The notes below the pieces were generated by a model, which ran no database searches, had not been told where the DNA came from, and was given only the letters and a program-made list of their open reading frames with translations. The translations under genes and the position numbers were made by a program. 64,000 nucleotides of DNA from Brachybacterium alimentarium. GTDB lineage: Bacteria > Actinomycetota > Actinomycetes > Actinomycetales > Dermabacteraceae. Each line of letters starts with the position of its first letter. The first letter of the stretch is position 1. Where the stretch lies: the NCBI RefSeq assembly GCF_002332425.1, contig NZ_NRGS01000018.1, forward strand, positions 1 to 64,000, written 5' to 3'. This document shows, in pieces, positions 1-64,000 of the stretch.

Positions 1-145
1 GGAGCACGCGTTCTACCTGGACTACCAGAACGTGAAGGCCGATTACGTGAAGGCGATCTGGAACATCGTGAACTGGGCGGATGTCCAGGCACGGTTCGAG
101 GCCGCCCGCGCGACGGGCTCCGGTCTGGTCATTCCCCAGGCCTGA
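1..145 (+). CDS. sodA: Superoxide dismutase (Mn/Fe), C-terminal part
   Basis: This is the last 47 codons of a gene that starts before the window; reading begins at base 2. The peptide opens with [10 protein letters not shown] and continues through KAIWNIVNW. This is the C-terminal signature of Mn/Fe superoxide dismutases, in which the His of the W-E-H-A-[FY] motif binds the metal. The enzyme converts superoxide to oxygen and peroxide in the cytoplasm. The stop is at 143-145 and a strong terminator follows 26 bases later, so this is the end of its transcript. Whether the metal is Mn or Fe cannot be told from this fragment. Confidence 0.93.
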
Positions 146-171
146 TCCCTCCGCGACGGACACAGTGATGG

Positions 172-205
172 ACGGCCGGTCCCCCGACGGGGACCGGCCG
201 TTTTT
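172..205 (+). terminator. Rho-independent terminator after sodA
   Basis: A 13-base perfect stem (ACGGCCGGTCCCC with GGGGACCGGCCGT) and a four-base loop are followed directly by TTTTT. It is the clearest intrinsic terminator in the window and separates sodA from the sigma factor gene. Confidence 0.93.
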
Positions 206-243
206 CGCTATCGGAATCGGGCCGCCCTGGTTACGCTCGCCGC

Positions 244-1200
244 GTGAGCGTTCCCCCGGAGGATCTCGACCGGTTCGAAGCAGCCAGGTCCCACCTGGGT
301 GCCGTCGCGTACCGCCTGCTCGGCTCGGCCGGTGACGCCGAGGACGCCGTGCAGGAGACCTATCTGCGTTGGGCCGCCGAGAGACGTGACGACATCGAGG
401 TCCCTCGAGCCTGGCTCACCAGGGTCCTGACCAACCTGTGCCTGGATCAGCTGTCCTCCGCCCGCGCGCGCCGCGAGGACTACGTCGGTCAGTGGCTCCC
501 CGAGCCGCTGCTGGACGGCGACCCTCTGCTGGGACCGGCGGAGACGACGGAGCAGCGCGACTCCGTCTCCCTCGCGCTCCTCGGGCTGCTCGAGGACCTC
601 GCTCCCCAGGAGCGGGCTGTCTTCGTGCTCAAGGAGGCGTTCACCTACCCCCACGCCGAGATCGTCGAGATCCTCGGCACGACGGTCGCCGGCAGCCAGC
701 AGGCCCTCGCGCGTGCGAGGAAGCGCCTCCGCCGGGGAGAACTCGAGGGAGAGCATGGCGCGAGCACCGATCCCGAGTCCGCTCGGGAGCTCGTCGAGGC
801 CTTCCTCGAGGCCGCCACCGGCGGGGACCTCGACCCGCTCATCGGGTTGCTCAGCGAGAACGCGGTGAGCATCGCGGACGGCGGCGGGAAGGTCCCGGCG
901 GCTCGTCGGCCGATCCTCGGGGCGCCGGCGATCGCCAAGCTGCTGCGCGGCGCCTTCCGTCCCACCCTGGCCAAACGGAACTTCCTCGGAGGTCCTCTCG
1001 AGCTCTACGCCGACGTCGTCAACGCCAGCCCAGCACTCATCGCCGCGAGCGGCGAACGGCTCGTCGGCATCATCGTCCTGAATCAGGTCGACGGGCTGAT
1101 CCGGGACATCCGCATCCAGGCGAACCCGGCCAAGCTCGGGCGTGCGAGCGAGCGCTGGGAAACGGCACACCGCGGCGAGCCGCTCTCCAGCGCCTGGTGA
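244..1200 (+). CDS. sigJ: ECF41-type RNA polymerase sigma factor (SigJ-like)
   Basis: This 318-residue sigma factor has sigma-2 (about residues 10-75) and sigma-4 (about 110-165) regions and a long SnoaL/NTF2-like C-terminal domain (about 180-295). Three ECF41 signatures are visible: WLPEP at 84-88 in the linker, DGGGKV at 212-217 and NPAKL at 294-298. In ECF41 factors the C-terminal extension acts as a built-in regulator in place of a separate anti-sigma factor. The family usually sits beside a carboxymuconolactone decarboxylase, oxidoreductase or epimerase gene that is its main target, and here a FAD oxidoreductase follows. The start is the GTG at 244; no clear Shine-Dalgarno sequence precedes it. 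Confidence 0.9.
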   Translation: MSVPPEDLDRFEAARSHLGAVAYRLLGSAGDAEDAVQETYLRWAAERRDDIEVPRAWLTRVLTNLCLDQLSSARARREDYVGQWLPEPLLDGDPLLGPAETTEQRDSVSLALLGLLEDLAPQERAVFVLKEAFTYPHAEIVEILGTTVAGSQQALARARKRLRRGELEGEHGASTDPESARELVEAFLEAATGGDLDPLIGLLSENAVSIADGGGKVPAARRPILGAPAIAKLLRGAFRPTLAKRNFLGGPLELYADVVNASPALIAASGERLVGIIVLNQVDGLIRDIRIQANPAKLGRASERWETAHRGEPLSSAW

Positions 1201-1285
1201 GAGACCGGTTCACGCGATCACGTCAGGTTCTGGCGGGCTGTGTCGTCAAGCAGGCACACCCCTCAGGACAGCCAGGAGGCCCGTC

Positions 1286-2437
1286 ATGTCGTATCGCATC
1301 CTCATCCTCGGCGCCGGATACGCCGGCGCCATCACCGACGGCATGCTGGCGCGCCGGCTCCGCCCCTCCGACGCGGAGATCACGCTCGTCAATGCCGCAC
1401 CGCACTTCGTCGAGCGGGTGCGCATGCATCAGCTCGCCGTCGGCCAGCAGATCCCTGAGCGGCCGCTGCACGAGATGTTCGCCAGGACCCACCTGACCGT
1501 GGTCATCGACCGGGTGACCGCCCTCGACGTCGACGCCCACCAGGTGTCCCTCGCAGGGGGAGGGGTGCTCGAGTACGACTCCCTGGTGGTGGGGCTGGGC
1601 AGCACGCAGGCCCCGCCGGATGTCGAGGTCGCGGGCGACACGGTGCACACCGTCGCCGGCCGCGAGGAGGCCCTGCGGCTGCGTGGCGGCCTGCGCGCCC
1701 TCGGGCCCGGTCGCTCCGTGGTCGTCGTCGGCGGCGGGCTGACCGGGCTCGAGACCGCCACCGAGATCGCCGAGTCCCGCCCTGACCTCGACGTCTCCCT
1801 GCTGTCGCGGGGAGTGATCGGAAGCGACCTCGTCCCGAGAGGAGCACGGCACGTCCGCCGAGCACTTGATCGCCTCGGCATCACCGTCCGGGAGGGCGTG
1901 CGCGCCCAGGAGGTCACTCCCGACGCCGTGGTCACCGCTGATGGTCGCGCCCTGCCGGCGGATCTCGTGGTGTGGACGACGGGCTACGTCACCAACCCGC
2001 TCGCGGGGGCGAGCGCGCTGCAGACTCACGCGGACGGCCGCATCGTCGTCGACCGGGCGATGCGCTCGGTCTCCCACCCGGGCGTCTATGCCGTCGGCGA
2101 CGCGGCACGCGCGATCGGCCACGGCGACAAGCCCCTGCGCATGTCCTGCGCTTCCGGGACCGCCATGGGCTGGCAGGCGGGCGAAGGGCTGCTCGCCGAT
2201 CTGCGCGGGAAGCGCGCCCCGAAGTTCCCTCTCGCCTACGTCACCCGGTGCATCAGCCTGGGCCGACGGGACGGCCTGATCCAGGTGGTGCGCCCCGATG
2301 ACACCCCGATCCCCGTGGTGCTGACGGGCCGGATCGGCGCCTGGGACAAGGAGCTCGTGTGCAAGGGCGCCGCGTTCGGGGCCGCGAACCCGACGCTCGG
2401 GATACCGATCCCCGCACGCCCCGTGCGATCCTCCTGA
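1286..2437 (+). CDS. FAD/NAD(P)-dependent oxidoreductase (NDH-2-like)
   Basis: This 383-residue pyridine nucleotide-disulfide oxidoreductase has an N-terminal FAD-binding Rossmann motif (LGAGYAGA), a second NAD(P)-binding glycine motif (VVGGGLTGLE, about residue 150) and the late FAD motif VYAVGDAAR. It resembles type II NADH dehydrogenases and apoptosis-inducing-factor-like flavoproteins; no redox-active CxxC pair is seen. The ATG at 1286 was chosen over upstream in-frame codons because CAGGAGG precedes it at good spacing and the FAD motif follows at once. It lies 85 bases after the ECF41 sigma gene, the usual place for that sigma factor's target. The substrate is unknown. Confidence 0.88.
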   Translation: MSYRILILGAGYAGAITDGMLARRLRPSDAEITLVNAAPHFVERVRMHQLAVGQQIPERPLHEMFARTHLTVVIDRVTALDVDAHQVSLAGGGVLEYDSLVVGLGSTQAPPDVEVAGDTVHTVAGREEALRLRGGLRALGPGRSVVVVGGGLTGLETATEIAESRPDLDVSLLSRGVIGSDLVPRGARHVRRALDRLGITVREGVRAQEVTPDAVVTADGRALPADLVVWTTGYVTNPLAGASALQTHADGRIVVDRAMRSVSHPGVYAVGDAARAIGHGDKPLRMSCASGTAMGWQAGEGLLADLRGKRAPKFPLAYVTRCISLGRRDGLIQVVRPDDTPIPVVLTGRIGAWDKELVCKGAAFGAANPTLGIPIPARPVRSS

Positions 2438-2623
2438 ACCGCTCATTCCGCGCTGGCCGAATCGGGCGTGCGTTCGAGCGCGGAGCGGAGAGGAGACGAA
2501 TCTGTGCAGAACCATTGCGCACGACGGAAATGATTCACCGAGAACGCCTCCGGGCCGCCGGGTTATCCCCAGGTGGGGATCGATAGGTGGATAACCGCCC
2601 CGGTGGAGACGAGATGACGCCGC

Positions 2624-4108
2624 TCAGTGCGGGAGCGCCTGATCCGTCGGCTGCTCCTGGGGTGCATGACGGTCGAGGAATTCGAGCATCGCCACCCGGT
2701 CGACGCCGGTGAAGGTGCCCGAGGGCATCGCCGCGAGCAGCGAGGCATGCAGTCGCGCCACCGGCCACACGGAGCCTTGCCAACGCTGCTCCTGTGCCGG
2801 CTCGGCCTGACGGCAGCAGTCCGGATCAGGGCATGACGAGGCGAAGCGCCGTGTGGTCTCGCGCCCGCGGAACCAGCGGGTGTGCTCGAACCGCGTGCCC
2901 ACCGAGATGGAGAACTCGCCGCCCGGGCCGGACTCGATGTGGGAGGTGCACCAGTAGGTGCCGCCGGGCTTGTCGGTGTACTGGCAGTAGGGGCTCATGC
3001 GGTCCTCGCTCGTGAACACCTGCCGGGCGCTCCACCAGCGGCACACGATCTGGCCCTCCACCGCGCCCAGGGCATCTGTCGGGAAGCGCACCTCGTCGTT
3101 CTGATAGGCCTTGACGATTGCTCCGCTGAAATGCGTCTTCAGGAAATGGACGGGCAGCTCGAGATGGCGGGTCACCAGGTTCGTGAAGCGATGGGCGGCG
3201 ATCTCGTAGCTCACGGAGAACTCGTCGCGCAGGTCCTCCACGGAGAGCTCGCGCTGGGTCTTCGCGGCCCGCAGGAACTGCACGGCGCCCGCCTCGGGCA
3301 GGAGCATGGCGCTGGCGAGGTAGTTGACCTCCACGCGCTGCCGCAGCAGGTCGCCGTAGTCGGCGGGCTCCTTCTCCCCGAGCACGTGGGCGGCGATCGC
3401 CTGCAGCACCGTCGTGCGCGGATCAGTGGTGCTGCGCTCACGCGGCAGGTAGATCCGCATGTTCTCGGCGTCGGTGATGCTGCGGGTGGAGTGGGGGAGA
3501 TCCGCGACCGAGTGCAGCGTGAAGCCCAGCTCCGCGGCCAGCAGCGAGACCTTGCGGTGGGACAGCGGCCCGCCGGTGTGGTCGATCCGCGCGAGCAGCT
3601 CCTGAGCGGTCGCCTCGAGCTCGGGGTAGTAGTTGCCCGACCGGGCCTGCTCCTCGCGCAGCTGCCCGTTCACGCGCCGCGCCTCCTCGGGGGTCGCGGC
3701 CCGCTCGTGGTGCAGGCGCCCCAGCTCGTCGTGGAGGCGCAGGATCGTCTCGATCGCGGCATCGCTGAGAGAGCGGCGCACGGGAAGGTCCGGCAGGTCC
3801 AGGCCCTGGTAGAGCGCGCCGGCCTGGGCCTTCTCCAGGGCGATCTCGAGCGCGGCGCGGCGCGAGGGCGGCTCCTGGCGCAACAGATCCTCCTCGGCGA
3901 CGTCGAGCACGCGGGCGATGCGCCGCAGCTCGCCCAGCCGCAGGTCGCGCCGCCCGTTCTCGATGACGGAGAGCTGGGAGGGGGCACGATCCAGGGCGGC
4001 GGCGAGCTCGCGCAGCGACATGCCGCGCTCGAGCCGCCGGGCACGGATGCGCCGGCCGATGGTGAGGCGGTCGGAGGAGTCGTCGGGGTCCACGTCGTCG
4101 TGTGCCAT
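2624..4108 (-). CDS. ramB: ScfR/RamB-family transcriptional regulator of acetate metabolism
   Basis: This 494-residue regulator has an N-terminal XRE helix-turn-helix (about 18-75, with SLRELAAALDRAPSQLSVIE), a degenerate IrrE/ImmA-like middle region and a C-terminal short-chain-fatty-acyl-regulator domain. The zinc-protease HExxH motif of IrrE is absent (AAHVLGEKE stands there), as expected for a sensor rather than a protease. It diverges from isocitrate lyase. RamB of Corynebacterium glutamicum controls aceA and aceB in response to acetate, so the context supports the same role. The ATG at 4108 leaves a 170-base shared regulatory region. Orthology to RamB is inferred from architecture and neighbours. 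Confidence 0.85.
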   Translation of the reverse strand: MAHDDVDPDDSSDRLTIGRRIRARRLERGMSLRELAAALDRAPSQLSVIENGRRDLRLGELRRIARVLDVAEEDLLRQEPPSRRAALEIALEKAQAGALYQGLDLPDLPVRRSLSDAAIETILRLHDELGRLHHERAATPEEARRVNGQLREEQARSGNYYPELEATAQELLARIDHTGGPLSHRKVSLLAAELGFTLHSVADLPHSTRSITDAENMRIYLPRERSTTDPRTTVLQAIAAHVLGEKEPADYGDLLRQRVEVNYLASAMLLPEAGAVQFLRAAKTQRELSVEDLRDEFSVSYEIAAHRFTNLVTRHLELPVHFLKTHFSGAIVKAYQNDEVRFPTDALGAVEGQIVCRWWSARQVFTSEDRMSPYCQYTDKPGGTYWCTSHIESGPGGEFSISVGTRFEHTRWFRGRETTRRFASSCPDPDCCRQAEPAQEQRWQGSVWPVARLHASLLAAMPSGTFTGVDRVAMLEFLDRHAPQEQPTDQALPH

Positions 4109-4128
4109 GGCGACAGCGTGCCATGCCG

Positions 4129-4225
4129 GAAGTTCCTCGCGCCAGAAATATGGCCGAAGTTCTCCCGTCGGACCCCTTCGACAGGGGGTTCTGCGCCTCC
4201 AGAGTGTGAGGACCCGACGAAGTTC
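4129..4225. promoter_or_regulatory. Three GAAGTTC motifs in the ramB/aceA divergent region
   Basis: The 7-mer GAAGTTC, always preceded by CG or GG, occurs at 4129-4135, 4156-4162 and 4219-4225 in the 170-base gap between ramB and aceA. The first copy lies next to the ramB start; the others lie upstream of aceA. Three copies of a 7-mer in so short a space suggest an operator, probably for the adjacent ScfR/RamB protein. The published corynebacterial RamB motif differs (AA/GTTTGCAAA-like), so the assignment is inference. Confidence 0.45.
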
Positions 4226-4278
4226 GCCGGCAGCGTTCGATCCCGGAGGTCGGGCGCGGAGCAGCAGAGGAGTCCACC

Positions 4279-5595
4279 ATGGAGCAGTTCATCCCCCGAC
4301 CCGGTGACCAGAGCGTCACCGCCGACGAGCTCGCCGCCGCGTGGGATCTCGACCCGCGATGGAGCAGCGTGCGCCGTGACCACACCGCGGAGGACGTCGT
4401 CGCCCTCGCCGGTCCGGTCCGCGAGGAGCACACCCTCGCCCGGCGCGGATCCGAGACGCTCTGGGACCTCATCCAGCAGAACACCGAGGACCCCACCAGC
4501 TGGGTGCGGGCCCTGGGCGCCCTCACCGGCAACCAGGCCGTGCAGCAGGTGCGGGCCGGGCTGAAGGCCATCTACCTCTCCGGCTGGCAGGTCGCAGCGG
4601 ACGCGAATCTCTCGGGCAAGACCTACCCCGACCAGTCGCTCTACCCGGTCAACTCGGTGCCCTCCGTCGTGCGGCGCATCAACAACGCGCTGCTGCGCGC
4701 CGCGCAGATCGAGCACGCCGAGACCGGCACCACCAGCCGGGACTGGACCGCACCGATCGTCGCGGATGCCGAGGCCGGCTTCGGCGGCCCGCTGAACGCC
4801 TACGAGCTGATGCTCTCGATGATCGAGGCGGGAGCCGCCGGCGTGCACTGGGAGGACCAGCTGGCCAGCGAGAAGAAGTGCGGCCACATGGGCGGCAAGG
4901 TGCTCGTGCCCACCTCGCAGCACGTGCGGACCCTCGGAGCAGCACGGCTAGCGGCCGACGTCGCCGGCGTCCCCTCGGTGATCATCGCCCGCACGGATGC
5001 CCTGGCGGCGACCCTGCTGACCAGCGACATCGATGAGCGGGACCGGGTGTTCCTCACCGGTGAGCGCACGGCGGAGGGCTTCTACGAGGTGCGGCCGGGC
5101 ATCGACGCGGTGATCTCGCGCGGCCTGGCCTACGCGGAGTACGCGGATCTGCTGTGGGTCGAATCCGCGGAGCCGGACCTGGAGCTGGCCCGTGCGTTCG
5201 CCGAGCGCATCCACCAGGACTTCCCCGACCAGAAGCTCGCCTACAACTGCTCGCCGAGCTTCAACTGGAAGCGCCACCTCGACGATGCGCAGATCGCCGC
5301 GTTCCAGCGGGAGCTCGCCGCGATGGGCTACGCCTTCCAGTTCATCACCCTGGCCGGATTCCACTCCCTCAACCACGCGATGTTCGAGCTGGCGCACGGG
5401 TACGAGGAGAGCCAGATGTCGGCCTTCGTCGAACTGCAGGAGGCGGAGTTCGCGGCCGAGGCCTCCGGCTTCACCGCCCATCGCCACCAGGCCGAGGTGG
5501 GCACGGGGTACTTCGATCGGGTCTCGACGGCGCTGAACCCCAGCAGCAGCACCCTCGCCCTCGCGGGCTCCACCGAGACGGCACAGTTCCACTGA
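4279..5595 (+). CDS. aceA: Isocitrate lyase
   Basis: This 438-residue enzyme cleaves isocitrate to succinate and glyoxylate, the first step of the glyoxylate bypass. The family signature [11 protein letters not shown] is present with the catalytic Cys at residue 201, and substrate- and metal-site segments such as ADAEAGFGG and NCSPSFNW are intact. The length is normal for bacterial aceA. GAGGAG lies upstream of the ATG. It is followed by malate synthase, so the two bypass enzymes form an operon, and it diverges from the ScfR/RamB regulator. Confidence 0.97.
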
Positions 5596-5621
5596 TCCCC
5601 GTCCCCACCTCGCCCGTTTCA

Positions 5622-5666
5622 CCGAACCCGCTGAACGCACTGAACCCACTGAACGCACTGAACTCA
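5622..5666 (+). repeat. 9-bp tandem array between aceA and aceB
   Basis: Five near-identical 9-base units of the form CTGAACNCA run from 5622 to 5666 in the short gap between aceA and aceB, just before the aceB ribosome binding site. The first unit is degenerate (CCGAACCCG). Confidence 0.85.
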
Positions 5667-5684
5667 CCGAGCCAGGAGCATCTG

Positions 5685-7388
5685 ATGACTCTCACCCAGT
5701 CCACCCAGTCCACCCAGTCCACCCAGTCCGCCCAGTCCGCACGGACCTCGCGATCCGTCCCGGCCGGCCGGGACGGCTCACCGGATCAGAGCATGCGCGG
5801 CATGCTCGAGGTCGTCGGCCCGATGCAGGAGCGGTTCGACGAGATCCTCACGCCCGAGGCGCTGGACTTCGTCGCCGGCCTGCACGATCTCTTCGAGCAC
5901 GACCGCTACCGGCTGCTGCGGGCCCGCAGCATGCGCCGCGAGTCGATCGGCGCCGGGGCGATGTTCGACTTCCTGCCCGAGACCGCCGCGATCCGGGAGG
6001 ATCCGCACTGGCGGGTCGCCGGCGGCGGGCCCGGTCTGGAGGACCGTCGGGTCGAGATCACCGGTCCCACCGACCGCAAGATGACCGTCAATGCGATGAA
6101 CTCCGGAGCCCGGGTGTGGCTCGCCGACCACGAGGATGCGCTCAGCCCCACCTGGGACAACATCATCGGCGGGCAGCTGAACCTGCACGACGCGATCCGT
6201 CGGCAGATCGACTTCGTCTCCGACCAGGGCAAGGAGTACCGCTTGGGGGAGGAGACCCCGACGATCGTGCTGCGCCCCCGCGGCTGGCACCTCAGCGAGT
6301 CCCATCTGCGCTACACCTGCCCGAGCGGACGCAGCGGCCGCGCGGTCGCCGCGCTGGTGGACTTCGGGCTCTACGCCTTCCACAACACCCAGGAGCTGAT
6401 CGAGCGCGGCGTCGGTCCCTACTTCTACCTGCCGAAGCTCGAGTCCCATCTCGAGGCTCGGCTGTGGGACCAGGTGTTCACCGAGGCCGAGCGGCAGCTG
6501 GGCCTCGCCCACGGGACCATCCGCGCCACGGTGCTCATCGAGACCCTGCCCGCGGCGTTCGAGATGGAGGAGATCCTCTACGAGCTGCGCGACCACTGCG
6601 CCGGGCTCAATGCCGGGCGCTGGGACTACCTGTTCAGCATCATCAAGATGTTCCGCGACCGGGGCCGGCGGCGGGTGCTGCCGGACCGCTCGGAGCTGAC
6701 GATGACCGTCCCGTTCATGCGGGCGTACACCGAGCTGCTGGTGAGCACGTGCCACCGTCGCGGCGCCCATGCGATCGGAGGGATGAGCGCCTTCATCCCC
6801 GATCGACGCGATCCGGAGGTGACGCGACAGGCGCTCGAGATGGTCTCGGACGACAAGCGCCGCGAGGCGACCGACGGCTTCGACGGCACCTGGGTGGCAC
6901 ACCCCGACCTGGTCCCTGCGGCGCAGGCCGAGTTCGACGCCGTGATGGGCGGATCCCCGCATCAGCTGCACCGACAGCGGGAGGACGTCCGCGTGACCGC
7001 CGAGGACCTGCTGGACATGCGGGTCGAGGGCGGGCAGATCACCGAGGCCGGAGTCCGACAGAACGTGCGCGTGGCCATGCGCTACCTGGACAGCTGGCTG
7101 CGTGGACAGGGCGCCGCGGCGATCGACCACCTCATGGAGGATGCCGCGACCGCCGAGATCTCCCGCTCCCAGCTGTGGCAGTGGATCAACCAGGGCGTGA
7201 CCACGCAGGAGGGCATGCCGGTGGTCGCCGAGAAGGTCGAGTACCTGATCGAGCGGTGCGCCGAGGAGATGTCCCGTGAGGAGGGCAGCCGAGCGGAGGA
7301 CGCCGCGGACCTGCTGAGCGAGGCGGTGCTCGGCGAGGTCTTCCCGGCCTTCCTCACCAATGCCGCCTACGACCGCCACCTCGGGTGA
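5685..7388 (+). CDS. aceB: Malate synthase A
   Basis: This 567-residue enzyme condenses glyoxylate and acetyl-CoA to malate, completing the glyoxylate bypass. Its body matches malate synthase A, including the LRPRGWHLSE segment with the catalytic Arg and the FLPETAAIRED region near the N-terminus. The first ~45 residues are not conserved: they contain Thr-Gln-Ser repeats encoded by a 9-base tandem array, then a polar stretch before the enzyme fold begins near SMRGMLEVVG. The ATG at 5685 was chosen because CCAGGAGCAT precedes it; an ATG inside the body (MRGML) cannot be excluded. It follows aceA by 89 bases and ends at a hairpin terminator. Confidence 0.96.
   Translation: MTLTQSTQSTQSTQSAQSARTSRSVPAGRDGSPDQSMRGMLEVVGPMQERFDEILTPEALDFVAGLHDLFEHDRYRLLRARSMRRESIGAGAMFDFLPETAAIREDPHWRVAGGGPGLEDRRVEITGPTDRKMTVNAMNSGARVWLADHEDALSPTWDNIIGGQLNLHDAIRRQIDFVSDQGKEYRLGEETPTIVLRPRGWHLSESHLRYTCPSGRSGRAVAALVDFGLYAFHNTQELIERGVGPYFYLPKLESHLEARLWDQVFTEAERQLGLAHGTIRATVLIETLPAAFEMEEILYELRDHCAGLNAGRWDYLFSIIKMFRDRGRRRVLPDRSELTMTVPFMRAYTELLVSTCHRRGAHAIGGMSAFIPDRRDPEVTRQALEMVSDDKRREATDGFDGTWVAHPDLVPAAQAEFDAVMGGSPHQLHRQREDVRVTAEDLLDMRVEGGQITEAGVRQNVRVAMRYLDSWLRGQGAAAIDHLMEDAATAEISRSQLWQWINQGVTTQEGMPVVAEKVEYLIERCAEEMSREEGSRAEDAADLLSEAVLGEVFPAFLTNAAYDRHLG
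5695..5739 (+). repeat. 9-bp tandem array inside the start of aceB
   Basis: Five in-frame copies of CCCAGTCCA or CCCAGTCCG encode a Thr-Gln-Ser repeat at residues 4-18 of malate synthase. Copy-number change would keep the frame. It lies 28 bases after a second, unrelated 9-base array. Confidence 0.9.
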
Positions 7389-7406
7389 GAGCCAGGGGCG
7401 ATCAGC

Positions 7407-7448
7407 GCAGACGGACCGTCGGGGCGAGTGCCCGGGCGGTCCGTCTGC
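7407..7448. terminator. Terminator hairpin between aceB and pdxT
   Basis: Twelve-base perfect arms GCAGACGGACCG and CGGTCCGTCTGC enclose an 18-base loop. It lies between the convergent aceB and pdxT genes and could serve either transcript. There is no long U tract. Confidence 0.7.
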
Positions 7449-7490
7449 TGTCGCCCCCGTGCCCTGGGGCGAAGGGGACGGAGGCTCGGT

Positions 7491-8093
7491 TCAGCGGCTC
7501 GCGACGCGATCCAGGAAGCGGCGGTGGAAGCGGATCTCGCCGGTGGACTCCGGATGGAAGGCCACCCCCAGCAGGTTCCCCTGCTCGGCGGCGACCACCC
7601 GCCCGTCCGCGAGGACGGCGAGGGCCGACGCCCCGGGGCCGACCTGCTCGATCAGCGGAGCGCGGATGAAGGCCGCGCGCACGGGCGGCGGTCCCAGCGC
7701 GGGCACCTCGAGATCGGTCTCGAAGGAGGCGATCTGCGCCCCGAAGGCGTTGCGCCGCACCGTCACGTCGAGACCGCCGATCGTCTCCTGACCAGCGGCG
7801 CCGTCCGCCAGATGGTCTGCGAGCAGGATCAGTCCGGCGCAGGTGCCCAGCACCGGAAGCCCGTCCGCGATCGCCGCGCGCAGCGGGTCCAGGAGGCCGA
7901 CGGTGCGGGCGAGCCGGGTGATCGCGGTCGACTCCCCGCCGGGCAAGACGAGTCCGTCGAGCCCGTCGAGCTCCGTCGGCCGCCTCACGAGCGTGACCTG
8001 CGCGTCCAGCACCGCGAGCACGTGGGCGTGCTCGCGCACGTCGCCCTGCAGGGACAGGATCCCGATCAGCGGGGAGGCCCCGCCGGAGCTCAC
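7491..8093 (-). CDS. pdxT: Pyridoxal 5'-phosphate synthase glutaminase subunit
   Basis: This 200-residue class I glutaminase supplies ammonia to PdxS for pyridoxal phosphate synthesis. The nucleophile Cys lies in VLGTCAG (residue 85), the oxyanion-side PGGES motif at 51-55 and the catalytic His-Glu in AFHPES near the end. The start is a GTG that overlaps the pdxS stop as GTGA, which indicates translational coupling and a stable PdxS/PdxT pair. The length is normal for PdxT. Confidence 0.96.
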
Positions 8094-9022
8094 CAGCCGC
8101 GCTCGGCGAGCCGGTGCGGGGCGGGGAGGTCGGCCACGTTGATGCCGACCATCGCCTCGCCGAGCCCGCGCGAGACCTCGGCGATCACGGACGGATCGTC
8201 GTAGAAGGTCGTCGCCCTGACGATCGCGGCGGCGCGCTCGGCCGGGTTGCCGGACTTGAAGATGCCGGAGCCGACGAAGACCCCGTCGGCCCCCAGCTGC
8301 ATCATCATCGCGGCATCGGCGGGAGTGGCCACGCCACCGGCGGTGAACAGCACCACGGGCAGCGTGCCGGTCTCGGCGACCTCCTTGACCAGCGCGTACG
8401 GGGCCTGCAGGTCCTTCGCGGCGAGGTACAGCTCGTCCTCGCTCTTGGCCGCGAGCGCCCGGATCTCCGCGGTGATCGTACGGATGTGCTTGGTGGCCTC
8501 GGAGACGTCGCCGGTGCCGGCCTCGCCCTTGGAGCGGATCATGGCCGCCCCCTCGGTGAGGCGCCGCAGGGCCTCGCCGAGGTTCGTCGCGCCGCACACG
8601 AAGGGCACGGTGAAGCGGTGCTTGTCGATGTGGTGGACGTAGTCCGCCGGGGAGAGCACCTCGGACTCGTCGATGTAGTCCACGCCCAGCTCCTGCAGCA
8701 CCTGGGCCTCGACGAAGTGGCCGATCCGGGCCTTGGCCATCACCGGGATCGAGACCGCGTCGATGATCCCGTCGATCATGTCGGGGTCGCTCATGCGGGA
8801 GACGCCGCCCTGGGCGCGGATGTCGGCCGGGACGCGCTCGAGGGCCATGACGGCGACCGCGCCGGCGTCCTCGGCGATCTTGGCCTGTTCCGCCGTGACG
8901 ACGTCCATGATGACGCCGCCCTTCAGCATCTCGGCCATGCCGCGCTTGACCGTGCCCGTCCCGGTGTCCGTGACGGTGCCGGTGGTCGCCGGGGTGCTGG
9001 GGGTCTCGGTGGTGGTGTTCAT
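8090..9022 (-). CDS. pdxS: Pyridoxal 5'-phosphate synthase lyase subunit
   Basis: This 310-residue enzyme is the TIM-barrel synthase that builds PLP from ribose 5-phosphate, glyceraldehyde 3-phosphate and the ammonia supplied by PdxT. The conserved Lys in MAKARIGHF (residue 97) forms the substrate imine. The first ~22 residues are a Thr-rich extension before the conserved [12 protein letters not shown] start. The ATG at 9022 was chosen because AAGGA precedes it; longer in-frame readings run back into the divergent pdxR. It forms an operon with pdxT and diverges from the MocR-type regulator across 177 bases. Confidence 0.97.
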
Positions 9023-9091
9023 AAGGGTGTCCTTGTCGCTCGCGCGGCGCGGGCCGACGGCATCCGACGCGTCGACCCTCCCTGCACCACA

Positions 9092-9127
9092 TTGGCCTAG
9101 GCCAAAAACTAGCATGGCACAGGCCAA
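9092..9127. promoter_or_regulatory. Probable PdxR operator in the pdxS/pdxR gap
   Basis: A perfect 14-base palindrome, TTGGCCTAGGCCAA, at 9092-9105 is followed by a further AGGCCAA half-site at 9121-9127, two helical turns after the AGGCCAA of the palindrome. Direct repeats plus an inverted copy are typical of MocR/PdxR regulators that control pdxST and themselves. The site lies between the two divergent genes. Assignment to the adjacent pdxR product is inference from position and family. Confidence 0.7.
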
Positions 9128-9199
9128 CACCCGTCGCCCGCTCGCCAGGAGTCCACGATCCGGGACCGTGCAGGGGGATCGACCCTTAGACTCGAGCGG

Positions 9200-10570
9200 A
9201 TGAGCACGGACAACGCCCCGGGGATCAGCGGCAGCACCGCCGTCGAGATCGCCGACAGCGTGCGCGCTCTCGTGGACCGCGGCGAGTTGGCGCCCGGCGA
9301 CCTGCTGCCACCGGTGCGTGCCCTCGCCGAGCAGCTCGGCATCAACCGCAACACCGCCGTCGCCGCGTATCGCCACCTCGCCCGCTCGGGCGTCGTCGTC
9401 TCCCAGGGCCGCGCCGGCACCCGGATCGCGCAGCGCGCCGCGGTCGCGCAGGAGGGCTTCGCCGCCGCCGGATCCCTCCGCGACGTGGGCACCGGCAACC
9501 CCGATCCGCAGCTGATCCCCGATCTCGGGCCGGCGCTCGCCGCCGCCGGAGGCCGCCCCGTGCTGTACGGCGAGCCCGTCATCGACCGCGACCTCGAGCG
9601 GTGGGCGCGGGACTGGATGGCGGCCGACGCCCCCGCCGCCGTGGAGGACGTGCGCCTCACCCTCACCAGCGGTGCCGTCGACGCGGTCGAGCGGCTCCTC
9701 GCCCAGGCGCTCCAGCGCGACGACGCCGTCGCCCTCGAGGACCCCTGCTTCCTGGCCAGCATCCACCTCTCCCGTATCGGCGGATATCGTGCCGTGCCTG
9801 TCCCGGTCGACGCTGAGGGCATGACCGTCGACGGGCTGCGTCATGCCCTCGACCAGGGAGTCCGCGCCGTCGTCAGCACCCCGCGCGCGCAGAACCCCAC
9901 CGGTGCCTCGCTCAGCGCCCGCCGTGCCGAGCAGCTGCGCGACGTCCTCGCCGAGCACCCGTACGTGCTGGTCATCCAGGACGACTACTACTCGTTCCTC
10001 TCCCAGCAGCCCTTCCACTCGATCATCGGCCCCGAGCATCGGCGCTGGGCGCTGGTGCGGTCCGTCTCGAAGTTCGTGGGCCCGGACATGTGCCTGGCCG
10101 TCACCGCGACCGACCCCGACACCGCCGGCCGGCTCGCCCTGCGGCTCAGCCCCGGCACCACCTGGGTCAGCCATCTGCTGCAGCGGATCACGCATGCGGT
10201 GATGGCCGCTCCCGAGTCCCTGGAGCTCATCCACCGGGCCGGCGCCCACTACGCCGAGCGGAACGCCGCCTTCGCCGCACACCTGACCGCGCTGGGCCTG
10301 CCGGTCGAGGCGGGGGACGGGATGAGCCTGTGGGTCCCCGTCCCGGTGCCCGCGCGCGAGGTCGCGGACCGCCTCATGCGTCGCGGCTGGCTCGTGCGCA
10401 CGGGGGACGAGTTCCGCCTCGTCGCGACCGGCGCCCCCTCGCACCACCTGCGGCTGACCGTGCACGACCTCTCCGAGGACGACGCCCGGTCGCTCGCCGC
10501 CGACGTCGCCGGTGCCGCGGACATCCCCGCCATTGCTGACGTCGCCGGGACCGTCCGGAGCCCGGCGTAG
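9200..10570 (+). CDS. pdxR: MocR-family regulator of vitamin B6 synthesis
   Basis: This 456-residue protein has a GntR-type winged helix (about 10-75) fused to a fold-type I aminotransferase-like domain. The PLP-binding Lys is in SVSKFVGPD and the aspartate/tyrosine segment in IQDDYYS. PdxR proteins sense PLP and activate pdxST while repressing themselves. Its divergence from pdxS and the palindrome between them fit exactly. The ATG at 9200 follows the helix-turn-helix consensus start closely. Confidence 0.93.
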
Positions 10571-10583
10571 CGCCGCTGCCGGA

Positions 10584-11162
10584 TCAGAGCGCCCGGATCA
10601 CCCGCGCGGGATTGCCCACGGCGAGCACGTTCGCCGGGATGTCCTTCGTGACCACGGCCGACGCACCGATCACCGAGTTGTCCCCGATCGTGACGCCCGG
10701 CAGCACCGTGACGCCGCCGCCGAGCCACACGTTGTCCCCGATCGTGATCGGCTCCGCCCGCTCGAGGCCCTCGCGACGGGGAGCCGGCTCGGTGGGATGG
10801 ATCGGGGTCAGCAGCTGGACGTTCGGGCCGATCTGGCAGTCGTCCCCGATGGTGATCGTCGCGACGTCCGCCGCCGTGAGGTAGTAGTTCACGAAGGTGC
10901 GGGCACCGATCCGCACATTGCTGCCGTAGTCCAGCGACAGCGGCGGCCGCACCACAGTCTCCGCGCCGACCCCGCCCAGGAGCTCGATCAGCAGGTCACG
11001 AGCCTCCGGAGCGTCGTCGAGCCACGCTCGGTGGTAGCGATCGGCGAGCTGGGCGGCCTGCAGCTGGAGCGCCCCGAGCTCCTCGTCGGAGAGGTACCAG
11101 TCACCGGCGAGCATGCGCTCGTGCTGAGTGCGGTCATCGTCGGGAGCAGAGGTGCTGAGCAT
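10584..11162 (-). CDS. Sugar O-acetyltransferase (maltose acetyltransferase family)
   Basis: This 192-residue left-handed beta-helix enzyme has an N-terminal Mac domain ([16 protein letters not shown] region) and hexapeptide repeats ending in [19 protein letters not shown], then the family's usual C-terminus [21 protein letters not shown]. It should transfer acetyl from acetyl-CoA to a sugar such as maltose or a galactoside in the cytoplasm. It converges with pdxR, with 13 bases between the stops. The natural acceptor cannot be inferred from sequence. Confidence 0.9.
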
Positions 11163-11192
11163 GGGATCGAGCGTAGCGGGAGGGGGAGCGGG

Positions 11193-12380
11193 TCAGCCCA
11201 GCGCGCCGAACCACGGGCGGCAGACTCCCTCCTCGGTGGGGGCCGAGGTGATCTCCAGCAGGTGCCCGCTGTCGGTGCGCACGAACGTCGGCGAGTAGTT
11301 CGGGCAGTAGTTGTTCCACGGCTCCTCGACAGGCACCGGAGCGGGCTCGGTCACCCAGCGGACCCTGCCGCTCAGCGTCCTGTTCTGGGAGCGGAGCACG
11401 ACCTGCCCGTTGTCCGGGCCCGGGTCGCCGTCGGGACCGTAGTGCATCTGGGAGCCCAGCACCACCGAGCCGTCGGCGTCGATCGTGAGCGTCGGAGTGT
11501 GGCGCGGTTCGGTGCCGTCGGCCGCCCGGATCACCTCGTCCCGGGACGTGACCGGGCCCCAGTCGCGAGGGTCGTCGGCGGTGCGCACGTAGCTGCGGCA
11601 GAGGTTTTCGGGACCGCAGATCTCATAGCTCATGGCCCAGCGGCCATCGCGCAGCCGGCGCACATTGGGCATGCCGGGCCGTGCGTCGGGATCCTCCAGC
11701 TCGATCGTCGGCGTCGGATCAGTCCAGGTCAGAGCGTCGGTCGAGGTCTGCTGAACGATCTTCTGCGAGTGGTTCTCCCCGTCGGTCTCGTCGCAGTACC
11801 AGAGCACCAGGGTGTCGTCGTCGGCCACCGCGAACTCCGGCTCCCACAGACCGCCCTCGTTCTCCGCGACCGCGGTGATCGCGATCCGCTCCCAGCTGCG
11901 GCCGAGGTCGGTACTCGCCCAGATCCGGATCGACATCCGTCGGTCCGTGGCGTCGGCGCCGACGGAGGCGCTCCAGAGCAGGGTGCCCTCGGGGAGGTCG
12001 CCGAGGGGCCGGGGCAGCTCGAACAGTGTGGCGCAGCACAGGCCCTCCCCGGCCTCGAGCGCTTCATCGGAGACGGTTCCCACCTGCGTGAACGTGGCGC
12101 CGCTGTCGGTCGACTCCCAGATCCCGCCATAACCGGAGGGGCCGTCGAAGGAGACCACCGAGGCGAGCAGGCGATCGTTCGCGGTGCGCTGGTGGGCCAG
12201 ACGGATCACGCGCGGGTAGAGGCCGGTGTCGTCGAGCAGGAGCTGCGGGGGCCGGTCCTGCTGACGGCCGGTGCCACCGCGTCCGGGGCTGCCGGCACCG
12301 AGGGCGGGCGCAGCGACTCCGAGAGCGGCAGTGCTGGTCAGCGCTGCGGTCAGGACGGTGGTGAGGGTTCGTCGTCGCAT
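11193..12380 (-). CDS. Exported sialidase-fold (BNR repeat) beta-propeller protein
   Basis: This 395-residue protein has a Sec signal peptide (MRRRTLTTVLTAALTSTAAL, cleaved near ALGAG). Asp-box/BNR-type segments are visible: STDSGATFTQV (about residue 90) and STDLGRSWERI (about 155). Repeated STD-x-G-x-[ST]-[FW] motifs indicate a six-bladed sialidase-like propeller. It lies just downstream of, and on the same strand as, a GH51 arabinofuranosidase. This raises the possibility of a GH93-type exo-arabinanase, a family that shares this fold, but no GH93-specific residues were verified. A sialidase or lectin-like role is an alternative. It is probably co-transcribed with the GH51 gene, the gap being 6 bases. 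Confidence 0.75.
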   Translation of the reverse strand: MRRRTLTTVLTAALTSTAALGVAAPALGAGSPGRGGTGRQQDRPPQLLLDDTGLYPRVIRLAHQRTANDRLLASVVSFDGPSGYGGIWESTDSGATFTQVGTVSDEALEAGEGLCCATLFELPRPLGDLPEGTLLWSASVGADATDRRMSIRIWASTDLGRSWERIAITAVAENEGGLWEPEFAVADDDTLVLWYCDETDGENHSQKIVQQTSTDALTWTDPTPTIELEDPDARPGMPNVRRLRDGRWAMSYEICGPENLCRSYVRTADDPRDWGPVTSRDEVIRAADGTEPRHTPTLTIDADGSVVLGSQMHYGPDGDPGPDNGQVVLRSQNRTLSGRVRWVTEPAPVPVEEPWNNYCPNYSPTFVRTDSGHLLEITSAPTEEGVCRPWFGALG

Positions 12381-12386
12381 GGTGGG

Positions 12387-13904
12387 TCACTTCCTGGTCT
12401 GCAGCCGGAACATGGCCCAGCTGATCGGGGGCAGAGGCGCGGTGAGGCCGTCCGGGGTGACGGCCGCGCCGTCATGCGGGCGGGGGACGACGGCGTCGGG
12501 GTCGTCGGCCGTGTTCACCGCGTGGGGGTCGTCCTCGTGGAGGATCGAGGCGTCCAGGAGCTCGAGATCCCCGAAGCCTCCGAGCGGCACGACGAGGTCA
12601 AGCGCCTGGTCGGGGGAGCGGTTCACGGCGAACACCGTGAGCCGCCCGGCGTCCTCGTCCCAGGTGGCCACCGCATCGAGGAGGGTGGCCGTTCCGTGCT
12701 TCGCAGTGTCGATCGTGGGCGAGTCGATCGCGGTGCGCAGCACCTGCCCGCTCGCATGCCGGGAGGTCATGGCGAAGGGATGGAAGATCGTCTGCCGCCA
12801 GGCCGGGCCGCCCGGGGTGGTGCGGATCGGGCCGAGCACGTTGACCAGCTGCGCCTGCGAGGCCGAGGCCACGCGATCGGTATGCCGCAGCAGGCTGATC
12901 AGCAGCGATCCCACCACCACGGCGTCCTGCGCGGTGTAGGTGGATTCGGCGAAGCGGGGCGCCTCCGGCCAGTCGTCGCCGCCCGGCTCCTCGCCGGTGT
13001 CGCCGTCGGGATTGGTCACGTTCCACTCGTCGAAGCTGATCTGGAGGCGCTTGTCGCGCTTGAGGGTGGCTCGCACGTGATCGCTCGTGGCCACGACCGC
13101 TTCGATATAGGAATCCATGTCGACTGCCGACGCGAGATACGAGGCCGCATCGCCCTCCTCGCCGCGGTAGTACACGTGCGCCGAGAGCATGTCGATGTCG
13201 TCGTAGCAGGCCTCGAGCACGGCCTGCTCCCAGGCCCCGAAGGTGGGCATCGAGGAATGGGAGGAGCCGCAGGCCACGAGTTCGAGCTCGGAACCGGTGC
13301 GGCGCATCGCCCGGGCGGTCTCCGCAGCGAGCCGGGCGTAGTCCTCGGCGGGGCGGTGACCGATCTGCCAGGGCCCGTCCATCTCGTTGCCCAGGCACCA
13401 CATACGGATCCCGTACGGCTCGGGATGACCGTTGGCCGCCCGACGATCCGCGAGCTCCGTGCCGACCGGGGCGTTGGCGTACTCGAGCACGTCGAGGGCC
13501 TCCTGCACCCCGCGGGTGCCGAGGTTGACGGCGTACATCGGCTCGACGCCCGCCTTCTCCGCCCAGGCCATGAACTCGTCCAGGCCGAAGGCGTTGGTCT
13601 CGGTGGAGTGCCAGGCGAGATCGGGACGGCGCGGGCGCTGCTCGGCCGGGCCGACGCCGTCCTCCCAGCGATAGCCGGAGACGAAGTTGCCGCCGGGATA
13701 GCGGACGGAGCTCACCCCCAGCTCACCGGTCAGCGCCAGGACGTCCTGGCGGAACCCGTCGGCGTCGGCCGAGGGATGGCCGGGTTCGAAGATCCCGGTG
13801 TACACGCAGCGCGCCATGTGCTCGACGAAGCTGCCGAAGGTGCGGCGGCGCACGGGACCGACCCGGTGCGCCGGGTGGAGGTGGACTGTGCCGTGCAGGG
13901 TCAT
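12387..13904 (-). CDS. abfA: Alpha-N-arabinofuranosidase, GH51
   Basis: This 505-residue enzyme removes terminal alpha-L-arabinofuranose from arabinan, arabinoxylan or oligosaccharides. The GH51 acid/base Glu is residue 174 in CLGNEMDGPW and the nucleophile Glu is residue 293 in SFDEWNV, close to the positions in characterised bacterial GH51 enzymes. The substrate-site segment RYPGGNFVSGY is intact. There is no signal peptide, so it acts inside the cell on imported arabino-oligosaccharides. It diverges from a CUT1 ABC operon that would import these substrates, and the LacI gene at the end of that operon is the likely regulator of both sides. Confidence 0.95.
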   Translation of the reverse strand: MTLHGTVHLHPAHRVGPVRRRTFGSFVEHMARCVYTGIFEPGHPSADADGFRQDVLALTGELGVSSVRYPGGNFVSGYRWEDGVGPAEQRPRRPDLAWHSTETNAFGLDEFMAWAEKAGVEPMYAVNLGTRGVQEALDVLEYANAPVGTELADRRAANGHPEPYGIRMWCLGNEMDGPWQIGHRPAEDYARLAAETARAMRRTGSELELVACGSSHSSMPTFGAWEQAVLEACYDDIDMLSAHVYYRGEEGDAASYLASAVDMDSYIEAVVATSDHVRATLKRDKRLQISFDEWNVTNPDGDTGEEPGGDDWPEAPRFAESTYTAQDAVVVGSLLISLLRHTDRVASASQAQLVNVLGPIRTTPGGPAWRQTIFHPFAMTSRHASGQVLRTAIDSPTIDTAKHGTATLLDAVATWDEDAGRLTVFAVNRSPDQALDLVVPLGGFGDLELLDASILHEDDPHAVNTADDPDAVVPRPHDGAAVTPDGLTAPLPPISWAMFRLQTRK

Positions 13905-13971
13905 CGGTGACTCCTTCGGCCGCGGTGTTCGACGGTGGAGGTGCTCCGCGGCCGGGTGCTTGCCGAGCTTA

Positions 13972-13985
13972 GTTCAACGATGTAC
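13972..13985. promoter_or_regulatory. Candidate LacI-type operator before abfA and the ABC operon
   Basis: GTTCAAC GATGTAC is an imperfect 14-base palindrome centred on CG (5 of 7 pairs match) in the 205-base divergent region. A central CG and this size are typical of LacI-family operators, and a lacI gene closes the adjacent operon. This is weak evidence without a second copy. Confidence 0.3.
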
Positions 13986-14109
13986 CTTGTGCCACACCTC
14001 ACAGTGAACTTTCTGGGACGAGGGGTCGGACGGCCGATGGGGGCCTCCCGACGAAGCACCCCGGAACGGCGCGTGCCCACCGGGTGGCCTCGAGGACGAG
14101 GCAGATCGG

Positions 14110-15462
14110 ATGACGATGAGACGACGACGTTTCCTCACCGGTGCCGCCGGGGCCGCAGCGGCCGCCGCCGCGGGTGTCACGGCAGGCTGCGGCAACCTTC
14201 ATTCCTCCGACCCCGACGTTCTGACCTTCATGTTCCGCGGTTCCACCGAGGAGCGCGACGTGTTCTCACGGGCTGTCGCGGTGTTCGAGGAGCGCACCGG
14301 CTACGAGGTCCAGATCATCTCTACCTCGGCGGATCAGTACGCCACCAAGCTGCAGACGGCGATCCTCGGGAACTCCGTGCCGGATGTCTTCTACCTCGAG
14401 CCGCCTCGCACGATGGCGTACGTGACCAACGGAGTGCTCGCGGACCTCACGCCCTATGTCGAGGCGACCGATCTCCCGGTCGACGACATCTGGACCGCGG
14501 GCCTGGACCTCTACCGTTTCGACGGCGAGCAGATCGGGAAGGGCCCGTTGTACGCGATGCCCAAGGACCTCGGCCCCTTCTCCTTCGGCTATAACAAGAC
14601 CCTCTTCGAGGAGATGGGTGTCGAGCCCCCGGATCCGGACGTGCCGCTGGACTGGGACGAGTTCCTCGAGCGCTGCCAGGCGCTTACGGGGGACCGTGAC
14701 GGCGACGGCGCCACCGACGCCTGGGGCACCTCGGTGAACATCGGCGCCGAGATCCACTCCTATGTGTGGTCCAACGGCGGGGACTGGCTCAGCGAGGACG
14801 CCCGCACCATCACCATCGACACTCCCGAGTTCGCCGAGGCGCTGCAGTACATCGTGGACCTGCGCGAGGTGCACGGCGTGACCCCGTCGATCAACGAGAC
14901 CGAAGGGATGGACGGATATCAGCGCTGGCTCCGGGGACAGATCGGCTTCTTCCCTGTCGCCCCGTGGGATCTGACCCTGTACCGCACGCTCGACTTCGAA
15001 TTCGACCTGTGCCCCTACCCGGCCGGTCGCACCGGGGTCTCCGCGACGAACATCGGCTCGCTGGGCATCGGCGTTTCGGCCAAGAGCCTCCGGCCGGACC
15101 GGGCCGCCGAGCTCGCGATGTTCCTGGCATGCGACCCCGAGGCACAGGCGATCATCGTCGGCGAGGGCCAGACCATCCCCAACACGCGCTCCCACGCCGC
15201 CGAGTGGGTGAAGGACACCTCGATCGAGCCGCGGAACAAGCAGGAGTATCTCGACATCGTCGAGGACTACGGACACTTCGTGCCCAACGCCCTCACGTAC
15301 ACACCGGAGTGGATGGATGCCTTCTTCACCAACATCCAGCCCGTCCTCGAGGCCCGCGCCGACGTCGGTGAGTACCTCGCGGCGACCCAGCCGGTTATGC
15401 AGGACTTCCTGGACAGCGCCCGCGAGCAGTTCCGCATCGACCAGGAGGCGAACGCCCGATGA
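14110..15462 (+). CDS. Sugar ABC transporter substrate-binding lipoprotein (CUT1)
   Basis: This 450-residue extracellular solute-binding protein has a twin-arginine signal (RRRRFLTG) running into the lipobox TAGC. It is therefore probably exported folded by Tat and anchored by lipid at its Cys. The rest matches family 1 sugar-binding proteins, with LEPPRTMAYVTNGVLADLTP and the GPFSFGYNKTLFEEMG hinge region. Its ATG overlaps nothing upstream, and its stop overlaps the next gene's start by ATGA. The arabinofuranosidase next to it suggests arabino-oligosaccharides as ligand. Confidence 0.93.
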   Translation: MTMRRRRFLTGAAGAAAAAAAGVTAGCGNLHSSDPDVLTFMFRGSTEERDVFSRAVAVFEERTGYEVQIISTSADQYATKLQTAILGNSVPDVFYLEPPRTMAYVTNGVLADLTPYVEATDLPVDDIWTAGLDLYRFDGEQIGKGPLYAMPKDLGPFSFGYNKTLFEEMGVEPPDPDVPLDWDEFLERCQALTGDRDGDGATDAWGTSVNIGAEIHSYVWSNGGDWLSEDARTITIDTPEFAEALQYIVDLREVHGVTPSINETEGMDGYQRWLRGQIGFFPVAPWDLTLYRTLDFEFDLCPYPAGRTGVSATNIGSLGIGVSAKSLRPDRAAELAMFLACDPEAQAIIVGEGQTIPNTRSHAAEWVKDTSIEPRNKQEYLDIVEDYGHFVPNALTYTPEWMDAFFTNIQPVLEARADVGEYLAATQPVMQDFLDSAREQFRIDQEANAR

Positions 15463-16364
15463 GCGCCACCACGACCACGGGGACCGGCGATCTCCACCGC
15501 TCTGAACGGAGGTGGGGGCGTCTGTTCATCGCCCCGCCCGTGATCGGCTTCGCCCTCTTCGCCCTCGCCCCGCTGCTGTTCTCCCTGTACGCGGCGTTCA
15601 CGCACTGGAACGGGCTCTCCGCCCCGCTGTTCTCCGGGTTCGCGAACTTCCGCACCATGGCCGGCGACCCGCAGTTCTGGCAGTCCCTCGGCAACACCCT
15701 CTTCCTCATGATCGGGGTGCCGATCGGCCTGGCGATCTCCCTGATCCTCGCTCTCGCGCTGAACCGGCAGATGCCCGGTCGCGCCGCCTTTCGGGTCATC
15801 TACTACCTGCCCGGCGTCTCGTCGGTCGCAGCCATCGCGATCCTGTGGCAGTGGGCGCTGAACGGGGACTTCGGCCTGGTCAACCAGCTGCTGGCCGCCG
15901 TCGGCATCGACGGGCCCAACTGGCTCGCCGAGAAGCACTGGGTCAAGCCGGCGCTGATCCTCATGGGGGTCTGGAAGGGCATCGGCTTCTCCACGCTGCT
16001 CTACCTCGCCGCGCTGCAGTCCGTGCCGCGCACCCTGCTAGAGGCCGCGATGCTCGACGGAGCCGGCGCCTGGCTGCGCTTCCGCCACGTGATCCTGCCG
16101 ATGCTCAGCCCGGTCACGTTCTTCCTGGTCGTCACCGGGATCATCGGCGGGGCGCAGATGTTCGCGGAGATCAACATCATGACCCCGACGGGCGGTCCGG
16201 AGTTCGGCTCCGCCACCATCGTCTGGTACATCTGGCAGCAGGGCTTCCAGAACCTCCAGCTGGGGTACGCGACCGCCATGAGCCTGGTCCTGGGGCTGAT
16301 GATCTTCCTGGTCACAGCCGTCCAGTTCTACCTCAACTCCCGCAACATTTTCACGGTGGAATGA
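15459..16364 (+). CDS. Sugar ABC transporter permease (MalF/UgpA type)
   Basis: This 301-residue inner-membrane permease has six predicted membrane helices. The EAA loop that contacts the ATPase is EAAMLDGAGAWLRFRHVILP (about residues 193-212). Its start overlaps the binding-protein stop. The partner permease follows 10 bases downstream. No ATP-binding gene is present in the operon, so a shared MsiK-type ATPase encoded elsewhere is expected, as is usual for actinobacterial CUT1 systems. Confidence 0.94.
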   Translation: MSATTTTGTGDLHRSERRWGRLFIAPPVIGFALFALAPLLFSLYAAFTHWNGLSAPLFSGFANFRTMAGDPQFWQSLGNTLFLMIGVPIGLAISLILALALNRQMPGRAAFRVIYYLPGVSSVAAIAILWQWALNGDFGLVNQLLAAVGIDGPNWLAEKHWVKPALILMGVWKGIGFSTLLYLAALQSVPRTLLEAAMLDGAGAWLRFRHVILPMLSPVTFFLVVTGIIGGAQMFAEINIMTPTGGPEFGSATIVWYIWQQGFQNLQLGYATAMSLVLGLMIFLVTAVQFYLNSRNIFTVE

Positions 16365-16374
16365 GGAGGCCCCC

Positions 16375-17298
16375 ATGGCTACCACCAGCGCCATCCCGAC
16401 CACGCCCCTGCAGACCTCCGGGGTCGAGCCCGACGCGGTGCGACGCCGACGGCGTCGGAGCGATCGCCGCTTCGGCTCCACGGCCGACGTCGTCATCTTC
16501 ATCGCCCTGTGCCTGGGCGCCTTCACCATGCTGCTGCCGCTGGCGTGGATGCTCTCCACCTCTCTGAAGACGCAGGAGAATGTCTTCCTCCTGCCGCCGC
16601 AGTGGATCCCGCGCCCTGCCGAATGGGGGAACTACCTGCGGATCTGGGAGGCCGGGCCGTTGCTGCGAGGCATCGTCAACTCCTCGATCGTCTCGCTCAC
16701 GGTGATCACCATCGGCACGATCACCTCCTGCTACGCGGCCTACGGCTTCTCAAAGATGCGGATCCCCGGGAAGAACGGGATCTTCCTGGCCCTGCTGGGC
16801 GGCATCATGATCCCCTTCCCAGCGCTCATGATCCCCACCTTCATGCTGTTCTCGACGATCGGCTGGGTGGACACCCTGCTGCCGCTCATCGTGCCCGGCC
16901 TGTTCGGCAACCTCATGATGGTGTTCTTCCTGCGCCAGTACTTGATGAGCGTGCCCGATTCGCTCATCGAGGCGGCGGTGATCGACGGAGCCACCCACCC
17001 GCAGATCTTCGCCCGTATCGTGCTGCCACTGATCCGCCCCGCGATCGCCGCGCAGCTGATCCTGTGGTTCATGGGCACCTGGAACGACTACCTGGGCCCG
17101 ATCATCTACCTGAACTCGGAGAACGTGCAGACCCTTCAGCTGGTGATCGCGAACTTCAACGCCACCTACGCGGTCCAGACCGACTATCCGCTGATCATGG
17201 CGGCCTCGATCGTGGCACTGCTGCCGGTGCTCGGCGTGTTCCTGCTGTTCCAGCGGCAGATCATCGAGTCCATCGCCCTGACCGGCAACAAGGCGTGA
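16375..17298 (+). CDS. Sugar ABC transporter permease (MalG/UgpE type)
   Basis: This 307-residue permease has six predicted helices and the EAA loop EAAVIDGATHPQIFARIVLP. The N-terminus is a ~35-residue basic cytoplasmic tail containing RRRRRRS-like sequence before the first helix. GAGGAGG precedes its ATG. Together with the upstream permease it forms the translocation channel for the CUT1 system. Confidence 0.94.
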   Translation: MATTSAIPTTPLQTSGVEPDAVRRRRRRSDRRFGSTADVVIFIALCLGAFTMLLPLAWMLSTSLKTQENVFLLPPQWIPRPAEWGNYLRIWEAGPLLRGIVNSSIVSLTVITIGTITSCYAAYGFSKMRIPGKNGIFLALLGGIMIPFPALMIPTFMLFSTIGWVDTLLPLIVPGLFGNLMMVFFLRQYLMSVPDSLIEAAVIDGATHPQIFARIVLPLIRPAIAAQLILWFMGTWNDYLGPIIYLNSENVQTLQLVIANFNATYAVQTDYPLIMAASIVALLPVLGVFLLFQRQIIESIALTGNKA

Positions 17299-17302
17299 GG
17301 CG

Positions 17303-18034
17303 GTGACGGGGGCGGGGACCGGGATCACGGCGACCGGGCACACGGCTGCCGGAGCGCCCGAACCAGCCGGAGCGGCGGAGGGGTCTTCAGCTGCTGGGGG
17401 CGTGATGGCGGCTCTGGCCTGGGTGCCGCGCCTGGTCGCGCTCCACCTGGCATGGGTGGCTCTCGTCCTTCTGGGCGCCGTCGTGGCCGGCATCGCGCCG
17501 GCCACGACCACGCTGGTCGCCGTGCTGCGCAGGCGGGACGAGCTCGAGGCGGTCGACGGATCGCGCGGACTCGTGGCCGCCGTGCTGCGTCGCTACCGCG
17601 TAGAGTTCATGCCTGCCAATCGCGCGGCAGGCCCCTTTGTGCTGATCGCGCTGGCAGCGGCAGCGAACGTGGCCCTCGGAGTTGCCGGCGCGCTGCCGGA
17701 ATGGTTCTTCCCGGCAGGGTTCGCCGTGTCGATTCTGCTCGCGGCGGGCATGACGCTCGCGGCCTTCCACGCGATCGCCCTGCACGAGCTGCGGCCGTCG
17801 GCCCCGGCACCGACCATCTGGCGCGGTGCGCTCGCCGGTGTGGTGCTGCTCCCGCTCGCCTCGGCATCCTTCACGATCACCGTCCTCGCGGCGCTGACGA
17901 TCTCGGCAGTCATCCAGCCGCTCGCGCTGTTGGCCGGAGGTGGGATCCTGATCGCCGTGACCAGCTCCCTCCTCGTGCGCTCCTGGCAGATCCGGCTCGA
18001 TGCCGCCATGCCCCGGCCAGCGGTGGCGCTATGA
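17303..18034 (+). CDS. DUF624 (YesL-like) membrane protein
   Basis: This 243-residue protein has several hydrophobic helices and the DUF624 signature in which PATTTLVAVLRR follows a first helix. DUF624/YesL proteins commonly sit next to CUT1 sugar transporters of plant-polysaccharide loci; their biochemical role is unknown. The GTG at 17303 gives a low-complexity Ala/Gly-rich N-terminus of 34 residues, and an ATG at 17405 (MAALAWVPRL) lies just before the first helix and may be the true start. The end overlaps the lacI start by ATGA. Confidence 0.78.
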   Translation: MTGAGTGITATGHTAAGAPEPAGAAEGSSAAGGVMAALAWVPRLVALHLAWVALVLLGAVVAGIAPATTTLVAVLRRRDELEAVDGSRGLVAAVLRRYRVEFMPANRAAGPFVLIALAAAANVALGVAGALPEWFFPAGFAVSILLAAGMTLAAFHAIALHELRPSAPAPTIWRGALAGVVLLPLASASFTITVLAALTISAVIQPLALLAGGGILIAVTSSLLVRSWQIRLDAAMPRPAVAL

Positions 18035-19080
18035 GCACGCCCCGCCCGCGCAACGTCACCATGCGGGACATCGCCGAGCAGCTCGGCGTGTCGATCAAGA
18101 CGGTCTCGAACGTGGTCAACGACCGGCCCAATGTCGGGCCGCTCACCCGGGTCCGGGTCCAGGAGGCGATCCGCGTGCTGAACTACCGCCCCCAGGTCGG
18201 AGCGCAGCAGATGCGCACCGGCACCAGTGGACTCATCACGCTGGCGATCCCGTCCCTGGCCGGCACGTACTTCTCCGAGCTCGCGCAGGCCTTCGCCGAC
18301 GAGGCGCAGCGGCGTCGGCGCAGCATCATGCTCCACAGCACCGCAGGCGGTCGCGAGGAGGAGCACAGCGTGCTGGCCGGATTCACGCGGGTGCTCGGCG
18401 ACGGCGTCGTGTTCAATCCGCTGCTGATCGGCGAGGACAGGCTCGCCCACCTCGGCCGCACCATCCTGCCCACCGTGTTCATCGGTGAGCACGTCGAGGA
18501 GGCAGGTCTCCCCGCCGGCAGTGACTACGTGCGCACCGACAATCGCGGCGCCGCGCACGAGGCGACCGCCCACCTGCAGGCCCTGGGGCGACGCCGCATC
18601 GCCTATCTCGGCGCCCTCGACTCCTCCGAGGCCCAGCAGGCACACTCCACCAGCCGACTGCGGCTGGACGGGTACGACCGAGCGCTCAAGGCCGCGGGCG
18701 GGGTCTCCCCGGTGATCCAGACGGTGCCCGGCTGGAACCAGGAGGGCGGTCTCGAAGCTGTGCGCACCCTCCTGCAAGAGCACCCGGAGGTCGACGCAAT
18801 CGTGTGCGGCAACGACGACCTCGCCCGGGGTGCCCTGTTGGGCCTGCGCGGGATGGGGATCGACGTGCCCGGCCAGGTCTCGGTGATCGGTCATGACAAC
18901 ATCCTCGAGGCCCCGTTCACCTCGCCGCCGCTGACCACCATCGATCCGGACAAGCGGAACCTGGCCGCGACGGTGCTGGACCTGCTGCTCGAACGCATCG
19001 GCGGCCATGACGGGCCGCCCCGCGTTGTCGAGGCCCCTTACAGACTCGTCGAGCGGGGGAGCACAGCAGCGCGCCGGTGA
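18031..19080 (+). CDS. LacI-family transcriptional regulator
   Basis: This 349-residue regulator has an N-terminal helix-turn-helix (TMRDIAEQLGVSIKTVSNVV, residues 10-29), the hinge helix and a periplasmic-binding-protein-like effector domain ending with the usual PPLTTIDPD segment. Its start overlaps the DUF624 stop, so it is the last gene of the ABC operon and probably senses the imported sugar. Likely targets are the abfA/ABC divergent region and the promoter at 19105 in front of the next gene. Confidence 0.93.
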   Translation: MSTPRPRNVTMRDIAEQLGVSIKTVSNVVNDRPNVGPLTRVRVQEAIRVLNYRPQVGAQQMRTGTSGLITLAIPSLAGTYFSELAQAFADEAQRRRRSIMLHSTAGGREEEHSVLAGFTRVLGDGVVFNPLLIGEDRLAHLGRTILPTVFIGEHVEEAGLPAGSDYVRTDNRGAAHEATAHLQALGRRRIAYLGALDSSEAQQAHSTSRLRLDGYDRALKAAGGVSPVIQTVPGWNQEGGLEAVRTLLQEHPEVDAIVCGNDDLARGALLGLRGMGIDVPGQVSVIGHDNILEAPFTSPPLTTIDPDKRNLAATVLDLLLERIGGHDGPPRVVEAPYRLVERGSTAARR

Positions 19081-19104
19081 GGCCAGCGGCAACGGCGCGC
19101 TCTC

Positions 19105-19153
19105 TTGACACCGGCGACCAGGCCGGGAAAGATTATGCAAGACGCTTTCGAAA
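19105..19153 (+). promoter_or_regulatory. Promoter and candidate LacI operator before the Gfo/Idh gene
   Basis: A perfect -35 hexamer TTGACA lies at 19105-19110. The likely -10 is AAAGAT at 19128-19133 (spacer 17) or GATTAT at 19131-19136. Directly after it comes TGCAAGACGCTTTCGA (19136-19151), a CG-centred sequence resembling LacI/CcpA-type operators but with poor dyad symmetry. The lacI gene ends 24 bases upstream. Confidence 0.5.
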
Positions 19154-19182
19154 TGGGAGCCCGTCCGGCCGAAAGGTGGATC

Positions 19183-20178
19183 ATGACATCGACGTCACCT
19201 CCAGCCGCGCCCCTGCGCGTCGGCGTCATCGGGACCGGAGGGATCTCCCGCGCCCACGCGCCCGGGTGGATCGAGACCGGTTCCGACCTGCACTGCTACA
19301 GCCTCGAGGGAGCGCAGGAGTTCGCTGAGCAGTTCGGTGCGACCGTCCATGCGAGCCTCGAGGACCTCTTCGCAGCGGTCGACGTCGTGGACGTCTGCAC
19401 GCCCACCGCGGTCCACGCCGAGATCGTCCATCAGGCCCTCGATGCCGGCAAGGACGTCGTGTGCGAGAAGCCGCTGGCACTGACCACCGAGGACGCCCGC
19501 GCCGTCGTCGAGCACGCCGAGCGCGTGGGCCGTTCCCTGTTCCCCGCGCACGTCGTGCGGTACTTCCCGCAGTACGCCGCCGCGCATCGTGCCGTCGGCT
19601 CCGGATCGATCGGGCAGCTCGCCGTGCTGCGCTTCGAGCGCACCGGGTCCTTCCCCACCCAGCCCTGGTTCGCCGACGAGTCGCAGTCCGGCGGCATCGT
19701 CATGGACCAGATGATCCACGACATCGACCAGGCGATCTGGCTCGCCGGGCCCGTGGAGCGGGTCTACGCGCAGCAGTCCGTCTCGACCGCAGCGGACACC
19801 GTGCGCACCGCCCACGCCGTGCTCACCCACACGAGCGGCGCGATCAGCCACTGCCGTGGCCTGTGGGGCCCGCCCGGCACCCGCTTCCGCTACACCTTCG
19901 ACCTCGCCGGTGACGGCGGCCGCCTGCAGTACGACTCGGCGGGGGACCCGGGTGTCGTCTTCGACGAGGTCGCGACCACGACTCAGCGCAGCGGGGACGG
20001 CTTCCTGCCCGACGTGAGCGGCATGCGCAGCCCCTACGCCGAGGAGATCCTCGAGTTCGCGGCGGCGCTCAGGGCCGACGGCCCCACCCGGGTCAGCGCG
20101 GCCGACGGCGCCTACGCCGTGGAGATCTCCCGCGCGGCCCTCGAATCCCTGCGCACCGGACGGAGCATCACATGCTGA
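19183..20178 (+). CDS. Gfo/Idh/MocA family sugar dehydrogenase
   Basis: This 331-residue NAD(P)-dependent oxidoreductase has an N-terminal Rossmann motif (GVIGTGGISRAH) and the family's EKPLA motif (about residue 98), whose Lys acts in catalysis. The C-terminal alpha/beta domain carries the DQMIHDIDQAIW segment with the conserved His. The ATG at 19183 was chosen because GAAAGGTGG precedes it; upstream in-frame codons fall inside the promoter. It overlaps a second Gfo/Idh gene. The substrate is unknown. D-apiose dehydrogenases (ApsD) belong to this superfamily, so with the apionate genes nearby this is one candidate role. Confidence 0.88.
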   Translation: MTSTSPPAAPLRVGVIGTGGISRAHAPGWIETGSDLHCYSLEGAQEFAEQFGATVHASLEDLFAAVDVVDVCTPTAVHAEIVHQALDAGKDVVCEKPLALTTEDARAVVEHAERVGRSLFPAHVVRYFPQYAAAHRAVGSGSIGQLAVLRFERTGSFPTQPWFADESQSGGIVMDQMIHDIDQAIWLAGPVERVYAQQSVSTAADTVRTAHAVLTHTSGAISHCRGLWGPPGTRFRYTFDLAGDGGRLQYDSAGDPGVVFDEVATTTQRSGDGFLPDVSGMRSPYAEEILEFAAALRADGPTRVSAADGAYAVEISRAALESLRTGRSITC

Positions 20179-21173
20179 CCGCATCGCCCACCACGGACAC
20201 GCTGAAGATCGCCCTCATGAGCTGCGCGCACACCCACGCCGGGGCCTACGCCGCACGGCTCGAGGCGCGCGAGGACATCGACCTCGTGGTCGCCAATCCG
20301 GACGGCTTCGGCGACGTGCGAGGAGTCAGCGTCGTCGGCTCCTATGACGAGGCGTGGAACGCCTGGCCCGGCGGTCCCGACGCGATCGTCGTGACCAGCG
20401 CCAACGCTCACCACCGGGACCTCGTGCTCGAGGCTGCCCGCCGCGGCGTGCACGTGCTGTGCGAGAAGCCGCTGGCCACCACCGTGCCCGACGCGAACGC
20501 CATGGTCGCCGCCTGCCGCGAGGCCGGCGTGGTGCTCATGACGGCCTTCCCCGTGCACTTCGCCCCCGCCGTCCAGACCTTGCGTGCCGCGGTCGAGGAC
20601 GGTGCGCTCGGCGAGGTCATCGGCATCACCGGCACCAACAACGGCAAACTGCCGGACACCCGGGCCTGGTTCACCGACGTCGAGCTCGCCGGCGGCGGCT
20701 CCCTCGTGGACCACACCGTGCACATCGCCGAGATCCTCGACTCGATCTTCGGCGAGCCAGCGACCGTCCACGCCACTACCAACCGCATCCTGTGGGCCGA
20801 CCGGGCCGGCGAGGGCGCGGAGACCGGCGGACTGGTCACGCTCACCTACGCGTCCGGTCTGGTCGCCACGATCGACTGCTCCTGGTCCCAGCCGGCCGAG
20901 GCCCCCACCTGGGGCGGCCTGCGCATCCAGGCCGTCGGCACCGGTGGCCAGCTCCAGGTCGACGCCTTCGCCGAGCACGTCGGCGGGCCCGGGCGCTGGC
21001 TGCCCTACGGCGTGGATTCTGATGCTGCGCTGCTCGAGGCGTTCCTCGGCGCCGTGCGCGACGGCCGGGCCGTCGAGCCCTCGGGCGACGTGGGCCTGCG
21101 CACCGTGCGTGTGGTCGCGGCGGCCCAGGAGTCCGTGCGGACGGGCCAGCCCGTGGAGCTCGCGAGCATCTGA
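20172..21173 (+). CDS. Gfo/Idh/MocA family oxidoreductase
   Basis: This 333-residue protein starts in the end of the previous gene (7-base overlap), so the two are co-translated. The N-terminal nucleotide-binding region is unusual: ALMSCAHTHAGAYA replaces the normal glycine-rich motif, while VLCEKPLATT keeps the family's EKP motif. The C-terminal domain has the GGGSLVDHTVHIAEIL segment with the catalytic His region. The altered dinucleotide loop suggests a different cofactor geometry from its neighbour. The substrate is unknown. Confidence 0.85.
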   Translation: MLTASPTTDTLKIALMSCAHTHAGAYAARLEAREDIDLVVANPDGFGDVRGVSVVGSYDEAWNAWPGGPDAIVVTSANAHHRDLVLEAARRGVHVLCEKPLATTVPDANAMVAACREAGVVLMTAFPVHFAPAVQTLRAAVEDGALGEVIGITGTNNGKLPDTRAWFTDVELAGGGSLVDHTVHIAEILDSIFGEPATVHATTNRILWADRAGEGAETGGLVTLTYASGLVATIDCSWSQPAEAPTWGGLRIQAVGTGGQLQVDAFAEHVGGPGRWLPYGVDSDAALLEAFLGAVRDGRAVEPSGDVGLRTVRVVAAAQESVRTGQPVELASI

Positions 21174-21354
21174 GGGTCTGCAGGCCTGACGGGCTGAGCG
21201 CTTGAGGGTCCGCTGGCCAGTAGAGCTGGCGCATCCAGGCATCCAGGCATTCACGACTCATGCGCTGGCGCAGCGGCTCAAGGGGCTGGCGGTGCCGGCC
21301 GGCGAGGCCTGCCTGACTTCTCCGTTCGCAGCCGGGCGGCATCAGGGCTGGGTA

Positions 21355-21364
21355 TCCTATGGGA
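21355..21364. promoter_or_regulatory. ATCCTATAGGAT-type operator before the GntR/FCD gene
   Basis: TATCCTATGGGA, one base off the palindromic core TCCTATAGGA, lies 70 bases before the regulator start. Its position suggests autoregulation by this GntR/FCD protein, which makes that protein the first candidate to bind the copies at 26451, 31379, 42927 and 55931. Confidence 0.55.
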
Positions 21365-21433
21365 AAACGGATAGCCGGTCCGTGTGGGAATGCGGCGCCG
21401 GTCAGCGCATCTGCGCACGAAAGGACTCGCCTC

Positions 21434-22129
21434 ATGGCCATCAGACGACAGGTGCTGCGCGACGAGGTCGAGGAGCTCATGCTCCAGCGGCTGCTCGAAT
21501 CGCGCTGGGCACCGGGCTCCCGTCTGAGCATCGACGGACTGGCTCGTGACCTCGAGGTCTCCCCCACCCCGGTGCGGGAGGCGATGGTCTCGCTCGAGCG
21601 GTCCGGACTGGTGGAGTACGTGGCGCTGCGCGGCTACGTGGTGGCCCCGATGCTCGACGACGAGCAGATCACCGAGCTGCTCGAGGCCCGCAAGATCATC
21701 GAGATCGCCGTGCTGGATCGTGCCTTCGAGCACTGGGACGACTTCCTGACGGACCTCGAGGCCGCGCACGCTGCGCACGCCGAGATCATCGCCCGTATCG
21801 ACGCCGCCGGCGAGGTCGACTACGAGCTGGTGCGCGAGCACTTCCAGGCCGACTGGGGCTTCCACCAGACCCTCTACAAGTACGCGGACAACCGCTACCT
21901 CGGCCAGATGTTCGAGAGTCTGCGCACCCACACGCACCGCATGCGGCAGACCTGGGAAGGCGGACCCATGCAGCTCGACGCCCGCGAGGCGTACGAGGAG
22001 CACGGAGAGATCCTGGCGAAGGTGCGCCGGCACCACCATGACGCGGCGCTGAAGGCGCTCACCGACCACCTCGACGCGGTGCTGGTGCGCTCGCTCGCTA
22101 CCGTCGAGCACGGGCCCGCGCAGAGCTGA
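21434..22129 (+). CDS. GntR-family regulator, FCD subfamily
   Basis: This 231-residue repressor has an N-terminal winged helix (with SIDGLARDLEVSPTPVREAM, about residues 33-52) and an all-helical FCD effector domain. In that domain the metal/ligand residues are seen in EARKIIE, the Asp/His of DWGFHQTLY and the His of EEHGEIL. FCD regulators usually respond to organic or sugar acids. The ATG at 21434 follows GAAAGGACTC. It is the third gene after the two Gfo/Idh enzymes but has its own upstream region carrying a TCCTATGGGA palindrome. Confidence 0.92.
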   Translation: MAIRRQVLRDEVEELMLQRLLESRWAPGSRLSIDGLARDLEVSPTPVREAMVSLERSGLVEYVALRGYVVAPMLDDEQITELLEARKIIEIAVLDRAFEHWDDFLTDLEAAHAAHAEIIARIDAAGEVDYELVREHFQADWGFHQTLYKYADNRYLGQMFESLRTHTHRMRQTWEGGPMQLDAREAYEEHGEILAKVRRHHHDAALKALTDHLDAVLVRSLATVEHGPAQS

Positions 22130-22156
22130 TCGTTGGCCCCGCGACCGGCGATCAGC
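22125..22156. terminator. Stem-loop between convergent genes
   Basis: GCTGATCG and CGATCAGC form 8-base arms with a 16-base loop, overlapping the ends of the GntR gene and the converging membrane-protein gene. No U tract. Confidence 0.35.
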
Positions 22157-22985
22157 GCCCCTCGAGCGGGTCGCCTCCCTGATTCGGCAGGCGTAGCCGG
22201 AGGAACTCGGAGTGGACGTCGAGCGAACGGCTGACCCTGGCGACGGCGTCGCGCTCGATGCGATCCAGCTCCTCGCTGAGCGAGCCCAGCTGGCGATCGA
22301 TGCTGTTCAGGTTCGCCACCGCCTCCTCGCGCGCCTCGCCGGCGGCGGGGGCGAGGAACCCGGCCGTGTCCTCGAGGGCGCGCACCAGCTCGGGGACGTA
22401 GCGGTCGGCGATCCCCTCGAGCATCAGCATGTCGGCGTCCGAGGTGCGGCGGGACTGCAGCGACGGGGATCCCACCAGGGCGTTCACCCGCTGCAGCAGC
22501 AGCTCGGCGCGGTCGAGCACCGGTTTCACCAGGGGGTCGGGCCGGCCGCGTCGCATCCGGGAGAGCCGGCGGTGCTCGTGCTTCGTGGACTTCACCATCT
22601 TCTCGAGCACCGGCAGTGTGCCCGCAGGGATGTCGGTGCGGGCCGAGCTCAGCCGGGCCGGCGCATGGCTGCGGTTGCGCAGGAGGAAGGCCGTGCCTCC
22701 GCCGACGACGACACCGATCCCCAGCCCCGCCAGCAGGGGCGCCAGGAGGCCGGCGCCGCCGATCAGGCTGCTCACGCCGAGCACCATGAAACTGGTGATG
22801 CCGAAGGTTCCGCCCAGGACGGTGGGCACGCCGACGGTCAGCCAGCGGCCACGCCGGCGACGCACGGTGACGGACCGTGAGGCAGGGTCATGGACCGTGC
22901 CGACCAGCGGGCGCTGGGCAGGGTTCCAGGAGGGAATGCCGGTCCTGGCCGGCTGGGCACTCGGGGTGCGGCCCTGCTCGCTCAT
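22152..22985 (-). CDS. Membrane protein of unknown function with helical cytoplasmic domain
   Basis: This 277-residue protein was not recognised as a characterised family. It has a polar N-terminus (~60 residues), two adjacent hydrophobic helices (about 65-90 and 95-120, with IGGAGLLAPLLAGLGIGVVVGG), and a ~150-residue charged, helical C-terminal region with coiled-coil character that ends near LGSLSEELDRIERD. The two-helix anchor plus helical domain resembles small actinobacterial proteins annotated only as membrane proteins. The ATG at 22985 was chosen over an upstream in-frame codon that would add a basic, low-complexity extension. Confidence 0.7.
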   Translation of the reverse strand: MSEQGRTPSAQPARTGIPSWNPAQRPLVGTVHDPASRSVTVRRRRGRWLTVGVPTVLGGTFGITSFMVLGVSSLIGGAGLLAPLLAGLGIGVVVGGGTAFLLRNRSHAPARLSSARTDIPAGTLPVLEKMVKSTKHEHRRLSRMRRGRPDPLVKPVLDRAELLLQRVNALVGSPSLQSRRTSDADMLMLEGIADRYVPELVRALEDTAGFLAPAAGEAREEAVANLNSIDRQLGSLSEELDRIERDAVARVSRSLDVHSEFLRLRLPNQGGDPLEGR

Positions 22986-23182
22986 GATCACCCGCCGCTC
23001 TCTCGTGGGATGAACCAGGATATCGCGGGCGGCGGTGCATCGCCTGGGGGTTACCCGCCCCCTTCGGAGCGCGGGCAGCCCCACTCCCAGTGCAGGACGT
23101 TCGCGCTCAGCGCGCGGCGCGGGTCCTCAGCAGGCAGCGCGGCGTCGACGGGCGCAGCGAGCTCGAGCGGCGCAGTGGCCCT

Positions 23183-23953
23183 TCAGGCGGCGGTGTGGGC
23201 CTCGGCGATGCGCAGCAGCTCGAGGTAGCCGTCGAGCTCCCAGGCGGTACGGCCGACGAACAGGCCGGTGACGTGCTCGATCCCGAGCAGACCTGCAGCG
23301 TTGTCGAGGTTCACGGAGCCGCCGTAGAGCAGGCCGGCGACCTTCCCGGTGTACTCCGCACCCAGGGCGGCGAAGGGCTCGACGAGCTCTTCGACGGTGG
23401 CGGGCCGGCCCTTCTCCCCGATCGCCCAGATCGGCTCGTAGGCGATCACGACGCGCGAGAGCTCTTCGACGCTCAGACCCTCGAGCGCACCGCGCGCCTG
23501 GTCGAGGATGAACTCGCTGGAGCCCCCGGCCTCCTTCACGTCGGCGCTCTCGCCGATGCACAGCAACGGGGTCAGGCCGTGGCGCAGGGCCGCGGCGACC
23601 TTGAGACGAGTGGTCTCCACGGTCTCGCCGAAGTGCTCGCGACGCTCGGAATGCCCGATCTCGACGATCTGCGCACCGGCGTCCTTCGCCTGGGGCACGG
23701 ACACCTCGCCGGTCCAGGCGCCGGCATCCTCCCAGTGCGCGTTCTGCACGCCGAGCAGCACCGGCGAGTCCTCGCCGAGGATCCCGCGCACGGTGGTGGT
23801 CGCGGTGAACGACGGGATCACGAAGGGCTGCACCCCCGCCGGTGCCTGCGCCGCGTCGCCGCCGAGCGCCTCGCGCAGGCCCTCCGACCAGGCGCGTGCC
23901 TCGTCGAGCGTCTTGGTCATCTTCCAGCTGGTGCCGATCCACAGGGTGCTCAT
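23183..23953 (-). CDS. lerI: L-erythrulose 1-phosphate isomerase (TpiA-like)
   Basis: This 256-residue triosephosphate-isomerase-fold protein has catalytic Lys11, His101 (IGHSERR) and Glu173 (AYEPIWAIGE). The N-terminus reads WIGTSWKM rather than the GNWKMN of glycolytic TIM. That variant is typical of the EryH/LerI branch, which converts L-erythrulose 1-phosphate to D-erythrulose 4-phosphate. It is the last gene of a kinase-isomerase-isomerase run (lerK, derI, lerI), which supports this role over glycolysis. If no second tpiA exists in the genome, the glycolytic role would need reconsideration. Confidence 0.82.
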   Translation of the reverse strand: MSTLWIGTSWKMTKTLDEARAWSEGLREALGGDAAQAPAGVQPFVIPSFTATTTVRGILGEDSPVLLGVQNAHWEDAGAWTGEVSVPQAKDAGAQIVEIGHSERREHFGETVETTRLKVAAALRHGLTPLLCIGESADVKEAGGSSEFILDQARGALEGLSVEELSRVVIAYEPIWAIGEKGRPATVEELVEPFAALGAEYTGKVAGLLYGGSVNLDNAAGLLGIEHVTGLFVGRTAWELDGYLELLRIAEAHTAA

Positions 23954-24045
23954 GCGGGGTCCTTCCGGGTCAGGTGAGGCGAGTATGCGTCAAGGCGAAG
24001 GCCAGCGGGAGGGCGAGGCCTGGGCTGAGGCGGGGCGTGCGGCGG

Positions 24046-24516
24046 TCAGGCCTGCTCGAGGGAGCCGTCGTAGGCGCAGATCGCGTCGACCTTCGCGGCG
24101 GAGGAGGACTCGGGATCGAACTCGAGGTCCAGCCACACCTTGATCAGCTCCTGGGCGGCCTGCAGACCGATCACGCGCTGACCCATGCACAGCACCTGCG
24201 CGTTGTTGGACAGCACCGAGCGCTGCACGGAGTAGAGGTCGTGCGCGGTGACGGCGCGGATGCCGGGGACCTTGTTCGCGGCGATCGCGACGCCGAGGCC
24301 GGTGCCGCAGATCAGCAGCGCCCGGTCGGCCTCGCCGGCGGCGACCTTCTCCGCGGCGGCGACCGCGACGTTCGGGTAGTAGGTGCCGTCATCTGCCGAT
24401 CCGACGCCCACGTCGACGACGGACTCGACGCGGTCGTCGGCCTCGAGCAGGGCCTTGAACTCTTCCTTGTAACCGTAGCCGGCGTTGTCGCCGCCGACGA
24501 TGATCTTCAGTGCCAT
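24046..24516 (-). CDS. derI: D-erythrulose 4-phosphate isomerase (RpiB-like)
   Basis: This 156-residue RpiB/LacA-family isomerase has the active-site Cys at residue 70 in LICGTGLGVAIAANK. The N-terminal motif is VGGDNAGYGYK instead of the GSDHAG of ribose 5-phosphate isomerase B, as in EryI/DerI enzymes that convert D-erythrulose 4-phosphate to D-erythrose 4-phosphate. The ATG at 24516 has AAGGAGCACC at ideal spacing. It lies between lerK and lerI, so the three form one pathway segment ending in a pentose-phosphate-pathway intermediate. Confidence 0.83.
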   Translation of the reverse strand: MALKIIVGGDNAGYGYKEEFKALLEADDRVESVVDVGVGSADDGTYYPNVAVAAAEKVAAGEADRALLICGTGLGVAIAANKVPGIRAVTAHDLYSVQRSVLSNNAQVLCMGQRVIGLQAAQELIKVWLDLEFDPESSSAAKVDAICAYDGSLEQA

Positions 24517-24643
24517 GAGAGGTGCTCCTTGGGAACGGGTCGGGTGGGAGGCCGGGTCCACGGGGGATGCCGGGCCCGGGGATCTGGTGGTCAGGTGGAT
24601 GGTCAGGGAGGCGAGGTGGCCGGGCGGCCAGGGGGCGAGGCGG

Positions 24644-26359
24644 TCAGCCGAGGTGCAGGCCGAGCTCCGTCATGAGGATCGAGAAGGAGATCGCGCCGGG
24701 ATCGGGGGTGCCCAGCGACTTGTCGCCGAGCACGCGGGCGCGGCCGAGGGTCGCGGTGATGTCGGCGGTCGCATCGGCCGCCTCGCGGGCCGTGGCGGCG
24801 GCCTCGATAATCGCCTCGGAGGCATTGTCCCCCGTGAAGGCCTCGGACAGGCGTGCCCGGAAGGGGACCAGGGCATCGACCATGGTCTTGTCGCCGACCT
24901 TCGCGCCGCCCAGGCGCAGCACCGCAGCGATGCCCGCGTCGAGCGCGTCGACGACCGTGCGCGCCGTGCAGCCGGCGTCATCCGCGAAGACGCCGCCGGC
25001 GGCGGTGAGCGCGCCGCCCCACAGCGCGCCCGAGGTTCCCCCGGCGGATTCTGCCCAGGCCTCGCCCGCGCGAACCAGCAGGGTGCGGGCCCCGGCGCCG
25101 TCCTGCAGCGCGGTCCGAGCGGCGGCCGCGGCGCCCTTGGAGCCGTAGGCCATGCCCTGGCCGTGGTCGCCGTCGCCGGCGATCGCATCGATCCGGCCCA
25201 GCTCGGCCTCCTCGCGGGCGCAGACGCGCTCGAACAGGGCGAGCGCATCGGAGACCTGCTCGGCGACGCGGCGGGACTCCTCGGTGGCCTGGGGAGTCTC
25301 GTCGGCTCCGGCCTCCCAGAAGGTCTCACGACGGGGCCGGTCGAGCGCCGGCATCGCGCCGCGATGGAAGGCGGGGGTGTCGACGGGGGCCAGCCAGTGC
25401 TGCTCGAGCTCGTCGTCCAGGAACACCAGGCTGAGCGACAGTCCGGCCATGTCCAGGCTGGTGATGAACTCGCCGACCTCGGGACGCACCGGGGTGATGC
25501 CCGCCGTCTCGAGGAGTTCGGCGGCCTTCGCGTAGACGACGAAGAGCTCCTCGTACTTCACGGTGCCGAGCCCGTTGACGATCACGGCCGCGCGGCCCTG
25601 GTAGCCGCCGTCGGTGCGCTCGGGCTGCTCGGCGAGAACGCCCTGGACCAGCAGGGAGGCGATCTCGTCGGCCGTGCCGATCACCTCGTCGCGCACGCCG
25701 GGCTCACCGTGGATGCCCAGGCCCACGCCCATCTGGCCGTCCTCGACGTGGAACAGCGGCTCGGAGGCGCCGGGCAGGGTGCAGCCGTCGAAGGCGACGC
25801 CGAAGGAGCGGGTGGCGTCGTTCGCCTTCCATGCGATCCGCTCGGCCGTGTCGAGGTCTGCGCCGGCCTCGATCGCGGCACCCGCGATCTTGAAGACGGG
25901 CAGGTCACCGGCGATCCCGCGACGGTCCCGGTGGTTCTCGGGAGTGTTGGAGACGATGTCGTCGCTGACGCGGATGATCCGCACGTCGATGCCCTCGGCG
26001 CGCAGCTTCTCCGCGGCTGCGCCGAAGTGGAGCACGTCCCCGGCGTAGTTGCCGAAGCCGAGGACCACCCCGCCACCGTTCTCGGCGTTGCGCGCCACCG
26101 AGTAGACCTGCGAGGCCGACGGGGAGGCGAAGACGTTCCCGCAGGGTGCGCCGTGGGCCATGCCGGGGCCCACCCAGCCGGCGAAGGCGGGGTAGTGGCC
26201 GGAGCCGCCGCCGATCACCAGGGCGGGCTGGCCCTGCGGGGTCTGCGTCGCCCGGACCACGCCGCCGTGCACGACGGCGACGTGGTCGGGGTGGGACAGG
26301 GCGAGGCCGCGGACCGCGTCGGTCGCGAAATCGGCCGGATCATTGAAGAGATAGGTCAT
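24644..26359 (-). CDS. lerK: L-erythrulose 1-kinase (DhaK-DhaL fusion)
   Basis: This 571-residue ATP-dependent dihydroxyacetone-kinase-family protein has a DhaK domain (1-330) and a DhaL domain (about 370-571). His217 (PLFHVEDGQMG) is at the position where DhaK binds the ketose carbonyl covalently. The GDGDHGQGM motif in DhaL supplies the Mg/ATP aspartates. Fused kinases of this type in Mycobacterium smegmatis phosphorylate L-erythrulose at O1 (LerK). The two isomerases downstream match the next two steps, so L-erythrulose is a better guess than dihydroxyacetone. A palindromic operator lies 92 bases before its start. Confidence 0.83.
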   Translation of the reverse strand: MTYLFNDPADFATDAVRGLALSHPDHVAVVHGGVVRATQTPQGQPALVIGGGSGHYPAFAGWVGPGMAHGAPCGNVFASPSASQVYSVARNAENGGGVVLGFGNYAGDVLHFGAAAEKLRAEGIDVRIIRVSDDIVSNTPENHRDRRGIAGDLPVFKIAGAAIEAGADLDTAERIAWKANDATRSFGVAFDGCTLPGASEPLFHVEDGQMGVGLGIHGEPGVRDEVIGTADEIASLLVQGVLAEQPERTDGGYQGRAAVIVNGLGTVKYEELFVVYAKAAELLETAGITPVRPEVGEFITSLDMAGLSLSLVFLDDELEQHWLAPVDTPAFHRGAMPALDRPRRETFWEAGADETPQATEESRRVAEQVSDALALFERVCAREEAELGRIDAIAGDGDHGQGMAYGSKGAAAAARTALQDGAGARTLLVRAGEAWAESAGGTSGALWGGALTAAGGVFADDAGCTARTVVDALDAGIAAVLRLGGAKVGDKTMVDALVPFRARLSEAFTGDNASEAIIEAAATAREAADATADITATLGRARVLGDKSLGTPDPGAISFSILMTELGLHLG

Positions 26360-26450
26360 CGGTGAGATTCCTTCACGGGGCGCTCGATCGGAGGGCCGAC
26401 GACGCGCGGTCGGTCGCCGTACAGGGGAGTACCCCAGGGCGCTCCCAATA

Positions 26451-26460
26451 TCCTATAGGA
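26451..26460. promoter_or_regulatory. TCCTATAGGA operator before lerK
   Basis: This is a perfect copy of the 10-base palindrome, extended as TATCCTATAGGACA. It sits in the 235-base gap between the GntP gene and lerK and so could control lerK-derI-lerI separately from the upstream genes. Confidence 0.65.
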
Positions 26461-26594
26461 CATGTTGGAGGATCGGCTGAGGGCTGAGGGCTGAGGGCAG
26501 AGGGCAGAGGCCGACGGGCGGACGAGCTGAGGGCCGACGGGCGGACGCACGGAGGCGAGGGCAGGCAGGGAGCAGGGCCCTGCCTGCCCGGGGG

Positions 26595-28103
26595 TCAGAC
26601 GACGAGCCAGACGAGGGACACCAGGATCATCGCGCTGAACCCGAGGATCGAGGTCATCACGGTCCACGTGCGCAGGCCGTCGGCCACCGAGAGCCCCAGG
26701 AACTTCGTGGCGATCCAGAACCCGGAGTCGTTGATGTGGGACAGCGAGACCGAGCCCAGGCCGATGGCCAGGATGATCAGGGCGACCTGGAGGGAGGAGT
26801 AGTCCCCTGCCAGGACCGTGCCCTGGACGATCCCCGCGGCGGAGAGCGTCGCCACCGTGCCGGAGCCCTGGGCGACCTTGAACGCCAGTGCGACCAGGAA
26901 GGCGAGCAGCAGGATCGGCACGCCCGCGCTGAGCAGCAGCCCGGAGACCGCATCGCCGACGCCGGTCTCGGTGAGCACCTTCGCGAACACGCCGCCGGCA
27001 CCGGTGACCAGGATGACGATCGCCGCCGGGCCGAGTGCGCCGTCCATCACCTCGCTGATCTGCTGCTTTCCCCACCCGTGCATGATCCCGAGCAGGTACA
27101 TGGCGATCAGGGTGGAGACCAGCAGGGCGAGGGCCGGGGCACCGATGAAGGAGAGCACGTTCGCGGCGGAGCTGCCCTCGGGGAAGACGAGGGTGCCCAC
27201 GGTCCCGCAGGCGATCATGACGATCGGCAGCAGGATCAGCGTGACGACGAGGCCCGCCGGAGGCCGGCTCCCGTCCGTGGCGGCGGCTGTTCCCGCGGCA
27301 CCCGTTCCGGCTGCGCCGGCGTCCGTCGGGGCCTCCGGCGAGAGGCTGCCCGCCGAGCCCGATGCGGAGCGTCCGCCCGCGGAGGACGCCGCCGCGTCGA
27401 CGGCGACGCGCTCCGTGCGGTCGAGGTGGGCGGCGCCGGCGCCCGCGTACTTCGTCTGGACCGCCGGGTCGAGCTCGAAGGTCCGGCTGCCGATGATGCG
27501 CGTGCCCGTGACATGCACGAGCAGGCCCATCGGGATCGCGAGCGCGATGCCCAGCACCGTGACCAGGCCCATCAGATCCTCGCCCAGCAGGGTCGTCGAA
27601 CCGACGACGCCCGGATGCGGTGGGACGGTGTTGTGGATGAACACCATGAAGACCGCGATCGGCATGCCGATGGCGATGGGGGCGCGATGGCCCGCAGCCT
27701 TGGCGAACGCGAAGATGATCGGCACCAGGATGATGAAGGCGACGTCGAAGAAGATCGGGATCGCGACCAGGCCGGAGGCGATGAGCAGGGCCTGCGCCAG
27801 GCGCTTCTCGCCGAGCACTGCGGCGGCGCGGTGCGCGATCACCTCGGCGCCGCCGGTCCTCTCGATGATGCCGCCGAGCATGGCGCCGAGGCCCACCAGC
27901 AGCGCGACGCTGCCGAGGGTCCCTCCCATCCCGTCGATCATGAGGGGGACGACGTCCTGGATCGCGATGCCGCCGGCGAGGGCGGTGAGCACGGAGACGA
28001 CCAGCAGGGAGAGGTACGCGGGCCATTTCAGGAAGATGACCGTGAACAGGAGGATCGCGATCGCGGCGACCGCGATCCCGATGAGGAGCAAGGGGTCCAC
28101 CAT
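26595..28103 (-). CDS. GntP-family sugar-acid permease (probable apionate transporter)
   Basis: This 502-residue membrane protein has about 12 hydrophobic helices and GntP-family segments such as GLGAMLGGIIERTGGAE, HNTVPPHPGVVG and SHINDSGFWIATKFLG. GntP transporters take up gluconate-like acids by proton symport. A long Ala/Gly/Ser-rich loop of about 70 residues in mid-protein is not typical of E. coli GntP. The ATG at 28103 follows GAGAAAGG; an upstream in-frame reading is not protein-like. Its place after apnO suggests D-apionate as substrate. Confidence 0.87.
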   Translation of the reverse strand: MVDPLLLIGIAVAAIAILLFTVIFLKWPAYLSLLVVSVLTALAGGIAIQDVVPLMIDGMGGTLGSVALLVGLGAMLGGIIERTGGAEVIAHRAAAVLGEKRLAQALLIASGLVAIPIFFDVAFIILVPIIFAFAKAAGHRAPIAIGMPIAVFMVFIHNTVPPHPGVVGSTTLLGEDLMGLVTVLGIALAIPMGLLVHVTGTRIIGSRTFELDPAVQTKYAGAGAAHLDRTERVAVDAAASSAGGRSASGSAGSLSPEAPTDAGAAGTGAAGTAAATDGSRPPAGLVVTLILLPIVMIACGTVGTLVFPEGSSAANVLSFIGAPALALLVSTLIAMYLLGIMHGWGKQQISEVMDGALGPAAIVILVTGAGGVFAKVLTETGVGDAVSGLLLSAGVPILLLAFLVALAFKVAQGSGTVATLSAAGIVQGTVLAGDYSSLQVALIILAIGLGSVSLSHINDSGFWIATKFLGLSVADGLRTWTVMTSILGFSAMILVSLVWLVV

Positions 28104-28120
28104 TGGGCCTTTCTCGAGAG

Positions 28121-28150
28121 GCCGGGGCGACCTGGTCAGGCCGCCCCGGC
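28121..28150. other. Stem-loop between apnO and the GntP gene
   Basis: Perfect 9-base arms GCCGGGGCG and CGCCCCGGC enclose a 12-base loop in the 64-base gap. It has no U tract. It may attenuate read-through or mark an mRNA processing point, lowering transporter expression relative to the enzyme. Confidence 0.45.
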
Positions 28151-28167
28151 GAGGTGAAGGGGTCGGC

Positions 28168-29070
28168 TCAGCGCTCGATCTTGTCGAGGTCGAGCATCGT
28201 GGCCAGCACCTTGTCCAGCTCCGCGTCGTCCCAGATCTTGGTCCAGTCCGGGTTGATGATGCTCTCGCGGCCGTAGTCCATGGCGCGCAGGCAGGCGTCG
28301 GAGAAGGGGTTCGAGCCGCGCAGCGCATTGGTCAGCGAGATGAAGATGTGCCCGTAGAACAGGGCCTTCACCGCCTTCTCCGGGATCCCGACCTCGTTGA
28401 TCGCGTGGTCCATGGAGTCCTTGAGGAACTGTCCGATCATGCAGCCGGTGGTCTCGACCAGGGTGGGCTCGAGCTGGGCGAGCTGCTTGACGGTCACCCA
28501 GTGCACGTCGATCACGGGGGCGTAGATCGCACGGATCACGGCGGCGGTGCGCTCGCGGATCGCGTCGTCCTCGCCCTCGTAGGCGGCCACGACCTCCTGC
28601 GGGGCGGCGATGCCGCCGAAGGTGTCAGCCCACTCCTCCTTGGTGGTGCGCTCGAGGAACACCGACGGGTGGGCAGGATGCGCGCACGCCTGGTGGACGC
28701 CCTCGCGCTCGGTGAGCAGCCCGGCGTAGGCGGCGGCCGGATCCAGGGTGAGCAGTACCGAGCCGTCCTTCATGAGCGGGACGACCTGCTCGGAGACCTT
28801 CCCGAGGATGACGTCGGGGATCGCGAGGATGACGACGTCCGCCGCCTTCGCGGCGTCCTCGAGCTCGGTGACCTCGCGGCCCAGCTCGGCCAGACGCTGC
28901 TGACCGGCCTCGGAGGCCTCGACGTAGTAGACGGGGGCGTCGGTGAGGTTGAGGTTGTTCGAGACGCGGGTGCCCATCTTGCCGGCGGCGCCGACGACGG
29001 CCACCGAGATCGACGGATCGAGCTCGACCGTCTTGCCGAAGAGGGGGTTCAGTTCCTTGTTGCTGGTCAT
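28168..29070 (-). CDS. apnO: D-apionate oxidoisomerase
   Basis: This 300-residue protein has an N-terminal Rossmann domain (VAVVGAAGKMGTRVSNN) and the PGDH_C-type C-terminal domain that defines ApnO-like dehydrogenases. Conserved segments include ACAHPAHPSVF, AIYAPVIDVHWVTVKQLAQL and SDACLRAMDYG. ApnO oxidises D-apionate with hydroxymethyl migration to give 3-oxo-isoapionate, using NAD. The genes around it encode the exact downstream steps, which is the main reason to prefer ApnO over an unspecified 6-phosphogluconate-dehydrogenase relative. It is second in the oiaC-apnO-permease operon. Confidence 0.78.
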   Translation of the reverse strand: MTSNKELNPLFGKTVELDPSISVAVVGAAGKMGTRVSNNLNLTDAPVYYVEASEAGQQRLAELGREVTELEDAAKAADVVILAIPDVILGKVSEQVVPLMKDGSVLLTLDPAAAYAGLLTEREGVHQACAHPAHPSVFLERTTKEEWADTFGGIAAPQEVVAAYEGEDDAIRERTAAVIRAIYAPVIDVHWVTVKQLAQLEPTLVETTGCMIGQFLKDSMDHAINEVGIPEKAVKALFYGHIFISLTNALRGSNPFSDACLRAMDYGRESIINPDWTKIWDDAELDKVLATMLDLDKIER

Positions 29071-29180
29071 CAGGTGACTCCTTCGTGGGTGATGCCCCGG
29101 TGGGGCGGTGGATGCGGCCGATGCGGGCCGTTGGTGGGCGGGTGGCGGGTGGCGTGTGGACGCCTGAGGCGTCTGTCGGG

Positions 29181-30005
29181 TCAGCCGGCGTGGGCGTCGC
29201 GCCAGGCGCGCAGCGCCGCGAGGGTGCGATCGGTCCAGGCACGCTCCGTGGCGAGCGTGGTGTCGAGGTCGCCCTGCCAGGGCAGCCAGTGCTCGACGAT
29301 CGCGCTGGGGGAGCGGCCCTCGCCGTAGACGGCCCCGAGCTCGTGCTCGAGGCCGAGCAGGCCCTCGCCGAGCGGGGCACCGGAGTAGGTGAAGCCCACC
29401 CAGCCCTCCTGGCGGGCGAAGGCGAAGTCCTTCACGTGCAGGTTCACGGTGCGGCGCGCACAGGCGTCGACCACCTGCTTGGGGTGCTCGAGCGCCGAGA
29501 CGCAGTTCGCGGGATCCAGGCAGATCCCCACCCGGGGGGAATCCACCGCCTCGATCACCTCCAGCAGCGTCGACGTCGGCACCTGCTCGTAGGTCTCCAG
29601 AGCGAGGGTGACGCCTGCGGCCTCGAGCCGGGGGAGCACGGCGCGCAGTTCTGCTGTCGCGACGTCGGCCCCGTCGGCGATCTCCTGGGACTGGATCATC
29701 GAGCGCAGGGTGCGGGCCCCGAGCGCCTCGGCGATCCTGAGGTGCCGCTCGAGATGATCGCGGCCGATGGTGCGCGTGCCGAGCTCGAGCGCGATGCCCA
29801 GGATCTCGGCGCGCTCGCGCAGTTCTCGCAGGCCGTCGACGTCCAGCTCCTCGATGCGAGGGTCGTCGCAGATCTGGAACACGTCGCAGTCCAGCTGCGC
29901 CGCGCGGTCGATCATCCCGGCGATGTCGAGCGGAGCGGGGTTGTCCTCCTGGAACTCCCAGAACAGGGCGTAGCTACCGATGCCGATCGGGAAATGCTGG
30001 GTCAT
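29181..30005 (-). CDS. oiaC: 3-oxo-isoapionate decarboxylase (sugar isomerase/epimerase fold)
   Basis: This 274-residue xylose-isomerase-like TIM barrel has the expected metal-ligand pattern: a Glu in LALETYEQVP, Asp/Asn in ICLDPANC, His in VNLHVKDF and a final Glu in IVEHWLPW. OiaC proteins of this fold decarboxylate 3-oxo-isoapionate to L-erythrulose. Assignment rests on family plus the neighbouring apnO and lerK-derI-lerI; by sequence alone it is a sugar phosphate isomerase/epimerase. It is the first gene of the leftward operon and faces a FadR-type regulator. Confidence 0.7.
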   Translation of the reverse strand: MTQHFPIGIGSYALFWEFQEDNPAPLDIAGMIDRAAQLDCDVFQICDDPRIEELDVDGLRELRERAEILGIALELGTRTIGRDHLERHLRIAEALGARTLRSMIQSQEIADGADVATAELRAVLPRLEAAGVTLALETYEQVPTSTLLEVIEAVDSPRVGICLDPANCVSALEHPKQVVDACARRTVNLHVKDFAFARQEGWVGFTYSGAPLGEGLLGLEHELGAVYGEGRSPSAIVEHWLPWQGDLDTTLATERAWTDRTLAALRAWRDAHAG

Positions 30006-30331
30006 GCGCGGATCACTCCGTCGTGGGGTCGCGGGTCGTCAGGGTCCGAGGTGCTTTTCGGCCGGTACCGGGTCGTTCCGGTCCGACCGTCGCGCCGGAC
30101 GATGTGACGACACTAAGCGCCCGACGGCAGATTGGTCAACCGGTTGGCCACTTCGCGGTGTGGAGTGGTGCGCAGAGGTAGGGCGGAGTGGAGCGCGCGG
30201 TCGTGTGCGGGGTGGACAGCGGAGTGGAGTGCGCGACGGAACGTGGGGTGGGCCGCAGGGAGAGCTTGGGCGGCTGTCGTCGGGCCGGTTCCGGGCAGCG
30301 GGTGACCGGTCTGCCGGTACTGTGAGGCGCT
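30006..30331. other. Divergent control region of the apionate operon
   Basis: This 326-base gap between oiaC and the FadR-type gene holds one clear palindrome (30133-30150) and a purine-biased stretch of imperfect GGAGTGGA-type repeats (about 30156-30260). No further gene was seen. Confidence 0.6.
30133..30150. promoter_or_regulatory. FadR-type operator
   Basis: TGGTCAACCGGTTGGCCA is an 18-base palindrome with a single mismatched pair. The TGGTC...GACCA pattern fits GntR/FadR-subfamily operators. It lies between oiaC and the FadR-type gene, so the neighbouring protein is the likely binder. Confidence 0.65.
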
Positions 30332-31111
30332 GTGAGCACCTCTTCGCAGCCCGAGCCGGTGACCGGCTCCGACGACGCCTCGACTCCACCGCGCTTCGGG
30401 CCCGGCCGAGTCGTGCAGTCGGGTCTGAACCGGTCTCCGAGCAGTGCCGTCGCCTATCGCCTGCTCGACCTGCTGCTGGGCGAATCGATGCGCCCCGGCG
30501 ACCGGCTCCCGGGGGAGCGGGCGCTCGCCGAGGAGCTCGGCGTGGGCCGCAGCGCGGTGCGGGAGGCGATCTCGGCGCTCGAGGTGCTGGGCGTCGTGGA
30601 GACCCGCGCCGGCTCCGGCACCTACCTGCGTTCGAACACCTCGGAGCTGCTGCCCAGCACGTTGAGCTGGTCGCTGCTCATGGATCAGGAGCGCACCTCC
30701 GAGCTGAGCGTGGTGCGCGGCGCCCTCGAGCGCAGCGCCGCGCAGCTCGCGGCGCTGACGGCGACAGACGCGCAGAAGGCGGAGCTGGCGGGACTCGTCG
30801 AGGCCCAGCGCGCCGCGGCCGACGACCCCGAGGGCTATGTCGCGGCCGACGTCGCCTTCCATCGTGTGCTCGCCCAGATCGGCGGGAACGCCCTGGTCGG
30901 AGAACTGCTGGCCACCACGCGCACCTTGCTGCGCGTCTGGTTCGACCGCGCTGTCGACCGGCGTGAGGACATCGACCGGGCGATCGCCGAGCACGAGCTG
31001 ATCGTCGAGGCCATCGCGTCGGGAGATGCTGTCGCTGCCGGCGACGCGATGGAACGGCATATGGCCACGGCGGCCGAGCGCATTCTGCGGGATTCTTCGC
31101 CGGAGTCCTGA
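30332..31111 (+). CDS. GntR-family regulator, FadR-type FCD subfamily
   Basis: This 259-residue protein has a winged helix (PGERALAEELGVGRSAVREA, about residues 58-77) followed by AISALEVLGVVETRAGSGTYL and an FCD helical domain with the DVAFHRVLAQIGGN metal/ligand segment. It starts at a GTG. Placed divergently from oiaC-apnO-permease with a well-formed palindrome between them, it is the probable apionate-responsive repressor. The effector is inferred. Confidence 0.9.
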   Translation: MSTSSQPEPVTGSDDASTPPRFGPGRVVQSGLNRSPSSAVAYRLLDLLLGESMRPGDRLPGERALAEELGVGRSAVREAISALEVLGVVETRAGSGTYLRSNTSELLPSTLSWSLLMDQERTSELSVVRGALERSAAQLAALTATDAQKAELAGLVEAQRAAADDPEGYVAADVAFHRVLAQIGGNALVGELLATTRTLLRVWFDRAVDRREDIDRAIAEHELIVEAIASGDAVAAGDAMERHMATAAERILRDSSPES

Positions 31112-31426
31112 GCCGCCGACGGGCAGGGTCGTCGCCCGGTGCTCGCCGGGCGCCCCGCCGCGGCGCTGCGCAGCAGGCGGTGCTCCTCGCGGGTCGTTGG
31201 CCGTCGGCCGTCGGCCGTCGGCGTCGAGCGCGGGCTCGCCGGCAGCCCACGTGCCGCCTCGTGCCCGCTGCCTTCCGTCCTCCGCGAGGGCTCGCTTCCT
31301 GCCGTCCTTCCCGCGGGCCCGTCGGCCCGGAGCTTCCCGCGACGTTCTGCCTGAAGGACTTCCCACGAAGGTCAACGATCCTATAGGATCGAGGGCAAAG
31401 ATGACCTCACGAAGAGAAGGACAAGG
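31112..31426 (+). promoter_or_regulatory. Leader region of the 31427 operon with a 16-bp palindrome
   Basis: This 315-base region carries the perfect 16-base palindrome CGATCCTATAGGATCG at 31376-31391, 36 bases before the start codon and therefore overlapping the expected promoter. The rest contains a short GTCGGCC tandem repeat near 31200 and no convincing gene. Confidence 0.7.
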
Positions 31427-32347
31427 ATGTTCACTGCGGAGAACTGGCCGATCGGCGCCAACATGCTGTCGTTCGGCAACACCACGCCGGACGGCACCCC
31501 CACCCTCGAGGCCTCGTCGTCGGTCTGGGCCTCTCAGCTGCGCCAGGTCAAGGCGCTCGGCGTCGACCAGATCGACCCCACCGACGCATGGCTGCCGCTC
31601 GCGAAGCTGAGCGACGAGCGCGTCGAGGAGTTCCGCAGCGTGCTCGACGGGGAGGGCATGACGCTCTCCTCGATCTCCATGACCCGCAACTCGGTGGTGG
31701 ACGTGAAGAACGGCGAGCAGAACGTGGCCGATGCGCTGCGCTTCATCGAGCTCGCTCCCAGCTTCGGCGTGCAGGTCGTGAACACCGGCTTCATGCAGGC
31801 CACCACCGAAGCGCAGAACAAGGCCATCTGGTTCTGGCTCGCCGACGGGCACGTCGACGACCCGGCGCTGCGCGACCTCGCGATCGAGCGCATCCGCACG
31901 CTCGGCGACGCGGCGCGCGACCAGGGCATCGAGGTCAGCCTCGAGATGTACGAGGACACCTATGTCGGCACCGCCGACGAGGCCGTCTCGTTCGTGAAGG
32001 ACGTGGGCCACGAGTCCGTCGGCCTGAACCCGGACATCGGTAACCTGGTGCGCCTGCACCGCGAGGTCGAGCCGTGGGAGGACATGTTCGAGAAGGTCCT
32101 GCCGCACTCGAACTTCTGGCACATCAAGAACTACACCCGTGACTTCGACCCCGCGACCGGCGCCTACTCCTCGGCGCCCATGCCGCTGAAGTACGGCTAC
32201 ATCAACTACCGCAAGGTCATCCTCCGCGCCCTCGAGCTCGGATACTCCGGACCCTTCTGCTGCGAGCACTACGGTTCGGACTCCCTCGGCGTCATCGCCG
32301 AGAACGTGCAGTACATCCGCCAGGTGCTGGCCTCGGCCCTCGCCTGA
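31427..32347 (+). CDS. Sugar isomerase/epimerase-like TIM barrel protein
   Basis: This 306-residue AP-endonuclease-2/xylose-isomerase-fold protein has the metal-ligand pattern Glu in VSLEMYEDTY, Asp in GLNPDIGNL, His in FWHIKNY and Glu in FCCEHYGSD. It is distinct in sequence from the oiaC product. It opens a five-gene operon of dehydrogenases, is preceded by GAAGAGAAGGACAAGG, and lies behind a perfect ATCCTATAGGAT palindrome. An isomerase, epimerase or decarboxylase of a sugar acid is likely; the substrate is unknown. Confidence 0.82.
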   Translation: MFTAENWPIGANMLSFGNTTPDGTPTLEASSSVWASQLRQVKALGVDQIDPTDAWLPLAKLSDERVEEFRSVLDGEGMTLSSISMTRNSVVDVKNGEQNVADALRFIELAPSFGVQVVNTGFMQATTEAQNKAIWFWLADGHVDDPALRDLAIERIRTLGDAARDQGIEVSLEMYEDTYVGTADEAVSFVKDVGHESVGLNPDIGNLVRLHREVEPWEDMFEKVLPHSNFWHIKNYTRDFDPATGAYSSAPMPLKYGYINYRKVILRALELGYSGPFCCEHYGSDSLGVIAENVQYIRQVLASALA

Positions 32348-32379
32348 TCCGTCTCCCTCCCGAACAAAGGAGTTCACAC

Positions 32380-33171
32380 ATGACTCTCGAGATCACCCGC
32401 ATCCAGCCCTTCCCCGACGAGCGCACCGTGATCGTCACCGGCGCCGGCGCCGAGCGCGGCATCGGCCGCAAGGTGGCCCGCAAGCTGGTGGCCGACGGCT
32501 GGAGCGTCGTCGCCGCCGACATCGACGGGCCCGCCGTCGAGTCCTTCGCCGCAGACCTCGCCGCCGAGAGCGGCGCGAAGGTCGTCGGCGTCGGCGTCGA
32601 CATCTCCGACCAGGCCGCCGTGGACGCCGCCTTCGAGCGCATCGACGCCGAGATGCCCCCGATCGCAGCCCTGGTCAACCTCGCCGGGATCCCCAGCCCC
32701 CACTCGATCCTCGAGATCACCTCGGAGATCTGGGACAAGGTCATGGACGTCAACGGCAAGGGCACCCTGCTGATGATTCAGGCCGCGGCCAAGCGCATGA
32801 TCGACGGCGGCTTCGGCGGACGCATCGTCAACACCGCCTCGATCACCGCCCTCGACGGCGGCGGCACCTTCTCCAAGACCGGCTACGCCGCCGCGAAGGC
32901 CGCCGTGCAGGGCCTCACCCGCGGCGCGGCCCGTGAGCTGGGCCAGTACGGCATCACCGCCAACGTGATCCTGCCCGGCCCGATCGACACCGACATCATG
33001 GGCGGAACGCTCACCGACGACCGCAAGGAAGGGATGAGCGCCAACATCCCGCTGCAGCGCGTGGGTCAGCCCGAGGAGGTCGCCGGTCTGATCGCGTTCC
33101 TGGTCAGCGAGGATTCCAGCTTCGTCAGCGGCACCTCGATCAACGTCGACGGCGGCAAGCACATGCACTGA
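32380..33171 (+). CDS. Short-chain dehydrogenase/reductase
   Basis: This 263-residue SDR has TGAGAERGIGRKVARKL at the cofactor site, the catalytic Tyr/Lys in YAAAKAAV and the Ser in TASITALDG. An ADID segment after beta-2 suggests NAD preference. It shares the unusual signature IDTDIMGG with the SDR at 35593, so the two are paralogues in one operon. AAAGGAG precedes its ATG. A strong hairpin follows its stop. Substrate unknown; a sugar-acid or ketose alcohol group is likely. Confidence 0.88.
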   Translation: MTLEITRIQPFPDERTVIVTGAGAERGIGRKVARKLVADGWSVVAADIDGPAVESFAADLAAESGAKVVGVGVDISDQAAVDAAFERIDAEMPPIAALVNLAGIPSPHSILEITSEIWDKVMDVNGKGTLLMIQAAAKRMIDGGFGGRIVNTASITALDGGGTFSKTGYAAAKAAVQGLTRGAARELGQYGITANVILPGPIDTDIMGGTLTDDRKEGMSANIPLQRVGQPEEVAGLIAFLVSEDSSFVSGTSINVDGGKHMH

Positions 33172-33179
33172 GACGCGCA

Positions 33180-33205
33180 GGCCCCGGGGAGGGTTCCCCG
33201 GGGCC
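33180..33205 (+). terminator. Strong stem-loop inside the five-gene operon
   Basis: Perfect 11-base arms GGCCCCGGGGA and TCCCCGGGGCC with a four-base loop start 8 bases after the SDR stop. It has no U tract. It may partly terminate transcription, so the first two genes could be expressed above the last three. Confidence 0.6.
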
Positions 33206-33266
33206 CCGTCGTCCGTGCACCGTCGCACCGCACTCCCGCAGCACGACCCTCAAAGGAGAGAAATCC

Positions 33267-34595
33267 ATGGCCGACTCGACCCTCTCGGGCGCCCTCGAAT
33301 TCGCGAAGATGCTCGCCGCCGGCGGCTTCCGTCTGGATCCGATGGAATCCGCCCCGTCCATCGAGGACATCCGTCGCCTCGCGAAGAAGCGCCTGCCCAC
33401 GATGGCCTTCGACATCATCGATGGCGCCTCGAACCACGAGATCACCCTCGACGCGAACACCCGTGACCTGGCCGAGGTGCGTTTCCGCCCCCGCTGGCTC
33501 ACCGACATCTCCTCGATCGACATCTCCACCGAGGTCGACGGCATGGCCCTGCAGCGCCCCTACGTGCTGGGCCCCCTCGGGCTGCAGCGGATGATCGGCG
33601 GGGAGGGCGAGCTGGGCGCGGTGCGCGCCGCCGGCAAGGCGAACATCCCCTTCACCATCTCCACCGCCTCGAACTGGGCGATGGAGGAGCTCGCGGACGA
33701 GGCCACCGGCCCGCTCTGGTACCAGCTGTACATGTACAAGAGCCCGAAGATCGTCTCGAACCTGATCGCCCGGGCGAAGGCCATCGGCGCCGAGGCGCTC
33801 GTGGTCACCGTCGACGTGCCGCTGAACGGCAAGCGGTACCGCGATCACCGCAACGGCATGTCGATCCCCCCGAAGATCACCCCGCAGAACGCGCTCCAGG
33901 CGATCCGGTACCTCGACTGGACCCGCGCGATCATGAAGCCGCCGACGATCGGCTTCCGCAACCTCGCCGGCGAGGTCCAGGGCAACAACGCCGTCTCCCA
34001 TCAGGAGTTCGTGAAGCGTTACCTCACGAACCTCACCCTGACCTGGGCAGACATCGAGGACGTGCGGAGTCAGTGGGACGGCCCGGTGTACATCAAGGGC
34101 ATCCTCACCCCCGAGGACGCGCAGCGCGCCCGGAAGGTCGGCGCCCAGGGCATCTACGTCTCCAACCACGGCGGGCGCCAGCTCGACTCCTCGCCCAGCA
34201 CCATCAGCGTGCTGCCCTCGATCGTCGATGCGGTGGGCGAGGACATGACCGTCGTGTTCGACTCCGGCGTCCGCACCGGCGACGACATCGCCAAGGCCCT
34301 CGCCGTCGGCGCGGACCTCGTCTCCATCGGCCGCGCCTGGGGCTACGGCAACGCCGCCGGCGGCGAGAAGGGTGTGCTGCGCGTGCTCGACATCCTCGAC
34401 GAGGAGCTCGAGCTGGCCATGGGCCAGCTCGGCGCGATCAGCATCGATGCGCTGGACCGCGGCTTCGTGGACTACCCCGAGGCCTGGCACGGAGAGGGCC
34501 TGCACCGCGAGCCCGAGTCCGGCTCGGGCACGACGGAGGCCCCGGGGACGACGGGCGCGCCGGGGGCCACGGGCACGACGGGGGTGACGGCATGA
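33267..34595 (+). CDS. FMN-dependent alpha-hydroxy acid dehydrogenase
   Basis: This 442-residue enzyme belongs to the LldD/glycolate-oxidase family. The catalytic His and Arg lie in YVSNHGGRQLD and the FMN phosphate site in DSGVRTGDD. It oxidises an (S)-2-hydroxy acid to the 2-keto acid. The last ~35 residues after the fold are a Gly/Thr/Pro-rich low-complexity tail, unusual for the family. CAAAGGAGAG precedes the ATG at 33267. It overlaps the next dehydrogenase gene by ATGA. Lactate is possible but the context suggests a sugar-derived hydroxy acid. Confidence 0.88.
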   Translation: MADSTLSGALEFAKMLAAGGFRLDPMESAPSIEDIRRLAKKRLPTMAFDIIDGASNHEITLDANTRDLAEVRFRPRWLTDISSIDISTEVDGMALQRPYVLGPLGLQRMIGGEGELGAVRAAGKANIPFTISTASNWAMEELADEATGPLWYQLYMYKSPKIVSNLIARAKAIGAEALVVTVDVPLNGKRYRDHRNGMSIPPKITPQNALQAIRYLDWTRAIMKPPTIGFRNLAGEVQGNNAVSHQEFVKRYLTNLTLTWADIEDVRSQWDGPVYIKGILTPEDAQRARKVGAQGIYVSNHGGRQLDSSPSTISVLPSIVDAVGEDMTVVFDSGVRTGDDIAKALAVGADLVSIGRAWGYGNAAGGEKGVLRVLDILDEELELAMGQLGAISIDALDRGFVDYPEAWHGEGLHREPESGSGTTEAPGTTGAPGATGTTGVTA

Positions 34596-35596
34596 GCGCC
34601 GCCTGGAAGCTCGCCGTCACCGCGGACTACGCGAACGCCGACGGCTCGACGATCTACGGCGACATCGGCCTGGGCACGCTCGCCGAGCAGGGGATCGAGT
34701 GGTCCCTGGTGGGCGAGGCCGGCCGTGACCTGCGCGGTGAGGAGCTCGAGGGCTTCGATGCCCTCTTCCTGCTGAGCGGCACGCCGTTCGGCTCCGCGCA
34801 GCTCGAGGGGGTCACCACCCTGAAGCACGTGGCGCGCTTCGGCGCCGGCTTCGACTCGGTGGACCTCGCCGCCTGCGACGCGGCCGGCATCACCGTCACC
34901 AATGCCCCGACCGGGCTGCGCGTGCCGATGGCGCACACGGCGCTCACCTTCCTGTTCGCCCTCGCGCACACCCTGCTGCCCAAGGACCGCCTGGTCCGCG
35001 AGGCCGACTGGGACCGCAAGGCCGAGTACCGGGGCCCGGGCCTCGCCACGGCCACGATCGGGATGATCGGGCTGGGCGGGATCGGCCAGGAGACCGTGCG
35101 CCAGCTGCGCGCACTGAACCTCGAGGTCATCGCCTGGAACCGGTCCCCGCGGCCGGAGTTCTGCGCCGAGGTGGGCGTGGAGCAGCTCGATTTCGACGAG
35201 GTGATCGCCCGCAGCGACTACCTGATCGTCACGGTCGCCGCGAACTCAGGGACCCGCCACCTGATCGGTGCACCGGAGCTCGCTCGGATGAAGGACTCCG
35301 CGTTCCTCATCAACATCGCCCGCGGCGCCGTCGTGGACGAGCCCGCACTGATCACAGCGCTGCAGGACGGCACGATCGCCGGCGCCGGGCTCGACGTGTT
35401 CGAGGTCGAGCCGCTCCCGGCGAGCAGTCCGCTGATCGGCCTGGAGAACGTGGTGCTGGCCCCGCACTCCCTGTGCTGGACCAAGGACTTCGCGGAGAGC
35501 ACCGGGGCCGAGGCGCTCGGCGAGGTCATCGCGATCGCGAGCGGGAACAGCCCGCGCAACGTCGTGAACTCGCCGCGCCCGGCGACCGGATCATGA
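34592..35596 (+). CDS. D-2-hydroxyacid dehydrogenase family protein
   Basis: This 334-residue NAD-dependent dehydrogenase is of the phosphoglycerate-dehydrogenase type. The Rossmann motif is IGLGGIGQETV (about residue 155), the catalytic Arg and Glu lie in NIARGAVVDEPAL and GAGLDVFEVEPL, and the His is in LAPHSLCW. It reduces a 2-keto acid to a D-2-hydroxy acid or the reverse. The start overlaps the previous stop and the end overlaps the next start, so translation is coupled. Having an FMN-type and an NAD-type 2-hydroxyacid dehydrogenase side by side suggests interconversion of the configuration of one 2-hydroxy acid. Confidence 0.87.
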   Translation: MSAAWKLAVTADYANADGSTIYGDIGLGTLAEQGIEWSLVGEAGRDLRGEELEGFDALFLLSGTPFGSAQLEGVTTLKHVARFGAGFDSVDLAACDAAGITVTNAPTGLRVPMAHTALTFLFALAHTLLPKDRLVREADWDRKAEYRGPGLATATIGMIGLGGIGQETVRQLRALNLEVIAWNRSPRPEFCAEVGVEQLDFDEVIARSDYLIVTVAANSGTRHLIGAPELARMKDSAFLINIARGAVVDEPALITALQDGTIAGAGLDVFEVEPLPASSPLIGLENVVLAPHSLCWTKDFAESTGAEALGEVIAIASGNSPRNVVNSPRPATGS

Positions 35597-36387
35597 GCGA
35601 GCGCTCAGCGGCCGACGAGGCCCGCATCGCGGACCTGACCTGCGTCGTCACCGGCGCCGCGTCCGAGCGGGGCATCGGACGCGGAGTCGCCCTGGCCCTC
35701 GCCCGGGAGGGCCGCCCGCTGGCGCTGCTCGATCTCGACCAGGCGGGCCTCGCCACGGCGGCCGACGCCGCCCGCACGGCGGGATCTCCCCACGTGGTCA
35801 CCGCCCGCGTCGACGTGGCCGACGAGGCCTCGGTCGACGCGGCGGTCTCCGCCGTCGAGCAGGAGCCTGGCGCTCCCGCCATCGGCGCGCTCGTCTGCTG
35901 TGCCGGGATCGCGAACCCGACCCCGTTCCTCGAGATGACCAGCGAGAACTTCCTGCGCACGCTCTCCATCAACACGCTGGGCACCTTCCATCTCGCCCAG
36001 CGCGTGCTGCCGGGGATGCTCGAGCAGGGCCTGGGTCGGATCGTCGCGATGAGCTCGACCGCCGCGCAGGACGGCGGTGGCAACTTCTCGACCTCCGCCT
36101 ACGCCGCGTCCAAGGCCGGTGTGGAGGGCCTGATCCGGGGACTCGCGAAGGAGGTCGCCGGCACCGGCGTCACCACCGCAGCGATCGCCCCGGCCAACAT
36201 CGATACCGACATCATGGGAGGCCGACTCGAGGGGGAGCGACGCGAAGAGTTCGTCGCCCGCACCCCCGTCGGCCGACTGGGCACGACGGAGGAGCTCGGT
36301 GAGCTGGTGTCCTTCCTCGTCGGCCCGCACGGCGGCTTCACCACCGGCGCGACCTACAACCTCAACGGCGGTCTCCGCGTGGGCTGA
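35593..36387 (+). CDS. Short-chain dehydrogenase/reductase
   Basis: This 264-residue SDR has the cofactor motif TGAASERGIGRGVALAL, Tyr/Lys in YAASKAGV and Ser in MSSTAAQDG. It is clearly a paralogue of the SDR at 32380, sharing GxxSERGIGR-like and IDTDIMGG segments. The start at 35593 overlaps the upstream stop by ATGA. It is the last gene of the operon; a weak GGGCGCC/GGGCGCCC hairpin follows near 36407-36427. Substrate unknown. Confidence 0.88.
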   Translation: MSERSAADEARIADLTCVVTGAASERGIGRGVALALAREGRPLALLDLDQAGLATAADAARTAGSPHVVTARVDVADEASVDAAVSAVEQEPGAPAIGALVCCAGIANPTPFLEMTSENFLRTLSINTLGTFHLAQRVLPGMLEQGLGRIVAMSSTAAQDGGGNFSTSAYAASKAGVEGLIRGLAKEVAGTGVTTAAIAPANIDTDIMGGRLEGERREEFVARTPVGRLGTTEELGELVSFLVGPHGGFTTGATYNLNGGLRVG

Positions 36388-36560
36388 GCCCTGGACCATC
36401 AAGGGCGCCAGGCTTGCCGGGCGCCCAGGGGTGCCAGGCCCAGACGTGCCAGGCGATTGGGCACGCCGGAGAGCCTGACGCTCAGCGGCTCGGTTCCTGC
36501 GGCGATGTGCGTCCGGTTCTCCTGGCCCGCGGTTCCTGCTGCGGCCTGCTCGACGGTGCC

Positions 36561-36647
36561 CCACCCCGTCGGATTAGGCGGAATAGCGGTCCACCCCGTC
36601 TGAATGGGCGGAATAGAGGCCTCTCACCGCCTATTTCGACGGGGTGG
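36561..36647. repeat. Three-copy REP-like repeat (two direct, one inverted)
   Basis: Copies begin CCACCCCGTC and continue with GGATTAGGCGGAATAG (36561-36586) or TGAATGGGCGGAATAG (36591-36616). The third is inverted (36626-36647, ending GACGGGGTGG). The last two can form a long stem with a loop of about 10 bases. This layout resembles REP/BIME-type intergenic elements. Confidence 0.7.
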
Positions 36648-36716
36648 TGGGTCGGGCGCGGAGCATCAGGGGCTGCGTGCGTGGTGCTCGCGTCATGCGG
36701 GTCGATTCTCAGCAGG

Positions 36717-36890
36717 CACCGCGCGCTGGCATGCCCCGGCGCCGCGCGGACGCGCACAGGCACCGCGCGCTGGCACGCACAGGCACCGCGCGCTGGCATG
36801 CCCCGGCACCGCGCGGACGCGCACGGACACCGCGGGCTAACACGCACAGGCACGCCCAGGCAGCGCGCTGGCACGCACAGGCAGACGCCG
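36717..36890 (+). repeat. Imperfect GC-rich tandem repeats
   Basis: Units beginning GCACCGCGCGCTGGCA alternate between a ~44-base form ending in a CCGCGCGGACGCGCAC segment and a ~23-base form ending ACGCACAG, then decay toward 36890. No CRISPR-like constant repeat length or unique spacers are seen. Confidence 0.75.
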
Positions 36891-36956
36891 GACGCCGTGC
36901 CCCGGTCACCGGACGCCTGACGCCCGGCGCCGGGCGCAGCGCCCCGCCGGCAGCCG

Positions 36957-38240
36957 TCAGCCCCCTGCCCCGACGAGGCCGGGTAGCCAGGTGCTCAGCA
37001 GTGGGAAGAACGTGATCACCAGCAGCACACCGAGCATCGGGACGAAGAACGGCAGCACGCCCTTGATCACGCGGGTCACGGGCACCTTGGTCACCGATGA
37101 CAGCACGAACAGCACCAGTCCCACCGGCGGGGTCAGCAGGCCGATCATCAGGTTGAAGATCATCATCACGGCGAAGTGCACGGGATCGATGCCGTAGACC
37201 TCGGCGATCGGCGCCAGCACGGGCACCAGGATGAGGATCGCGGCCGTCGGCTCCAGCACGGCGCCCACGATCAGCAGCAGGATGTTGATCAGGATCAGGA
37301 ACACCAGCGGGCGGTCCGTGATCTGCAGGATCAGCTCCGTCATGACCTGCGGGGCCTGCTCGCGGGCCAGCACCCAGCCGAACAGCGAGGCGCTGGTGAC
37401 GATGATGAGCACGCTGCCGGTCGTCTCCACCGTGGAGGCGGCGATCCGCCCCAGCGACTTGCCGCTCAGGGTGCGGTAGCACAGGGCGAGGATCGCCACG
37501 TAGGCGACGCCCATCGCGGAGGCCTCGGTGGGCGTGACGATGCCCGACAGGATGCCGCCGAGGATGATCACGGCGGCCCCCGCGACGGGGAGCGCCTTGG
37601 CGACGTCCTTGACGCGCTGTGCCGTCGGCGGCTTCTCCAGGCGCAGGTCGTCGCGCTTGCGGGTCTGGAGCCAGACCATGATGCACAGCGCCACGACCAG
37701 CACCAGGGCCGGCACGATGCCGGCCATGAACAGCGAGCTCACGGAGAGCCCGGCGGTCACCGCGTAGATGATCGCGGGGATCGACGGCGGGATCATCGGG
37801 GCGATCAGTGAGGAGGCGCCCGTGATGCCGAGCGCGAAGCCCTCGGGGTAGCCGCGCTTCTTCATGGCGGGCACCTGGATGCGCCCCATCGCGGCCGCAT
37901 CGGAGATCGCCGCGCCGCTCATCCACGAGAACCCGAAGGACGTGGCGATGTTGACGTAGCCGAGCGACCCGCGCACGTGGCCGATCGCGCTGGTGGCGGC
38001 GTCGAACAGCCGGTCCGTCGCACCGGAGACGTTGGCCAGGTTGCCCAGCAGGATGAACATCGGCACCGCGAGGAGCGCGAAGTCGAACACGCCCGAGGCG
38101 GTCTGCTGGGCGGCGAGGGCCGCCGTGGCGGTGTCGTCCAGGATGATGTAGACGATCGAGGGGATCAGCAGCGCGATCCAGACCGGGACCCGCAGGGCGA
38201 GCAGCACCAGCAGCGCTGCGAACATGATCAGCAGAACCAT
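36957..38240 (-). CDS. dctM: TRAP transporter large permease (DctM type)
   Basis: This 427-residue membrane protein has about 12 helices and the DctM features GSLGYVNIATSFGFSWMSGAA-type and FALGITGASSLIAPMIPPSI-type segments. With DctQ and DctP it forms a sodium-driven TRAP importer for a carboxylate. It is the last gene of the leftward dctP-dctQ-dctM operon; its ATG is 4 bases after the dctQ stop. The substrate is not evident. Confidence 0.94.
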   Translation of the reverse strand: MVLLIMFAALLVLLALRVPVWIALLIPSIVYIILDDTATAALAAQQTASGVFDFALLAVPMFILLGNLANVSGATDRLFDAATSAIGHVRGSLGYVNIATSFGFSWMSGAAISDAAAMGRIQVPAMKKRGYPEGFALGITGASSLIAPMIPPSIPAIIYAVTAGLSVSSLFMAGIVPALVLVVALCIMVWLQTRKRDDLRLEKPPTAQRVKDVAKALPVAGAAVIILGGILSGIVTPTEASAMGVAYVAILALCYRTLSGKSLGRIAASTVETTGSVLIIVTSASLFGWVLAREQAPQVMTELILQITDRPLVFLILINILLLIVGAVLEPTAAILILVPVLAPIAEVYGIDPVHFAVMMIFNLMIGLLTPPVGLVLFVLSSVTKVPVTRVIKGVLPFFVPMLGVLLVITFFPLLSTWLPGLVGAGG

Positions 38241-38244
38241 GGGG

Positions 38245-38850
38245 TCACAGACCTTCCATCGAGGCGGCCTTCTCGACCGCGTCCGGGACCTCGGCAGGGT
38301 GCCGCAGGTACATGACGATGTTCAGGATCGTGTGACCCAGGATCATCAGGTAGCCGACGAGCACGGCGCCGTAGAGCAGGGGCATGGGCAGGCCGGTCGC
38401 GGTCAGAGCCAGGGGACCGGTCAGCACCATCAGCGAAATGGCGGCGACCACCATGTAGGCGGAGGCCGCCGCGACCACGAGCATCGCGAAGATCTGCGAG
38501 ACGGTGGCGAGCTTCCTGGGCAGGTAGACAGCGAGGATGTCCACCGCGATATGGGCGTTGCGGCTGGCCACGAAGCCGGCGCCGACGAACGTCAGCCACA
38601 CCACCAGCAGGCGCGCGACCTCCTCGCTCCAGGGCAGCGGCATGCTCAGCACGTAGCGGGTGAACACCTGGAAGATGATCATGCCGAAGACGGCGATCAG
38701 CAGGGCACCGGCCACGAAGCGCTCGGCGTCGACCAGCCAGGCGTACGGCCGGAAGCGCCTCTCGTAGTGGTCGCGCTCGATATAGGTGTCCAGGTCCGGG
38801 ACCTGGCCGTCATGGGAGCCCTCGACGGGCTGGGGAGACTGCATGCTCAC
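38245..38850 (-). CDS. dctQ: TRAP transporter small permease (DctQ type)
   Basis: This 201-residue protein has four predicted helices and the DctQ signature RYVLSMPLPWSEEVARLLVVW with the conserved Trp-Ser-Glu-Glu. The N-terminus is a ~45-residue polar tail. The GTG at 38850 was chosen because it overlaps the dctP stop as GTGA; an ATG two codons later is equally possible. Confidence 0.93.
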   Translation of the reverse strand: MSMQSPQPVEGSHDGQVPDLDTYIERDHYERRFRPYAWLVDAERFVAGALLIAVFGMIIFQVFTRYVLSMPLPWSEEVARLLVVWLTFVGAGFVASRNAHIAVDILAVYLPRKLATVSQIFAMLVVAAASAYMVVAAISLMVLTGPLALTATGLPMPLLYGAVLVGYLMILGHTILNIVMYLRHPAEVPDAVEKAASMEGL

Positions 38851-39905
38851 TGGACCGACTCCTGGATCTCGAGGTAGAGGTCGCCCCACGGGACCTTGCT
38901 GGGGAACTCGTCCGCGATGAGCTCCTGGAAGGCGTCGACGTCGACCTCGTCGTTGATGGTGATCGTGCCCTCGTCCTCCCACTCCTGGAGCGTCTGCTCC
39001 TCGGCCTCGACGATGCAGTCGCGGGTCGCGACGCGAGCCTTCTCCATGGCGTCCTCGACACCGGCCCTCTCGTCGGCCGTGAGGGAGTCCATGAAGTTCT
39101 CTGAGGAGACGATGTTGACGGCCTGGACCATGTGTCCGGTGAGGTTCAGGTAGTCCTGGACCTCGTAGAACTTCTGCACGTCGATCGTGGGGATCGGGTT
39201 CTCCTGGGCGTCGATCGCGCCCTGCTGGAGCCCCAGGTAGGCCTCCGAGAGCGCCATCGGGGTCGCGCTGCCGTGCATGATCGCGAAGCTCGTGATGTAC
39301 AGCGGGGCGTCGGGCGTGCGGATCTTCAGCCCGGCGAGGTCGTCCGGCTCGGTGATCGGGACGTTCGCTGTGATGTGGCGGGTGCCGTAGTACCAGGTGC
39401 TGTTCACGCGCAGTCCGGTCTCCTCGGCCATCTCGTCGTACACCTCGGCCATGATCGGGCCGTTGGTCGCCTCGTCGAACTGGTCGACGTCGGTGAACAG
39501 GTACGGGGCGTCGAGCACCGCGGCATCCGGGTACCAGACGCCGAGGAACGACGGTCCGACGACGCCCAGCTCGAGCCCGCCGGTGGCGATCTGCTCGGTG
39601 GTCTCGCCCTCGCCGCCGATCTGGCCGGACGGGTACGTCTCCACGGTGAAGCCGTCGTCCGCCAGCTCGCTGCGCAGCGTGGCCGCGCCGCAGGATTCGA
39701 CGGGGTGGGCGGGGTCGTACTGATGGGCGAAGCGGATGACCCGGGCATCGGGATCCACCGCCTGCTTCTCGATCTGGCTGGTGTCGACGGGCTCCCACAG
39801 CCCGCAGCCGGCGAGGGCGAGGGCCGACAGGGCTGCGGTGAAGAGCGTGGCGCCGCGCCGACGCCGGGTGCGACGGGCGGATGCCCGGGAGGAGAGGTGC
39901 GTCAT
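38847..39905 (-). CDS. dctP: TRAP transporter solute-binding lipoprotein (DctP type)
   Basis: This 352-residue protein has a basic N-terminus (SARRTRRRRG), a hydrophobic core and the lipobox LAGC, so it is membrane-anchored outside the cell. The DctP domain includes IRTPDAPLYITSFAIMHGSA, with the conserved Arg that binds the ligand carboxylate, and LSEAYLGLQQGAIDAQENP. It leads the TRAP genes. A possible short frame at 39902-40162 overlaps its start codon. Confidence 0.93.
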   Translation of the reverse strand: MTHLSSRASARRTRRRRGATLFTAALSALALAGCGLWEPVDTSQIEKQAVDPDARVIRFAHQYDPAHPVESCGAATLRSELADDGFTVETYPSGQIGGEGETTEQIATGGLELGVVGPSFLGVWYPDAAVLDAPYLFTDVDQFDEATNGPIMAEVYDEMAEETGLRVNSTWYYGTRHITANVPITEPDDLAGLKIRTPDAPLYITSFAIMHGSATPMALSEAYLGLQQGAIDAQENPIPTIDVQKFYEVQDYLNLTGHMVQAVNIVSSENFMDSLTADERAGVEDAMEKARVATRDCIVEAEEQTLQEWEDEGTITINDEVDVDAFQELIADEFPSKVPWGDLYLEIQESVQ

Positions 39906-40162
39906 CGCAGTCTCCCTTCTGAGAGGGGTTGGAGGAGGGGCAAGCGGTCAGAGGTGGGATCTATGGACGATGTCGTGATGCTATGGCACCGCGCCGGTCG
40001 GCAGCTGGCCGCGCAGCGACAGCTGCTCGTGCGACGCACCCCGGAGGATGAGGGGCGGGTCGGCGTGGGCGTGAGTCGTGCGGTGAAGAGGGTGGTCGTG
40101 GGCTGGAGAAGTGCCGGATGAGTCGTGGTGGGTGCGCGGAAGCGGAGTGACGTCATCGTCAC
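39902..40162 (-). CDS. Possible short upstream ORF of the TRAP operon (uncertain)
   Basis: An 86-codon frame begins at a GTG with AGAAAGGACC directly before it and ends in an ATGA overlap with dctP. The signals look like coupled translation. The translated text is rich in Thr/Arg/Pro/Ser, matches no family I recognise, and its third-position GC (about 75%) is lower than that of the neighbouring genes. It may be a leader that couples translation to dctP, or chance. Confidence 0.25.
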   Translation of the reverse strand: MTMTSLRFRAPTTTHPALLQPTTTLFTARLTPTPTRPSSSGVRRTSSCRCAASCRPARCHSITTSSIDPTSDRLPLLQPLSEGRLR

Positions 40163-40376
40163 GGTCCTTTCTCTGCGTGAGTCTCACAAACTATATAAAT
40201 CAGACGGCGAAGACAAGGGGGGTTCGGGGCGAGAGATCGGATGTCTGGGGAGCTGTTGAAAGCTGTGAAGAGGGGTCGACGGGTGGATTGGTCGTGGGGT
40301 CGTGGGGCCGTGGGGTCGGCGGGTGGACGGGTCGAGGGGCGGACGGGTGGAACGGGCGGAGGGGCGTCGTCGGCGG
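39906..40376. other. Control region of the TRAP operon
   Basis: This 471-base gap includes an AT-rich island around TATATAAAT (40192-40200), a palindrome GTGAGTCTCAC (40177-40187), an inverted repeat GTGACGTCATCGTCAC (40147-40162) and, further right, G-rich GGGTGGACGGG-type repeats (about 40280-40370). The AT-rich segment read leftward (TATATAG) is a plausible -10 for dctPQM. Confidence 0.5.
40177..40187. promoter_or_regulatory. Palindrome at the TRAP promoter
   Basis: GTGAGTCTCAC is a perfect 5+1+5 palindrome that would overlap the transcription start of the leftward TRAP operon. The binder is unknown. Confidence 0.4.
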
Positions 40377-41624
40377 TCAGGAGGGATCCTTCGCTCGGCG
40401 GCGAGTGGTGAGGAGCAGCCCGAGGGCGGCGACGAGCATCAGCGCGCCCAGCGAGGTGAAGGCGAGTCGGAAGTCGTCGAGTCCCGCCGGGCCGTTCGGG
40501 GAGAACCGGTCCAGCAGCAGTCCGATCAGCAGCACGGCGAGCAGCGACGACGAGTAGCCGCCGATGTTCACCATCCCGGTGGCGGTGCCGATCGCGCGAG
40601 GCGGCACGCCCGTGCGGGCGAGGTCGAAGCCGACCGAGCAGGTCGCCGACCCCACGGAGAGGGCGATGATCAGCGGCAGCAGCTGCCACGCGCTCAGCGG
40701 CACCGGGATCAGCAGCGTGATGGTCCAGGCGAGGGCCAGCACGCCTCCTGCGAGGAAGCCGAGCCGCGCGCGCTGGTGGGGGAACCGGCCGGTGAGCACT
40801 CCGATCATCGGGCCGATCGCCACCATCACCACGACGTTGACGGTGAGCAGGGTGCCGATCTCGGTGGGGCTCAGGCCGTGGCCGAGCGTCATGTACGGCA
40901 CGCCCCACAGGAACAGGAACGAGTTCACGCTCAGCAGGGTCAGGGAGTGCAGGAAGAAGCCGGACCACGCCGCACGGGAGGTGAACACGTCGCGCAGCAC
41001 CTGGCCGGGACGGACCGGGAGCGCCGGCGCGGCATGCGGATCCCCGGCGGGCTCGTCCTGCACGAACGCGATGACCAGCAGCACGCTGAGGACGAGCAGG
41101 AAGGCCAGCGAGGCCCAGGCGGGAGCCCAGCCGAAGCCCACCAGCAGCGCCAGGAACGGCACGGCCGCGACCGCCTGCCCGAACTGGCCGATCATCGTGG
41201 CGAGCTGGGTGAACACGGGGACCTGTCCGGTGGGGAACCAGGTGGCGATCAGCCGCACCACGCTGATCAGGGTGGCGGCGTCACCCACCCCGGTGAGAAG
41301 TCGGGCGATGAGGGCTGTGGGGACCTCCGTGGCCACGGCGAGGACTATCTGCCCGGCGGCCATGGTCACGGCGCCCAGCACCAGCATGCGGCGCGGTCCG
41401 ATCCGGTCCAGCAGCAGACCGGCCGGGATCTGCGCCGCCGCGTAGGTGCCCAGCTGCACGACGCCGAACAGGCTCAGCACGGCCCCGTCGACCGCGAAGC
41501 GTTCCGAGGCCTCGACGCTCGCCACCCCGAAGGCTGCGCGACCGGAGACGGCGCACAGGTAGGCGAAGACCCCGACGGCCCACACGAGGTGGGCGCGGGT
41601 GAGGCGCGAGGCGAGAGAGGTCAT
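40377..41624 (-). CDS. MFS transporter
   Basis: This 415-residue permease has 12 predicted helices and the MFS loop motif AGLLLDRIGPRRMLVLG between helices 2 and 3. RLLTGVGDAATLISVVRLIA in helix 4 fits the organic-anion or nitrate-type branch rather than drug pumps. The ATG at 41624 was chosen because the upstream in-frame extension is a Pro/Thr-rich low-complexity string; no good ribosome site is visible. It lies 10 bases from the kdgT stop and may be co-transcribed with kdgT. Substrate unknown. Confidence 0.85.
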   Translation of the reverse strand: MTSLASRLTRAHLVWAVGVFAYLCAVSGRAAFGVASVEASERFAVDGAVLSLFGVVQLGTYAAAQIPAGLLLDRIGPRRMLVLGAVTMAAGQIVLAVATEVPTALIARLLTGVGDAATLISVVRLIATWFPTGQVPVFTQLATMIGQFGQAVAAVPFLALLVGFGWAPAWASLAFLLVLSVLLVIAFVQDEPAGDPHAAPALPVRPGQVLRDVFTSRAAWSGFFLHSLTLLSVNSFLFLWGVPYMTLGHGLSPTEIGTLLTVNVVVMVAIGPMIGVLTGRFPHQRARLGFLAGGVLALAWTITLLIPVPLSAWQLLPLIIALSVGSATCSVGFDLARTGVPPRAIGTATGMVNIGGYSSSLLAVLLIGLLLDRFSPNGPAGLDDFRLAFTSLGALMLVAALGLLLTTRRRAKDPS

Positions 41625-41634
41625 GGAGGGGAGG

Positions 41635-42789
41635 TCACCTGGGGGAGGAGCGGGAGGAGTCGGAGTCGTGCGGGCCCGCGGCGCCGGTGGGGCGTTCGTC
41701 GGGATCACCCGCGGGACGAGGGGCGGCGTCGCCCCCGGACGACGCCGACGAGGCGCCGACGCCGACCGCGAGCGGTTCTCCGCGCTCGTCGAGCCCGTCC
41801 TCGTCCGGATCGCTCAGGGTGCCGTTGCGCCGGAGGAACCAGGCCGCGATGAGTGGCGCCGTGATCGCGGAGATCAGCACGGCCGTGGCGACCTGCACCG
41901 TCGCCACGCCCACGTACTGCTCGAAGCGTGGATCGGCCGACGCGATGATCGCCGGGGTGACGATCGAGTTCCCGGCCGTGGTGCCGGCCGCGAACCCGAT
42001 GCCGGCGCGCTTGCCGCGCCGCAGCAGGAAGCGGTAGGCGAGATAGGTGCAGCCACCGGTGAACGGGGTGACGACCAGGCCCAGCACGATGCCCGTCAGG
42101 CCGCCGGTGAGGATCGCGCTGAGATCGATCCCCGTGCCCAGGCCGAAGGCGAAGAAGGGGATCACGATGGTCGGGACCGGACGCATGATCTCGGTCCATC
42201 GGTGGTCGATGTTGCCCACGAGGATGCCGAGGATCAGCGGGATGATCGCGGCGGCGAAGGCGTCCAGCGGGATGGCGCCGAGGCCGGCCGCACCGATGAA
42301 CAGCATGGTGAAGAAGGGGCCGTCGTTGACGGCCGAGGCGACGTACGCGCCGCGGTCGGTCTTGGTGCCGTACTTGCCGGTGAAGGCGAGCCAGATGCCG
42401 CCGTTGGAGTTGTCGAAGGTGGCGAGCATGGCCAGGATCGAGATCCCCAGGATCCCGTCGAGGCCCACGGCGAAGCCGAGCGTCACGATGAGCAGGCCCG
42501 GCACGAGGGTCTTCCCGAGCAGGATCGCCCCGGTGGTGCCGGCGACGGGGCCGATGCTGCGCGGCGTGATCTGCATGCCGGTCGCGAAGATGACCAGCGC
42601 CATCATCGGCATCGGGGTCGCGAACAGCGCGGTCGTGAAGCTGCCGAGCTCGAGGAAGCCCGGTGCGGTGGTGCCGACCACGGCACCCAGGACCAGCGGA
42701 ATGACCATCGTCCCGCCGGGGATCTTGTCCATCGTGCCGTAGAGCGGCGAGCGGAGCGCGGCGAGGTTCGTCGGGGCTGCGTCGTTCAT
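41635..42789 (-). CDS. kdgT: 2-keto-3-deoxygluconate permease
   Basis: This 384-residue membrane protein matches the KdgT family, with KIPGGTMVIPLVLGA near the start, LATFDNSNGGIWLAFTGKYG, and FAAGTTAGNSIVTPAIIA near the end. It should import 2-keto-3-deoxygluconate, a product of pectin breakdown, by proton symport. The last ~60 residues are a polar, Ser/Asp-rich cytoplasmic tail absent from E. coli KdgT. AAGGAG precedes the ATG at 42789. An ATCCTATAGGAT-type site lies 140 bases upstream, and a LysR regulator is encoded next to it. Confidence 0.93.
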   Translation of the reverse strand: MNDAAPTNLAALRSPLYGTMDKIPGGTMVIPLVLGAVVGTTAPGFLELGSFTTALFATPMPMMALVIFATGMQITPRSIGPVAGTTGAILLGKTLVPGLLIVTLGFAVGLDGILGISILAMLATFDNSNGGIWLAFTGKYGTKTDRGAYVASAVNDGPFFTMLFIGAAGLGAIPLDAFAAAIIPLILGILVGNIDHRWTEIMRPVPTIVIPFFAFGLGTGIDLSAILTGGLTGIVLGLVVTPFTGGCTYLAYRFLLRRGKRAGIGFAAGTTAGNSIVTPAIIASADPRFEQYVGVATVQVATAVLISAITAPLIAAWFLRRNGTLSDPDEDGLDERGEPLAVGVGASSASSGGDAAPRPAGDPDERPTGAAGPHDSDSSRSSPR

Positions 42790-42926
42790 GGGGACTCCTT
42801 GTCGCCTCATCACGAGAAGGGGTGGTGCCGTCGCTCCCGGTCACAAGGGCGTACGGAGGCTGACCGGGGTGGGCGCGGGCGCCGGGTGAGGGGCCCGGAG
42901 CGGTACGGCTCGGTGCTCCGGGTGGG

Positions 42927-42937
42927 CCTATAGGATC
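42927..42937. promoter_or_regulatory. CCTATAGGAT operator before kdgT
   Basis: GCCTATAGGATC keeps eight palindromic bases (CCTATAGG) of the recurring ATCCTATAGGAT site. It lies between the lysR stop and the kdgT start, upstream of kdgT. Confidence 0.5.
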
Positions 42938-42956
42938 TATGACCGAGTGATGTCCG

Positions 42957-43997
42957 TCAAGGGCGTCCGTCGGGCGCGAGTCGGGTGGGGAGGTCGCCTC
43001 GGGCCGGCTGCATCCCCTGCGGAGGCGGGGTCGCGAGGATCGTCCGGTAGACCACGTCGACGCTCGGCGAGGTCGCCGCCCGACGGTCCCGAGTGGCCGC
43101 CACCAAGCGACCCTCCGCGACCGTGCCGACGGGGACCACGACCATGCCACAGGTGTCCGAGACCGCTGCGGCCAGGCCGTTCAGCACCCCCACGCCGAGT
43201 CCGGCGCGTGCCAGGTTGACCACGGACTGAGGCTGCTCGGACTGCCAGGCGAGAGGGATCTCCAGCCCCCAGGCGCTCAGGGCGCCGCCGGTGTCCGGAT
43301 CGGCGGCAGCGCCCGGCTGGGCGATGGCGATCACGGGATGCTCGGCGAGGACGCGCGGGGGCAGCCCCTCCTGCGCCATGTCAGCCTGCGGCACAGTTCC
43401 CGGCTGCTCCCCGCCGTGGAACCCTTCGTCGGGCCGGTCAGGCATCGCGCGCAGGATCGGATGGTCCGGCGGCACGACCGCCACAAAGCGCTCGGTCCAC
43501 AGGTGGACGCTCTGCAGATCGTCCGACGGCGGGTCGGCGGCGAGCGAGTGGATGGCGATATGGAATCTCCCGGCGCCGATGCCGGAGACGAGATCGGGGG
43601 TGGTGTGCTCGGTGAGCTCCACCCGGACGAACGGATGCTCGGCATGGACCGCCGCGAGCACGGTGGGCAGGAAACCCGCGCTCACGCTGGGGTGACAGCC
43701 GATCACGACGCGGCCGCGCGGAGTGCCGGTGTGGGCGTCGACGGCCTCGGCTCCCCGCTCCAGCGCGTCCAGCACGGCGCGGGCGTGGGGGAGGAAGGCG
43801 GTGCCCAGCTCTGTGGGTCCGATCGGTCGGTGGCTGCGGTCCACGAGGGTCCCCCCGAGGGCTTTCTCGAGCGAGGCGACGTGGGTGCTCACACGGGACT
43901 GGGCCCGGTGCAGCGCACGCGCCGCACCGGAGAAGCTGCCGTGGTCGATGACCGCCACGAAGGTCTCCAGCCAGTCCGTCTGCTCGACGCGGGGCAT
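42957..43997 (-). CDS. LysR-family transcriptional regulator
   Basis: This 346-residue protein has an N-terminal winged helix (FVAVIDHGSFSGAARALHRA, about residues 10-29) and a LysR substrate-binding domain with RGRVVIGCHPSVSAGFLP. The ATG at 43997 has AGGAGGACAGG in front of it. It reads away from tctC, so LysR-type divergent control of tctCBA is the first guess; kdgT on its other side is a second possible target. The C-terminal ~25 residues are variable. Confidence 0.92.
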   Translation of the reverse strand: MPRVEQTDWLETFVAVIDHGSFSGAARALHRAQSRVSTHVASLEKALGGTLVDRSHRPIGPTELGTAFLPHARAVLDALERGAEAVDAHTGTPRGRVVIGCHPSVSAGFLPTVLAAVHAEHPFVRVELTEHTTPDLVSGIGAGRFHIAIHSLAADPPSDDLQSVHLWTERFVAVVPPDHPILRAMPDRPDEGFHGGEQPGTVPQADMAQEGLPPRVLAEHPVIAIAQPGAAADPDTGGALSAWGLEIPLAWQSEQPQSVVNLARAGLGVGVLNGLAAAVSDTCGMVVVPVGTVAEGRLVAATRDRRAATSPSVDVVYRTILATPPPQGMQPARGDLPTRLAPDGRP

Positions 43998-44347
43998 CCT
44001 GTCCTCCTGAGTGCCGGTTCGGGTTCGGGGTGGCGGGGGCTGCCAGCTCGGACGTGATGGGGTCACGATCCGATGTCGGCAGCGCCTGCGGGCAGTGTCA
44101 TCACCGCTGGTCATCCACGTGTTGTGACACGCCTTACCAATATCGCATATAGGATTTCCGGATCGCGGATCGCCGACGGCGTCTTCGCGGGTCACTCCGT
44201 TGGTAGCTTTCGAGACACCTTGATGGCGAGGTCCCGCCGCTCCGGTTCGTCCGGGCACATCGCAGTGCAAGCGGCTCCGCCTCCTCGAGGTGAACCAGTT
44301 CTCGACCAGCACGATCCCCTGACCCTCACGATGAAGTGGAGTCCGCC
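43998..44347. promoter_or_regulatory. Divergent control region lysR/tctC
   Basis: This 350-base gap contains ATATCGCATATAGGAT at about 44142-44155. The 26 bases 44147-44172 match 50210-50235, in front of the rhamnonate MFS gene, at 23 of 26 positions. A TTGTGA hexamer (44122-44127) precedes TATAGG (44148-44153) at a rather long spacing. No gene was seen. Confidence 0.5.
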
Positions 44348-45415
44348 ATGACGCGCAGCATCCCGTCCCCCGTCGTCTCATCCCGCCCCTCCCGCCGGCT
44401 CCTGTCCGGGATCGCCGGGGTCGCCGCCCTCGCCCTCGTCGCCGCCGGCTGCTCCGGCACAGCCGATGAGGGCGCGCCCGATGACTCCGCTGTCCAGGCC
44501 TGCAACGACATCAACGCCGACTACCCCAGCGGGCCGGTCGAGCTCATCGTCCCCTGGGCCGCCGGCGGTGGCACCGATGGCGTCGCCCGCCTCATCGGGG
44601 AGCAGCTCTCGACGCAGATGAGCACGAACGTCAACGTCGTCAACCGGACCGGCGGCTCGGGCGTCGTCGGCCATCAGGCGATGGTGGACGCCAACCCCGA
44701 CGGTCAGACGATCGGCCTGGTCACGGTGGAGATCGGCATGATGCACCACCAGGGCCTGACCGACATCAGCGGCGAGGACCTCACCGCCATCTCGCAGATG
44801 AACGAGGACGGCGCCGGCATCACCGTGGCGGCCGATGCCGAGTGGGACACCGCCGAGGAGCTGCTCACCTACATCGAGGAGCACCCGGGCGAGGTGACCG
44901 CCTCGGGCACCGGCCAGGGCGGCATCTGGCACCTCGCCCTGCTCGGCATGCTGCTGGACAACGACCTGCCCGTGGACTCTGTGAACTTCGTGCCCTCCGA
45001 GGGCGCTGCGCCGGCTCTCCAGGAGCTCGTCGCCGGAGGCATCGACATGACCACCAACGCCCTGGGCGAGTCCAAGACCATGCTCGACTCCGACCGCGCC
45101 AAGGCCCTCGGCGTCATGGGCACTGAACGCGACCCCGCCTTCCCCGACGTCGAGACTCTGCAGGAGCAGCTCGGCTCGGAGTACTCCATGACGGTGTGGC
45201 GCGGCATCGCCGGCCCCAAGGAGATGGACCCCACCGTCGTCGAGGAGCTCGAGTGCCACCTCGGGCTGATCGCCGAATCCGACTCCTTCGAGGACTTCAT
45301 GACCAAGTCCGGTCTGGGCGTGAAGTACGCAGGGGCTGAGGATTTCCAGACCCTGATGGCGGAGGACGACGCCACGAAGGGCGAGGTCATGGAGGAAGCG
45401 GGACTGGCCAAGTGA
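44348..45415 (+). CDS. tctC: Tripartite tricarboxylate transporter binding lipoprotein
   Basis: This 355-residue periplasmic-type binding protein has a signal ending in the lipobox VAAGC. The TctC fold is shown by PVELIVPWAAGGGTDGVARL and VVNRTGGSGVVGHQAM near the N-terminus. The ATG at 44348 follows GGAG at 6 bases; a GTG four codons earlier is possible. It is followed by tctB (GTGA overlap) and tctA. The family imports tri- and dicarboxylates and related acids; the ligand is unknown. Confidence 0.94.
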   Translation: MTRSIPSPVVSSRPSRRLLSGIAGVAALALVAAGCSGTADEGAPDDSAVQACNDINADYPSGPVELIVPWAAGGGTDGVARLIGEQLSTQMSTNVNVVNRTGGSGVVGHQAMVDANPDGQTIGLVTVEIGMMHHQGLTDISGEDLTAISQMNEDGAGITVAADAEWDTAEELLTYIEEHPGEVTASGTGQGGIWHLALLGMLLDNDLPVDSVNFVPSEGAAPALQELVAGGIDMTTNALGESKTMLDSDRAKALGVMGTERDPAFPDVETLQEQLGSEYSMTVWRGIAGPKEMDPTVVEELECHLGLIAESDSFEDFMTKSGLGVKYAGAEDFQTLMAEDDATKGEVMEEAGLAK

Positions 45416-46062
45416 CCGCTACCGAGACTCCGGGCCCGACGGCAGCCGTCCGGGGGAACCTCGTCATCGCCGCTGCATCCGTCGTGGCCGGAGCCGTCGT
45501 GATCCCCTACGGCGCCTCCATGCCGTACATCCGGGAGGGGATCCCGGGGCCCGGTCTGTTCCCGATGATGATCGGCGGGCTGCTGGTCCTGTTCGGCGTG
45601 CTTCTCGCCCTCACCAGCATGCTCGGTGCGCGTCGCGCGCGTCGTGATCATGCGGAGCTCGCTGCGGCCACTGCGGCAGCAGGAGCCGGGGCGGGATCCG
45701 CGGCCCCCGAGGACGGCCCGCTGTCGATGGCCTCGGCCTCCGTTCCCGATTCCGGAGGCGACACCCCGGAGGACGAGCTGGAGACGGTCGCGGTGATGGA
45801 CACCGATATCGGGTCCGACGGCGCACGGCGCTGGATCAACGGCGCCATCCTCATGGGAGGAATCGTCTTCTACGTGCTGTTCGCCCAGATCCTCGGCTTC
45901 CCGCTGACCATGGCCATCCTGGTCACGGCGATCGTCTGGTCGCTGCGGGCGAAGTGGTGGGTCGCGGTGACGACCGGTGTCCTCGCCTCGCTCGGTCTGT
46001 GGGCCATGTTCGAGCTCGGCCTCATGGTGCAGCTTCCCGACGGCTTCATCCAGGGGTTCTGA
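45412..46062 (+). CDS. tctB: Tripartite tricarboxylate transporter small subunit
   Basis: This 216-residue protein has four predicted helices arranged in two pairs around a polar Ala/Ser/Asp-rich loop (about residues 75-140) that is longer than usual. The REGIPGPGLFPMMIGGLLVL segment is typical of TctB. The GTG start overlaps the tctC stop. It forms the membrane complex with TctA. Confidence 0.9.
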   Translation: MTATETPGPTAAVRGNLVIAAASVVAGAVVIPYGASMPYIREGIPGPGLFPMMIGGLLVLFGVLLALTSMLGARRARRDHAELAAATAAAGAGAGSAAPEDGPLSMASASVPDSGGDTPEDELETVAVMDTDIGSDGARRWINGAILMGGIVFYVLFAQILGFPLTMAILVTAIVWSLRAKWWVAVTTGVLASLGLWAMFELGLMVQLPDGFIQGF

Positions 46063-46063
46063 C

Positions 46064-47620
46064 ATGATCGAGAACTTCGGAAGCGCCCTCGAGCTGGTAG
46101 CGGATCCCACGACGATCCTCGTCGTGCTGCTGGCCGCACTGTTCGGCCTCGTCATCGGGTCCCTGCCCGGCATGACCGCTACCCTCGCCGCCGCCCTGCT
46201 GGTGCCCTTCACCTTCTTCCTGGACCCGGTGCCGGCGATCGCCGCGATCATCACCATGTCCGCGATGGCGATCTTCGCCGGGGACGTCCCCAGTGCACTG
46301 CTGCGCATCCCCGGCACCCCGTCGTCGGCCGCCTATACGGAGGACGCCTTCGCGCTGACGCGGAACGGCAAGGGCGCCCTCGGCCTCGGGGTCTCCCTCG
46401 TCGCGTCGGTGTTCGGCGGCCTCTTCGGGTCCATCATGCTGATCTTCGTCTCTCCGATCCTGGGTGAATTCGCCCTGAGGTTCACGAGCTACGAGTACTT
46501 CTGGGTGGCAGTGCTCGGCCTTACCGCAGCCGTGATCGTCTCCAAGGGCGCCCAGCTCAAGGGCGGGATCGCCCTCATGGTGGGCCTGCTCGTCTCGACC
46601 GTCGGCCTCGACGTGACTCTCGGGTTCCCCCGCTTCACCTTCGGCGATGAGCAGCTGTACCGGGGTGTCGACTTCATCGCCGCGATGATCGGTCTGTTCG
46701 GGCTCTCCGAGGTGCTGCGGGCCGTCACCGCCAAGCGCGGGGAGTCCATGCCGATCCCCCGGATCGAGGGCGCGGGGACGATCCGCCCCACTTTCCGTGC
46801 GATCTGGCGGAACAAGGCGCGCGTCGGTTCCGGGTCCGTCATCGGCGGCGTCGTCGGGGCCCTGCCAGGCGCGGGCGCAGACATCGCGGCGTGGATCGCC
46901 TATGCCTTCACCCGTTCCACGAGTCGGATCCGCCCGGGGAAGAACTCTGCGGACGATCAGCGCGTCGAGGCGATCTCGGGGGCATCCAGCGCGAACAACG
47001 CGGGCATCGCCTCGGCGTACGTGCCGACGCTCGCCTTCGGCATCCCCGGCGACACCATCACCGCGATCCTCATCGGCGTGCTGCTGGTCAAGGGGATCAC
47101 TCCGGGACCGGACCTCTTCCTCTACCAGACGGACACGCTGTACGCGCTGTACATCATCTTCATCGTCGCGAACCTGCTGCTGCTCCCCTTGGGCTTCCTG
47201 CTGATCCGGGTCTCGGGCTTCGTGCTGCGGATCCCGCGGTCGGTGCTGATGGGGCTGATCGTCGCGATCTCGATCTGCGGTGCCTTCGCCATCAACAACG
47301 GCTACCTCGAGGTGGGCCTGATGGTGCTCTTCGGCGTGATCGGCTATCTCTTCGAGAAGGGAGGGATCCCGCTCGCCCCGGTCGTGCTCGGCATCGTGCT
47401 GGGTCCCATCGTGGAGCGGACCTTCATGCAGTCGGTCATCAAGACGGATTGGAACCTCGCCGAGTTCTTCACCCGACCGATCAGCGCGGTGCTCATCGTG
47501 CTCGTGATCCTCGCGATCGCTTCCTCGCCCTTGATGAGCTGGCTCGGTCGGCGCGCCGAACGGGCCACGGCGCTGCAGGCGGCGAAGGACCGCGGTTCCG
47601 CGGCCGACGCCGCCGGGTGA
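46064..47620 (+). CDS. tctA: Tripartite tricarboxylate transporter large permease
   Basis: This 518-residue permease has about 12 helices and the TctA signatures GSLPGMTATLAAALLVPFTF and GALPGAGADIAAWIAYAF. It starts one base after the tctB stop. With tctC and tctB it forms a complete importer. It is the last gene of this operon; 229 bases follow before an unrelated binding protein with its own promoter. Confidence 0.95.
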   Translation: MIENFGSALELVADPTTILVVLLAALFGLVIGSLPGMTATLAAALLVPFTFFLDPVPAIAAIITMSAMAIFAGDVPSALLRIPGTPSSAAYTEDAFALTRNGKGALGLGVSLVASVFGGLFGSIMLIFVSPILGEFALRFTSYEYFWVAVLGLTAAVIVSKGAQLKGGIALMVGLLVSTVGLDVTLGFPRFTFGDEQLYRGVDFIAAMIGLFGLSEVLRAVTAKRGESMPIPRIEGAGTIRPTFRAIWRNKARVGSGSVIGGVVGALPGAGADIAAWIAYAFTRSTSRIRPGKNSADDQRVEAISGASSANNAGIASAYVPTLAFGIPGDTITAILIGVLLVKGITPGPDLFLYQTDTLYALYIIFIVANLLLLPLGFLLIRVSGFVLRIPRSVLMGLIVAISICGAFAINNGYLEVGLMVLFGVIGYLFEKGGIPLAPVVLGIVLGPIVERTFMQSVIKTDWNLAEFFTRPISAVLIVLVILAIASSPLMSWLGRRAERATALQAAKDRGSAADAAG

Positions 47621-47750
47621 ACCCGCCTCATGCATCGCCTCGACGTCGATCGGCTTGGAGCCGACGAGTCGCCTCCCGAGCGCATCTCGCTCCGTCGACG
47701 CGAAGGAGGAGCTCGCTGGTTGTGGCGCTCAAGTGCGCGTGACCTGGGTT

Positions 47751-47810
47751 TTGACCACTCGAAGGCACCCGGCTAGCGTGTGAATCGCGACACGGCGGTG
47801 GAAGCGTTCC
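47751..47810 (+). promoter_or_regulatory. Promoter and LacI-type operator before the orphan binding protein
   Basis: TTGACC at 47751-47756 and TAGCGT at 47774-47779 are 17 bases apart, a good -35/-10 pair. TGGAAGCGTTCC at 47799-47810, centred on CG, resembles LacI-family operators. No lacI gene is next to it. Confidence 0.55.
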
Positions 47811-47849
47811 TCCGCTGATCCAAGACGTCAACGACGACGGGAGGACGCA

Positions 47850-49187
47850 GTGCCGATGGACAGATTCTCGCGGCGCACCGCGCTGATGGGGTCCAGCGCG
47901 GGACTGACCGCCGCGGCTCTCGCCGCTTGCGCACCACCCAATCCTGGGGAGATCAATTCCGAACCGACCATCCCTCGCTCCGACGGTCCCGTCACCGTCA
48001 CGTACTGGGCCTGGCTGAAGGACCTGCAGAAGGTGGCCGATGTCTTCAACGAGTCCCAGGACCGGATCCGGGTCGAGACCAACTGGATCCCCGGCGGGCC
48101 GACGGGTGGCTACGCCAAGATCCTTTCTGCTGTAGCGGCTGGTGGTGGCCCCGATATCGCGCAGGTCGCGTTGCGTCATGTGTCAGAGTTCGCTCTGGCC
48201 GGCGCCTTGGTCGATCTGACTCGCTACGAGTTCGACGAGCAGGAACCGTTGTTCGACCCCGGCGCGATCAGCCACGTCCGTATCGGTGATTCGATCTGGG
48301 GCGTTCCACAGGACACTGGCCCCGTGGCCACCTTCTACAACCGTGAGGTCCTCGAGGGCGAGCTCGGTCTCTCCGCGCCTGCCACGTGGGATGACTTCTA
48401 CGAGACCGCGGGCATCGTCCGCGATGCTGGAAAGAATCTGATCAGCCTCGATCCCACCGACGGTGCCCATCCGATGTCTTGGGTGATGCAGTCTGGAGCC
48501 ACGTGGTTCAGACCCGAGAGGGATGGTTGGATCGTGGACCTGACTGATGATGCCTCGATGCGGGTGGCCGAGTTCTGGGACCGTATCTTCGCCGAGCGTC
48601 TCGTCGGCACCGGCTACGGTCCCTACACGACGCCTTGGTTTGCCGCAGCCGGCGATGGTGAGGTTCTCGCGAACATCGGCGGTTCCTGGTCCGACGCGCT
48701 GAACGAGACTGTTCCCGGTGGTTCGGGGAAATGGGCTGTGGCCCCCATGCCGACCTGGCCCGACGGCTATGCCTCCGGTGCCCAGGGCGGTTCGAGTGCC
48801 GCGGTTCTGTCCACCAGCAACCATCCGGCCGAGGCGCTGGAGTTCTTGACCTGGATGTGTTCTGATCCTGCCGGGATCGACGCCATGATCGAGTTTTCCG
48901 GCATTGGGTGGTCCCCGGCCGCCGACTACATCGGTGAGGCACGGCGGGAGCCGTCTGAGTTCTTCTCGGGACAGAGCTACAACGAAGAGGTCATCGTGCC
49001 GATGGCCGAGGGGCAGAACCTCGACTGGACCTGGGCGCCGCTGACGCAGAGGGTGGAGAGCCTCATCGGAGACGGCATGACGGCGGCGGTCACCGGTGAT
49101 ATCCCGTTCGTGGATGTGTTCGCTGATGCGCAGAAGGAGATCGTCAAGATCATGCGCGAAATGGGACTGGAAGCGGCGGAGGCGTGA
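47850..49187 (+). CDS. Orphan sugar ABC transporter substrate-binding lipoprotein
   Basis: This 445-residue family 1 solute-binding protein has a twin-arginine-like signal (RFSRRTALMG) and the lipobox AAC. Segments such as VTVTYWAWLKDLQKVADVFN and GPVATFYNREVLEGELG fit CUT1 carbohydrate binders. The GTG at 47850 is favoured by GGGAGG at 5-base spacing; an ATG lies two codons later. Unusually, no permease follows: the next start codon overlaps its stop but the frame closes after 16 codons. It uses more T-ending codons than its neighbours, which may indicate transfer. The ligand is unknown. Confidence 0.9.
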   Translation: MPMDRFSRRTALMGSSAGLTAAALAACAPPNPGEINSEPTIPRSDGPVTVTYWAWLKDLQKVADVFNESQDRIRVETNWIPGGPTGGYAKILSAVAAGGGPDIAQVALRHVSEFALAGALVDLTRYEFDEQEPLFDPGAISHVRIGDSIWGVPQDTGPVATFYNREVLEGELGLSAPATWDDFYETAGIVRDAGKNLISLDPTDGAHPMSWVMQSGATWFRPERDGWIVDLTDDASMRVAEFWDRIFAERLVGTGYGPYTTPWFAAAGDGEVLANIGGSWSDALNETVPGGSGKWAVAPMPTWPDGYASGAQGGSSAAVLSTSNHPAEALEFLTWMCSDPAGIDAMIEFSGIGWSPAADYIGEARREPSEFFSGQSYNEEVIVPMAEGQNLDWTWAPLTQRVESLIGDGMTAAVTGDIPFVDVFADAQKEIVKIMREMGLEAAEA

Positions 49188-49237
49188 TGAGGCCGAGACG
49201 ACTGCTCCCCGGCTCCCGCCGGCACCGTTCAGGGTGA
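49187..49237 (+). pseudogene. Possible remnant start of a deleted ABC permease gene
   Basis: An ATG overlapping the binding-protein stop (TGATG) opens a 16-codon frame, MRPRRLLPGSRRHRSG, that then stops. A basic N-terminus in this position is what a CUT1 permease gene would show. The remainder would have been lost by deletion. This is an inference from position only. Confidence 0.25.
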
Positions 49238-49310
49238 TCGGCAGCGGGTTCTTCGTGGTGGTCGCCGGGGAGCAGGAATCATCCCAGGGGACGACTCGGC
49301 GGTGGCAGGC

Positions 49311-50099
49311 TCAGGACCGCGTGCGCAGATTGGTCATGCCGCCGTCGATCGGCAGCAGCACACCGGTGGTCGAACGGTTGCGCGGCGAGGCCAGGTAGCA
49401 GTGCGCCTCGGCGACCTCCTCGGGCTCCACGAGCCGACCATGGGGCTGGCGTGCGTTCAGCGCAGCGCGTTCGGCCACGGGATCCGCGGCCTTCTCCATC
49501 AGACGGCCGATCCACGGGGTGTTCGCGGTGCCGGGCACGACCGCGTTCACACGGATGCCCTCGCCCACCCAGTCCGCGGCCATGGCCAGGGTCATCGCCT
49601 GGACCGCGCCCTTGGAGGCGGAGTAGAGCACGCGCTCGGGCAGCCCCAGCATCGAGGCGATCGATGCGGTGTTCACCACCGCTGGCGCGGAGGATCTCCG
49701 CAGGTGAGGGAGGGCTGCGTTGGTCACGCGGGCCACGGAGACCACGTTGACGTCGAGCACGCGCGCCCATTCGGCATCGTCGTTCGCGTCGACCTGGCCC
49801 TGGGCGCCGATGCCGGCGTTGTTGATGACGATGTCGATCCCGCCGAGCTCCGCCGCGGCCCGGTTGACTGCGGTGTGGACCGCCTCGGAATCGGTGACGT
49901 CGACCTGGATCTGCAGGGAACCCTCCGGGGCGCCGGAGGGGTCGAGGTCGAGGGCAGCGGTCGTGGCGCCGCGGGACTGCAGCGCGCGGATCGTGGCGGC
50001 GCCGATGCCGGCGCCGCCACCGGTCACGATCGCCGTGAGTCCGGCGAATTCTGGTTCCGTCGCAGCAGTCGTGCCCGTGGTGCCGGTCATGCCAGTCAT
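49311..50099 (-). CDS. Probable 2-keto-3-deoxy-L-rhamnonate 4-dehydrogenase (SDR)
   Basis: This 262-residue SDR has VTGGGAGIGAATI at the cofactor site, NNAGIG, Ser in TASIASMLG, and Tyr/Lys in YSASKGAV. LDLD after beta-2 suggests NAD. GAGGAG precedes the ATG at 50099. It diverges from an MFS permease/rhmD operon that ends with a fumarylacetoacetate-hydrolase-family enzyme. That set matches the diketo-hydrolase route for L-rhamnonate, in which an SDR oxidises 2-keto-3-deoxy-L-rhamnonate at C4. Substrate assignment rests on this context. Confidence 0.72.
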   Translation of the reverse strand: MTGMTGTTGTTAATEPEFAGLTAIVTGGGAGIGAATIRALQSRGATTAALDLDPSGAPEGSLQIQVDVTDSEAVHTAVNRAAAELGGIDIVINNAGIGAQGQVDANDDAEWARVLDVNVVSVARVTNAALPHLRRSSAPAVVNTASIASMLGLPERVLYSASKGAVQAMTLAMAADWVGEGIRVNAVVPGTANTPWIGRLMEKAADPVAERAALNARQPHGRLVEPEEVAEAHCYLASPRNRSTTGVLLPIDGGMTNLRTRS

Positions 50100-50196
50100 T
50101 CGAGTTTCTCCTCATTGAGTGAAGTCGGTGCGGATCCATCATCGCGGTCGGCGCGGATCCCCGCGCGCCCTGACCGAGGATCGGCGCCAGATCATC

Positions 50197-50235
50197 ATAT
50201 CCATCTTGGATATAGGATTCCCGGAACCCGGATCG
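50197..50235. promoter_or_regulatory. Operator region between the SDR and the rhamnonate operon
   Basis: ATATCCATCTTGGATAT (50197-50213) is a 7+3+7 palindrome followed at once by AGGAT, so ATATAGGAT begins at 50210. The 26 bases from 50210 match the segment at 44147 in 23 positions. It sits in the divergent promoter region of the rhamnonate genes. Confidence 0.6.
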
Positions 50236-50390
50236 CCCAGGTCGCCTCCGATCCTCCCTCGAGCAGTAGCGTCGGAGGGTATCGACCTGGTGAACGCCTG
50301 ACGGTCGCCGCACGAGGCAGTGCGCTCTCGTCACCGCTGCGCCGCGCCGAGCATCTGATCCCAGATCCTCACCGATGAAGGAGAGCTCTG

Positions 50391-51761
50391 TTGGCCACCC
50401 GCAGAATCCCTCGTGGCACCTCCGTCGCCCCGGGCGAGGAGAAATACACTCCCGCGACCACGTCTGCAACGCGCAAGGCGCTCACGCGCCTCCTGCCGTT
50501 CCTGCTGCTGATGTACGTCATCGCGTTCATCGACCGCACGAACATCGGCTTCGCCGAGGAGTCGCTCGAGGTCCATGCGGGGCTCTCCACCGCGGCGTAC
50601 GCCTTCGGCGCGGGCCTGTTCTTCATCGGCTACGCCGTCTTCGAGGTGCCGTCGAACCTGATCATGCACAAGGTCGGCGCCCGCTGGTGGATGGCGCGGA
50701 TCATGATCACCTGGGGCATCGTCGCGGTGCTGTTCATGTTCACGTCCGGCCCGACGATGTTCTACATTCTGCGATTCCTCCTCGGAGTGGCCGAGGCCGG
50801 GTTCTTCCCGGGCGTGATCCTCTACCTCACCTACTGGTTCCCGCGTCGCCGAAGGGCGCAGGCCACCGCCCTGTTCTACATGGGACTGCCGATCGCCAAC
50901 ATCCTCGGCGGGCCGCTCTCCGGAGCGCTCATGGAGCTCGACGGTTTCCTCGGCATGTGGGGCTTCCAGTGGATGTTCCTCATCGAGGGACTCCTGGCCG
51001 TCGTGGTGGGAGTCATCGCCTTCTTCTATCTCACCGACCGGCCGGCCCGCGCGGCCTGGTTGACCGAGCAGGAGCGCACCGAGCTGCAGGCCACCCTCGA
51101 CGCCGAGGTGGAGGAGAAGCAGCAGGCACGCCACCTCAGCTGGTGGAGAGCCCTGCTGAACGGTCGCATCCTCTACTTCTGCCTCGTCTACTTCACCATC
51201 CAGCTGTCCGTCTACGGGCTCACCTTCTTCCTGCCCCGCCAGATCGCCGGCATCGCCGGGCGGGACGTCGGGATCATCGTCGGCCTGCTCTTCGCGATCC
51301 CGTGGGTCCTGGGCCTGGCCGCGAACTTCTTCTCCGGTCGGTACGCAGACCGCACCGGCCAGTACCGCAACGCGGCGACGGTGCTGCTCGTCGTCTCCGG
51401 GGTCGGCCTGCTGATGACCGGGCTCTTGGGATCCCCGGTCCTGGTGATGCTCGGTCTGTGCCTGGCGGCGATCGGCTTCTGCTCCGCGCAGCCGATCTTC
51501 TGGAACATCCCCACCTCGTACCTCTCCGGTGCTGCACTGGCCTCCTCGATCGGCCTGATCAACGGCGTCGGCAACCTCGGAGGATTCGTCGCCCCCAACC
51601 TGCGGGTATGGGTGGTCGAGGCCTTCGGCACCGAATCCGCCGGCCTGCTGATGCTCGCAGTCATGCCGCTCCTCGGCGCCCTGTTCCTGGCCGGCACCCG
51701 CCTGTTCGACGCCCACGACGCGAAGCGGGAGAGCGCCCGCTCCGCCGATCTGGCGCCCTGA
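50391..51761 (+). CDS. rhmT: MFS permease, anion:cation symporter family (probable L-rhamnonate transporter)
   Basis: This 456-residue, 12-helix permease belongs to the ACS branch of the MFS, with RTNIGFAEESLEV after helix 1, the EVPSNLIMHKVGARWWMARI loop and GVAEAGFFPGVILYL in helix 4. The E. coli L-rhamnonate permease RhmT is in this branch. The start is a TTG at 50391 with GAAGGAGAG in front. It opens the operon containing rhmD, so L-rhamnonate is the most likely substrate. Confidence 0.83.
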   Translation: MATRRIPRGTSVAPGEEKYTPATTSATRKALTRLLPFLLLMYVIAFIDRTNIGFAEESLEVHAGLSTAAYAFGAGLFFIGYAVFEVPSNLIMHKVGARWWMARIMITWGIVAVLFMFTSGPTMFYILRFLLGVAEAGFFPGVILYLTYWFPRRRRAQATALFYMGLPIANILGGPLSGALMELDGFLGMWGFQWMFLIEGLLAVVVGVIAFFYLTDRPARAAWLTEQERTELQATLDAEVEEKQQARHLSWWRALLNGRILYFCLVYFTIQLSVYGLTFFLPRQIAGIAGRDVGIIVGLLFAIPWVLGLAANFFSGRYADRTGQYRNAATVLLVVSGVGLLMTGLLGSPVLVMLGLCLAAIGFCSAQPIFWNIPTSYLSGAALASSIGLINGVGNLGGFVAPNLRVWVVEAFGTESAGLLMLAVMPLLGALFLAGTRLFDAHDAKRESARSADLAP

Positions 51762-51801
51762 CCGGCGGCCCTGCCCCGCGCCGGCCCTTCTGCCCGCCCC
51801 C

Positions 51802-51839
51802 GCCACGACCCGCCCTGCCCGCCACGACCCGCCCTGCCC
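51802..51839 (+). repeat. 19-bp perfect tandem duplication
   Basis: GCCACGACCCGCCCTGCCC occurs twice in tandem (51802-51820, 51821-51839) in the spacer between the MFS and dehydrogenase genes, followed by two GTCTCACCYGTCC copies. Confidence 0.85.
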
Positions 51840-51885
51840 GTCTCACCTGTCCTGCCCGTCTCACCCGTCCACGAAGGAGTCTCCC

Positions 51886-52932
51886 GTGCGAGCACTCGTC
51901 CTGACCGACTTCCACCGTCTCGACGTCGTGGACCGACCACGACCAGAACCCGGCCCCGGGGAGGTGCTGCTGCGGATCTCCGCCACCGGGATCTGCGGAT
52001 CCGATGTCCACGGCTACACCGGGGACAACGGGCGCCGCGTCCCCGGGCAGATCATGGGGCACGAATCCTCCGGCACGATCGCCGCGCTCGGCGAGGGGGT
52101 CGACCCGTCGGCCCTGCCCGTCGGCGCCCCGGCGACCTTCAACCCCGTCGTCGTGCCTCCCGAGCAGGCCGAGACGTTCCTCGGTCGGGAGCAGCACGCC
52201 CCCGGCAAGCAGGTCATCGGGGTGGCGCAGGAGGTGCAGGCCTCGTTCGCCGACTATGTGATCGTCCCGGCCCGCAACGTGCTGCTCCTGGATCCGGAGC
52301 TGCCCCTGCACCTCGGCGCACTGATCGAGCCGCTCGCGGTCGCGGTGCACGCCGTCGGCCTGGGTCGCCCTGCTCCCGAGGAGAAGGTGCTGGTCATCGG
52401 CGGAGGCCCGATCGGACAGAGCGTCGTCATCGCCCTCCAGCGGGCCGGCGTGCGCGACATCGTGCTCTCCGAGCGCGACCCGGCCCGCCGCGAGCTGGTC
52501 ACCGCGCTCGGCGTGGTCGCCCTGGACCCGACGTCGGCGCCCCTCGCCGAGCTCGTCGTCGAGGCGCTCGGGGCTCCCGCCGATCTCGCGATCGACGCCG
52601 TGGGGCTCAGCCCGACCATGTCCGACGCCCTCACCGCGACCGCGCTCGGCGGCCGCGTGGTCCTGGTCGGGATGGGGTCGCCCCGCCTCGAGCTGCCAGC
52701 CTTCGCGATCAGCACCGAGGAGCGCTCGATCGTCGGCTCCTTCACCTACTCCGCGCAGGACTTCGCCGACGCCTCGGCCTGGATCGGCGCGCATGCCGAG
52801 CAGGTCGCACCCCTGGTCAGCGCCCTGGTGCCGCCCGAGGAAGCTCAGGAGTCCTTCGCCGCCCTCGCCGCGGGGCAGGGACCCGCCGGCAAGATCCTCG
52901 TCCGCTTCGATCAGGAGGACCAGCCCGCATGA
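51886..52932 (+). CDS. Zinc-dependent alcohol dehydrogenase family protein (MDR)
   Basis: This 348-residue medium-chain dehydrogenase has a catalytic-domain Cys in [12 protein letters not shown], the GHESSGTI segment with the zinc-binding His-Glu pair, and the Rossmann motif [12 protein letters not shown] (about residue 170). The four-Cys structural-zinc loop is not evident. GAAGGAG precedes the GTG start, and the end overlaps rhmD by ATGA, so it is in the rhamnonate operon. It may oxidise L-rhamnose-type or related polyol substrates or act as an alternative 2-keto-3-deoxyrhamnonate dehydrogenase. Confidence 0.87.
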
Positions 52933-54113
52933 GCACCCATCACCGCACCATCGCCCACGTCCGCGCGTACACCGTCACCGGCGGCGGCGCGGATTATCAC
53001 GACCAGGGCGCCGATCACTGGATCGACGACCACATCTCCACCCCGATGTCCGTCTACCCCGAGTACGCCGACTCCCGGCAGTCCTTCGGGCTGAACGTGC
53101 TGGGCACGCTCATGGTCGAGCTCGAGGCCGACGACGGCACCGTGGGCTTCGCCGTGTCCACCGGCGGCGACCTCGGCGCCTGGATCGTCGAGAAGCACCT
53201 CGCGCGCTTCCTCGAGGGAGCACGGGTCACCGACATCGAGCGGATCTGGGACCAGATGTACCGCTCCACCCTGTTCTACGGTCGCCGCGGCATCGTCCTG
53301 AACACCATCAGCGCCGTCGACCTCGCGCTGTACGACCTGCTGGGGCGCCTGCGCCAGGAGCCCGTGTACTCCCTGCTGGGCGGCCCCGTGCGCGAGGAGC
53401 TCACGATGTACGCCACCGGCGCCCGCCCGGACATCGCGAAGGACCTCGGCTTCATCGGCGGCAAGATGCCGCTCCACCACGGTCCGGCCGACGGGGAGGA
53501 GGGGATGGACCAGAACATCGCCCTGCTCGCGGACATGCGTGAGCGGGTGGGCGACGACTTCTGGCTCATGTACGACTGCTGGATGTCCCTCGACGTCGAC
53601 TACGCGACCCGTCTCGCGCACCGCGCCCACGACCACGGACTGCGCTGGCTCGAGGAGGCGCTGATCCCCGACGACTACTGGGGCTACCAGCAGCTGCGCC
53701 GCAACGCCCCGAAGGGCATGCTCATCACCACCGGCGAGCACGAAGCCACCCGTTGGGGCTTCCGCCAGCTGCTCGAGATGGGATGCGCCGACATCATCCA
53801 GCCCGACGTCGGCTGGTGCGGCGGCATCACGGAGCTGCTCAAGATCTCCGCGCTCGCCGACGCGCACGGCGCGATGGTGGTGCCCCACGGCTCCTCCGTG
53901 TACTCGTACCATTTCGTCGTCACCCGCACGAACAGCCCGTTCAGCGAATTCCTCATGATGCATCCGACGGCGGAGGAGATTGTCCCCATGTTCTCCCCGA
54001 TGCTGATCGGCGAGCCGGTGCCGGAGAACGGGAAGATCCGGGTGCCGGACACCCCAGGTTTCGGCGTCGAGTTCAATCCGGAGATAGCCCGCAGCCGTCC
54101 GTTCACGCACTGA
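52929..54113 (+). CDS. rhmD: L-rhamnonate dehydratase
   Basis: This 394-residue enolase-superfamily enzyme removes water from L-rhamnonate to give 2-keto-3-deoxy-L-rhamnonate. It has the same length as E. coli RhmD and the same distinctive segments: [18 protein letters not shown] near the start, [20 protein letters not shown], the metal ligands in [18 protein letters not shown] and TGEHEATRW, and the catalytic His in [12 protein letters not shown]. RhmD enzymes can also use L-lyxonate. Together with the SDR and the FAH-family hydrolase it defines a non-phosphorylated rhamnonate route. Confidence 0.95.
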
Positions 54114-54344
54114 CCGATACCGCCCGAGAACGCCACCACGCACCAGACATCGGATGTACCGCCCTGCGGTCGGGTCAGCGGGAGCACCCCGACTCCTGGC
54201 ACTGTGGTGGTGAACCCACCGCGGAGATGCCCGACGCGCTCGCCGGCGGCAGGACGCCGCGGGCAGCGCCGTCGGCACCCCTCGCCGCCGACGGCGGAGA
54301 CCTCGACCCCCCTCCCGTATCCGCACCCTTCGAAGGAGAAACCC

Positions 54345-55196
54345 ATGGAACTGCGACGACTCGGCCCGATCGGCCAGGAGAAGCCCGCCCTCGTGCAGGA
54401 CGGCGTCACCTACCGCCTCGAGGGCCTCACGGCCGACATCGACGGGGCCTTCCTGGCCGACGGCGGCCTCGAGAAGGCGGCCCGGGCGTCGGCCGCCGGA
54501 GAGCTGCCGGTGTGGGAGGGCGCGGAGTCCGAGCGCGTCGGCGCCCCCATCGCGCGCCCCGAGGCCGTGCTGTGCATCGGCCAGAACTATGCCGAGCATG
54601 CGGCGGAGTCCGGCGCGGAGCCGCCCACCACGCCGATCCTGTTCTTCAAGCACCCCAACACTGTGGTGGGCCCGCACGACGAGGTCCCGATCCCGCCCGG
54701 CGCCACCAAGGTCGACTGGGAGGTCGAGCTCGGTGTGGTCATCGGGAAGCGGGCCTCCTACCTGAAGGACGAGCAGGAGGCGCTCGACGTCATCGCCGGC
54801 TACGTGACCAGCCACGATGTCTCCGAGCGTGACTTCCAGATCGCGGAGTCCGGAGGCCAGTGGTCCAAGGGCAAGTGCGCCGAGAACTTCAACCCCGTCG
54901 GCCCGGCCCTGGTGCCGGCGGCCGACGTGGAGCAGCAGAACCTGCGGCTCTGGTCGAACGTGAACGGCGAGGCCCGTCAGGACTCCACCACGGCGGACAT
55001 GATCTTCTCCGTCGCGCAGCTGGTGCACCACCTGTCGCAGTACATGGTGCTCTCGCCCGGCGACCTCATCAACACCGGCACCCCGCAGGGCGTGGCCCTG
55101 TCCGGCCGCTTCCCGTACCTCAGCGACGGCGACGTGGTCGAGCTGGGCATCGCGGGCCTCGGCGAGCAGCGCCAGGTGTTCGCCCAGCGTCGCTGA
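54345..55196 (+). CDS. FAH-family hydrolase (probable 2,4-diketo-3-deoxy-L-rhamnonate hydrolase)
   Basis: This 283-residue fumarylacetoacetate-hydrolase-fold enzyme has metal ligands in DWEVELGVVIG and SHDVSERDFQ, and the PLVP-type segment VGPALVPAADV. In the L-rhamnose diketo-hydrolase pathway a member of this family cleaves 2,4-diketo-3-deoxy-L-rhamnonate to pyruvate and L-lactate. The ATG at 54345 follows GAAGGAGAAACCC. The 231-base gap after rhmD is long for an operon but no terminator stands out there. A clear terminator follows the gene. Confidence 0.83.
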   Translation: MELRRLGPIGQEKPALVQDGVTYRLEGLTADIDGAFLADGGLEKAARASAAGELPVWEGAESERVGAPIARPEAVLCIGQNYAEHAAESGAEPPTTPILFFKHPNTVVGPHDEVPIPPGATKVDWEVELGVVIGKRASYLKDEQEALDVIAGYVTSHDVSERDFQIAESGGQWSKGKCAENFNPVGPALVPAADVEQQNLRLWSNVNGEARQDSTTADMIFSVAQLVHHLSQYMVLSPGDLINTGTPQGVALSGRFPYLSDGDVVELGIAGLGEQRQVFAQRR

Positions 55197-55237
55197 GGCA
55201 GGACCCGGAGGCCCTCGCGGGTCGCCTCGGCAGGGAA

Positions 55238-55274
55238 CAGGCCCCCGGAACCGTGTCACGGTTCCGGGGGCCTG
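55238..55274 (+). terminator. Terminator of the rhamnonate operon
   Basis: Seventeen-base perfect arms (CAGGCCCCCGGAACCGT and its complement up to 55274) with a three-base loop make a very stable hairpin 41 bases after the FAH-family stop. There is no U tract. Confidence 0.8.
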
Positions 55275-55356
55275 CGCTGTCGGCCGGAGTCCGCCGGCCG
55301 GAGCCCGTCGGGGGAGTGCTGTCGGCGGAACGTCGTCCGAGGCCAGCCGTCCCCTG

Positions 55357-55673
55357 TCAGCGTGCGGCGGCGAGCCCTTCGTCGATCCGGCGCACGGCCT
55401 GGCGTTCCGCCACACGAGCACCAGGGCCGGGAGGGAGAACAGCAGCACCCGGCTCATCCGGAACACGGGCGGCAGCACCTTGTGCCAGTTCTTCGGATCC
55501 CGCAGCGCCTTGAAGCTCGGGGCGAAGCGCTCCCGGAAGGTGTACGGGTCGACGGTGGAGAACAGTGCCTGCAGGGAACCGAAGAACGCGGCCCGGATCG
55601 CGAGCTGGGAGAGGTGCACCAGGACCGGGGAGAGATGAGCTGGCCGCAAGGGCGCGATGGCAGAGCTGTCCAT
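55357..55673 (-). CDS. Small protein of unknown function with an apparent frameshift
   Basis: Reading leftward from the ATG at 55673 gives a protein-like sequence that contains VHLSQLAIRAAFFGSLQALF, then FRERFAPSFKALRDPKNWHK and a hydrophobic segment ending LPALVLVWRNA. At about 55405 the frame loses sense, while the -1 frame continues as QAVRRIDEGLAAAR and stops at 55357. The intact product would be about 105 residues with one or two membrane segments. AGGA lies before the start and overlaps a TCCTACAGGA palindrome (55678-55687). Family not recognised; either a true frameshift or a sequencing error. Confidence 0.5.
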
Positions 55674-56056
55674 GGATTCCTACAGGATCGCTGACGGGGT
55701 GCAGGGGGTCGAGGGAGGGGTCGGAGGGACTGGCCGCGCAGGGTGTGCGCGGCGGGTGTCGACGGAGCCCGCTGCTCGTGCTTACTCGGCGGAAACATCG
55801 GTGCAGGTACGCTCGGGCACCGCGCCCCTGGTCCCTCGGTGCCCGGCTGTCGTGCCGCAGCCGGGCTCGTCGGGTCCAGTGGTGATCCTGTCGGATCGGC
55901 GACAGGGCAGGGCGACCACCTCTCGCGTAAATCCAATAGGATCTGTATGCTTCTGGGTATCGCGCAGCGCTCGGAGGTCGTGCTCCCCGGCGCCGCGGGC
56001 ACCACGGCGTCGGCTCCCCTCGGAGACGGCGTCCCTCGACGAAGGAGTCCCTCCGT
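55674..56056 (+). promoter_or_regulatory. Control region before the tetronate-type operon
   Basis: This 383-base gap holds TCCTACAGGA (55678-55687) beside the leftward small gene and ATCCAATAGGAT (55931-55942), one base off the recurring ATCCTATAGGAT palindrome, 115 bases before the next start. No gene was seen. Confidence 0.6.
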
Positions 56057-57028
56057 ATGACCATCTCCACCGTGACCATCGTCGGCGCCGGATACATGGG
56101 TGGCGGCATCGCCCAGGTCCTCGCCATCGCCGGCTTCGACGTGACCATCGCCGACGTGAGCGTCGAGAACGCGAACGCCTCCCTCGAGCGCCTCCAGAGG
56201 GAGGCCCGCGACTTCGAGGAGCAGGGCCTGTACGCCCCGGGCAGCGCCGATCTCGTCGCCCAGAACATCTCCGCCGGCAAGACCCTCGAGGACGCCGTCG
56301 CCGACGTCGATTTCATCGAGGAGGCCGTGTTCGAGCGGATCGACGTCAAGCGCGACGTGCTCGGGACGATCTCCCAGCACGCCCGTCCGGACGCGATCAT
56401 CGGCACCAACACCTCGACCATCCCGGTCAAGGAGCTCGAGAGCGCGGTGACGAACCCCGAGCGGTTCCTCACCGTCCACTTCTCCAACCCCGCCCCCTTC
56501 ATCCCGGGCGTCGAGCTCGTGGCCGGCAAGGCCACCACGGCCCAGACGGTCGACGCGGTCAAGGAGCTGCTGGAGAAGTCCGGCAACCAGGGCGCGCAGG
56601 TCGCCGACACCCCGGGGATGGTCCTGAACCGCCTGCAGTACGCACTGCTGAAGGAGGCCACCTCGATCGTCGAGGAGGGCGTTGCCACCGCGGAGGACGT
56701 GGACACGATCGTCCGCACCACCTTCGGCTTCCGACTGGGCTTCTTCGGTCCCTTCGCGATCGCGGACCAGGCCGGCCTGGACGTCTATGCGAACTGCTTC
56801 GTGACCTTCGAGGACGCCTTCGGCGATCGCCTGGCCACGCCGCAGATCCTCACCGACTCGGTCGCGGCGGACCGCAAGGGCGTCAAGAACGGCAAGGGTC
56901 TCCTCGGCGACTACGACGAGGAGACCGCGGCGGAGCTGATCGCCTACCGCAACAAGGCCTACGCCAAGATGTCGCAGCTGCTCGCCGAGCTCGGCCCGGC
57001 CCCGAAGGCCACCCCGAAGAGCTCCTGA
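56057..57028 (+). CDS. 3-hydroxyacyl-CoA dehydrogenase family protein (gulonate-3-dehydrogenase-like)
   Basis: This 323-residue NAD-dependent dehydrogenase has the N-terminal motif IVGAGYMGGGIAQVLAIAGF, the catalytic His segment VHFSNPAPFIPGVELVAG and the C-terminal dimer domain. The fold is shared by 3-hydroxybutyryl-CoA dehydrogenase and by lambda-crystallin/L-gulonate 3-dehydrogenase, which oxidises C3 of sugar acids. Standing upstream of a GntP permease and a kinase that in known cases acts on 3-oxo acids, the sugar-acid role is more likely than fatty-acid oxidation. GAAGGAG precedes the ATG. Confidence 0.82.
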   Translation: MTISTVTIVGAGYMGGGIAQVLAIAGFDVTIADVSVENANASLERLQREARDFEEQGLYAPGSADLVAQNISAGKTLEDAVADVDFIEEAVFERIDVKRDVLGTISQHARPDAIIGTNTSTIPVKELESAVTNPERFLTVHFSNPAPFIPGVELVAGKATTAQTVDAVKELLEKSGNQGAQVADTPGMVLNRLQYALLKEATSIVEEGVATAEDVDTIVRTTFGFRLGFFGPFAIADQAGLDVYANCFVTFEDAFGDRLATPQILTDSVAADRKGVKNGKGLLGDYDEETAAELIAYRNKAYAKMSQLLAELGPAPKATPKSS

Positions 57029-57140
57029 TCCCTGGGCCGACGGGTCGGCGGGCAACGCCCCTCGATCCGTCAGCCCTCACCTCCCCTGCACCCGCCGCGC
57101 ACAGCCCGGCGGCCGGGCACTGCTGCCCGGGATCTGAGCC

Positions 57141-57180
57141 GAGCGCTCGGGGCCCGGCGGTGACCGGGTCCCGAGCGCTC
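57141..57180. other. Stem-loop between the dehydrogenase and GntP genes
   Basis: Seventeen-base arms GAGCGCTCGGGGCCCGG and CCGGGTCCCGAGCGCTC (one mismatch) enclose a six-base loop in the 205-base gap. It may be a partial terminator that sets the permease level relative to the first gene. Confidence 0.5.
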
Positions 57181-57233
57181 CGTCGTCGGCGGCTCGGGGC
57201 CCGGCGTGCCCCCACACACTCTGGAGACACCCC

Positions 57234-58634
57234 GTGGAAGAACTCGTCCTTGCGGATCGGCCGGTCTGGCTGCTCCTGACGATCGCGGCCGTCGCGATCG
57301 TCATCCTGCTCGTCCTCATCATCAAGGCGCGCCTGCACGCCTTCTTCTCCCTGCTCATCGTCGCCGTCGCCACCGGTCTCGCGGCCGGCATCGGAGTCGG
57401 TGACGTCATCGACGTGGTGATCGGCGGCTTCAGCACGACCGTCGGCACCGTCGCCCTGCTGGTCGGTTTCGGCGCCGTGCTGGGCAGACTCATCGAGATC
57501 ACCGGCGGCGCCCAGGTGCTGGCCGACAAGATGCTCGACACCTTCGGGGAGGCGCGGGCACCGCTCGCGCTCGCCGTCGCCTCGCTGTTCTACGCGTTCC
57601 CGATCTTCCTGGACGCCGGCTTCATCGTCATGCTGCCGGTGATCTACACGGTGGCCCGGCGCCTCGGCGGCTCGTTCATGCTCTACGCGCTGCCCTCGAT
57701 CGCGTCGTTCATGATGATGCACGCGCTGCTGCCCCCGCACCCCGGCCCCACGGCCGCGGCGACCGTGATGGGAGCCGACATCGGCCTGGTCGTACTGGTG
57801 GGCCTGCTCATCGGCCTGCCCACCTGGTACTTCGGCGGCTACCTGGTGGCCCGCGCGATCGCCAAGCGATTCCCCGACACCCCTGTGCCGGCTCTGCTGG
57901 GCGAGCCCCGTGACGTGCCCGTCGCCGAGCGTCCCGCCTTCGGGGCGATCCTGCTCGTGCTCCTGCTGCCGCTGGTGCTCATCTTCTTCAACACGGCGCT
58001 GTCCACGGCCGAGCAGTCCGGCGCGGTGAGTGCGGAGAACGTCTTCTTCCAGGTGTCACGCCTGGTCGGGGCGACCCCGGTCGCGCTCGCGCTCTCGGCG
58101 CTGCTTGCGATGGTCCTGCTCTACGTGATTCCGCGTCGCCGTCGAGGCGAGCAGGTCGGCGGACTCCTCGAGGAGCTCGTGGACGATGCCCTCGCCCCCG
58201 TCTGCTCGATCATCCTGATCACCGGCGCGGGCGGCGCCTTCGGCGCGATCCTCACCGAGACCGGCATCGGCGAGGAGGTCGCGAACGGCCTCGACGCGAT
58301 GGGCCTGCCGCTGATCGTCGCCGCCTACCTGGTCACCATGGCCATGCGCATCGCACAGGGCTCGGCCACCGTCGCCGCCACCACCGGCGCCTCGATCATG
58401 GCTCCGGCGATCATCGCCGGCGACTTCAACACGATCGCGGTCTCCGCCATGGTGATCACCATCGGCGCCGCCTCGATCGGCTGGTCGCACGTGAACGACT
58501 CCGGCTTCTGGCTGATCGGCAAGTTCTGCGGCTTCGACACCGTGACCACCTTCAAGACCTGGTCGGTCGTCGGCACCACGATCTCGCTGGTCGCCTTCGC
58601 GCTCTCGGCGGTGGTGTTCGTCATCGCGGCCTGA
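57234..58634 (+). CDS. GntP-family sugar-acid permease
   Basis: This 466-residue permease has about 12 helices and the GntP signatures GFGAVLGRLIEITGGAQVL, LPPHPGPTAAATVMG and SHVNDSGFWLIGKFCG. It is homologous to the permease at 26595 but lacks its long mid-protein loop. TGGAGA precedes the GTG start. It is followed by a DUF1537 kinase and a 3-hydroxyisobutyrate-dehydrogenase-type enzyme, so a four-carbon or similar aldonate is the probable substrate. Confidence 0.92.
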   Translation: MEELVLADRPVWLLLTIAAVAIVILLVLIIKARLHAFFSLLIVAVATGLAAGIGVGDVIDVVIGGFSTTVGTVALLVGFGAVLGRLIEITGGAQVLADKMLDTFGEARAPLALAVASLFYAFPIFLDAGFIVMLPVIYTVARRLGGSFMLYALPSIASFMMMHALLPPHPGPTAAATVMGADIGLVVLVGLLIGLPTWYFGGYLVARAIAKRFPDTPVPALLGEPRDVPVAERPAFGAILLVLLLPLVLIFFNTALSTAEQSGAVSAENVFFQVSRLVGATPVALALSALLAMVLLYVIPRRRRGEQVGGLLEELVDDALAPVCSIILITGAGGAFGAILTETGIGEEVANGLDAMGLPLIVAAYLVTMAMRIAQGSATVAATTGASIMAPAIIAGDFNTIAVSAMVITIGAASIGWSHVNDSGFWLIGKFCGFDTVTTFKTWSVVGTTISLVAFALSAVVFVIAA

Positions 58635-58832
58635 CGGGGCGCGGGGGCGGGCACCGCGGCCGCGCACGAGGTCAGCAGGGCAGTATGGGACGTCATGGAT
58701 CGCCGAGCTCATGGACGGGCCGGCCGGTCCATGGAGTCCCGTGGCCCGCCTCCGCCTCCGCCCGTCGCCCGACGTGCCATGTCCTGCCATGTCCTGCCTG
58801 ACGTCCCGCCCCGACCCTGGAAGAAGGTTCCT

Positions 58833-60206
58833 GTGACCGTGCCCGTCACCGTGTCCGAGAACGCCGCCCGCCGCCTGCTGGTCCTGGACGACGACCCCAC
58901 CGGCTCGCAGTGCGTGGCCCAGGTCGACGTGGCGTTCGACCTGGACCCCGCGATCCCGGCCGAGGTGCTCGCCGAGCCAGGATCGACCTGCTTCGTGCTG
59001 ACCAACACCCGAGCGCTGGAGGAGGCGGAGGCCGTCTCCCTGAACCGCTCGCTGGTGGCCGGCGTGCTCGCGGACTCGGTCGCCCGGCAGGGCCTGCACG
59101 TCGTCTCCCGTTCCGACTCCACCCTGCGCGGCCACGTGATCGCCGAGCCCCTCGCGATCGCCGAGGAGCTCGCCGCCCATGACGTCGAGGTCGACGCGAT
59201 CCTGCTGGTGCCCGCCATGCTCGAGGCCGGCCGCTTCACCGAGGGGGACGTGCACTACGCCGTGGTGGACGGGGAGCCGCGACGCGTCGAGGACACCGAC
59301 TTCGCCCGCGACGCGACCTTCGGGTTCTCGCACTCCGACCTGCGGGAGTTCCTCGAGGAGCGGTCCGGGGGAGCGATCCGGGCCGCCGACGTGCTCAGCA
59401 TCGGGCTCGACGACATCCGCACCGGCGGCGTCCGGCGCGTGCACGAGATCCTCGCCGGGGCACGGGGACGGCGCTGGGTCGTCGTCAACGCCACCGAGTA
59501 CTCGGACATGGAGGTCGTCGCCGAGGCCGTCGCGCACCTCGAGGCCGACGGCCGCACCCTCATCACCCGCTGCGGCCCGTCCTTCGTGCGCCCGCTCGCC
59601 AAGCAGAGCGGCGCCGAGGTGGTGGGCCCCGACTCCATCGCGATCCCCGAGGGCCGGCTGGACCACGGGCTCGTCGTCGTCGGCTCCCACGTCGGGCTGA
59701 CCACCACGCAGCTGCGCGCAGTCCAGGAGCGCGGCACGCTGGTCGAAGTCGAGCTGCACGTGCCCTCGCTGCTCGACGAACGGCGCGAGCAGCACATCGC
59801 CGACGTCGCGGGCCAGGTGCGCGAGACCCTCCGCCGCGAGGACTGCGTGGTCTACACCAGCCGTGATCTGGTGAGCACCGACGATCCCTCCGAATCACTC
59901 GCCATCGCCCGCAGCGTGTCCGACGCGGTGGTCGACGTGGTCCGGCGCGTGCGCACCGTGCGCCCTGCCTGGGTCGTCGCCAAGGGCGGCATCACCTCCC
60001 ACGAGGTCGCCGCGAACGGACTCAGGATCCGTCGCGCCCGCGTCGAGGGACAGTTCTGGCCCGGCCAGGTCTCGCTGTTCTCCGCGCAGGAGGCGCCCGA
60101 GGAGGTCATGGGCATGCCGTACGTCGTCTTCCCCGGGAACGTGGGCGGCGAGCAGGCCCTCGCAGACGTGGTCGACCGCCTCACCGCCGCCGTCGCAGCC
60201 CGCTGA
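58833..60206 (+). CDS. otnK: Four-carbon acid sugar kinase family protein (DUF1537, OtnK-like)
   Basis: This 457-residue kinase has the N-terminal DUF1537 motif LVLDDDPTGSQCV and the C-terminal nucleotide-binding domain with WVVAKGGITSHEVA and GQVSLFSA. Characterised members phosphorylate 3-oxo-tetronates, D-threonate or D-erythronate at O4, or related oxo-acids. The GTG at 58833 was chosen because AGAAGG lies 6 bases upstream and the longer reading adds a Pro/Arg string. The matching isomerase and aldolase of the usual tetronate pathway are not in the window. Confidence 0.86.
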   Translation: MTVPVTVSENAARRLLVLDDDPTGSQCVAQVDVAFDLDPAIPAEVLAEPGSTCFVLTNTRALEEAEAVSLNRSLVAGVLADSVARQGLHVVSRSDSTLRGHVIAEPLAIAEELAAHDVEVDAILLVPAMLEAGRFTEGDVHYAVVDGEPRRVEDTDFARDATFGFSHSDLREFLEERSGGAIRAADVLSIGLDDIRTGGVRRVHEILAGARGRRWVVVNATEYSDMEVVAEAVAHLEADGRTLITRCGPSFVRPLAKQSGAEVVGPDSIAIPEGRLDHGLVVVGSHVGLTTTQLRAVQERGTLVEVELHVPSLLDERREQHIADVAGQVRETLRREDCVVYTSRDLVSTDDPSESLAIARSVSDAVVDVVRRVRTVRPAWVVAKGGITSHEVAANGLRIRRARVEGQFWPGQVSLFSAQEAPEEVMGMPYVVFPGNVGGEQALADVVDRLTAAVAAR

Positions 60207-60244
60207 CCAGCCCCTACAGCCTTCACCGCTCCGAGGAGAATTCG

Positions 60245-61150
60245 ATGACCACGATCGCCACCACCCCCGCTGTCGGATGGATCGGCCTGGGCGCGATGGG
60301 TGCCCCCATGGTCCGCACCGCAGGCCAGGCCGGGTTCTCCGTGCGCGCCTTCGACCTGAACCCCGCCGCGCTCGACGCCGTCGCGGAGGCCGCCGATCCG
60401 GCCGCCTCGGCGATCGAGGCCGCCACCGGCGCCGACATCGTCGTGGTCATGGTCGCCACCCCCGCTCAGCTGGAGGCGGTCCTGTTCGGCGAGGGAGGCA
60501 TCGCGCCGGCGCTGACCACGGAGACCACCGTGCTGATCATGTCCACCGTGGGCCCCGCCGCGATCGAGGCGACCTGCACCGCGCTGGAGGGGACGACGGC
60601 CCGCGTGGTCGACGCCCCCGTCTCCGGTGGGGTGGCCCGCGCCGGCACCGGCGACCTGCTGATCATGGTGGGCGGCTCCGCGGAGGATGTCGCCGTGGTG
60701 CGTCCGCTGCTGGACGCCCTCGCCGCGAACGCCCCCGTGGTCGGCTCCCGCCCGGGCGACGGCCAGCGCTTCAAGGTCGTCAACCAGCTGCTGTGCGGTG
60801 TGCACATCGCCGTGGCGGGGGAGGCGCTCGCGCTCGCCGACTCGATGGGTCTGGACCTTGAACAGGTCCACGAGGTGCTGAACACCGGGGCGGCGGCGTC
60901 GTTCATGTTCGCCGACCGCGGCGGGAGGATGGTCGAGGGCGCGCGCGACGACACAGCGTTCGACGAGGTCCGCTCGGCGCTCAGCATCTTCGTCAAGGAC
61001 ATGGGCCTGGTGAGCGAGGCGGCGCGGGAGGTCGGCCAGGAGGTGCCGCTCGCGGCGTCGGCCGAAGCGATCTACCAGCGCGGCAGCGAGCTCGGGCACG
61101 ACCGGAAGGACGACTCGATCGTGTACCAGGTGCTGCGCGAGGAGCGCTGA
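60245..61150 (+). CDS. ltnD: NAD(P)-dependent oxidoreductase (LtnD / 3-hydroxyisobutyrate dehydrogenase family)
   Basis: This 301-residue beta-hydroxyacid dehydrogenase has the Rossmann motif WIGLGAMGAPMVRTAGQAGF, the substrate motif DAPVSGGVARAGTGDL and the catalytic Lys in FKVVNQLLCG. LtnD oxidises L-threonate (and relatives) at C2 in tetronate catabolism. Position directly after the DUF1537 kinase supports that function. CGAGGAG precedes its ATG. It ends the operon. Confidence 0.87.
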   Translation: MTTIATTPAVGWIGLGAMGAPMVRTAGQAGFSVRAFDLNPAALDAVAEAADPAASAIEAATGADIVVVMVATPAQLEAVLFGEGGIAPALTTETTVLIMSTVGPAAIEATCTALEGTTARVVDAPVSGGVARAGTGDLLIMVGGSAEDVAVVRPLLDALAANAPVVGSRPGDGQRFKVVNQLLCGVHIAVAGEALALADSMGLDLEQVHEVLNTGAAASFMFADRGGRMVEGARDDTAFDEVRSALSIFVKDMGLVSEAAREVGQEVPLAASAEAIYQRGSELGHDRKDDSIVYQVLREER

Positions 61151-61389
61151 GCGGGGGAGCTGACGGCGAGTTCCACGGAGCCGACAGCTCTCTGCTGAGG
61201 TCGTCCGTCGGCCCTCGCTGCCGTCGCGCCCATTCCGCGTGAGTCCGCGCTGCCGTCCATCGAGCCGCCCGGGCGCCGCCGGCGGGGGCCGTGCGGAGTT
61301 GTCGAACCGTGACGCTGCAGGGGGCCGTCGGGCGCACGGTGGTGCCATACTCAATATTGGTTTACTTTGAGCAACCGAAAGCACCCGTG

Positions 61390-62325
61390 ATGACGACCAG
61401 CGAAGCCCTTCCGGTCGAGGCCGCCGCCTCGACGGAAGAGCGACCATCCCGCGCGCCCGTGTGGCGCTCCTTCCTGCGCCCTCTGCCCCTCGCCGCGGGG
61501 ATCGTGGTGGTGGTCAGCCTGCTCGCGGCGCTCTTCGCCTCCCAGCTCGCCGCGCTGTCCGGCAACGACCCGTTCACGTACCACGCGGACGCCCTCGGGG
61601 CGGACACCTCGCCCAAGGGGGCCCTCGGCGGCGTCAGCGCCGAGCACTGGTTCGGGGTCGAGCCCGGAACGGGGCGTGACCTGTTCTCCCTGGTCATCTA
61701 CGGCGCGCGGGTGTCGCTGCTGGTGGGTATCGCCTCCACCGTGCTGGCCACCGTCATCGGGGTGGTGCTCGGCATCGTGGCCGGCGCCGTCGGGGGGCTC
61801 ATCGAGAAGCTGGTGGACTTCGCCACCGACGTCACGCTCGGCTTCCCCTTCCTCATCTTCGCGATCGCGCTCAGCGCCCTGTTCCCCCTGGAAGCGCCGC
61901 GCGCTCTCCTGCTCACTGTGGTCATCGGCATGTTCGGCTGGCCGGGCATCGCCCGCGTGGTCGCTGCGGAGACCCGCGTGATCGTGCGCCAGCCCTACGT
62001 CGTCGCCTCCCGCGTGATGGGGGCGCGCTTCGGCCACGTCTTCCGCCACCAGGTGCTCCCGAACGTCGCCTCCACCGTGATCGTCTACTCGTGCATCTCG
62101 CTGCCGGGCCGGATCAGCGCCGAGGCCACCCTGTCGTTCCTGGGCGTCGGCGTGCTGCCTCCCACCCCGTCCTGGGGCCGGTCGATCGGCGACGCCATCA
62201 ACTGGCTGCTCGTGGACCCCGCCTTCCTGCTGTTCCCGGCCGCTGCGCTGTTCCTGGTGACCTACTCGTTCAACATCCTCGGCGACACCCTGCGCGACGC
62301 CCTCGACCCCCGAGGAGTGCGCTGA
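61390..62325 (+). CDS. Peptide/nickel-type ABC transporter permease (DppC/OppC)
   Basis: This 311-residue permease has an N-terminal helix after a ~30-residue tail, a periplasmic loop with HWFGVEPGTGRDLFS (the usual GTDxxGRD region of this family) and five further helices. The loop RVMGARFGHVFRHQVLPNV contacts the ATPase. The ATG at 61390 is preceded by a GTG codon and an AT-containing upstream region (ACTCAATATTGG). Putting the C-type permease first, before the B-type, is less common. Ligand unknown. Confidence 0.9.
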   Translation: MTTSEALPVEAAASTEERPSRAPVWRSFLRPLPLAAGIVVVVSLLAALFASQLAALSGNDPFTYHADALGADTSPKGALGGVSAEHWFGVEPGTGRDLFSLVIYGARVSLLVGIASTVLATVIGVVLGIVAGAVGGLIEKLVDFATDVTLGFPFLIFAIALSALFPLEAPRALLLTVVIGMFGWPGIARVVAAETRVIVRQPYVVASRVMGARFGHVFRHQVLPNVASTVIVYSCISLPGRISAEATLSFLGVGVLPPTPSWGRSIGDAINWLLVDPAFLLFPAAALFLVTYSFNILGDTLRDALDPRGVR

Positions 62326-63374
62326 TGATCCGCTCCCTGCAACGTGTGGTCCGCAGCCTCGGCGTGCTGCTCGTCGTCGTCGGCCTGACCTTCGCGATCT
62401 TCTACGTCGCGCCCATCGACCCCGCCCTGCGGATGTGCGGCAAACCGTGCTCCCCGGAGGACCTCGAGGCCGCCCGCGGCTTCATGGGCTTCGACCAGCC
62501 CTGGTGGGTGCAGCTGGGGACGTTCCTGGCGGCGATCTTCACCGGGCGCACCTTCGGCTCGGCGGACGTCGTCGTCGAGTGCGCGGCGCCGTGCCTGGGT
62601 TACTCCTTCCAGCTCCACCAGAGCGTGACCGAGCTGCTCGCGGACCGCTTCCCGGTCTCCCTCTCCATCGCGCTGGGCGCGGTCGCCCTGCAGGCCGTGC
62701 TCGGCATCGCCGCCGGTGCCCTCGCCGCCCGTCGCCAGGGCGGGATCCTGGACCGGGTGGTGACCGGGGTGTCCGTGATCGCGGCGTCGGCCCCCGCCTT
62801 CGTGGTGGGCCTGCTCGCCGTGGTGGTGTTCGCGCTGCGCCTGGGCATCCTGCCCAGCGGCGGCTACCAGCCCTTCAGCGAGGGGCCGCTGGAGTGGGCG
62901 CGCCACCTGGTGCTGCCCTGGGCCACCCTCGCGTTCCTCAACGGCGCCATCTACGCCCGGCTGGTGCGCTCCTCGATGATCGAGCAGCTGGGACTGGACT
63001 ACGTGCGCACGGCCCGCGCCACCGGCCTCTCCGAGCGCCGGATCGACGGCTACGCGCTGCGCAACCTCGCCCTGCCGCTGACCACCCTCATCGCCCTGGA
63101 CATCGGGGCGCTGCTCGGCGGCACGGTGATCACCGAGCGGATCTTCGGCCAGCCCGGTCTCGGCGCCCTGCTGCTCGACGCCACCGCCACCGCGGACCTG
63201 CCCGTCATCGTCGGCACCACGCTCGTGGGCTCGCTGCTCATCGTGCTTGCGAACCTCAGCGCCGACCTCGCCCGGCCGCTGCTGGACCGACGCCTCGCCG
63301 TCGGCCGCCGCTCCTCGCGCCGACCCTCCACCCCCGCCCTGCCCGACCAGAACCCCCAGGAGAACCCGTCATGA
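62325..63374 (+). CDS. Peptide/nickel-type ABC transporter permease (DppB/OppB)
   Basis: This 349-residue permease has six helices and the ATPase-contact loop DYVRTARATGLSERRIDGYALR. An unusually long first periplasmic loop (about residues 30-110) contains four Cys residues (MCGKPC and CAAPC), which could form disulfides or bind metal. The start overlaps the previous stop (TGATG) and the end overlaps the next start. The last ~25 residues are a Pro/Ser/Arg-rich tail. Confidence 0.91.
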   Translation: MIRSLQRVVRSLGVLLVVVGLTFAIFYVAPIDPALRMCGKPCSPEDLEAARGFMGFDQPWWVQLGTFLAAIFTGRTFGSADVVVECAAPCLGYSFQLHQSVTELLADRFPVSLSIALGAVALQAVLGIAAGALAARRQGGILDRVVTGVSVIAASAPAFVVGLLAVVVFALRLGILPSGGYQPFSEGPLEWARHLVLPWATLAFLNGAIYARLVRSSMIEQLGLDYVRTARATGLSERRIDGYALRNLALPLTTLIALDIGALLGGTVITERIFGQPGLGALLLDATATADLPVIVGTTLVGSLLIVLANLSADLARPLLDRRLAVGRRSSRRPSTPALPDQNPQENPS

Positions 63375-64000
63375 CCCCGACGTCCTCGCCCGCCTCGTCC
63401 ACGCTGCCCGCCTCGGCCGCCTCGCGCGCCCCGTCCGTCTTCTCGCGACGCAGCATCCTCGCCGCCACCCCGCTCGTGCTCGGCACCGGCGCGCTCGCCG
63501 CCTGCTCCAACGGCGGCTCGAGCGGCTCCTCCGACGGCGGCGGCGAGAGCGGCGGCACCCTGACCATCTTCACCACCGGCGACGAGCTCAGCTTCGACCC
63601 GGCGACCAGTCAGAACCTCGCGATCACCACGCTGGGCCTGGTCGCTCGCCGGCTCACCGCCTGGAAGACCTCGGCCGACGCGCCCACCGAGCTGATCCCG
63701 GACCTCGCGACCGACGTCGGCACCGTCTCGGACGACGGGAAGACCTGGACCTTCACCCTGCAGGAGGGGCTCCTCTTCGAGGACGGCACCCCGATCACCG
63801 CCGCGACCGTCAAGTACGGCCTCGAGCGGTCCTTCGCGGCAGAGCTCACCGGCGGGCTGACCTATCACAAGGTGCTGCTCGAGGGCGGCGGGGACTACTC
63901 CGGCCCGTTCTCCGACGAGCACCTCGACTCGATCGAGACGCCCGACGACCTCACCCTCGTCTTCCATCTCAACCGCCCCTACGGCGACTTCGGCTGGATC
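63371..64000 (+). CDS. ABC transporter substrate-binding lipoprotein (family 5), partial
   Basis: The first 210 residues of a family 5 (peptide/nickel-type) binding protein are present; the gene runs past the window end. The signal carries RRSILAATPLVLG and the lipobox AAC, followed by a Ser/Gly linker. The conserved TLTIFTTGDELSFDP and LIPDLATDVGTVSDDGKTWT regions place it in SBP_bac_5. The ATG at 63371 overlaps the permease stop. It completes the binding-protein/permease set, with the ATPase genes presumably beyond the window. Confidence 0.93.
   Translation, partial: MTPTSSPASSTLPASAASRAPSVFSRRSILAATPLVLGTGALAACSNGGSSGSSDGGGESGGTLTIFTTGDELSFDPATSQNLAITTLGLVARRLTAWKTSADAPTELIPDLATDVGTVSDDGKTWTFTLQEGLLFEDGTPITAATVKYGLERSFAAELTGGLTYHKVLLEGGGDYSGPFSDEHLDSIETPDDLTLVFHLNRPYGDFGWI

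Follow-up and report, generated by a model that had tools for sequence, protein, structure and literature searches.

The question raised by this locus is whether the AT-rich palindrome that recurs in front of several sugar-acid operons is an operator and, if so, which protein reads it.

Distribution of the palindrome

Allowing up to two mismatches to ATCCTATAGGAT, seven copies are found in the window (the entire 64-kb stretch of DNA analysed) compared with 0.32 expected from dinucleotide shuffling, and seven or more such matches were reached by none of 100 shuffles. By simple gene calls all seven copies are intergenic and none is coding, the intergenic share of the window being 12.5%. Control palindromes with a half-site composition equal to that of ATCCTATAGGAT (n = 89) yield on average 0.06 intergenic and 0.20 coding matches in the same DNA. 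The initial annotation had placed copies at 21355, 26451, 31379, 42927 and 55931, all in upstream regions, and had considered such a palindrome to be rare by chance; the scan bears this out. The copies at 55677–55688 and 55885–55896 were absent from its list, and with these added the 56057 operon has three upstream copies (Table 1). No counterpart of the 55885 copy was noticed among the listed copies of relatives.

The seven copies score between 12.8 and 25.8 bits on a site matrix that was made from copies at ≤2 mismatches. The matrix is symmetric, with CC and GG each at 98 to 99%, a conservation that is inflated because the sites were chosen at this threshold. No Rfam match at gathering score was found within the window.

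A whole-genome scan at ≤2 mismatches, which had been proposed earlier, returned 20 places, seven of them inside the window. The context was examined for 11 of the 13 places outside it (leaving out C3:187012 and C22:88045). C22:3645, C22:3788 and C33:55584 are intergenic and keep the TATA core, C2:121882 and C2:86014 are intergenic with an altered core, and six places are coding with other cores (two on C3 and one each on C11, C21, C25 and C35).

Related ATATAGGAT elements had also been reported before tctC (44147) and an MFS gene (50210). The former holds up, with the element lying within 300 bp of five of five orthologous genes. The MFS gene at 50391 was rejected as a target via this element, which is missing in four of four orthologs. 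On the site matrix the two elements reach 12.6 and 9.8 bits, respectively, both below the seven copies; the first also lies under the six highest values (12.7 to 14.7) obtained from 114 kb of DNA elsewhere in the genome, part of which includes the C33 and C2 copies. The element before tctC is conserved and possibly a degenerate site.

Table 1. Coordinates of the palindrome copies, the proposed regulator and the associated genes in the window.
Feature	Coordinates	Strand	Remarks
Operator copy ATCCTATGGGAA (putative)	21354..21365	.	Two mismatches; ~69 bp upstream of FCD_A start codon
FCD_A, GntR/FCD regulator, 231 aa, proposed palindrome binder	21434..22129	+	Pfam, co-occurrence
Triosephosphate-isomerase family, third gene of kinase operon	23183..23953	-	NCBIfam 369.1 bits, cut-off 293
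RpiB family isomerase	24046..24516	-	TIGR02133 200.4 bits, cut-off 168.2
Dihydroxyacetone-kinase family	24644..26359	-	NF011049 727 bits, cut-off 492
Operator copy ATCCTATAGGAC (putative)	26450..26461	.	One mismatch; ~91 bp upstream of kinase start 26359
Perfect operator ATCCTATAGGAT (putative)	31378..31389	.	~38 bp upstream of 31427 start
Five-gene operon	31427..36387	+	Putative functions by family
Transporters: MFS (40377) and KdgT-like (41635)	40377..42789	-	
Operator copy GGCCTATAGGAT (putative)	42925..42936	.	Two mismatches; ~136 bp upstream of KdgT-like gene
ATATAGGAT before tctC	44147..44155	+	Conserved in 5/5 relatives; 12.6 bits
Operator copy TTCCTACAGGAT (putative)	55677..55688	.	Two mismatches; upstream of 56057 operon
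Weak operator-like copy ATCCTGTCGGAT	55885..55896	.	Two mismatches; 12.8 bits
Operator copy ATCCAATAGGAT (putative)	55931..55942	.	One mismatch; ~115 bp upstream of 56057 start
Tetronate-type operon	56057..61150	+	Putative functions by family

Features of the proposed regulator

FCD_A combines an N-terminal GntR winged helix (PF00392, 44.8 bits against a cut-off of 27) with a C-terminal FCD domain (PF07729, 62.7 bits against 24.3). Asp140, His144, His190 and His212 are present in 103 of 103 aligned homologs, several of which come from the same genomes, a count that excludes the eleven named loci where the simple caller gave no FCD_A gene. These four residues, an Asp and three His as in metal-dependent FCD regulators, align with the metal residues of TM0439 (PMC6608401).

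The AlphaFold model of FCD_A has a pLDDT of 93.2. Its top TM-scores among the 50 matches listed are to VanR-type AlkR (0.76) and TM0439 (0.73), compared with 0.47 for Escherichia coli FadR. Helices cover residues 76 to 225, in agreement with the effector domain of the VanR group, which has about 150 residues rather than 170 (PMC2018728). DSSP assigns six helices to this domain, although the first (50 residues) may represent a pair and two of the short ones could be a single helix; the VanR group is characterized by six rather than seven.

Association of site and regulator across genomes

The pair of site and regulator recurs over many actinobacteria. In the genus and family, 47 genomes were compared: all 30 with FCD_A (E ≤ 1e-15) carry the palindrome at ≤1 mismatch, as does one of the 17 without it (Fisher p 1e-11, uncorrected for shared ancestry). 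At the order level, four genomes (G048, G080, G096 and G110) have the palindrome and no FCD_A, and two (L151 and L165) of 11 FCD_A-homolog regions contain no copy at ≤2 mismatches. In a class sample of 296 genomes the palindrome is present in 24 of 45 with a profile match at 1e-30 and in 28 of 251 without. Outside the genus and family, all six genomes of this sample with a match at 1e-60 carry the palindrome at most 300 bp from such a gene, three of them having contributed sequence to the profile.

A further 71 actinobacterial loci, none from the genus or family, were selected by FCD_A protein only, being the best 80 of 563 candidates minus nine Brachybacterium/Dermabacter loci. The site at ≤1 mismatch is found in 59 of them and is missing from 12, with 99 intergenic copies and none coding; the 89 control palindromes match a mean of 0.39 loci, with 0.19 intergenic matches. 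L204 and L222 contain Asp34 and Pro44, yet lack a site at this threshold. The protein patterns used for the named loci included Asp34 and VSPTPVREA, and therefore these loci say nothing on how far those residues vary. Twelve gene families are present in at least eight of the 71 loci (best 80 of 563), and FCD_A is the sole regulator among them; in this count a family whose members diverge past 40% identity could appear as more than one. The target set is unchanged down to 36% FCD_A identity. The regions of relatives contain 131 intergenic matches against a control mean of 0.88 (89 palindromes), a count that is not independent because the regions were picked around known sites or FCD_A.

The product of 21434 had been put forward as the first candidate, and co-occurrence, adjacency and the class-wide sample all favour it, as does the fact that no other regulator is widely shared among the loci: the palindrome is very probably its docking site.

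Predicted target genes and site positions

The predicted targets of FCD_A are its own gene, the kinase–isomerase operon, the TIM-barrel operon, the tetronate-type operon and KdgT. The genes at 23183, 24046 and 24644 may be LerI, DerI and LerK (L-erythrulose kinase), respectively. The L-erythrulose utilisation system of Mycobacterium smegmatis reportedly consists of LerK–LerI–DerI. Kinase, triosephosphate-isomerase-like and RpiB-like genes likewise adjoin each other here, but the RpiB-like gene scores only 150.8 bits with the DerI model NF051858, under its cut-off of 240. The 31427 operon encodes, in this order, a TIM-barrel epimerase-like protein, an SDR, an FMN-dependent hydroxyacid dehydrogenase-like protein, a D-2-hydroxyacid dehydrogenase-like protein and a second SDR. 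Hydroxyacyl-CoA-dehydrogenase-like, GntP permease, DUF1537-type kinase and L-threonate-dehydrogenase-like products are encoded in the 56057 operon, where the threonate dehydrogenase and kinase models score under their cut-offs. A reading of the operon from 28168 to 30005 as D-apionate catabolism, with putative ApnO and ApnS, was not retained; a literature search on it gave nothing useful.

After the removal of seven named loci that duplicate other genomes, the site lies a median of 72 bp upstream of FCD_A homologs (41 site–gene pairs), 45 bp upstream of TIM-barrel orthologs (85 pairs) and 114 bp upstream of tetronate-operon orthologs (31 pairs). Most listed relatives have a copy 104 to 116 bp upstream of the 56057 ortholog, and in many relatives a copy precedes the kinase ortholog. 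In relatives, the 55677-type copy has a divergent gene of ∼494 codons at a distance of 187 to 214 bp; this gene is Nramp-like in the one relative tested and is absent here. Ten of 12 site–gene pairs at the KdgT/MFS promoters have a TTGACN box whose end is 18 nt upstream of the 12-mer (0.22 expected by chance for the TTGAC box). This box is rare at the other targets (FCD_A 0/41, tetronate operon 1/31, kinase 8/66 and TIM-barrel 14/85 pairs), and therefore the transporters are the only targets at which the site clearly overlaps the promoter.

Alternative explanations

A second FCD gene of the window, FCD_B (30413–31111), was overlooked by the initial annotation. It adjoins the perfect copy, its end being 266 bp from the site, and its Pfam domains identify a bona fide GntR/FCD protein that could itself bind the palindrome. 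However, three genomes with the palindrome (G010, G011 and G024) have no FCD_B match at 1e-20, and three others (G002, G021 and G033) have only distant ones (best 6e-23 to 2e-21). FCD_B-type genes of relatives keep the 29181-type neighbour in 12 of 12 among those listed, and FCD_B does not figure among the families that recur widely in the 71 loci (best 80 of 563). No canonical GT/AC site common to FCD_B-type genes was found upstream of them. FCD_B was rejected as the binder on its genome distribution, a reading that we hold to be very improbable, and because it does not track the palindrome the proposed regulon of several FCD-type regulators stands as a regulon but with one regulator, FCD_A. 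Hardly more credible is that a sigma factor reads TATAGGAT as a double -10 box, the palindrome then belonging to the promoter itself rather than being an operator. TAGGAT is similar to actinobacterial -10 boxes, and in the KdgT promoters the 12-mer sits at the expected -10 position, but the palindrome is confined mostly to one operon set, tracks FCD_A over genomes, is symmetric and occurs in two or three copies upstream of a single operon.

That FCD_A binds the palindrome as an activator is unlikely, although less so than either of these. In its favour, no TTGAC box is seen upstream of the sites that precede FCD_A and the tetronate-type operon. Against it, sites lie close to start codons (the TIM-barrel median given above) and, at the transporters, on the core promoter, and the family members Atu1419 (PMC7797058) and HypR (PMC6608401) act as repressors. 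Finally, promoter DNA is commonly higher in A and T, and an AT-rich motif might recur there by chance. The intergenic control means of 0.06 against 7 in the window, 0.88 against 131 in the regions of relatives and 0.19 against 99 in the 71 loci (≤1 mismatch; best 80 of 563) make this negligible.

Departure from the GntR operator signature

The GntR signature GT-Nx-AC is absent from the operator, with CC and GG in the matrix at the GT and AC places. This signature is a typical GntR trait with known exceptions and does not define the protein family. In FCD_A, Asp34 and Pro44 replace Arg35 and Arg45 of FadR, a residue match that hinges on one gap, placed differently in a second alignment; Asp is found at position 34 in 99 of 103 aligned homologs. 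The loss of both arginines, which read GT/AC, may explain why the operator departs from it, and the combination suggests a natural specificity switch. Gln44 homologs that retain the site occur in L220 and, as a fragment, in L267. The prediction that FCD proteins near G-bearing ATCGTATACGAT would have Arg at the switch position, the place of Asp34, failed, with Ser and Ala found in two relatives. The FCD paralog C7:21685, the only other match in this genome in the presence/absence search, has Gly at the Asp34 place; it closely follows another gene and no shared palindrome was found, making it uninformative as a contrast, and it was dropped.

The closest parallel is Atu1419 of Agrobacterium fabrum, a VanR-group FCD repressor whose structure is also among the listed fold matches of FCD_A. 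This GntR/FCD protein recognizes a 10 bp palindrome with TATA at its centre, situated at the -10 box or in the spacer that separates it from -35, with two palindromes in one promoter region, and has a metal-bound effector domain (PMC7797058). Its operator ATGTATACAT, however, contains an essential G read by Arg45, while TCCTATAGGA has C at that place, FCD_A has Pro44 and the pathway is another. Compared with the FadR-subfamily class TKGT-N2/3-ACMA (Suvorova 2015, PMC4494728), TCCTATAGGA fits the two-base-spacer form column by column in length and centre, but has CT and AG instead of GT and AC. The same paper ties a rare Asp at HTH position 28 statistically to a G/C pair, with a proposed C contact, and excluded regulators not fitting the consensus. 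NanR (direct repeats TGGTATAW) and BioR (TTATMKATAA) resemble FCD_A in being FCD proteins off the common consensus; neither operator equals TCCTATAGGA (PMC4494728). Among the matches listed, a literature search found no matching regulon, and a search of 5.39 million papers for the operator strings, with figure logos and RegPrecise outside its scope, found no GntR-regulator paper among the 40 titles listed of 45. An operator without the GT/AC pair of the family, together with Asp34 and Pro44 in the regulator, appears to be new.

Proposed mechanism and implications

We put the probability at roughly 0.86 that the palindrome serves as operator for FCD_A, an autoregulated VanR-type FCD repressor that is released by a metabolite and co-induces the target operons. 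From association, position and conservation we infer binding, repression, the dimer and the effector, and FCD_A is most likely an autoregulated, metabolite-responsive repressor. A dimer would bind TCCTATAGGA on or adjoining the core promoter and block RNA polymerase. A metabolite from four-carbon sugar-acid or tetrulose catabolism, sensed at the FCD-domain metal site, would free the DNA, upon which the transporters would be induced together with the kinase–isomerase trio and both the TIM-barrel and the tetronate-type operons. A broader proposal, for which the odds are close to even but slightly adverse, is that FCD_A represents an old, actinobacteria-wide FCD class in which arginine loss (Asp34, Pro44) accompanied a G-to-C operator change (GT/AC to CT/AG). 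The regulon would then be insulated from the cell's other FCD regulators, and FCD_A would act as a common switch for pathways converging on a tetrulose.

An operator, a regulator and target operons are now proposed for a set of sugar-acid genes in actinobacteria whose annotation otherwise stops at the family, which makes the pathway and its inducer directly testable. FCD_A may also offer a natural case for a change of DNA specificity in GntR/FCD regulators, in which an Asp linked to a G/C pair by published statistics (PMC4494728) stands beside a site with C at that place.

The palindrome in the window and its candidate targets

The palindrome ATCCTATAGGAT occurs seven times in the window at up to two mismatches, compared with 0.32 copies expected from dinucleotide shuffles, and at least seven copies were reached in none of 100 such shuffles. 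The initial annotation had placed this palindrome before several sugar-acid operons. Its five main coordinates are correct within a base or two, and two further copies that it did not list lie upstream of the 56057 operon. The proposed upstream placement also holds: all seven copies are intergenic by the codon-usage gene calls, in a window that is 12.5% intergenic. Control palindromes with the same half-site letters (n = 89, equal stringency) give on average 0.06 intergenic and 0.20 coding matches in the window. The genome-wide scan that had been suggested (≤2 mismatches, 3.98 Mb) finds 20 places, seven of them within the window (binomial p 2e-8 under even spread). Of the related elements described before tctC and the MFS gene, that before tctC is kept 5/5, though weak, while that at 50210 is not conserved.

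Features of the window; genes were called by codon usage and families assigned by NCBIfam/Pfam scans
Feature	Position	Strand	Basis
FCD_A, GntR/FCD regulator	21434	+	gene call, NCBIfam/Pfam
DAK-family kinase, RpiB-family and TPI-family genes	26359 down to 23183	minus	gene calls, NCBIfam/Pfam
FCD_B, second FCD regulator	30413-31111		gene call, NCBIfam/Pfam
TIM-barrel/SDR/dehydrogenase operon	from 31427	+	gene calls, NCBIfam/Pfam
KdgT-like and MFS transporters	42789 down to 40377	minus	gene calls, NCBIfam/Pfam
Hydroxyacyl-CoA-dehydrogenase-like/GntP/DUF1537/threonate-dehydrogenase-like (tetronate-type) operon	from 56057	+	gene calls, NCBIfam/Pfam

The kinase trio may correspond to LerK, LerI and DerI; for its RpiB-family gene the DerI model scores under its cut-off. 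A short tandem repeat of GAGGGCT/GAGGGCA-type units lies at about 26477-26510, near the 26450 operator. The 31427-32347 product is a very close relative of the solved structure 5tnv (E 1.6e-152), whose name goes no further than AP endonuclease family protein 2; judged by the regulon around it, the product may be a sugar epimerase or decarboxylase. The FCD_B gene stands divergent to a group (26595-30005) that encodes a TIM-barrel protein, a PGDH_C/KARI-like dehydrogenase and a GntP permease and may serve D-apionate catabolism; none of the seven window copies lies upstream of this group.

Elsewhere in the genome, two copies (C22:3645 and C22:3788) sit between two divergent MFS genes, and in a relative a perfect palindrome (L145:12576) precedes a gene whose N-terminus is similar. 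Copies in relatives also lie upstream of a PdxA-family gene and an Nramp-like gene. The 55677 copy is the counterpart of the Nramp-side copy, and no Nramp-like gene is found near it among the gene calls of the window. The large intergenic stretch 55197-56056 holds three operator copies; at the equivalent place several relatives carry a divergent gene, about 494 codons long and Nramp-like in the single case tested, that is missing from the window. Far from the main cluster, at L163:5211 and L164:5535 in two relatives, the palindrome has a DapA-family gene on one side and a ROK regulator on the other (by Pfam for L163 only).

FCD_A as the predicted regulator

The genome encodes 11 FCD proteins, and the initial annotation named the 21434 product as first candidate. 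Comparison of 118 genomes (palindrome at ≤1 mismatch; FCD_A at E ≤ 1e-15, FCD_B at E ≤ 1e-20) favours this choice. Among 47 genus and family genomes, with our own counted, 30/30 with FCD_A and 1/17 without contain the palindrome (Fisher p 1e-11, shared descent ignored). In the sole exception, G008, two isolated copies have the cores CTACAG and CTCTAG, and a close FCD_A is lacking. FCD_B, overlooked in the initial annotation, was rejected as partner: several palindrome-bearing genomes have no FCD_B or only distant matches. At the order level, the palindrome occurs without FCD_A in a few genomes (G048, G080, G096 and G110), and nine of 11 regions around FCD_A homologs contain a copy (none in L151 and L165). 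Regions of relatives around FCD_A or known sites, hence picked with sites already known, contain 131 intergenic copies and one coding copy at ≤2 mismatches (control means 0.88 and 2.40). In G015 a second FCD_A paralog (L123:10696-11379) is flanked on both sides by palindrome copies.

Loci were also picked by the protein, using a profile of the FCD_A alignment against genome contigs. We retained the best 80 of 563 confirmed loci, and 71 of these lie outside Brachybacterium and Dermabacter (Streptomyces, Prauserella, Nocardiopsis, Microbacterium, Agrococcus, Rathayibacter, Sinomonas, Georgenia, Rothia and others). The site is present at ≤1 mismatch in 59 of these 71, with 99 intergenic and no coding copies; the 89 control palindromes occur in 0.39 loci on average and in nine at most, these nine all coding. 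Twelve families recur in at least eight of the 71 loci, and FCD_A (61) is the sole regulator among them. The others are the TIM-barrel gene (57), kinase (49), TPI (43), RpiB (41), hydroxyacyl-CoA-dehydrogenase-like (34), SDR (32), MFS (28), PdxA-like (21; a label based on the Pfam match of one relative and on N-terminal similarity), TctC type (19), TctA type (19) and LtnD-like (13).

Across the class, 296 genomes were sampled, and the palindrome occurs in 24/45 with a profile match at 1e-30 and in 28/251 without; by score, many weaker matches are other FCD clades. Outside the genus and family, all six genomes with a match at 1e-60 carry a palindrome at most 300 bp from a matching gene (in G069 for one of its two FCD_A-type genes), three of the six having supplied a sequence to the profile. 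The sequence AACCTATAGGAT recurs in G135 and in seven genomes of genus g84 (family f38); where FCD_A-type genes were found there, it does not lie next to them, and it is perhaps another regulator's site.

Sensor domain and proposed recognition residues

The AlphaFold model of FCD_A is confident (pLDDT 93.2, pTM 0.87). A fold search ranks Lar (6ep3) first and TM0439 second by E-value, and the best TM-scores among the matches listed are 0.76 for AlkR (VanR) and 0.73 for TM0439. Asp140, His144, His190 and His212, kept in 103/103 aligned homologs, fall in the alignment on the metal-site residues of TM0439, as these are given in the available text of PMC6608401. We infer a carboxylate-type or tetrulose-type effector.

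The site matrix, derived from 235 site-gene records, is [A/T]TCCTATAGGA[T/A]; CC and GG reach 98 to 99%, values overstated by choosing records at ≤2 mismatches. TCCTATAGGA aligns with the two-base form of the FadR-subfamily consensus (TKGT/ACMA, two or three bases between; PMC4494728), except that C replaces G at site position 6/14. The available text of PMC4494728 ties this position to HTH position 28, where Arg pairs with G and a rare Asp is proposed to pair with C; since Glu34 of FadR is position 27 in its Table 1, position 28 is FadR Arg35. The FCD_A residue here is Asp34, and the aligned homologs have Asp in 99/103, three gaps and one Glu. This Glu homolog is from Kribbella, and its locus lacks an intergenic palindrome at ≤3 mismatches. 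None of the ten other FCD proteins of the genome has Asp here, one being too short to tell. Pro44 of FCD_A occupies the place of Atu1419 Arg45, which reads an essential G (available text of PMC7797058); eight of those ten proteins have Arg there. A GT/AC twin of the palindrome, ATCGTATACGAT, occurs at ≤1 mismatch in two relatives (L258:5336, 5359, 13652 and 13684; L259:6177 and 6288), close to another FCD regulator; its copies lie between unannotated genes and in front of genes of the FAH family. We infer an Asp34/Pro44 specificity switch as a testable proposition and grade it no higher because the gap placement behind the residue match moves in a second alignment, the site is retained beside two homologs with Gln44, L204 and L222 have both residues and no site, and the regulators near ATCGTATACGAT carry Ser and Ala instead of the predicted Arg.

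Site position and relation to known regulons

The site lies a median of 45 bp from the start codon of the TIM-barrel gene, 56.5 bp from that of the kinase, 72 from that of FCD_A and 114 from that of the tetronate-type operon, and there are recurrently two or three copies upstream of a single gene. In 10/12 site-gene pairs at KdgT/MFS promoters, the 12-mer is preceded by a TTGACN box whose end lies 18 nt upstream of it; from shuffles, 0.22 pairs with TTGAC would be expected. TTGAC is enriched yet uncommon before the kinase (8/66 pairs, 1.43 expected) and the TIM-barrel gene (14/85, 2.28 expected), and is found upstream of the site in 0/41 pairs for FCD_A. For the tetronate-type operon it occurs in 1/31 pairs, and a TANNNT box follows the site by 3 nt in 15/31. 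These positions fit a predicted FCD_A repressor sitting on the core promoter, much like the Atu1419 palindromes, which overlap the -10 box or fall between -35 and -10 (available text of PMC7797058).

A text search of the literature with the operator strings found no GntR-regulator paper among the matches listed, and the matches listed by further searches included no corresponding regulon. According to the available text of PMC2018728, the 2007 survey of Mycobacterium smegmatis GntR regulators sought palindromes with the family's preferred nucleotides, a filter that may miss a site like this one. We judge the FCD_A system to be a new putative FCD regulon with a non-canonical operator.
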